Assembly: GCF_000485595.1 (NCBI RefSeq)
Contig: NW_014578542.1
Span: forward strand, 1 to 30,803
DNA length: 30,803 nt
From: Priapulus caudatus
Taxonomy: Eukaryota > Priapulida > Priapulimorpha > Priapulimorphida > Priapulidae
Direction of reading: 5' to 3'
Shown here: piece after piece, positions 1 through 30,803 of the stretch
Numbering within the stretch: position 1 is the stretch's first letter
How the letters are laid out: every line of letters begins with the position of its first letter
The notes under the pieces: model-generated
Told to the model about the DNA's origin: nothing
Seen by the model: the letters and a program-made list of their open reading frames with translations, nothing else
Database searches by the model: none
Program-made: the position numbers and the translations under genes

Positions 1-106
1 CGCGCGCGTGCGTGTGTGCGTGTGCGTGCGTGTGTGTGTGTGTGTGTGTGCGCGCGCGCGTGCGTGTGTGCGTGTGCGTGCGTGCGTGTGCACGCGCGTG
101 TTTTCT
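1..106. repeat. GT/GC dinucleotide microsatellite
   Basis: Alternating purine-pyrimidine tract of GT and GC steps with few interruptions, ending before a short T-rich stretch. It is cut by the window edge. Such tracts can adopt Z-DNA. No gene is visible in it. Confidence 0.95.
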
Positions 107-1280
<1,174 letters not shown>

Positions 1281-1365
1281 ATGCATCTTCTTGTCTTTCG
1301 CGTACTCTTAATTTATTATGCTCTCTACTTACTTGGCTATCTCTGTCTCTACCTCTGCATTTGCG

Positions 1366-1505
1366 TGTCTCTTTCTCTCTCTCTCTCTGCTTCTGTACCT
1401 GGCCCTGCCACTGTTCCTCTCTGTCTGTCTGTTTCACACACACTCTCTCTCTCTCTCTCTCTCTCTCTCTGCTCTCTCTCTCTCTCTATCTTTCTCTCTC
1501 TCTCT

Positions 1506-1535
<30 letters not shown>
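1366..1535. repeat. CT-rich (polypyrimidine) microsatellite
   Basis: Interrupted CT dinucleotide runs with a few TGCT and CTGT steps, followed by an AT tract to about 1580. Long Ser/Leu frames on one strand are low-complexity artefacts. Confidence 0.93.
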
Positions 1536-1539
<4 letters not shown>

Positions 1540-1583
1540 ATATATATACTATATATATATAATATATATATATAGTATATATA

Positions 1584-1775
1584 TCAGGAGTAGATAATAG
1601 GGAGGAGTGTGACAACAATAAACAAGGGAAATTCGTCATTTACTAGCCTTATAATACCTACGATTTACTACACGTAACTCATTCCAACTTGAGCTCAAAT
1701 CGGACACAGTACATTCGCCCATCATCGTACGAAATCGTTATTATCGTCTTATTATCGCCTATTATCTACTCCTGA
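1584..1775. mobile_element. MITE with TCAGGAGT ends, TA-flanked
   Basis: The left end TCAGGAGTAGATAATAGG is mirrored exactly by the right end CCTATTATCTACTCCTGA. Both ends are flanked by TA, matching the target duplication of Tc1/mariner-type elements. The 192-bp interior has no coding capacity. Similar ends recur near 2222, 12218, 26008 and 29545, so this is a family. The superfamily rests only on the TA flank and is an inference. Confidence 0.8.
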
Positions 1776-2221
1776 TAATATATATATATATACCTCTCTC
1801 GCATTCTCTCTGTCCTGTTTTTTTTATTCCACGCGGTCACTCTCCTTTCACGCACTTACGACATGTTTCTATCTTTTATTTTCGCGTGTGCCTTTCGCTT
1901 ACCTATGAGAGAGCCGTGATATATTAGACAATAACATACATGTGCATGAGAAACCGCACTCATTATCTCGTTATCATTAGCTCGTATCGTTATCATTATC
2001 ATATTCATTATCAGTAGCATATTCATTATCATTATCTCGTTTTCTCGTTTATAAGTATCTCATTATCTCGTTACAACGACTCGTTATCTCTCTGCAGCAA
2101 TGAAGATACATATGAGTGATACAACGGAGATAATTCTGGACAAGGTGGGAGGATTTAAACACGCTATTCGTTGGAGAGGTCGAAGTAAGGTAACCCGTTG
2201 GCGTATTGTGTTATGATATAA

Positions 2222-2290
2222 TCAGGAGTGGATAATAGAGACTATAATAAGAGATATTAATAATCTCTATTATTAGTCTAGTCAATATAT
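2222..2290. mobile_element. Foldback fragment with TCAGGAGTGG end
   Basis: Begins with the same end as the MITE at 1584. The following AATAGAGA and TCTCTATTATT segments can pair as a hairpin. No matching right terminus is visible, so it is probably a degenerate or truncated copy. Confidence 0.5.
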
Positions 2291-2558
2291 AGAATTTTTG
2301 GCTACCCGAACAAATGCAACAGAAGGTTCTATGTTGGAAGTTGTTGATTGGACCCTCCTAAACTTCATATGCAAAATCGGCCAAAATCGGCCCACGGAAA
2401 CTGGCTAATTACATAATTCTAAAATGGCGCCACCGCCTTTTCAAGTTTGAGGCTAGTTTTTCCTAGATAGTACAGCATCGAAGCTATAAAAGCCAAAAAT
2501 CAGATGAATTAATTGTGCACTTTTTGACAAAAGCATGAAACTGGCAGTAAATGTTTAT
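2291..2558. other. No feature seen
   Basis: Unique-looking AT-rich DNA without supportable genes or repeats. Confidence 0.4.
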
Positions 2559-2716
2559 AATGTATAATGTTATGATATATATTATGTTGTAAAATGTTAA
2601 TGATGATATAATGTATGTTGTAAAATGTATAATGTTATGATATAATGTATGTTGTATAATGTATAATGCTATGATATAATGTATGTTGTATAATGTATAA
2701 TGCTATGATATGATGT
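2559..2716. repeat. Tandem repeat, 31-34 bp unit
   Basis: Units contain ATGTTGTA, AATGTATAATG and CTATGATATAATGT. GTTGT recurs at 2586, 2617, 2651 and 2685, giving periods of 31 and 34 bp. Confidence 0.85.
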
Positions 2717-3166
2717 GCGTATTACATCACGACACACGGAACCTGACGGCATTAACGTACACGTCCGCAAAGGCAATCTCAAGGTTAATTGGTAAATACG
2801 AAAGCACACCCTTGTCGCGTCTTTGCCTACTCTACTCGACATTTACTGTAGCGAACCTTAATAATATTAGTTCTTCTCCGATCTGAGGGGGGGGTTACCT
2901 TAGTAATATAACACCTCATCATGAGCAGAGACTGCATGACAGCTAATTTATGCTGATAATCACATTGTATCTGTGAATAAAGTAATTATTTATTACTCAA
3001 ACAATTGATAGGCAACCGACGCGGATTGAGACCATGGAAAATTACGGTCATTATCTTTTATCATTCTCAATATAAACACATCAACCTGGTACTAGTGGCG
3101 CAAATATCTGCGTAGAGTATATCTTCAGGGCCCTTTAACGCACCCCTCAACAATTAAAAAGTAAAA
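2717..3166. other. No feature seen
   Basis: No supported gene or repeat; lies just left of the decayed transposon. Confidence 0.4.
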
Positions 3167-6100
3167 CCACTAGTTAGTCTATGGGCTTATGTAATATTTT
3201 CCAGATTTGTCATTTTTTTGGGTAGATTCTTGGCACTCATGTCTAAACACATCTAGAATCTTCACTGATTAAGAAAAAAATGGGTGCCAGTTTTTTCATT
3301 AACATTTAGGGCCTCCATTTTGAATTTCAAATGGCCATCACGGAAAATTCTTTTTTTAAATAATTTCCAATTAACCATCTATTCATTCAAATGTCATTAC
3401 AATATTTATTCTATTTTATTTACAACTCATATAAAGAGATCAAAGATTCATTGGAAACAAAATTAGAGCACTCGAATACTACTAAATTAGCAAAAATCCA
3501 AGATGGCCACCATATTTCAGCTTTTTCTACGTAAAATGCCATACGTTTGTACCAATGGACATTGGAAGATTTTTTTGGTGTCTAACCATATGTTTTCAGT
3601 TGGCATATGAGGATTTCAATAATAACAACGTATTTATGATTGGAACATCTTTACCATCCTCCAAAACACTTAAGAGAAATAATGTAAAAGATGTAATTCA
3701 ATATAAATTCATTTATAAGTTTAAGATGGATATTTTTTTTAAGGTACGACAATGCTACGATGTATGAATCAGGAGTTACTAGTTGTCATTGCTTCAATCA
3801 TCTTCTAGATCTTCGCCAATCATTGGTGGTGTAATGTTAGTACAGCTGTCGCCTTCCCCACCACATTTGCAAAGTTCGGTACAGACCACATTGTTTCCTC
3901 TGCATGGAGCACCTTCGCGAACACTTTGATTTTTCACAGTTACACCTGACGAGCTGCAGCACTAAGACTGGGGCTGGTGCAACCTGAGAAAGAACTGTCA
4001 GTAGCTTTTTGTCTAGGTTTCGCCACCCCAAGGTCAGAGGGTCCAGACAAGTTGATTTCAATACCATATCTGGTGCCATATATTAGCCTGGACATTGGCA
4101 CGGCGTATATGTTGAATCCATGCTCCCTGAGTCGGTGGCAGTTCGTCAACTCCTTGTTCATCCTTCAGTTGCTTGAACAAAAACCATCTGAGCATATTGC
4201 TTCCCAATGTGGGACTCCACTTGGACAGGAAAGAGAGCAAAGAAACTCTCACAGCCATGTATTAACTTTTCGGATGGTTCATCTCCTTCGCCAAGACAGC
4301 TAGTGCTATCAGGATGGTGGGGCTTGCCTTCAGGAAAGTTGCAAAGCATCCCTTCTTTCCCTTTCCTATGTGATATTTCTGTCGTATCAACAGCCTGTGA
4401 GCAGCATGCCAGTTTATCAAGATGCTGATTTCTCCGGTCCAAGCTTGTCATAAATAGGCTGTAGGAAGACTTTTCGTTGTCTTTCGCTTGTCCCACTGAT
4501 TAGCGCAGAATGGTTGCCAAGTAGTGGCGTTCTTCGTAAGCCAAAGCAAGCACATCTGTGTCTTGAGAATATATGTGGACATTAATCCCGTTGCTCGCAA
4601 CTTCTACAGCATGAAAATCATAAGATGTCCGCCTCTTCCTGTGTGCTGACACCGGCATTATTTCACATTCATAATTCGTCATGACCTCCTGCCGTGTTGC
4701 AGTCATGACCTTGACGGTACTGTAGTGGATAAGCTGATGGGAAAGGTAGAGAGTTAGCGAATCCTTTGTGCTGCTGCTGGCAAGAAACATCTTTCTGTCT
4801 TTGATGCCCGTTGAGTCTTAAACTATGTAGGATTTAGTTACCCGCACATTGCTTTTCCATCGCTCTCTTGTTGATGCTTTATTGGTGTAGTTATCAAATA
4901 TAACTCGCACTTGGCAATATCCTCGAGCCTTTGAGTCAATGAGTGTGACGAAGGATGTTGCAGAGCTCTTTGCAGTTTTGAAATTCTTTGATTGCCATCA
5001 ACTCCTGTTACCACTCCCATTCCATCAACTACAAGACACATCTCCAATCCCTCTTCAAACTCGGTGGGCTGTGCAGAAGTTTGAAACTGTGTCGTTGGCC
5101 ACCAAATCTTCCAGAAGCTTTATCACTGTGCTCTTGTCCGTAGTGGGATGAATAGATCCATCCGGTGCCATGAGAACTTTGTTTGTGTAGGCAAATTCAT
5201 GCATGCCAATCACTTCTTCCAGATCGACACTCTCGAGATGACCAGGCAATAACCAGCAGTCTGGCAAAGGTCAACACCTCAGACCCTGTGTTCAATTTAA
5301 TGTCTTTTGCAGCAGACATCCATGTCTTCTGCTTGACTTTGGTCATCTGTGCTCCACAAATTGGCGACAGATGATGCGTTCCTCTACAAACGTTTTGTAA
5401 GCTTCCATGCCATTCTCCTCTGTTGCTAGGATACTTGGGTGAAACTTTGTCTGGGATGATCTCCTTTCACATGAGTTGTACATGCAGCCTCTGCAGTCCG
5501 AAGTTCTCGCTACCAAGCTCCATTTGAATAAGTTGCAGGGTGCTAACACTGACTTCAGCTGAGCAATGGAGCGTTCTTGGCGGCAATTTTTGACTGAGAG
5601 AGTTTGATGAATGCTGTGGTGGGGCAATTGTGCTAGTAGTAGCTACAAGTCGTTCTGACTCATCAGCAAGTCGTGCCAGCTCCGGAGCAGTGAGACAAAA
5701 CTTCAAGAGCGTTGCTGGGATGTTGTTATTCCAGAGATCCCTCCTTGCCTTTCGTTGATTTGTTGAGGTGTTCCATCGCCTGATCAACAGCAATTCGTGT
5801 GAATGGAATACGTTGCTGGTATCACTGCCAAACTCACCATTGGTGAAGCTCTGCCATAGTCTGGATTAGAGGTTTTTATGGCATCCATGCGTGCGATGAA
5901 CTCTGGAATGTTTTGAGCATAATCTAGCCTGGCATATGCAAAGAAGTACTTAAGTGCTGGCATATGCAAAGATGCTCAAGTGATACCAAGTAGAGGTGCC
6001 AGTTACCTTCCCGTATAGCCCTCTGGAACTGTAACAGTGTCATCACCTGCCGCATGTACATCCTAGCCCATTGAAACATTGGTCTGTCTTACGACTAGCG

Positions 6101-6882
6101 GTCAAAACTCTCGTAGCTGTTTCTCAGATTTGAAGGATTCTATATCCATTTTGAATGCCTAGTGCGCTTCTGCAACGGCCTGTCTTTATCCCGGCATGCT
6201 TCAGTCAGTGCTTTACGCTGGCTACCAAGGCACGTCACGTACAAACAGGTTGATCCTCAAGAAATTTCTCCATCACAGAGATCGAAGAGTGCTGAAGAGT
6301 TAACTGGTGCGCTTCAGATCGCTCTGTTGTAATGATTGCCATTTAAAATCTGTGATACAGTCACGCGTACCGTACAGATCTGCTTCTTGCCATGCGTCGT
6401 CAAGACCTTAAATTATTTAAAACATTTATAAAATTATGACTTGATTAGATATATGTCTTGACTAGAAATACAAAGTTAAAAACTAAAAATAGAGTCCGAT
6501 TGCGTTTAAAATTTTAAAAATGCGTGGTAAGATTATATATATTTTTTGATAAATAACGTCGAAAACCTGTTTCTATTCATGCAAACAGAGTTCAGATGAA
6601 AAGTTGTCTCAACTATAATGCATTTGGTACTCAAACTCTATGAACACATTTTGATTATACGTTTAAAATAATGTTGAATACCAAAAAACCATACAAATCG
6701 CTTTAAAAAGCGGCCATTTTGAAATTTAAAATGGCGGCCCTAAATGTTAATGAAAAACTGGCACCCATTTTTTTTCTTAATCAGTGATGTTTCTAGGGGT
6801 GTTTAACATGGGTGCCAAGAATCTACCCAAAATTTTGCTTTTTATACATAAGCCCACAGACTAAGTGATGTCATGGCAGTGA
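3167..6882 (-). mobile_element. Decayed DNA transposon with long inverted repeats
   Basis: Segments at about 3167-3345 and 6702-6882 are inverted copies of each other with small differences. Landmarks in order are GGGCTTATGTA, GGGTAGATTCTTGGCAC, CACTGATTAAG, TGGGTGCCAG and CATTAACATTTAGGGCC. They bracket about 3.35 kb that holds the broken minus-strand ORF described separately. Long inverted repeats around a single gene are typical of class II elements. The outermost ends and the target duplication are not clear, so the superfamily is left open. The left end starts CACTA, but the right does not match exactly. Confidence 0.82.
3837..5969 (-). pseudogene. Frameshifted transposon-borne ORF, DGM..DTDV type
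   Basis: Read on the minus strand, fragments from several frames follow the order of a large uncharacterised protein family abundant in marine invertebrate genomes and usually regarded as transposon-derived. A YARLDYAQNIPEF segment (about 5969-5784) is followed by DQAMEHLN in another frame. Then come APDGSIHPTTDKS (5267-5055), VVDGMGVV (5047-4838), and YSQDTDVLALA (4790-4500), the DTDV motif that I associate with PIN/FEN1-like nuclease folds. A G-E-G-D segment, LPPTQGAWIQHIRRAN (4258-4058) and a Cys-rich tail (CNCEKSKCSRRC, 4079-3837) follow. At least five frame changes or stops separate the fragments, so no intact protein can be made. The position inside the long inverted repeats supports it being the element's own gene. 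Family recognition is from memory of conserved blocks, and a catalytic role is inference. Confidence 0.75.
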
Positions 6883-7316
6883 ATTCGCTACTTTACTGAC
6901 TTTATCGTCTCATTGACAAGAACAACAAATAAATATCACGGATTTATCGCGAAATAAAACTGCTTTCAAATTCATAAAATCGGTTAACACATTCTAAGAG
7001 ACACGGGTTTGTGTTTTCAGGAAGGGTAAGATGAAAACGTTCTGGCTAATGACGCAGGAACACGAACGACCCAAGACACACAGCGGCGACGTTTGGAGGC
7101 CTATTCGTACGTGCAGGACTAAGCACGCACTGCACCGGCACGCGACGCACGCGACGCACGCACGCACCCCATTACCCCATCACTCGCCGCTACTCAGTGC
7201 TTTGGAAGCTCTAAGTTATAGAGCGACGCGACGCATGCGACGAGAGAATGTGTTAATAACACGGTAATCAACATGGTAACCGGGCTGCCATGTATATATA
7301 GGCCCTATATACACAC

Positions 7317-7377
<61 letters not shown>

Positions 7378-7520
7378 TATATATATAATAATATATATAT
7401 ATATAATGTGTTGTCGACTCGTCTGCGTGCACTGACTGAATTGGGATAATTTCCTTGCACTATTTACCTTTGCTAATATGTCTTGTTATATCCGTATACG
7501 TATGTGCTATTCCTAGAAAA
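6883..7520. other. Spacer with CA microsatellite; no gene supported
   Basis: Contains a CA dinucleotide run at about 7313-7374 followed by TA steps to 7406. A 78-codon frame at 7031-7267 is dominated by ACGCA-type low complexity and has no recognisable content. Confidence 0.6.
7313..7374. repeat. CA dinucleotide microsatellite
   Basis: Almost pure CA run followed directly by an AT run. Confidence 0.97.
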
Positions 7521-7991
7521 TATGTGACCCGCTCCAGCCAAAACCAGGATTAAGTAGGAAATTCTACAAATTGAGTTATTGTGCATATCTGAATAGATCA
7601 TTTATTACCTTTAAAATGATATATAATATTTGGCTATATCTAAAGAATTGACCGATCTACAGCAATTTGAAGATCGGAACCGACTTATTCCGGAATATTG
7701 CAGCTTTTGAGATAAAGCGTTCCGGGCAAGGGGCCGCAGTCGGGGATGAGCGGTCAGGGGCCCTTAAAAAATTTTTTATTTTTTTATTTTTTAAAATTAA
7801 AAATGACCATAATAATCTAGAGATATCTGAACGCTATATATCCGGATTAAATATGCACTTAGGAATTATTTTTTGTAAAAATCTTATTTTGTCCAGGTAG
7901 GCCATTTTCAGCATTGACATGTGTGCGTGCTCATTACATCAAAACAATAACTTGCGGACTTAGTCCGTATTATGCTGGAGCGGCGTCACAT
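7521..7991. mobile_element. MITE with GTGACCCGCTCCAGC ends
   Basis: The left end reads ATGTGACCCGCTCCAGC. The right end, at 7971-7991, is its reverse complement with one extra base (GCTGGAGCGGCGTCACAT). No coding capacity. The right three quarters recur at 8307-8730 as a direct second copy. Confidence 0.72.
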
Positions 7992-8176
7992 TATGTTCTC
8001 TCTCTCGGAATTGCCTTTCACATTGTGCTAAATGTATTTCTTTTAAAACCGATTGCTCAACACCTGCCACTATTGAAGTAGATTTATTATTCTCTACTTT
8101 TTCTGAAATATATACATATATATTTTGGCTGGAAATCCCCCGAAGAAATTGATGGAATCGCCCGTCTTTGCTAGTA

Positions 8177-8209
8177 TATGTATATATATACATATATTAT
8201 ATATATATA

Positions 8210-8240
<31 letters not shown>

Positions 8241-8245
8241 AATGT
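8177..8245. repeat. AT dinucleotide tract
   Basis: Near-pure TA repeats, followed by an ambiguous base (n) at 8255 that marks an unresolved assembly position. Confidence 0.9.
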
Positions 8246-8265
8246 AGAACAAATNTTATATATAA

Positions 8266-8309
8266 TATCAAGAGCTAATAATACCTATAGGTATTATTAG
8301 CTCTTGATA
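8266..8309. repeat. Perfect 44-bp palindrome
   Basis: Two 22-bp arms with no spacer, centred between 8287 and 8288. The arm begins TATCAAGAGCTAATAATACC and turns at CCTATAGG. The outer ends TATCAAGAG/CTCTTGATA resemble the TATCAGGAG ends of the MITE family at 1584, so it may be a minimal foldback member. Confidence 0.9.
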
Positions 8310-8730
8310 ATATTTGGCTATATCTAAAGAATTGAACGATCTACAGCAATTTGAAGATCGGAAACCGACTTATTCCGGAATATGCAGCTTTTGAGATAAA
8401 GCGTTCCGGGTAAGGGGCCCAGTTGGGGATGAGCGGTCAGGGGCCCTTGAAAAATATTTTTTATTTTTTATTTAAAAAAAATTAAAAATGACCATAATAA
8501 TCCCTTAAAAAATATTTTTATTTTTTAATTTTTTTAAATTAAAAATGACCATAATAATCTAGAGATATCTGAACCTATATATCCGGATTAAATATGCACT
8601 TAGGAACTTATTTTTGTAAAAATTTCATTTTTGTCCAGGTAGGCCATTTTCAGCATTGACATGTGTGCGTGCTCATTACTCAAAACAATAACTTGCGACT
8701 TAGTCCGTATTATGCTGGAGCGGGTCACAT
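8307..8730. mobile_element. Second, left-truncated copy of the 7521 MITE
   Basis: Aligns with 7623-7991, sharing TATTTGGCTATATC, GAAGATCGG, GGGGATGAGCGGTCAGGGG and the right end GCTGGAGCGGGTCACAT. It differs mainly by single-base indels. It is longer than copy 1 because a segment of about 55 bp (CCCTT, A/T run, AAATGACCATAATAATC) is tandemly repeated near 8450-8560. The left inverted end is missing. Confidence 0.85.
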
Positions 8731-8842
8731 ATGTCAGCCATGTGCATGTGTGTAGGTGAGCAACCTAGTGAAGTAGGTCTGAATCAGCAAGGCTCTCACA
8801 CTCATCGCACGTAGCCGCCAATTAATAGATCAACATTAATTA

Positions 8843-9182
8843 CAGGGGTAGAAATTAACTTTTGAACACGGGAGTCCAACGGACTCCCTACCCCCAAAAA
8901 GAGGGAGTCTGCAGCAAAATGAGGGAGTCCGCAGTCTGAGGTTTAAAATTAAAGATAATAAAAATAATGCATGTGCTTATTTTGAAAACGGTTGCACGTC
9001 TGCCAAATTTTCTTTGGACATTTGCTGAAATAATATGGTAATTCTGCGAGGCTCTGGAACGAACTAGTTAGTATAGCAGAATTTTGAGGGAGTCACACGG
9101 ACTCCTACATATGTCAAATCAGGGAGTACGATAGTAAATCAGGGAGTATTTGACTCCAGACTCCCGTTAATTTTGCACCTTG
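8843..9182 (+). mobile_element. CAGGG-ended MITE, copy A
   Basis: Starts CAGGGGTAGAAATTAACTTT and ends near GTTAATTTTGCACCTTG, an imperfect inverted repeat of the start. The interior has GGGAGTCC..GGACTCCC hairpins and TGCCAAATTTTCTTTGGA. Four further copies occur (11813, 14544, 22369, 24168). CAGGG/CCCTG ends suggest a non-autonomous hAT-like element (inference). No clear flanking duplication here. Confidence 0.82.
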
Positions 9183-9515
9183 CGTGACGTAGCTTCCGAC
9201 ATTACATCATCATCTCATCACGCTGGCTTAGCTCATGCCGTGTGACATATAACGCTACTGTAACAGCAGTAGATATTAAACCACACAAAAAACTATTCGA
9301 AAGTTTCGCGGAAATCTCGGACTCTCTAGCTTCGAAAAAAAAACCCTCTTTTAAGGCATGACTTTGAAGGCTTAGTCGGGCGTTTCCTCTATTTTAAATG
9401 TAAATACATAAATACGACTTTATTAGTCGACACGAATATGCCGTCCGCTTGTTTAGATGTTCAGTTGTTTAGACGTTCGCTTGTTTAACTCGCCGCCTGC
9501 GTCGTTTCGACCCAG

Positions 9516-9775
9516 CAGGAGGAGCAGCGGCGGCGCGATAGCGTCATGTCGTCGTCGGCGCCGGAGATTGGTGGCGCCCCCGCGCGGGGCACCGAGTACA
9601 ACGCGCAGTACTGCAACTGGTCGGCGTGCAGCAGCCCCGTGTCTGAGCACGCGGGGGCGCCACCGCGCACGGCGTCCGTGGATCGCGCCCGCACACCGCA
9701 GCGACGGCCCGAGACCGCCGCCCCGCACGTGCCGTCCGTCAAGTCCGACCCCGGCAAGGCGAAGAACAAGCTCAG
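9516..9775 (+). CDS. MDM1: MDM1-like exon 1 as seen (first repeat)
   Basis: Encodes QEEQRRRDSV, then MSSSAPEIGG and the repeat TEYNAQYCNW, followed by a Pro/Ser/Arg-rich linker. The 3' border is CTCAG|GTAGGG, phase 2. An in-frame TAA at 9486-9488 and the acceptor-like TTTCGACCCAG at 9515 allow two readings. It may be an internal exon starting at 9516 (or 9519), or the first coding exon with Met at 9546. No second MDM1 repeat exon was found upstream, so the true N-terminus is open. CpG-rich, like all exons of this gene. Confidence 0.75.
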
Positions 9776-10084
9776 GTAGGGGGCGCCGCTGCTGCATGTA
9801 CAGCGCGAGGTATTTGACACTAGCCACCTCGTGATGTAAACTTGTTCCCTCACTGTGAGGCCAGGAGCGGCAGCTCAAAGAAGTTCATCGGGTGAAAGAA
9901 AGACGGCCACTTGTCCTGTTACAGTTAGCTGTGTCGCATCTGAACGAATAAACAAATGTACGCAGTGGGTCATAAGTAATGGGCAGGGAACCAACCTACC
10001 TCCGTACTGAATTTCAGCTGTGTGAGACTTAGCGAACTCTCAGACATTAATAATACCCCCCTGTTCTGTTTCCCTCCTCTACAG
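9776..10084 (+). other. Intron 1 of MDM1-like gene
   Basis: GT at 9776, AG at 10083-10084 preceded by a good pyrimidine tract (CTGTTTCCCTCCTCTACAG). No internal feature recognised. Confidence 0.7.
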
Positions 10085-10186
10085 ACCTCCGTCGCCCACG
10101 GAGTCTGTGAAGCAGATAGCTGATGGGGGTCAGGTGCAGTACAGGCCACACACGGCCGAGAGACCCAGGTCACTGGTGAAAGCCAG
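10085..10186 (+). CDS. MDM1: MDM1-like exon 2
   Basis: Enters and leaves in phase 2; the reading frame runs PPSPTESVKQ to RPRSLVKA. Acceptor CTCTACAG|A, donor GCCAG|GTGTGT. It is a Pro/Ser linker between repeat motifs. The intron that follows is only about 250 bp and is filled with TTG and TGC triplet repeats. Confidence 0.75.
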
Positions 10187-10202
10187 GTGTGTGTACCGCG
10201 TA

Positions 10203-10375
10203 GAGTTGTTGTTGTTGTTGCCAATTGCTGTTGTTTCCAATGTTGTTGCAGTTGTTGCTGTTGCTGGTGTTGTTTTCTGCATCGTCATTGTTGTTGTTGT
10301 TGTCGGTGGTCATGGTGCTGCTGCTGCTGTTGTTGCTGCTGCAGCTACTGCTTCTGCTATACTACTGCATTGCTA
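10203..10375. repeat. TTG/TGC triplet microsatellite in intron 2
   Basis: Runs of TTG, then GTTGTTG and CTGCTG triplets. Both overlapping long frames here (poly-Val or poly-Cys) are repeat artefacts. Confidence 0.9.
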
Positions 10376-10439
10376 TATCATCAACATAATCATATATCAA
10401 ATAGACAAATCAAACGATATATAATCTTTCCGATCGCAG

Positions 10440-10527
10440 GAAGCAGTACAAGTCGGAATACCTGGAGAAGTTTGTGCCACCGTGGAGCTACGAGTACGAC
10501 CATGGAGAGTGGAAGAAGGTGAAACAG
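10440..10527 (+). CDS. MDM1: MDM1-like exon 3 (SEY repeat and GEWKKVKQ)
   Basis: Acceptor CCGATCGCAG|G, phase 2 in, phase 0 out. Encodes KQYKSEYLEKFVPPW, then SYEYDHGEWKKVKQ. This is the best-conserved block, matching the human segment in which SEYRAKF is followed by a Tyr- and Trp-containing stretch. The nominal donor is AAACAG|GTGAGA at 10527/10528. The last 30 bp of the exon are repeated downstream with the donor, so the real 3' border could also be 10557, 10587, 10617 or 10647, each adding ten residues in frame. Confidence 0.85.
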
Positions 10528-10663
10528 GTGAGAGGAGAGTGGAAGAAAGTGAAACAGGTGAGAGGAGAGTGGAAGAAAGTGAAACAGGTGAGAGGAGAGT
10601 GGAAGAAAGTGAAGCAGGTGAGAGGAGAGTGGAAGAAAGTGAAACAGGTGAGAGGAGAGTGGA
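10528..10663 (+). repeat. 30-bp donor-spanning minisatellite at exon 3 end
   Basis: Four exact-length units plus a partial one follow exon 3 (10528, 10558, 10588, 10618, partial 10648). Each unit starts GTGAGAGGAGAG and ends GTGAAACAG or GTGAAGCAG, so each rebuilds the donor CAG|GTGAGA. The frame stays open through all units, reading VRGEWKKVKQ each time. It then stops at TAG 10666-10668 within GGAATTAGGGTTAGGG, a short telomere-type sequence. Confidence 0.95.
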
Positions 10664-10668
10664 ATTAG

Positions 10669-11565
10669 GGTTAGGGAGTAGGCGCCTCCCTAGACTAGCA
10701 TTATATTACATTTATGTAATACAACATGAACAGCGCATGCGCAACAACTGCTCGGACGATCATAGCGCATACGAACAGGTGTCCGATGCTCGGACGAATA
10801 TCCATGTCCTTTGATGTTATTTCCTAAAATAACATCAGAATATAAAAAATTTTAGGGCACAATTTATTGGTCTAGGCGGCCATCTAACTGCGAACCCCTG
10901 ACCGGCCCCTCCGGTATTGCACATACTGGCGCGCATTGTTACAACTGCCCCCCCTAGTTCCAATATGTGCTAAACTATGTTAATAACAATTAATATGCTA
11001 TTCCAGGGTTTCCCGAAACTTTTAACACACATCGGGTCTGACATTCCTTCGAAGTTGAAGATAATTTGAGGCATCCCATAAATTCTCCGCCACGCCATCC
11101 ATGCGCCGGGCATCCATGTGGGGGGCGCCGGTCCATGCCTTATTAAATTTCCATCTTCGTTTACTTTTGACAATCCCAACTCAGCCATGCTGTGATTTCA
11201 CAACTTGACGCATACGTCTCTGAACAGATCGAGTTTACATGCATATTGGGGGCCGACAGGTGTGATTACCGCCATTTGGTACAACCGGTCCTGGGCCCTC
11301 CCCAATCCATCTGTAAACGACATGGCTTCTAAAATATCTTGTGGAGGACTTTATTCCTACTACACAGTTGACATTCTTTCAATTCAGTTCAATTCAATTA
11401 ACTTTATTTACAGTTATGACAATTACGTTTTGTTGGATTTACGGAAAATATGTGGTCATATACCAGGTTATTGACAAATTAACCGGCATAAGATAATTTG
11501 TAGTCGTGTTTACGCGATTATACCGCCATCTATCTGTTGACATTCTTCCACCATACTTCTCTCAG
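10669..11565 (+). other. Intron 3 of MDM1-like gene
   Basis: About 0.9 kb without a recognised element. A complementary ATGTTATTT/AAATAACAT pair near 10812-10834 can fold. Ends with a pyrimidine-rich acceptor, CATACTTCTCTCAG. Confidence 0.6.
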
Positions 11566-11662
11566 AGCTCGGAGTATGACGAGCAGTACAAGTGGGTGGC
11601 TCCGCCGAGAAAGGAACCCAACGAAGCGTCGCGGAAAGCGAGGATCGATCATGTGCAGGAAG
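11566..11662 (+). CDS. MDM1: MDM1-like exon 4 (SEYDEQYKW repeat)
   Basis: Enters in phase 0 after CTTCTCTCAG and leaves in phase 1 at CAGGAAG|GTAACT. Encodes SSEYDEQYKWVAPPRKE and a basic segment ASRKARIDHVQE. It is the third SEY repeat, with the aromatic/W positions typical of MDM1. Confidence 0.85.
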
Positions 11663-11812
11663 GTAACTCTCATGTTCTAGGTTTCGATACGTGGGTGCGT
11701 CACGTTTCGGCCCCTCGCGTGCAAAGTAACGTGATTGGGCAGAGACAAGATTGCGTAATATTCATTTGCGTATGTGATTTGGTGATCACCAGTAAAGCGT
11801 TATTCAGTTATG

Positions 11813-12173
11813 CAGGGTGCGAAATTAACGCGAGTCCGTAGTCAAATACTGCCTGATTTACCGTCGGACTCCCTGATTTGACATATGCAGGAGTCTGTGT
11901 GACTCCCTGAAAATTCTGCTATACTAACTAGTTGGTTCCAGAGCACGGCCTCCTTATTATTCGCACGCGAAATTACCGTATTTCTTCAGCAAATGTACAA
12001 AGAAAATTTGGCAGACGTGCAACCGCATGAATCTTCAAAATAAGCACATGTTATTGTTAATATCTTTAGTTTTTAACTTCAGACTGCGGACTCCCTCGTT
12101 TTGCCGCGGACTCCCTCTTATTGAGGGCAGGGAGTCCGTTGGACTCCCTTTTTCAAAAGTTAATTTCTACCTG
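11813..12173 (-). mobile_element. CAGGG-ended MITE, copy B, inverted
   Basis: Same family as 8843 but reversed: starts CAGGGTGCGAAATTAACG and ends AAGTTAATTTCTACCTG. It lies in intron 4. GTTATGCA at 11807-11814 recurs exactly at 12174-12181. The last two bases of the left copy overlap the element's own CA, so the duplication is 6-8 bp. Eight bases would fit a hAT-type insertion. Confidence 0.85.
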
Positions 12174-12216
12174 GTTATGCATGTAATAATAATGTAATAA
12201 TAATAATAATAATAAT

Positions 12217-12312
12217 ATCATCGGGAGTAAATAACATGTACAGTTTAAAATAGGCCTATAGGTATAGACTATAATAGGCTGTTAAAAATAACCCAATTAT
12301 TTACCCCTGATA
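12217..12312. mobile_element. Small TA-flanked MITE (TCAGGGGT end)
   Basis: Left TATCATCGGGAGTAAATAAC and right TTATTTACCCCTGATA are imperfect inverted repeats related to the TCAGGAGT family at 1584. ATA triplets flank both sides. Confidence 0.6.
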
Positions 12313-12465
12313 ATATTAATAGTTAGCAAGAATAAAAATGTAATAATAATAATAATAATACCAGTGATGATATTAATAATAACAACAGTAATAACTTAAT
12401 AATAGTAATAGTAAACGATAACTCACCAGCTCCTCCTTGACACCTCCTCCTCCTCCCCTTGGCAG

Positions 12466-12653
12466 TGTTCGATTACAACTACTCCGCGGGCAGGGCCGGC
12501 GGTAAGACGCGCTCGCTGGATCGTCCGCGGCCGGCGTCTGCCGTGCCGTGGGAGCGGGAGGAGCGAGGACGCAGCCGACACCGGACACTGAGCGGGCCGC
12601 AGCCGGCCGCGCCGACACAGAGCAAGCCTGCCGCGGGACTCCGCACGAAGCAC
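12466..12653 (+). CDS. MDM1: MDM1-like exon 5
   Basis: Acceptor TCCCCTTGGCAG|TG, phase 1 in, phase 0 out. Begins VFDYNYSAGRAGG, then a basic Arg/Pro/Ser-rich linker with VPWEREERGRSRHR, ending GLRTKH. Nominal donor CGAAGCAC|GTGAGC at 12653/12654; reading on gives VSES and a TAG stop. The exon end and donor are repeated at least four more times downstream. Confidence 0.8.
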
Positions 12654-13470
12654 GTGAGCGAGTCGTAGAGTGGGAGGAGGGGAGGAGAGAGAGGAGGAGA
12701 GAGAGGAGGAGGAGGAGGAGAGGAGAGAGAGAGAGGTGGGGCAAGAGGGAGGAGGAGAGAGAGAGGTGGAGAGAGAGGGAGGGAGACTGTGCCTGTCGTG
12801 GGACTCCGCACGAAACACGTGAGCGAATCGTAGAGGGGGAGGAAGGGAGGAGAGAGAGGTAGAGGAGAGAGGAGGAGGAGGGAGAAGAGGAGAGAGAAGT
12901 GGAGGGAGAGAGAGAGGTGGAGAGAGAGGGAGGGAGACAGAGACTGTGCCGGTCATGGGACTCCGCACGAAACACGTGAGCGAGTCGTAGAGGGGGAGGA
13001 GGGGAGGAGGGGGAGGAGGAGGAGAGAGGAAGAGGAGAGAGAGGAGGAGAGAGAGCGAGAGAGAGGGAGGAGGGAGAAGAGAGGTGGAGAGAGGGAGGGA
13101 GATGGAGACCGTGCCGGTCGTGGGACTCCGCACGAAACACGTGAGCGAGTCGTAGAGGAGGAGGAGAAAGAGGAAGAGAGAGAGAAGGGAGGAGGAGAAA
13201 GAGGAAGAGAGAGAGAAGGGAGGAGGAGAGAGAGAGGTGGAGAGAGAGGGAGGGAGGGAGACTGTGCCTGTCGTGAGACTCTGTATGAAACACGTGAGCG
13301 AGTTGTAGAGGGGGAGGAGAGAGAGGAAGAGAGAGAGGGAGGAGGGAGAAGAGGAGAGAAAGGGGGGAGGAGAGTGAGCGAGTCGTATTGTGGGAGGAGG
13401 GAGGGGAGTAGAGAGAGAGAGGATGAAAGGGAGAGAATGGGGGGAGGAGAGTGAGCGAGTCGTAGAAGGG
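12620..13470 (+). repeat. Donor-spanning degenerate satellite after exon 5
   Basis: The exon-end segment GGACTCCGCACGAA(G/A)CAC followed by GTGAGCGA(G/A)TCGTAGAG occurs at the true exon (GT at 12654) and again with GT at 12819, 12976, 13141 and 13294. Truncated copies keeping only GTGAGCGAGTCGTA have GT at 13374 and 13451. Spacings are about 165, 157, 165, 153, 80 and 77 bp. Between copies lies GGAGGA/GAGAGA purine-rich filler. Confidence 0.92.
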
Positions 13471-13532
13471 GAGGAGAGAGAGGTGGAGAGAGGAGGAGGA
13501 GGGAGAGAGATGAAAAGAGAAAGAGAGCAGAT

Positions 13533-13611
<79 letters not shown>

Positions 13612-13612
13612 A
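12660..13612. repeat. Polypurine (GA/GGA) tract, intron 5
   Basis: Nearly 1 kb of purines on the + strand, broken only by the exon-end copies, finishing in a pure GA run (about 13533-13605). It could form intramolecular triplex DNA. Three minus-strand frames stay open across it because CT repeats lack stops; they are not genes. Confidence 0.9.
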
Positions 13613-13761
13613 TTGCGAGACAGCAAACACAAGCGATAGATTTTTTCCCAAAATAAAATTTGTCGAGAGAAAAAACGTAAAAAGTGTGACTTCTCCCGTA
13701 CCCTCCCATCTCCTCACTGACATCACCCGTTTGTGTTTTCCCACGTTTGGTGACCGCGCAG

Positions 13762-13875
13762 GGCTACCACATCGACCCACACGCCGTGCGACACCACGAT
13801 GGCAGACGCTCCGTCTCCGAGGTGAGGGAGCCACCGCGCAAGGAGAAGTCGGACACGAGGAGTTCTCACGCCAAG
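13762..13875 (+). CDS. MDM1: MDM1-like exon 6
   Basis: Acceptor GACCGCGCAG|G, 114 nt, phase 0 to 0. Encodes GYHIDPHAVRHHDGRRSVSE, then VREPPRKEKSDTRSSHAK. Donor GCCAAG|GTAGGT. A second donor-like site, TCCGAG|GTGAGG, lies inside at 13821/13822 and would shorten the exon by 54 nt without changing frame. Confidence 0.75.
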
Positions 13876-14013
13876 GTAGGTTTCTTCATTTCTCGACATT
13901 CTGCCTCGGCGTCTCGGGCAGCGGTGGCTCCATCGTGTGGCTATTTAAACAAACTCAGTGCATTGAGCGTGTTGGAGTGATACTTGCAGTGTCTCGTGCA
14001 CTTGTTCACTTGT

Positions 14014-14116
14014 CAGTTATGAACCTGTTATAGCTATGATGTTAGTTATGTATTAGTTATGAACCTGTTATAGCTATGATGTTAGTTATGTATTAGTTAT
14101 GAACCTGTTCAGTTAT
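14014..14116. repeat. 40-bp tandem repeat, intron 6
   Basis: About 2.5 units of AGTTATGAACCTG, then TTATAGCTATGATG, then TTAGTTATGTATT. GTTATGAACC recurs at 14016, 14056 and 14096. Confidence 0.93.
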
Positions 14117-14360
14117 GATGTGTTGATCACAAACTACCCGAAGTGGAACATTCATCATCGATCGTAGTGTGAGCACGTCTAGCGTTTACCAGCAGTATCG
14201 GGTTTACAACGCGATTATAGTTCGCGTTTAATGTACGCAACGACCACACGATGGCGCTACTCGTCATCTTCCCTACGTCTCATCTAATATATCTCATTTC
14301 GCCCCGTAGTCTGTGAGCGCGCGTACGCTCCCATCTCTTATCGCACACTTTGCTCACCAG

Positions 14361-14486
14361 GAGGACCCGGCGCTGCGATACCGCGCAGGCGAGCGGCGAG
14401 CAACGCGCGGACAGACGAGCGAGTACTCGCGGCAGTTCCACGCGCGGACGCCGCTCGAATCGCCGGTCGTCGCCGCCGCGGGCAAG
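14361..14486 (+). CDS. MDM1: MDM1-like exon 7 (SEYSRQF repeat)
   Basis: 126 nt, phase 0 to 0. Encodes EDPALRYRAGERRATRGQ, then TSEYSRQFHARTP, the fourth SEY repeat, and ends VVAAAGK at donor GGCAAG|GTAAGC. Two acceptors fit the frame: TTTGCTCACCAG at 14360 and TTTCGCCCCGTAG at 14309. The latter adds 17 residues starting SVSARTLPSL. Confidence 0.82.
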
Positions 14487-14543
14487 GTAAGCGTGACGAC
14501 GATCACGTCCCCCGCGCGCCGCGCACGTGCTGTCATCGTAATG

Positions 14544-14825
14544 CAGGGGTAGAAATTAACTTTTGAACAAGGGTCCGTTCAAAAAGAGGGGGTCCGCAGC
14601 AAAATGAAGGAGTCCGCAGTCTGAAGTTGTAAATTAAAGATATCAATTATCAACGCATGTGCTTATTTTGAAGATTTAATATTAAAATTTAACTAACAAG
14701 AAATCTTGGTTTAGTATAGCAGAATTTTCAGGGAGTCACACGGACTCCTGCATATGTCAAATCATGGAGTCCGACAGTAAATCGGGGAGTATTTGACTCC
14801 GGACTCGCGTTAATTTCGCACCCTG
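14544..14825 (+). mobile_element. CAGGG-ended MITE, copy C
   Basis: Start CAGGGGTAGAAATTAACTTT, end TTAATTTCGCACCCTG. It has lost part of the interior, including the TGCCAAATTTTC block. Inserted in intron 7, 58 bp after the exon 7 donor, so it may influence splicing. Flanks (GTAATG/GTATAA) match only partly. Confidence 0.83.
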
Positions 14826-15164
14826 GTATAAATGTGACGTCAAAGTCACACACACGGGCAAAAACCTGTACATCAGACCTGTATGTCAATCACATGCAGT
14901 TAAAGACCTGCNAGTAAATAGTACATAGTCTGTGCACACATATTTTACACTAAACACACGTGTATAGTCTATGCATGCATAATATATGTGTGTCCTTCAA
15001 CGACTTATTAAGAGGAAAAGGATTATATATGTTATATAATTATTTTAGGCTATGTATGCAGCGATCACGTTCTCAATGCACCACCGTATATATTCTAGGT
15101 GTTAGTTACATCTCTAGCTGAGTTCAAGCGCTGTTTGCTGCGATCACATCTTACTCACACACAG
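14826..15164 (+). other. Rest of intron 7
   Basis: AT-rich, with one ambiguous base (n) at 14912. No feature recognised before the acceptor of exon 8. Confidence 0.5.
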
Positions 15165-15396
15165 TATTCTCCGCGCCCTTCCTGTCTAACCGTTACGACG
15201 GTTGCTTTCCGCAGTCTCGCGTCCGCGTCGGCCATGTCGCAGGACTCCCTCGACTCCGTCGCGACGCTGCAGTCGCACACAGGTGGCGCCACCGCCGCTG
15301 CTGCCGCCGCAAGTCCGAAGAAGCAGAGAGGCGGCAAGACGACGCAGCGGCAGCGGCAGCAGCAACAGCGTCCGCACACCGTCGCCGCTCCAACGG
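15165..15396 (+). CDS. MDM1: MDM1-like exon 8
   Basis: Start 15165, after TTACTCACACACAG, is chosen because it gives phase 0 to match exon 7. The stronger-looking acceptor TTGCTTTCCGCAG at 15214 would break the frame. Encodes AMSQDSLDSVATLQ, a poly-Ala run, SPKKQRGGK and a Gln/Arg-rich segment, ending in phase 1 at CCAACGG|GTTAGT. Low-complexity linker sequence, so family evidence is weak here and support comes from phase continuity on both sides. Confidence 0.62.
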
Positions 15397-15739
15397 GTTA
15401 GTATTTGATTTCCGCTCGAGTTCGTCGCTAACTTTAAGCTCGGTGGCATCCGGTGATAAGCTGATCGAACACAGATGGGGTAGTGCAGTATATTCTGGGT
15501 CCTGGATCAGAATTGCTCTGCGATAGGGGCAAAAACGCTGCTTAGTAACAAATGCCGTAAAGTCGACATTTTGGCGGGAACACATAAAAACACGTGCAGA
15601 TTGTTCTAGCACGACCGACCTGGTGACAATATCCAAGGTGACATCGTTATCTCATTCGGATGGACAGTTCGATCATAGGCGCTACTTTACCGTCCGCATT
15701 CAAGAACATTTGACCCCCCAAAAAAAGTTAAATTAACTG

Positions 15740-16360
15740 ATGCCTATAATGGTATCCCCGCGACGAAGCGGCGGGGAATACTATGGGGTTCATGTCGGTC
15801 AGCCGCCACCGCAGACATTTTTCTTCCGCGCTAGAACTCGACCCCTAATGATGTAGCGGACCAAAACATCAGTCTACTTACACATCTGGGGAAGGTGTCG
15901 CAGACCAAACCAGGTCACGGCCCAACCTTTATTTGACAGTGACCTTGCCGGCAGCAGAGTCTCTTCCGTCTAGATACGGCCCCCTAGTGACTAGCTTGCG
16001 AGCAAACTTCGCTATACTTACCATCCTTGGGCCGAGATGGGGCGCCGTACCAAAACCACGTCCACTGCGGCTCTTTATTTGGACCTTAACCTATGACCTT
16101 GATCATATGTCTCTTCCGCTCTATAACGCGGCCCCTAATGACCTGAGAAACGCGACCAAACTTAGGAAGGACGTACACATCTTCGGGGGAAGGTGTGTCG
16201 CATACCGAAACCAGGGACTGCACCCTGTATTTGACATTTGACCGTTGACCTTCAATCATAGTTCGCGTCCGCTCTAGAAAACTCGTCCCCTAATGACTAG
16301 CAAACCGAGCAAACTTCGCTATACGTACACATTCTTGGGGAGAAGTCGCGTACCAAAACC
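15740..16360 (+). repeat. Degenerate ~150-bp dispersed or tandem repeat, intron 8
   Basis: Three to four diverged copies share, in order, TTTGAC..TGACCTT, TCTTCCG.TCTAGA, CCCCTAATGA, CAAACTTCGCTATAC, ACACATCTTGGGG and GTCGCGTACCAAAACC. The left edge holds the CCCCGC..GCGGGG palindrome. Its frames are not coding. Confidence 0.65.
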
Positions 16361-17100
16361 CCCCTAAGGCAACAATTTTAACATACTGAGCACATCTCAG
16401 CAGATGAGTTTTGCAACAAACTTGGCTTTGCCGGACTTATTGAACTGGACCGACCGTCTACGTCCTTTACAGGATATTTCATTCAGATACTAGAGCACCG
16501 GGATACATGTAGTTGGCGACAACTGCCCGTTCAGTTCATTAACGAATGCGGGAGCGAGGAATCGTGTATCGCATGCTGCGAGGAAGGCGTGTGTGAACAC
16601 GGGTTAGGTGAGGACAGACGCGAATACCGCGCTCGGCCTGAAACGTCAATTTGCGGCATGTTTCTCCTGACCAGAAAAGCGTCTTGAGGTGCTAAAAAGC
16701 AGTTTTGCGTGTGTTTGCGCCGTTTGACGTCCTAGCCAAAGCGATGCCCACCGCAGGTGCTCACCCAGTAGGGCGGTCCAGGGGCCAGCCCCCCTCCGCA
16801 AGTCTTTTTGGAAAAACCGTGGGAATATTGCGTGCATGTCGAAGCATAGGTGCGATGTTAGTTCAATAAAGCTGACGTGATTGAGAGAAGAACTGATGGC
16901 CCGTCAGCCTGGCGGGTGTGGACAAATTTCGGTGTGCGGCTGAGATTTTAGCGAGGCGCCTGCCTCGCGGGTGTCATGCAGGGGAAACACGGCGCACGGT
17001 ACTCCGCGCGGCTTGTGTAAACAGGCACCATCGCAAGTACATCAAAGCTTGATTTGCTACGCGCGCTCACCCTCGCCGTCCACCTGTTCGCAGCAGCGCC
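16361..17100 (+). other. Intron 8 middle, no feature recognised
   Basis: Unique-looking DNA with mixed composition. A short GCGAGG..CCTCGC hairpin sits near 16952. No gene supported. Confidence 0.45.
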
Positions 17101-18423
17101 GAAGAGTTATATTGATACGTGATATTGTACCGTGCGATCACCTCGCGTCCGCCTTCGCAGCAGACGCGAATAGTTATATTGATACGCTTGATCGTGTACG
17201 TGCGCAATCACCCTCGGGCGGCGCCGGCTTCGCGAGCCAGCGCGAATATGTTATTGATACGGGAGGTGTACGAGGCGATCACCCTCGCGGCACCTGTCGC
17301 GCCCGCGCGAATATTTATAGGGATACGGTTGATTTGGACGTGCGATCACCCTCGCGTCCGCCTGTTCGCAGCACAGCGCAATATTATATTGATACGCTTG
17401 ATTGGATACGTGCGATCACCCTCGCGGTCCACCGTCTTCGCCAGCCGCGCGAAGTATGTATATTGATACGGTGATTTGACGTGCCGATCACCTCGCCGTC
17501 CGCCTGTTCGCCAGAACGCGAAGATGTAATATTGATACGTTGATTAGGTACGTGCGATCACCTCGCGTCCGCCTGTTCGCAGCAGCGCGAATATTTATAT
17601 TGATACGCTTGATTGTACGTGCGATCACCCCTCGCGTCCGCCTGTCGCGCCAGCAAGCGCGAATATTTATATTGATACGTTGATTTGTACGGGCGATCAC
17701 CCTCGCGTCCACCTGTTCGCAGCCGCGCGAATATTTAATATTGATACGTGCATGGGCGACGGGCGCATCACCCTCGCGCGTCGGCCCGCTTCGCAGCCAG
17801 CGCGAATATTCTATATTTGATACGTGATGTGTACGTGCGATCACCTCGCGGCCACCTGTTCGCCAGAGCGACGAAATATTTATATTGATACGTTGATGCG
17901 GTACGTGCGAATCACCTCGCGGCCACCTGTTCGCCAGCAGCGCGGAATATTTATATTGATACGTTGATATTGTACGTGCGTCACCTCGCGTCCCCTGTCG
18001 CAGCCAGCGCGAATTATTTATATTGATACGGGGATTTGTACGGGCGATCACCCTCGCTCCACTGGTCGCAGCAGCGCGAATATTGATATTGATACGTTGA
18101 TGTGTACGCTGCCGATCACCCTCGCGTCCGCCTGTTCGCAGCCAGCGCGAATATTGATATGATAACGTTGAGTGTACGGGCGATCACCCTCGCGTCCCGC
18201 CTGTGCGCCAGCAGCGCCGAAGATTTATATGGATACGTTGATGTGTACGGCGATCACCCCTCGCGTCCCACCGGGTAGCGCCAGCAGCGCGACTATTTAT
18301 AATGATACGGCTGATTGTGTACGTGCGATCACCCTCGCGTCCGCCTGTTCGCAACAGCGCGAATATTTATATTGATACGTTGATGTGTACGTGCGCTCAC
18401 CCTTGTTCTTGCCTGTTTCGCAG
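17101..18423 (+). repeat. ~70-bp acceptor-bearing satellite before exon 9
   Basis: About 19-20 units of roughly 66-75 bp. Each carries TACGTGCGATCACCCTCGCG, TCCGCCTGTTCGCAG, CAGCGCGAATATTTATA and TTGATACGTTGAT. GATACG-type marks recur from about 17113 to 18374. The last unit runs into TTCTTGCCTGTTTCGCAG, the acceptor of exon 9, which aligns with the CTGTTCGCAG of every unit. Units differ mainly by one-base indels. Confidence 0.93.
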
Positions 18424-18549
18424 CGAGCAGAGCAAGGAAGCAGCCAGAGCCACGGCAGGGCAAGCCCGCGGGGCGCGCGAGGCCAGTCAGACCGCTCTCA
18501 CTGCCACTGGACGACAGCTCCGTCAATTGCGACTGCGGTGCTGACCAGG
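18424..18549 (+). CDS. MDM1: MDM1-like exon 9
   Basis: Acceptor TGCCTGTTTCGCAG|C, phase 1 in and out. The chosen frame reads ASRARKQPEPRQGKPAG, then a Pro/Leu stretch, LPLDDSSVNCDCGADQ, and joins exon 10 in frame. The other two frames do not connect. Donor GACCAGG|GTGAGC. Mostly basic linker with a short acidic/Cys segment; no domain recognised. Confidence 0.65.
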
Positions 18550-19086
18550 GTGAGCGATCGCTACGCAGTAGATATACTATGCAGAAGGATACGCAGTAGT
18601 TAGCGATTACTTATAGGAATTACTTAATACCTAACGACTTATAATATATAACTTAAATAATAACTTACTATAATCAAGAGGAAGCTTTGCTGCACACACA
18701 TCAGCCTAAAATCTCAGTTGGCAGTATTCCAAAGCAGACAATTGAATGTAGCCTTTAGTAGTAAGCGTAGTACTATCGAGTAGGGTGAGTTGATCATTGA
18801 TCTATTGAGTAGGTGAGTCATCAAGCTCGTACATGGGAGCTAGAAAAGATTTCACTGTCATAAAAGTGAAGAACCTAATAGTTGAATAACCACATAAATA
18901 CAGCGAACCAATTAAACCACTTAAAAATATCTGAAAAATCCATCCGAGCTACAAAAACTCGCAAACAGTCCCTAAAACCATGCAATCCACATTCTCGCGG
19001 GAATTGCCGAAAATGCCAAAAATACCAACACAACAAACACCCGTTCATCCTCGCAGCTGACACCCCCGCCGCTGCCTCTACTAAAC
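18550..19086 (+). other. Intron 9, first half
   Basis: AT-rich with two near-copies of a GAGTAGG(GT)GAGT segment near 18780-18815. No gene supported. Confidence 0.5.
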
Positions 19087-19412
19087 TCCTAACCCTAACC
19101 CTAACCCTAACCTTAACTTTCTAACCCTAACCCTAACCCTAGCCTTAACCCCAACCCTAGCCCTAACCCTAACCCCAACCCTAGCCTTAACCCCAACCCT
19201 AGCCCTAACCCTAACCCCAACCCTAGCCCTAACCCTAACCTCAAACCTAGCCCTAACCCTAACCTCAACCCTAGCCCGACCAGGCTGTGCGACGGATTGT
19301 CTATACAGTATCCTATACGGTATCCTAACCCTAGCGATACCGTTTCTTGGAGCTAACCTCAACCCTAGCCCTAACCTCAACCCTAGCCCTAACCCCAACC
19401 CTAACCCTACAA
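19084..19412 (+). repeat. Telomere-like CCCTAA array in intron 9
   Basis: Starts with near-perfect CTAACC units (hexamer of the TTAGGG/CCCTAA type) and degrades into CTAACCTCAACCCTAGCC-type composites. A non-repeat insert lies at about 19280-19350. The orientation is CCCTAA on the coding strand, and the array ends about 40 bp before the exon 10 acceptor. Confidence 0.93.
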
Positions 19413-19450
19413 CTGACCATAATCCTCCCCCGGCGCCGACGCCATTGCAG

Positions 19451-19681
19451 AATTCGGATCGGTGTCGGAGGACGAGGAGGCGGGAGACGTGACCCCGACG
19501 CCCGGCCACGCCCCGGCCCTGCCTGGCCACGCCCCAGCCACGCCCGCGTCCGTCGCCGACGTGCACTCGTCGATGAAGAGGAAGGTCTACCGCGCGGCGC
19601 TGCCGTTGTCGGAGCCGTCCCACCAGGGGGCGCCACCCGTGGTCGTGTCGCTTGCCGATCTTAAGCGCCCGCTGTTGACGG
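19451..19681 (+). CDS. MDM1: MDM1-like exon 10
   Basis: Acceptor GACGCCATTGCAG|A, 231 nt, phase 1 to 1. Encodes SVSEDEEAGDV, repeats of TPGHAPALPGHAPA, then SSMKRKVYRAALPLSEPSHQ, then GAPPVVVSLADLKRPLLT. Donor TTGACGG|GTGAGT. The same GAPP motif occurs in exon 1 near a Ser/Pro stretch. It precedes the last exon directly, and the phase agreement supports both neighbours. Confidence 0.82.
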
Positions 19682-19887
19682 GTGAGTAGCGAGCGTCGCA
19701 GCACGTGTGTAGGCAGCGTGCGCGCGGTGGGACTACGCGGCAGTGAGTTGGGTTCGTTACGGTGTGGGAACGCGTACTAAGCCTATCGCGTGTAGCCGAT
19801 GTGCTTGCTGTATGCCTCGCTCGCGACATCGATTCAATGTCATGTCGAAACGAACGTCGTATTTCTGAGGTGCTGGGCCGCGCGCGC

Positions 19888-20118
19888 AACCTCTAACCCT
19901 GCGACGACCTCTAACCCCCACAATGACCTCTAACCCTGCAACGACCTCTAACCCTGCGACCTTTAACCCCACGATGACCTCTAACCCCGTGACAACCTCT
20001 AACCTTGTGACGACCTCTAACCCTGCGACCTCTAACTCTGCAACCTGTAACCCTGTGACGACCTCTAACCCTGCGACCTCTAACCCCACAACCTCTAACC
20101 CTTGTGACCTCTAATCCG
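19888..20118 (+). repeat. CTAACCC-based repeat in intron 10
   Basis: About fifteen units of CTCTAACCCTGCGAC type, 12-17 bp, varying at the GCGAC part. They derive from, or converge on, the same CTAACCC core as the intron 9 array. Reaches to 20 bp before the exon 11 acceptor. Confidence 0.92.
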
Positions 20119-20138
20119 CGCATTTGTTGTTCGTTCAG

Positions 20139-20299
20139 CAGACGACAGGGATGACGCGCACTCTGTGTCTTCGATGTCCGTCGCCTCCAGCTGCAGCCTA
20201 GCGTCCAACGTGTTGGACCGCGCGCGCGAACGCCAGCACCACTTCTGGGGTCCGCCGGCCGACACCGACGAATCGTCCGCCGACCCGTCCGACAGGTGA
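20139..20299 (+). CDS. MDM1: MDM1-like terminal exon 11, copy 1
   Basis: Acceptor TTGTTGTTCGTTCAG|C, phase 1 in. Encodes ADDRDDAHSVSSMSVASS, then CSLASNVLDRARERQHHFWG, then a short acidic tail ending SADPSDR and TGA at 20297-20299. The Asp-rich start, Ser run, Leu..Ala-Arg-x-Arg helix and FWG match the C-terminus of vertebrate MDM1, the strongest family evidence in the gene. The stop lies inside GACAGGTGATC, which also reads as a donor, and the 103-bp satellite begins at this very point. Confidence 0.88.
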
Positions 20300-20901
20300 T
20301 CCCCGCGACCTCCACGTACGGTCGGGGTCACACAGGGGTCGCGACCTTTGTGCGACCTTTGCGAGGACGACGCGACTCGTGGCGCCATCTCGCTACAGGT
20401 GATTGCGGCGACCTCCGCGCACGGCTGGGGTCACGCAGGGGTCACGACCTTTGTGCGACCTTTGTGAGGACGACGCAACCTGTGGCGCCATCTCGCTACA
20501 GGTGATCCCTGCGACCTCCACGTACTGTCGGGGTCACGCAGGGGTCGCGACCTTTGTGCGACCTTTGCAAGGACGACGCGACTCGTGGCGCCATCTCGCT
20601 ACAGGTGATCGCCACGACCTCCGTGCACGGCTGGGGTCATGCAGGGGTCGCGACCTTTGCGAGGACGACGCGACTCGTGGCGCCATCTCGCTACAGGTGA
20701 TCGCCACGACCTCCACGTACGGTCGGGGTCATGCAGGGGTCACGACCTTTGTGCGACCTTTGCGAGGACGACGCAACTCGTGGCGCCATCTCGCTACAGG
20801 TGATCGTGGCAACCTCTGCGCACAGCCGGGGTCACGAAGGGGTCGCAACCTTTGTCCGACCTTCGCAAGGACGATGCGATTTGTGGCGCCATCTCGCTGC
20901 A
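20296..20901 (+). repeat. 103-bp satellite, block 1 (6 units)
   Basis: Units begin GTGATC(C/G) and end CATCTCGCTACAG. Starts at 20296, 20399, 20502, 20605, 20697 and 20800; five of the six are about 103 bp and one (20605) is 92 bp. Each contains GACCTCC, GGTCGGGGTCA, GCAGGGGTC, GACCTTTG and GGACGACGCGACTCGTGGCG. The last unit is cut at CTCGCTGCA, where the exon 11 duplication begins. Confidence 0.95.
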
Positions 20902-20977
20902 CTCTAACCCTGCGACCTCTAACCCCACAACCTCTAACCCTTGTGACCTCTAATCCGCGCATTTGTTGTTCGTTCAG

Positions 20978-21138
20978 CAGACGACAGGGATGACGCGCAC
21001 TCTGTGTCTTCGATGTCCGTCGCCTCCAGCTGCAGCCTAGCGTCCAACGTGTTGGACCGCGCGCGCGAACGCCAGCACCACTTCTGGGGTCCGCCGGCCG
21101 ACACCGACGAATCGTCCGCCGACCCGTCCGACAGGTGA
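20978..21138 (+). CDS. MDM1: MDM1-like terminal exon 11, copy 2
   Basis: Base-for-base identical to 20139-20299, including the acceptor and about 75 bp of upstream intron repeat. It is offset by exactly 839 bp. It could serve as an alternative last exon giving the same protein, or may be an inert recent duplicate. TGA at 21136-21138. The 100% identity points to a recent event or an assembly effect. Confidence 0.8.
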
Positions 21139-22085
21139 TCCCCACGACCTCCGTGTACGGTCGGGGTCATGCAGGGGTCACGACCTTTGTGCGACCTTTG
21201 CGAGGACGACGCGACTCGTGGCACCATCTCGCTACAGGTGATCGCCACGACCTCCACGTACGGTCGGGGTCATGCAGGGGTTGCAACCTTTGTGCGATCT
21301 TCGCGAGGACGACGCGACTCGTGGCGCCATCTCGCTACAGGTGATCCCCGCGACCTCCACGTACGGTCGGGGTCATGCAGGGGTTGCAACCTTTGTGCGA
21401 CCTTCGCAAGGACGACGCGACTCGTGGCGCCATCTCGCTACAGGTGACCCCCGCGACCTCCACGTACGGTCGGGGTCATGCAGGGGTCGCAACCTTTGTG
21501 CGACCTTTGCGAGGACGGTGCGACTCGTGGTGCCATCTCGCTACAGGTGATCCCCGCGACCTCCGCGCACAGCCGGGGTCGCGCAGGGGTCGCGACCTTT
21601 GCAAGGACGACGCGACTCGTTGCGCCATCTCGCTACAGGTGATCGCTGCGACCTCCGTGCACGGGTCATGCAGGGGTCGGGACCTTTGTGCGACCTTTGC
21701 GAGGACGACGCGACTCATGGCGTCATCTCGCTACAGGTGATTGTGGCAACCTCTGCGCACAGCCGGGGTCACACAGGGGTTGCAACCTTTGTCCGACCTT
21801 CGCAAGGACGATGCGACTTGTGGTGCCATCTCGCTGCAGATGATCGCCACGACCTCCGCGCACGGCCGGGGGCACGCAGGGGTCACGGCCTTTGTCTGAC
21901 CTTTGCGAGGACGACGCGACTCATGGCGCCACCTCACTACAGGTGATCGCGGCGACCTCTGCGCAGGGCCAAGGTCGCGACCTTTGTTCGACCTTCGCGA
22001 GGACGACGCAACTCGTGGCGCCAACTCGCTGCAGGTGATCGCGGCGACCTCCGCACGACCTTTGAGAGGACGACGGTCAGCGTGA
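21135..22085 (+). repeat. 103-bp satellite, block 2 (about 10 units)
   Basis: Same unit as block 1, with starts at 21135, 21238, 21341, 21444, 21547, 21639, 21737, 21840, 21943 and 22035 (last one partial). One unit has lost the leading G (AGATGATC at 21840). Frames here read RGRRDSWRHLATGD-type repeats and stop at ACAGGTGA in each unit; they are not genes. Confidence 0.95.
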
Positions 22086-22368
22086 GACTCGCCGCGTCCG
22101 TCTCGCCAGCGGTGACCACGAATATCGCAAACGACCGGTGGGTAGGCGGTCGGTGTTCACGATGGCCGTTTAGGAGGGTTTACTGTTTTTTAGTGATTTC
22201 TAGCAGACGATTATTTTCGTGCAGTTGTAGGCGGTGCGTCGCTGAAACGACAGCATGTCTCTTTGTTATGGGCTTGGTCATAAACACACTCCTTGCGGTA
22301 GGTTTTCTGAGTAGTAATTGAATAGTGAAGGCTTGGTGTCATTAATGACGTCCCATATATATATATAC
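22086..22368. other. 3' flank of satellite, no feature seen
   Basis: No polyadenylation signal or gene could be supported here. Confidence 0.4.
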
Positions 22369-22698
22369 GGGGGTAGAAATTAACTTTTGAACAAGGGAGT
22401 CCAACGGACTCCCTACCCTCTAAAAGAGGGAGTTCGCGGCAAAATGAGGGAGTCTGCAGTCTGAACTTCAAAATTAAAGATATTAACAATAATGCATGTG
22501 CTTATTTTGAAGATTCATGCGGTCGCACGTCTGCCAAATTTTCTTTGGAGATTTGCTGAAAAAATATGATAATTCGGCGAGGCCGTACTCTGGAACGAAC
22601 TAGTTAGTATAGCAGAATTTTCAGGGAGTCACACGGACTCCTGCATATGTCAAATTAGGGAGTATTTGACTCCGGACTCCTGTTAATTTCGCACCCTG
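22369..22698 (+). mobile_element. CAGGG-ended MITE, copy D
   Basis: Start GGGGGTAGAAATTAACTTTT (first bases altered), GGGAGTCCAACGGACTCCCT hairpin, TGCCAAATTTTCTTTGGA, end GTTAATTTCGCACCCTG. Inserted in a TA-rich site, so the target duplication is unreadable. Confidence 0.85.
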
Positions 22699-24136
22699 TT
22701 ACGTGTATATATATATATGAATATCGATATATATAACTATGACTCTCAATGCCGGTCTGTTGCTATTTGCCCCACAGGCACAGTGAGCGAAAATGAAATG
22801 GACTAATCTAACATGTTTTGCTGCCATTAGATGGCAGCACCGGCTTTCTTGGCATCGGGGAGCGTCCGACGGTGCCACCAGGTGTCGCCACTAGCTAATT
22901 CCGTGCGACGAACATAACAGGTGCTGATGTTTTAGACGTAGTGGGTTATGTATCGCGCGGACGCTGCCGCCTGCTGCGCAGCTCTCGATCGTGTTCTACG
23001 CACTGACGTCTGCTGTCTCCCTCCCTGCGGAGTCGCGTCTCTTATATATTTATCTATGTATCTGTAAACCTACGTGTGTATGCGTGCGTGCATGGGCACG
23101 TGCATTAGTGTGCGCGCGTGTGTGTGTGTGCATTAGTGCGTGCGCGTGTGTGTGTGTGCATTAGTGCGTGCGCGCTTGTGTGCATGCGTGTGACTGTGTG
23201 ACTGTAGGTGTGGGGGTTTATGTGTGTATTTGATATTCTCGATGGGTTTCTTTTCTATACTCATTCCTCTTATATATTTGCATACATCTTTGTGGTGCGT
23301 ACCTTGACGGAGGTTATGTGGGCTAGAGCACTTCTCTGTCTGTTTATGAGCATGACAAGCCCCTCACAAAATCGTAGGGATCTTATCTTTCGTAAGCTAC
23401 ACATTTTTACTAAATTCCGGAAAATTTATACATTCCTTTTATCGATTATATATGTATATGTATATATCTCTAATGAAATGCACGGGAGTCATTGTCAGTT
23501 AGTAGAGGAAGCGATGCAGTAAGCTTAAAGTCGTTGGTGTGAATCGTTGAATTATTTATGTTGAGCTTAGGGAGTTGCCTACAGTATTATTGTGCATGCG
23601 TGCATGTGCGTGACTGCGTGTGTTCGCGCGACTGGGTGTGTGCGCGTGCGCGTGTGCGTGAGTGCGTGCGTGTGTATGGCAGCCTTTCTGTGTTTGTTGT
23701 GCCCAAGTACATTCGATTACCTATAATACCAGCGTAAGCAGCGTTATTCAGAATGCCTTCATCCTCTGTCCAGTAAGCTTGTAGGAGAGATGTTGCACCG
23801 CCACGACACTAACTTATTCGTTGTCGTTGTGTCTGAATACTGCGTAAAACTCTCTGCTTTCAATCCAATATCGCAACATAACTATAACAGTATCTAGGCA
23901 TAGTCATATATCGTGGCAGTTCTATATAGGAGTATTTGGTCACAGTCCGATACTGTAGCATATATGTATGAGTGTCTACCATCTCTATAATATCCTAACG
24001 TCATAATTGAGTTCTGCGGGTTCCGATGAATTGCACTGTCTGCCGTGTTTGGGGGTGGGGAAGGAGTCAAAGAAGGATTGGTAATATTTACGTACATGTT
24101 AATAATACTCTATGGTGGGAATTGATGCGTGCTGAC
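22699..24136. other. Intergenic, GT-rich, no gene supported
   Basis: Contains imperfect GT/GC tracts near 23065-23205 and 23590-23680. The open frames lack splice context and recognisable content. Confidence 0.5.
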
Positions 24137-24531
24137 CTGGGGCCCGCTATCAGAAACATTAATGTTGCAGGGTTAGACATTAACTTTTGAACAAGGGAGT
24201 CCAACGGACTCCCTGCCCTCAAAAAGAGGGAGTGCGTAGCAAAATAAGTGAGTTCGTAGTCTGAAGTTCAAAACTAAAGCACAACAACAATAACGCATGT
24301 GCGTATTTGAAGATTCATGCGATGCACGTCTGCCAAATTTTCTTTGGACATTTGCGGAAAAAAATACGGTAATTCCGTGAGGCCGGGCTCTGGAACGAAC
24401 TTGTTAGTATAGCAGAATTTTCAGGGAGTCCGAAAGTAAATCAGGGATTATTTGACTCCGGACTCCCTCCGTTAATTTCGCACCCTGATGTTGAGAAACT
24501 AATTTTGTTTCTGACAGTGAGCCCGTGGCTT
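24137..24531. mobile_element. CTGGGGCCCG-type MITE, split by another MITE
   Basis: Left arm CTGGGGCCCGCTATCAGAAA and right arm CTAATTTTGTTTCTGACAG..GAGCCCG are an imperfect inverted pair. The same ends occur at 28928-29154. The CAGGG MITE copy E sits inside. Confidence 0.7.
24168..24487 (+). mobile_element. CAGGG-ended MITE, copy E, nested
   Basis: Start CAGGGTTAGACATTAACTTT, end GTTAATTTCGCACCCTG. ATGTTG immediately precedes (24162-24167) and follows (24488-24493), a 6-bp target duplication within the host MITE. Confidence 0.88.
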
Positions 24532-25688
24532 GTCTTGCTCGTACCCTGCCAGACACTTCCATGTCACATAACTGTGTGGGAGCGTAGAGAGTTAACGATG
24601 TGGGGAGGGGAGGGGAGGGGGCTTTGCACTGCGATGTCTGCAGGTGCTACTGTTCCATCCGGCAGACAGGAATACTGGGCCACCCTTAAAAAATTGTTTG
24701 TTTCCCATTTACCTACTCGCCTCTCAGGGTACCGAGTAGGTAGGTAGGTGAAAAATCTTTTTTATTTTGTTTTGACAAGATGTGTGTATGTATATTGTAT
24801 ATTCTGTTTTGTGTATATGTTTTTGCGGAACGAATTTGATTTTTTTTTGGCGAAACGAAATAATTTTCGTTTTGTTTTAATCGGCCAATAAAATGTGTCG
24901 ATTAGCGGCGTTTTGGCGAGTCGGTCGGTAAAGGGGAAACAAGCAATATTTTATCTTAGGCCCTGTGGGGGGGGAATGTTGGCTGGGGGAGGATAGGAGG
25001 GACGGTGCTTCGCTGTGTCATGATGGTCAGAGCTTCGCACGATGTTACCTAGGTGTATGTCCGTGGGCTGCGTGTGTGCTATAGTAATATGTTCAGAGGG
25101 GAACCCGCAGGTTAGGTAAGGAATAGTGGGGGTGGCTGTTACTGTAGGGGGAGGGTGGGTTTGGGAACGTAGCCATCAAGGGGGGTGCAACTGTCTTGTT
25201 GAGCTTTTTAACGTTGTTAATGTTGTTGTTTTTGCGCAGGAGCGAATAGTTTACCTGTGCATTGTGCGGTGCATGTACAGTAGTTGTTCTAGTTTTGCAT
25301 GCATGTAGCTCGCAGGATTTTAAAATTTTTATCGTTTTTTTTAAAAATCGTTATCGATTTTTCTATCGCCTTCAATGTACATAGTTTTGCGTAAGCGTTC
25401 CTTAGTCCCAGTTGTAAATATTTTTTGGATGATTTCTTTTTTATTTGTTACGATCTGTTGTACATATGTTTTCGCATGCTTTTTCGCGTTTTACAGAATT
25501 TTACGCATTGCGAGCTTCCGTTTGCATTTACGGCCTAGCCATACAGATGATCTCTTGTTTTATGCGTTTGAAGTTGTGCAGGCGTACAATGTACAATATA
25601 CAGAGAACAATATATACATGTTATATATGTATGTAGGCCCTATATATTGTTCTCAGGCGTTTGCCAATCTCAAATGATATGTTGTTTA
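24532..25688. other. Intergenic, no gene supported
   Basis: Short G-runs and inverted CCTACTCGC..GAGTAGG near 24712-24750. No coding evidence. Confidence 0.45.
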
Positions 25689-25689
25689 T

Positions 25690-25757
25690 GGTGACACCAT
25701 AAAATAGATGAGGTTTTCCAAGCTGATGAACTTTTCTCATCTATTTCTATGGGTGAC
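25690..25757. repeat. Imperfect hairpin
   Basis: ATAAAATAGATGAG near the left pairs with CTCATCTATTTCTAT on the right; the outer GGTGAC..GGTGACC bases extend it imperfectly. Confidence 0.75.
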
Positions 25758-25862
25758 CCAATCCAGTATTCCAGGGGGCGCTAGGTAGAAGGAAACGAAA
25801 TAGATTTTCGTTGCATAGAGTTACGGGAAGATGAGAAATCACCAAAGTGAGGTCTCTTCCAC

Positions 25863-25905
25863 AATAGAGTTCCTTTATAGAGAGTCTCTATAAAGGGACT
25901 CTATT
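25863..25905. repeat. Near-perfect 20-bp inverted repeat
   Basis: Left arm AATAGAGTTCCTTTATAGAG and right arm CTCTATAAAGGGACTCTATT pair with one mismatch around a 3-base loop. No T-run follows, so it is not a bacterial-type terminator. Probably a foldback remnant. Confidence 0.88.
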
Positions 25906-26007
25906 CCACAAGCAAAAATTTTTTTGCATGCATTTATTATTGTGACGAGCGTTTCTTTGGTGTTATTTTCGCTGAGCTTTGCAGGTTTATTTGCAGCGTT
26001 GATATGA

Positions 26008-26050
26008 TCAGGAGTGTCATACTATATAGATATATATGATGCCACTCCTG
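26008..26050. mobile_element. Minimal TCAGGAGTG foldback
   Basis: TCAGGAGTGTCAT and ATGCCACTCCTG are inverted copies around an AT core. Belongs to the family at 1584 and 29545. Confidence 0.65.
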
Positions 26051-26197
26051 CGCTGATCGCATGATGTGTTACTAGGCAATCTCGTTATGTATGACACACT
26101 AGTTTATAATCGCGCGTCCCACAGTTGGTCGCAAGATGGCTTTTGTCACACTCAATCCTAGTTTAGGTATCCGGTAAATAAATCATCATGATTGTGA

Positions 26198-26560
26198 CCC
26201 TAACCCTAACCATAACCTTAATTCTAGATGTAACCCTAATCCTAACTCTAAAGCTAACCATAATCCTTACCCTATCCCTAATCCTAACCTCAACCCTACC
26301 CCTAGGTTTAACCTTAATGATCATCCTATCCCTACCCCTAAGCCCAACCCTAACTCCAACCTCAACCCTACCCTAAGCCCAACCCTAACTCCAACCTCAA
26401 CCCTACCCTTAAGCCCAACCCTAACTCTAACCTCAACTCTACCCCTAAGCCCAACCCTAACTCTAACCTCAACAATACCCCTATTAGCGTAACCCTAACC
26501 CTAAGCTCAACCTTACTCCTGGCCGTAACTCGCCCTATCCCTAATTCTACCCTAAGCTCA
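26198..26560. repeat. Degenerate telomere-like CCCTAA/CCAACCCTAACT array
   Basis: Starts with ACCCTAACCCTAACC and decays into composites such as AAGCCCAACCCTAACTCCAA. Orientation is CCCTAA on +, as in the MDM1 introns. Frames through it (Leu/Thr repeats) are artefacts. Confidence 0.9.
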
Positions 26561-27970
26561 TAATTAAAACCCGGGATCCTGAAGTAGGATTGAACACCGT
26601 GGTTGTAGTGGATTATAGGAAATGAAGTATGATAGCAGAGAGTGGGAGCTGAGTGGTCAGGCATACCCGTGGCAACAAGCCAGACGGGGCAGCCATGGAC
26701 TCTCCTATGATGTAAGAGCATCGGGGGCGGACGTGCTAAAGGGAGGGCTACCACTGAATTCATTCGAGTGAAGGCATATTGCAGGGGTAATTCGTGATTG
26801 GCGATTTTGCGTTCGACGTTGTAGAAATACGAAGAGTTATGGTTGGGGGGGGGGGTTAGGGTCATGGTTAGTGTTAGAGGGGTTTGCCTTGTGTAGCTCC
26901 AATAACGCGATATGTCTACACTCGATATCTCGGTATCTGACAAGCACGAGAGATTTGCCACGAGAATCCGCCTTCGGAGGTTTAACGATGGCGGGAAGGA
27001 ATGTCAGCGAGGCTTCCGTGACATTCCGTCTGTCTCTGTGTTCTTACACGCGAACGTGCATTTAGTCTGTTTACCCCTCTGTTTCGCACGAAGCGGAATG
27101 TCGTCTGTGTTCTTGTGTGTCCACACAATAAATGTACCCGCTGGAAATACGTGAAGCAATCGTCTACGTAGAATCTATCTCGTCTCTATCTATCTATACT
27201 CCGTGCACATACATACACAGCTCTCGTCTTTCTTCTATGCTCCATACACGTACAAACTTTCTACTGAATATTACGGTGCATTTCAACGTAGAACGTTGGT
27301 GTGTCAATTCAGAATGTCGGTGTAGAACGTGTTAGAATCATATTCCATCAGTTCATTTAAACTCTCTTTTGTCAACTCTCAGTTTAAAAATTTCACGTAA
27401 TTAGACGATTCTTCAATTCTTTTTATGCACACAAACTTTCTACAGATTATCTTAAAGTTAACGTCTAATTATAGTTTTAATTACTCTCCACTTGTTCCGA
27501 TTTCTACATCTAATTTTTTGTTCTCTTTCTGTATTCCATAGTAAAATATATTCTTTTATATTAAAAAAAAACAATATATACTCTCAAAGAGAAGAGACGC
27601 AATCTACCAGTTAACATTGTTCTCTAAGCTACTGTGATTCCGAATACACATATTAGTCACTCTCCGTTAAACAACAGCACACAAACGGTTTCTGTGAAAC
27701 TATTTATTTTTATATTCTCTTGTTAGACATCTCTGTATTCCATTCCATCACACCAGTGCATCTGTACAGTTGTACATATAAAAACGATATCGTAATACCA
27801 TCAAGTAAAACTCCGCTACGTAAACTTAAAATGCTTTCATAATGATAGTTGCACTTCTTCAATAGCACACATATACACAATATATAGATTGGGAAATATT
27901 AATAAGATATATATATATATATGTATAATATGTATGATTTATGTTTAAAAAGATCTCCTGTCTAGACATG
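26561..27970. other. Intergenic, no gene supported
   Basis: AT-rich from about 27350. A G-run lies at about 26846. TTTATT at about 27703-27708 could be a minus-strand polyadenylation signal but is too far from the gene end to claim. Confidence 0.45.
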
Positions 27971-27973
27971 AAT

Positions 27974-28115
27974 GTTTAAACCACTGCGGATGCTCAGGTA
28001 ACATACCTGTGCTTGTGTTTAAACCACTGCTGATGCTCAGGTAACATACCTGTGCTTGTGTTTAAACCACTGCTGATGCTCAGGTAAAATACCTGTGCTT
28101 ATGTTTAAATCACTG
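27974..28115. repeat. 43-bp tandem repeat, about 3.3 units
   Basis: GTTTAAACC, CACTGCTGATGCTCAG and GTAACATACCTGTGCTT recur with starts at 27974, 28017, 28060 and 28103. GTTTAAAC and AGGTAACATACCT are palindromic. Confidence 0.94.
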
Positions 28116-28219
28116 CTGACTAATATCACTGCACGATAATCATTACGTGATCCTGATATATAATACATATATATTATGATTATCTGTGATGTAGTGAATT
28201 TATCATAATGCGTAACTAT

Positions 28220-28790
28220 CATGATTTAGTAATATGATGTAGTAAGTCATGACGCAGTAATACCATGATGTGGTAGTGTCATGATGCAGTAATATCATGA
28301 TGTTGCTAGTGGTCATGATGCAGTAATATCATGATGTCGTAAGTGATCATGATGCAGTAAATACATGATGTCGTAGTATCATGATGCAGTAATATCAATG
28401 AAAGGTAATATCATGATGGCAGTTATCATGATGTCGTAGTTGTACATGATGCAGTAATATGCATGCATGTCGTAGTGTCCATTAGTGCAGTAATATCATC
28501 GTAGTAAGTCATGAATGCAATACGTATGATCAGATACATGAGTGGTAGGTCAGCGATGACCGTAGTGTCATGATGCAGTAATATCATGATGTCGTAGTGT
28601 CATGATGCAGTAATATCATGATGTCGTAGTGTCATGATGCAGTAATATCATGATGCAGTAATATCATGATGTCGTAGTGTCATGATGCAGTAATAACATG
28701 ATGTCTAGTGCTCCATGATGCAGTAATATCATGATGTCGTGGTGTCATGATGCAGTAATATCATGACATAATGATATCATGATATAATAA
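28220..28790. repeat. ~32-bp tandem repeat, about 17 units
   Basis: Unit CATGATGCAGTAATAT plus CATGATGTCGTAGTGT, itself two related halves of 16 bp. Well kept at the right end and scrambled by small indels at 28380-28560. Confidence 0.93.
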
Positions 28791-28927
28791 TCAATTGATG
28801 TCACACCAGGATGTCCTTATGTTTTCCCTGACGTTGAAAACAGCGTGAGGAGCTCTGAGCATCATCGTCTGCTGTCTGGAACCCAGCAGGGCAATGTCTT
28901 GGACACATCCAGCCTTCACTAGAAGCC

Positions 28928-29154
28928 CAGGGCTCGTTATTAGAAACATAATTACCCTCAACATTTGTCTCAACATTAACGTTTTCTCGTAGACCGTTGA
29001 CAGAAACACGGTACAAGTTACGCGTTTCTCATGCGCAGTGTATAGAGGTGCAGTCTATGAGAAAAAGTAAGTTAAGTGTAAACGTTATGTTTAAATGTTG
29101 AGACTAATTAAAAATGTTAAGAAAACTAATTTTGTTCTTGACAACGGGCCCCTG
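28928..29154. mobile_element. CAGGGCTCG-type MITE, second copy
   Basis: Left end CAGGGCTCGTTATTAGAAAC, right end GTTCTTGACAACGGGCCCCTG. Internal AACATTTGTCTCAACATTAA pairs with AATGTTGAGACTAATT. Same family as 24137. Flanking duplication not evident. Confidence 0.75.
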
Positions 29155-29261
29155 CCTCTCGAATGAAGCCGACCTCTAACGAAGCCCAACCCATGATGAA
29201 GCCCACCCCCTAGTGAAGCCATCCTGCTGATGAAGCCCCGCTCGCTCTCCTGCTGCCCGCC

Positions 29262-29452
29262 TCACAGCTGGAAGTCCTGCACAGACGACGGGTAGTGGCC
29301 GGGTCGCGAGCGGTTGGTACGGAGGCTGCGCACGCTGTACGCCTCCGAGTACGGGTCGTCGGGATGCGGCGGCATGGAGACGGGCTGCAGCTGCATCGAC
29401 TTGCGTGAGATCGTCGAGTGCGCGTCGCTGACGTAGGCCTGGTTCACCTCAC
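29262..29452 (-). CDS. Last exon of unidentified minus-strand gene
   Basis: Minus-strand exon after acceptor ACGCGCGTTGCAG, phase 1 in, with TGA at 29264-29262. It encodes GEVNQAYVSDAHSTIS, RKSMQLQPVSMPPHPDDPYS, EAYSVRSLRTNRSRPG and HYPSSVQDFQL at the C-terminus. Rich in Ser, Tyr, Arg and Pro with several [S/T]-x-R and Y-S type sites. It has the character of a disordered cytoplasmic tail of a membrane or adhesion protein, but I do not recognise the family. GC- and CpG-rich against AT-rich surroundings, like the MDM1 exons, and phase-compatible with the exon at 30032. Convergent with MDM1, about 9 kb apart. It could not be named without a search. Confidence 0.72.
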
Positions 29453-29544
29453 CTGCAACGCGCGTGAGTGAGCGTGAGAATCACCGTCGCGTGCGTGGAT
29501 GCTCACACAATGCTATTACAGTATTGCAATATCACATTATTACA

Positions 29545-29626
29545 TCAGGAGTGCCATAATATCAATATCAATATATATAGATAGATACGTATATATATAT
29601 ATATATATATATTATGACACTCCTGA
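29545..29626. mobile_element. TCAGGAGTG MITE in last intron of minus gene
   Basis: TCAGGAGTGCCATAATAT at left and ATATTATGACACTCCTGA at right, with an AT core. Flanks TACA/ATACA. Family of 1584. Confidence 0.78.
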
Positions 29627-30031
29627 ATACATCATTAGGCTACATTATTGCAATAGTGGACAGTGTATGTCTACAATAGAGGACAACGTATGTCTACAAT
29701 AGTAGGCAAAGCGTGTCTGCAATACTGTCTACAACAATGTACCAAATAGTCTCACTATACTCTCACTGACTATGTAAGTGAACGATCTTCACCTACAACA
29801 ACGTACCTAATGTAGCCACTACACATGTCAACGAAATTGTCTTTATGAGAATACAGGTGGCGCCACGAGCGTGTGTTATACATCTCGACAGCATTAACAC
29901 ATGTTCGAGTGCAGCATACAACCGGTTTACGTTGAATGGTATTGCGCTCAGTGAATCAGTAATGCTTATCATTCTGATGTGATTAAGGGAGGAAATGAAG
30001 GATTTCATCGGACATCCGACGATGCGCTCAC
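29627..30031 (-). other. Intron between last two exons of minus gene
   Basis: Near 29650-29750, short reiterations of CTACAATAG(TG)GACA; otherwise unremarkable. Confidence 0.5.
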
Positions 30032-30082
30032 CTCTGTAGACGCTCGGTCTGTACATCGAACCGTTGACGGACGCAGCGCCAT
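30032..30082 (-). CDS. Penultimate 51-nt exon, minus gene
   Basis: Minus strand: acceptor TTTTCGTTACAG|AT, donor CTACAGAG|GTGAGC. Phase 1 on both sides, 17 codons, reading DGAASVNGSMYRPSVYR. Because both phases match, it can be skipped without changing frame. The end PSVYR|G resembles GSIYK|G of the preceding repeated exon, suggesting the two share an origin. Confidence 0.68.
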
Positions 30083-30250
30083 CTGTAACGAAAAAGAAAC
30101 ACGTAGCAATATATCTCACATGGCGCGTACTAAAGCGACACGTGCATTATTTTCGCATGCCGCACGCAAAAACCTCCAGATTCTCAGCCTTCACATTAGC
30201 TGCCTGGTTACTTTTGAATTGCTTAGATTAGGAGCGAGTCGCGAGATGCT

Positions 30251-30803
30251 CTTACCTTTATAGATGGAGCCACCCATGTTGGTTTCGCTTGACAGCCACA
30301 CATATCGCGTCGCGAGCACTGCAGCGAGGATTGCTCTTACCTTTATAGATGGAGCCACCCGTGTTGGTTTCGCTCGACAGCCGCACATATCGCGTCGCGA
30401 GCACTGCAGCGAGGATTGCTCTTACCTTTATAGATGGAGCCACCCGTGTTGGTTTCGCTCGACAGCCGCACGTATCACGTCGCAAGAATTACTCTTACCT
30501 TTATAGATGGAGCCACCCGTGTTGGTTTCGCTCGACAGCCGCACGTATCACGTCGCAAGAATTACTCTTACCTTTATAGATGGAGCCACCCGTGTTGGTT
30601 TCGCTCGACAGCCGCACGTATCACGTCGCAAGAATTACTCTTACCTTTATAGATGGAGCCACCCGTGTTGGGTTCGCTCGACAGCCGCACATATCGCGTC
30701 ACGAGCACGGCAGCGAGGATTGCTCTTACCTTTATAGATGGAGCCACCCGTGTTGGTTTCGCTCGACAGCCGCACGTATCACGTCACGAGGATCGCTCTT
30801 ACC
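30251..30803 (-). repeat. 73/85-bp donor-spanning satellite, minus gene
   Basis: Eight copies of the donor (CTTACC on +, GGTAAG on -) at 30251, 30336, 30421, 30494, 30567, 30640, 30725 and 30798, spaced 85, 85, 73, 73, 73, 85 and 73 bp. Each full unit reads on the minus strand GTAAGAG, a variable part, GCGGCTGTCGAGCGAAACC, AACACGGGTGGCTCC and ATCTATAAAG. The long form has an extra GAGCACTGCAGCGAGG-type stretch. The array runs off the window. It overlaps the exon segment at 30256-30287. Confidence 0.95.
30256..30287 (-). CDS. Preceding exon segment (ETNMGGSIYK), minus gene
   Basis: Minus strand: sequence coding ETNMGGSIYK followed by donor CTATAAAG|GTAAGA, phase 1 out, compatible with the 51-nt exon. 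The 5' border is uncertain: an AG at 30288-30289 fits, but no convincing pyrimidine tract precedes it. This is the copy nearest the 51-nt exon of a unit present eight times, most others reading ETNTGGSIYK. Confidence 0.5.

Follow-up and report, generated by a model that had tools for sequence, protein, structure and literature searches.

Tandem arrays across exon edges of two neighbouring genes in Priapulus caudatus: probable mirage-type minisatellites

In a window of 30,803 nucleotides from Priapulus caudatus, the whole stretch analysed here, five tandem arrays lie at exon edges of two neighbouring genes, which raises the question whether exon edges attract such arrays or whether they are ordinary repeats that grew up to an exon and stopped there. 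Tandemly duplicated exon-intron boundaries have been described from several amphioxus genes under the name 'mirages', together with a model of intron gain, in a globin paper from 2010, where the credit goes to an earlier paper, of 2002, about the Adh locus of amphioxus.

The edges of the first gene come from a phase-consistent splice model (9546-20299, plus strand) with 11 coding exons and 538 codons including the stop; the model was predicted from the sequence, and the placement of the arrays relative to its exons depends on it (Table 1). The Pfam family MDM1 (PF15501) matches two stretches of the predicted protein with 23.9 bits (E=2.3e-5), below the curated cut-off of 27 bits, and we therefore call it MDM1-like. 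Protein searches at E 0.01 returned none of the 7987 scored candidates for the whole protein and none of the 10 scored for residues 108-185. Its C-terminal FWG presumably corresponds to that of human MDM1. No Pfam match was obtained for the last two coding exons of the gene on the minus strand. Elsewhere in the window, the 3.8-5.9 kb element, cut into six pieces, gave three Pfam matches with E 0.06-0.09, all below the cut-offs, and the 38-base and 25-base patterns of an interspersed repeat had no exact match in viral contigs and in genome contigs, respectively.

Table 1. Positions of the arrays and of the exons of both gene models in the window.
Feature	Position	Strand	Basis
MDM1-like exon E1	9546-9775	+	splice model
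MDM1-like exon E2	10085-10186	+	splice model
MDM1-like exon E3	10440-10527	+	splice model
30-bp array at exon 3 donor	10504..10664	+	TRF, edge alignment
MDM1-like exon E4	11566-11662	+	splice model
MDM1-like exon E5	12466-12653	+	splice model
~165-bp array with 77-80-bp derivatives, purine-rich, at exon 5 donor	12626..13608	+	
MDM1-like exon E6	13762-13875	+	splice model
MDM1-like exon E7	14361-14486	+	splice model
MDM1-like exon E8	15243-15396	+	splice model
~71-bp array at exon 9 acceptor	17049..18435	+	TRF, edge alignment
MDM1-like exon E9	18424-18549	+	splice model
MDM1-like exon E10	19451-19681	+	splice model
MDM1-like exon E11	20142-20299	+	splice model
103-bp array, begins at ACAGGTGA of MDM1-like stop	20292..22054	+	
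Second copy of intron 10 end, exon 11 acceptor and entire exon 11	20902..21255	+	
Minus-strand gene, two last coding exons, stop at end	30082-30032 and 29452-29262	-	
73/85-bp array at minus-strand donor	30247..30803, cut by window end	-	

All five arrays were found by TRF near the places named in the original prediction, but only four of the five edges are splice junctions because the array at the MDM1-like gene end begins at the stop codon. Aligning every edge to its adjacent units showed that the homology of the units crosses the edge in all five cases, which supports local tandem duplication over exon edges. That each unit carries an exon edge holds strongly in three arrays and thinly in two, the repeats containing 24 nt of exon at exon 3, 28 at exon 5, at most about 12 at exon 9, 8 at the stop and about 60 in the minus-strand array. 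Two hallmarks of mirages were found in the four splice arrays, namely units spanning the boundary (thin at exon 9) and copies of the splice signal in many units (five at exon 3, seven at exon 5, 16 acceptor-like ones at exon 9 and seven on the minus strand). Comparison of the unit consensus sequences gave short matches among those listed, the arrays at the donors of exons 3 and 5 sharing up to 15 nt, which we read as a likeness of purine-rich sequence.

The exon 3 array (5.4 copies, 97% match and zero indels according to TRF) includes the final 24 nt of the exon and the donor at 10527/10528 in its first unit and repeats the donor CAG/GTGAGA five times, at 10527, 10557, 10587, 10617 and 10647. 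All five are in frame, and every additional unit encodes VRGEWKKVKQ. Likewise, the first unit at exon 5 holds the final 28 nt of the exon and the donor at 12653/12654, which reads CAC/GTGAGC without AGGT; the array contains seven GTGAGCGA sites, five of which keep the exon side. At exon 9 the array is longer (19.4 copies, TRF) and rich in indels, and 16 acceptor-like CGC(C)AG sites precede the acceptor at 18423/18424, of which no copy was found under a stricter 20-of-24 test; the shared exon sequence is gapped. The stop array shares 8 exonic nt including the TGA of the stop codon (20297-20299) and holds 15 CAGGTGA sites, counting both copies of exon 11, the second of which starts at 20981 inside the array, 839 bp downstream, and is identical at 158/158 nt. 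In the minus-strand array the donor AAG/GTAAGAG (last exon base 30256) occurs seven times in all, always preceded by the exon sequence, and two of the seven copies also retain the CTGCAG acceptor-like site of a 63-nt exon.

These donor copies invite the idea that they are retained as alternative or decoy splice sites, so that the exon 3 donors would give isoforms with 0 to 4 added decapeptides. The donor consensus is MAG/GTRAGT, and each of the five identical exon 3 donors matches it at 8 of 9 positions; their spacing of 30 bp leaves the frame open throughout the array, and boundary tandem repeats in human duplicated genes can yield alternative splicing and novel introns (PMC2812944). However, a stop-free period divisible by three is not rare, and with any later donor past exon 5 the reading frame would meet a TAG within 15 nt, which speaks against use there. 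According to the amphioxus globin paper, Adh3 data and its own RT-PCR suggest that regular splicing is undisturbed by mirages, and we regard retention for splicing as very unlikely.

The five arrays had been considered far above chance, a view that did not prove robust. Tandem arrays occupy 29% of the region, and of the 12 arrays compared five cross an exon edge and seven cross none; free placement predicts 3.6 crossings (P=0.27), and a null model that keeps arrays in their own introns gives P=0.079 for three of six arrays crossing. Of 25 exon edges, four (the exon 9 acceptor not among them) have a close copy in tandem no more than 600 bp away, compared with 24.8% of MDM1-like intron positions (n=8890) and 0.7% of positions in coding interiors (n=1518, the exon of the minus-strand array not counted), so that copying is not more frequent at edges than in introns, while coding interiors are almost free of copies. 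The plain TRF ends place 2/24 splice junctions inside an array, with 6.6 expected; since the arrays at exon 9 and on the minus strand are clipped by TRF, this strict test is unfair to the edge finding. Conversely, if one assumes that arrays cannot extend into exons by more than about one unit, the expectation falls to 0.9-1.5 crossings against the five observed (P=0.0005 to 0.0087; for at least four crossings P=0.006 to 0.046), which leaves room for a genuine excess at edges; this null and the list of 12 arrays were devised after the data were seen. The array ends in the placement test were alignment-based for the edge arrays and TRF-derived or hand-merged for the other seven, giving a slight lean towards the finding.

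The same numbers bear on whether arrays start preferentially at exon edges, as in intron gain of the Rogers type, for example by way of AGGT microhomology, through R-loops or after breaks linked to splicing. The exon-exclusion result and the stop array, which starts exactly at ACAGGTGA, agree with such seeding, and intron gain via duplicated splice-signal segments is documented elsewhere. Against it stand the two other nulls, the copying of intron positions at least as often as of edges, the extension of the repeats into exons 3 and 5 instead of a start at AGGT, and the exon 5 donor, which contains no AGGT at all. Seeding of this kind appears unlikely to us, and the proposed process starting from AGGT junctions remains unsupported, since copies are no commoner at edges than in introns and seven arrays are edge-free. 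As for the suggested link to intron gain, it had already been proposed for the like structure in amphioxus globin genes; at the present locus any such gain would be hypothetical. A broader reading, in which junctions are preferred birth sites of arrays genome-wide in this lineage and some arrays act as variable-length splice-site arrays altering protein length and feeding intron gain, seems quite unlikely; if true, the in-frame donors of exon 3 would vary protein length between alleles or tissues.

Copy numbers or entire arrays could also be partly artefacts of assembly or sequencing. Indels amount to 12-13% by TRF in three arrays (17049-18403, 28234-28766 and 19889-20102) and to 9-10% in those at exon 5 and the stop; noise of long reads that was left uncorrected could account for this, and the window contains 2 N. 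In amphioxus one mirage seemed mis-assembled in the draft genome, according to the globin paper, and the copy numbers of the PGBD5 repeats are unequal between two lancelet assemblies. But the units differ by substitutions too, the 30-bp array is free of indels, the 7% indels of the minus-strand array accompany its 73/85-bp steps and re-sequencing confirmed the lancelet PGBD5 repeats, so that we hold an artefact to be highly improbable.

We consider it likely that the arrays are mirage-type minisatellites arising from ordinary turnover that is halted at exon edges by selection. Arrays would arise and expand in introns and flanks of this repeat-rich region by slippage or unequal exchange, and where the first duplicated segment happened to straddle an exon edge, its units would carry the edge copies seen here. 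Growth would be tolerated on the non-coding side only, purifying selection being the likely reason; according to the gene model, the authentic edge sits in the outermost unit in all four arrays of the MDM1-like gene. Splicing probably still relies on the authentic site, with most copies probably being neutral decoys. A special attraction to AGGT is unnecessary. Divergence of the edge unit was compared for two arrays: in the minus-strand array it departs most from the majority (5/60 compared with 1-4 in the other six units), and at exon 3 it differs at 1/30, as does one of the four inner units. A separate observation is that the minus-strand array duplicates nearly the whole exon, which coding selection should resist unless the copies are skipped; this counts against the preferred explanation.

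In a wider sense, exon-edge arrays give models that derive intron gain and alternative splicing from tandem duplication an intermediate that can be seen, and they are a hazard for gene annotation; the present cluster would be a good test locus. Among known systems, repeats in human segmental duplications (PMC2812944) share with our arrays units of about 30 bp, few copies and the position at exon-intron boundaries, but there paralogs were compared with transcripts, sometimes revealing novel introns, whereas here only sequence was used. Segments with splice signals are also tandemly duplicated in potato RdRp and in fission yeast SPOG_01682/SOCG_00815 (24-nt repeats in the latter); in contrast to these gains, our arrays lie at intron edges of a gene model or after a stop. 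The earthworm metallothionein gene carries intronic minisatellites, and the accessible text does not describe boundary-spanning repeats. Closest are the amphioxus mirages (Adh3, troponin C, BflGb6, BflGb9 and PGBD5), where minisatellite-like duplications likewise lie over donor or acceptor boundaries, with units of 10-160 bp, splice-site copies and several genes affected. The published units measure 150-160 and 157 bp in the globins, where the edge unit is described as left out of homogenisation, and 10-72 bp in Adh3, and neutral decoys and use of the authentic site have been suggested for both; the lancelet PGBD5 splice sites carry 60 and 108 bp repeats. Instability, in length between alleles or somatic, is a further trait of mirages, which have been reported from cephalochordates; the present analysis covered one sequence of the locus. 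The kind of structure is thus already in print as mirages, and the kinship we propose would be one of structure only; compared with them, the Priapulus locus has five arrays spread over a pair of adjacent genes, and one of these arrays lies at a stop codon.

All five arrays noted at exon edges of the MDM1-like plus-strand gene and its minus-strand neighbour were recovered by TRF, and aligning each edge to the neighbouring units showed that the repeat crosses it in 5/5 arrays. The observation behind the original prediction was largely right, except that the fourth edge is the stop codon of the MDM1-like gene and no splice junction. At exon 3 the 30-bp unit consists of 24 exon and 6 intron nt, and five donors follow the exon, every one CAG|GTGAGA. 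The common stretch at exon 5 extends 28 nt into the exon, with seven GTGAGCGA sites located 3' of it, while at exon 9 the match spans the acceptor and then at most about 12 exon nt with gaps, 16 acceptor-like sites lying upstream. The array at the stop includes 8 exon nt with the TGA, and from there on CAGGTGA occurs 15 times, each of the two copies of exon 11 accounting for one occurrence. In the minus-strand array a 63-nt exon and both its flanks are covered in the two units adjoining the edge, and the seven donors are spaced by 85, 85, 73, 73, 73 and 85 bp. Similar sequence of about 60 nt stands before every one of these seven donors, only 2/7 of which keep the CTGCAG acceptor-like site. 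Of the sites after exon 5, 5/7 have the exon side.

Both gene models were derived from the sequence alone. The MDM1-like protein matches the Pfam MDM1 model with E=2.3e-5 and 23.9 bits, which is below the curated cut-off of 27. Protein searches with the MDM1-like sequence found no relatives at E 0.01. The peptide of the minus-strand gene gave no Pfam match.

Coordinates of gene models and repeats in the window
Feature	Position	Strand	Remark
MDM1-like gene, 11 exons	9546-20299	+	exons join in phase, 538 codons incl. stop
Duplicate of the complete MDM1-like exon 11 plus acceptor	20902-21255		inside stop array
Minus-strand gene, last two exons	30082-30032 and 29452-29262	-	gene end at 29262
Minus-strand gene, further exon	end at 30256	-	inside array cut by window end
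Inverted repeat, 88-nt arms	3244-3331 and 6718-6805		84% complementary, flanking 3386 nt
Broken frames between these arms	3837-5865	-	
~330-bp repeat copies	8860-9190, 11820-12170, 14545-14840, 22365-22700, 24165-24490		by eye
CCCTAA arrays	19088-19409 and 26197-26520		degenerate, telomere-like
CCTCTAACCC-type array	19887-20102		intron 10
43-bp array	27973-28119		outside modelled exons

The end of intron 10 and the whole of exon 11 are copied 839 bp downstream into the stop array. Both exon 11 copies are identical (158/158 nt), all 10 mismatches of the 354-nt duplicate being confined to array sequence beyond the stop, and annotation pipelines could predict an extra terminal exon from this copy. 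No stop codon interrupts the coding frame through the exon 3 array, and use of its further donors would lengthen the protein in frame by the encoded VRGEWKKVKQ each. A later donor after exon 5 would bring in an in-frame TAG, ending 15 nt beyond the first donor. At the stop, if any ACAG|GTGA copy were spliced to any other, the same stop codon would result, which makes this array an elegant candidate for intron gain of a silent kind.

Arrays with a period of at least 16 and a score of at least 90 (n=12, within 9546-30803) comprise 6155 bases or 29% of this region. With strict TRF ends, 2/24 splice junctions lie inside arrays compared to 6.6 expected. When 12 arrays of a hand-merged list with alignment-refined ends were placed freely, 3.6 were expected to cross one of the 25 exon edges and 5/12 did so (P=0.27). 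Two further null models were designed after the data had been seen: if exons exclude arrays, with coding overlap allowed up to about one unit per array, 0.9 to 1.5 crossings are expected (P=0.0005 to 0.0087; for at least four crossings P=0.006 to 0.046), and if each of the six MDM1 intron arrays (3112/9140 intron bases, 34%) is confined to its own intron, three crossings stand against 1.3 expected (P=0.079). The three placement views disagree on an excess. A modest one is possible, but the proposed frequency far above chance was not borne out, as P is low only under the exclusion null.

We also used a list-free test, in which a 24-nt stretch needs a copy with 20/24 identities within 600 bp. 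Such copies exist for 24.8% of positions in MDM1 introns (n=8890), for 0.7% of coding-interior positions (n=1518, with the minus-array exon and some 12 nt beside every edge omitted) and for 4/25 edges, namely the exon 3 and exon 5 donors, the stop and the minus-strand donor; the exon 9 acceptor has none at this threshold and distance. The value for edges is intermediate between those for exons and introns, which is what one would expect of arrays that abound in non-coding DNA and end soon after entering an exon. With 4/25 edges copied against 24.8% of intron positions, a special process seeded at AGGT-type junctions is not established.

The arrays look like ordinary minisatellites, and an edge was presumably taken in when the segment duplicated first happened to straddle it. 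In each of the four arrays of the MDM1-like gene, the gene model places the authentic edge in the outermost unit. The edge unit of the minus-strand array is the most diverged (5/60 positions unlike the majority, against 1 to 4 in each of its six companions), and that of exon 3 differs at 1/30, as does one of the four inner units. Noise from sequencing or assembly may be present in three indel-rich arrays (17049-18403, 28234-28766 and 19889-20102; TRF indels 12-13%).

Several other repeats were observed. The element bounded by the inverted repeat looks like a decayed DNA transposon and gave no significant Pfam match. The ~330-bp interspersed repeat with GGGAGTCC motifs has about five copies, one in opposite orientation, and those at 14.5, 22.4 and 24.2 kb also belong to the direct-repeat families D17-D20. 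Viral and prokaryote contigs contained no exact match to an interspersed repeat of the window. One CCCTAA array lies in intron 9 and ends 41 bp upstream of the exon 10 acceptor, and the CCTCTAACCC-type array ends 39 bp upstream of that of exon 11; pyrimidine-rich arrays adjoining acceptors might serve as pyrimidine tracts. The 43-bp array contains the near-palindrome CAGGTAACATACCTG in its unit and a donor-like CAGGTAA, though away from any known exon edge.

Tandem repeats spanning exon-intron boundaries have been termed 'mirages' in amphioxus. PMC3087553 describes them in two globin genes, on the acceptor side in BflGb6 and at the 3' boundary of exon 2 in BflGb9, and cites further cases including Adh3. 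According to that paper the repeats are unstable in length and may give rise to new introns, while Adh3 data and the authors' RT-PCR suggest that regular splicing is undisturbed. In PGBD5, repeats of 60 and 108 bp lie at splice sites, with troponin C also cited (PMC3902484), human duplicated genes carry tandem repeats at exon-intron boundaries (PMC2812944) and tandem duplication is a route of intron gain (PMC4974935, PMC3629103). In the literature surveyed, mostly at the level of titles and abstract openings, we noticed no genome-wide count of boundary-spanning arrays. The five arrays resemble the amphioxus mirages in being tandem repeats that span exon edges, and are a further example of an already published phenomenon.
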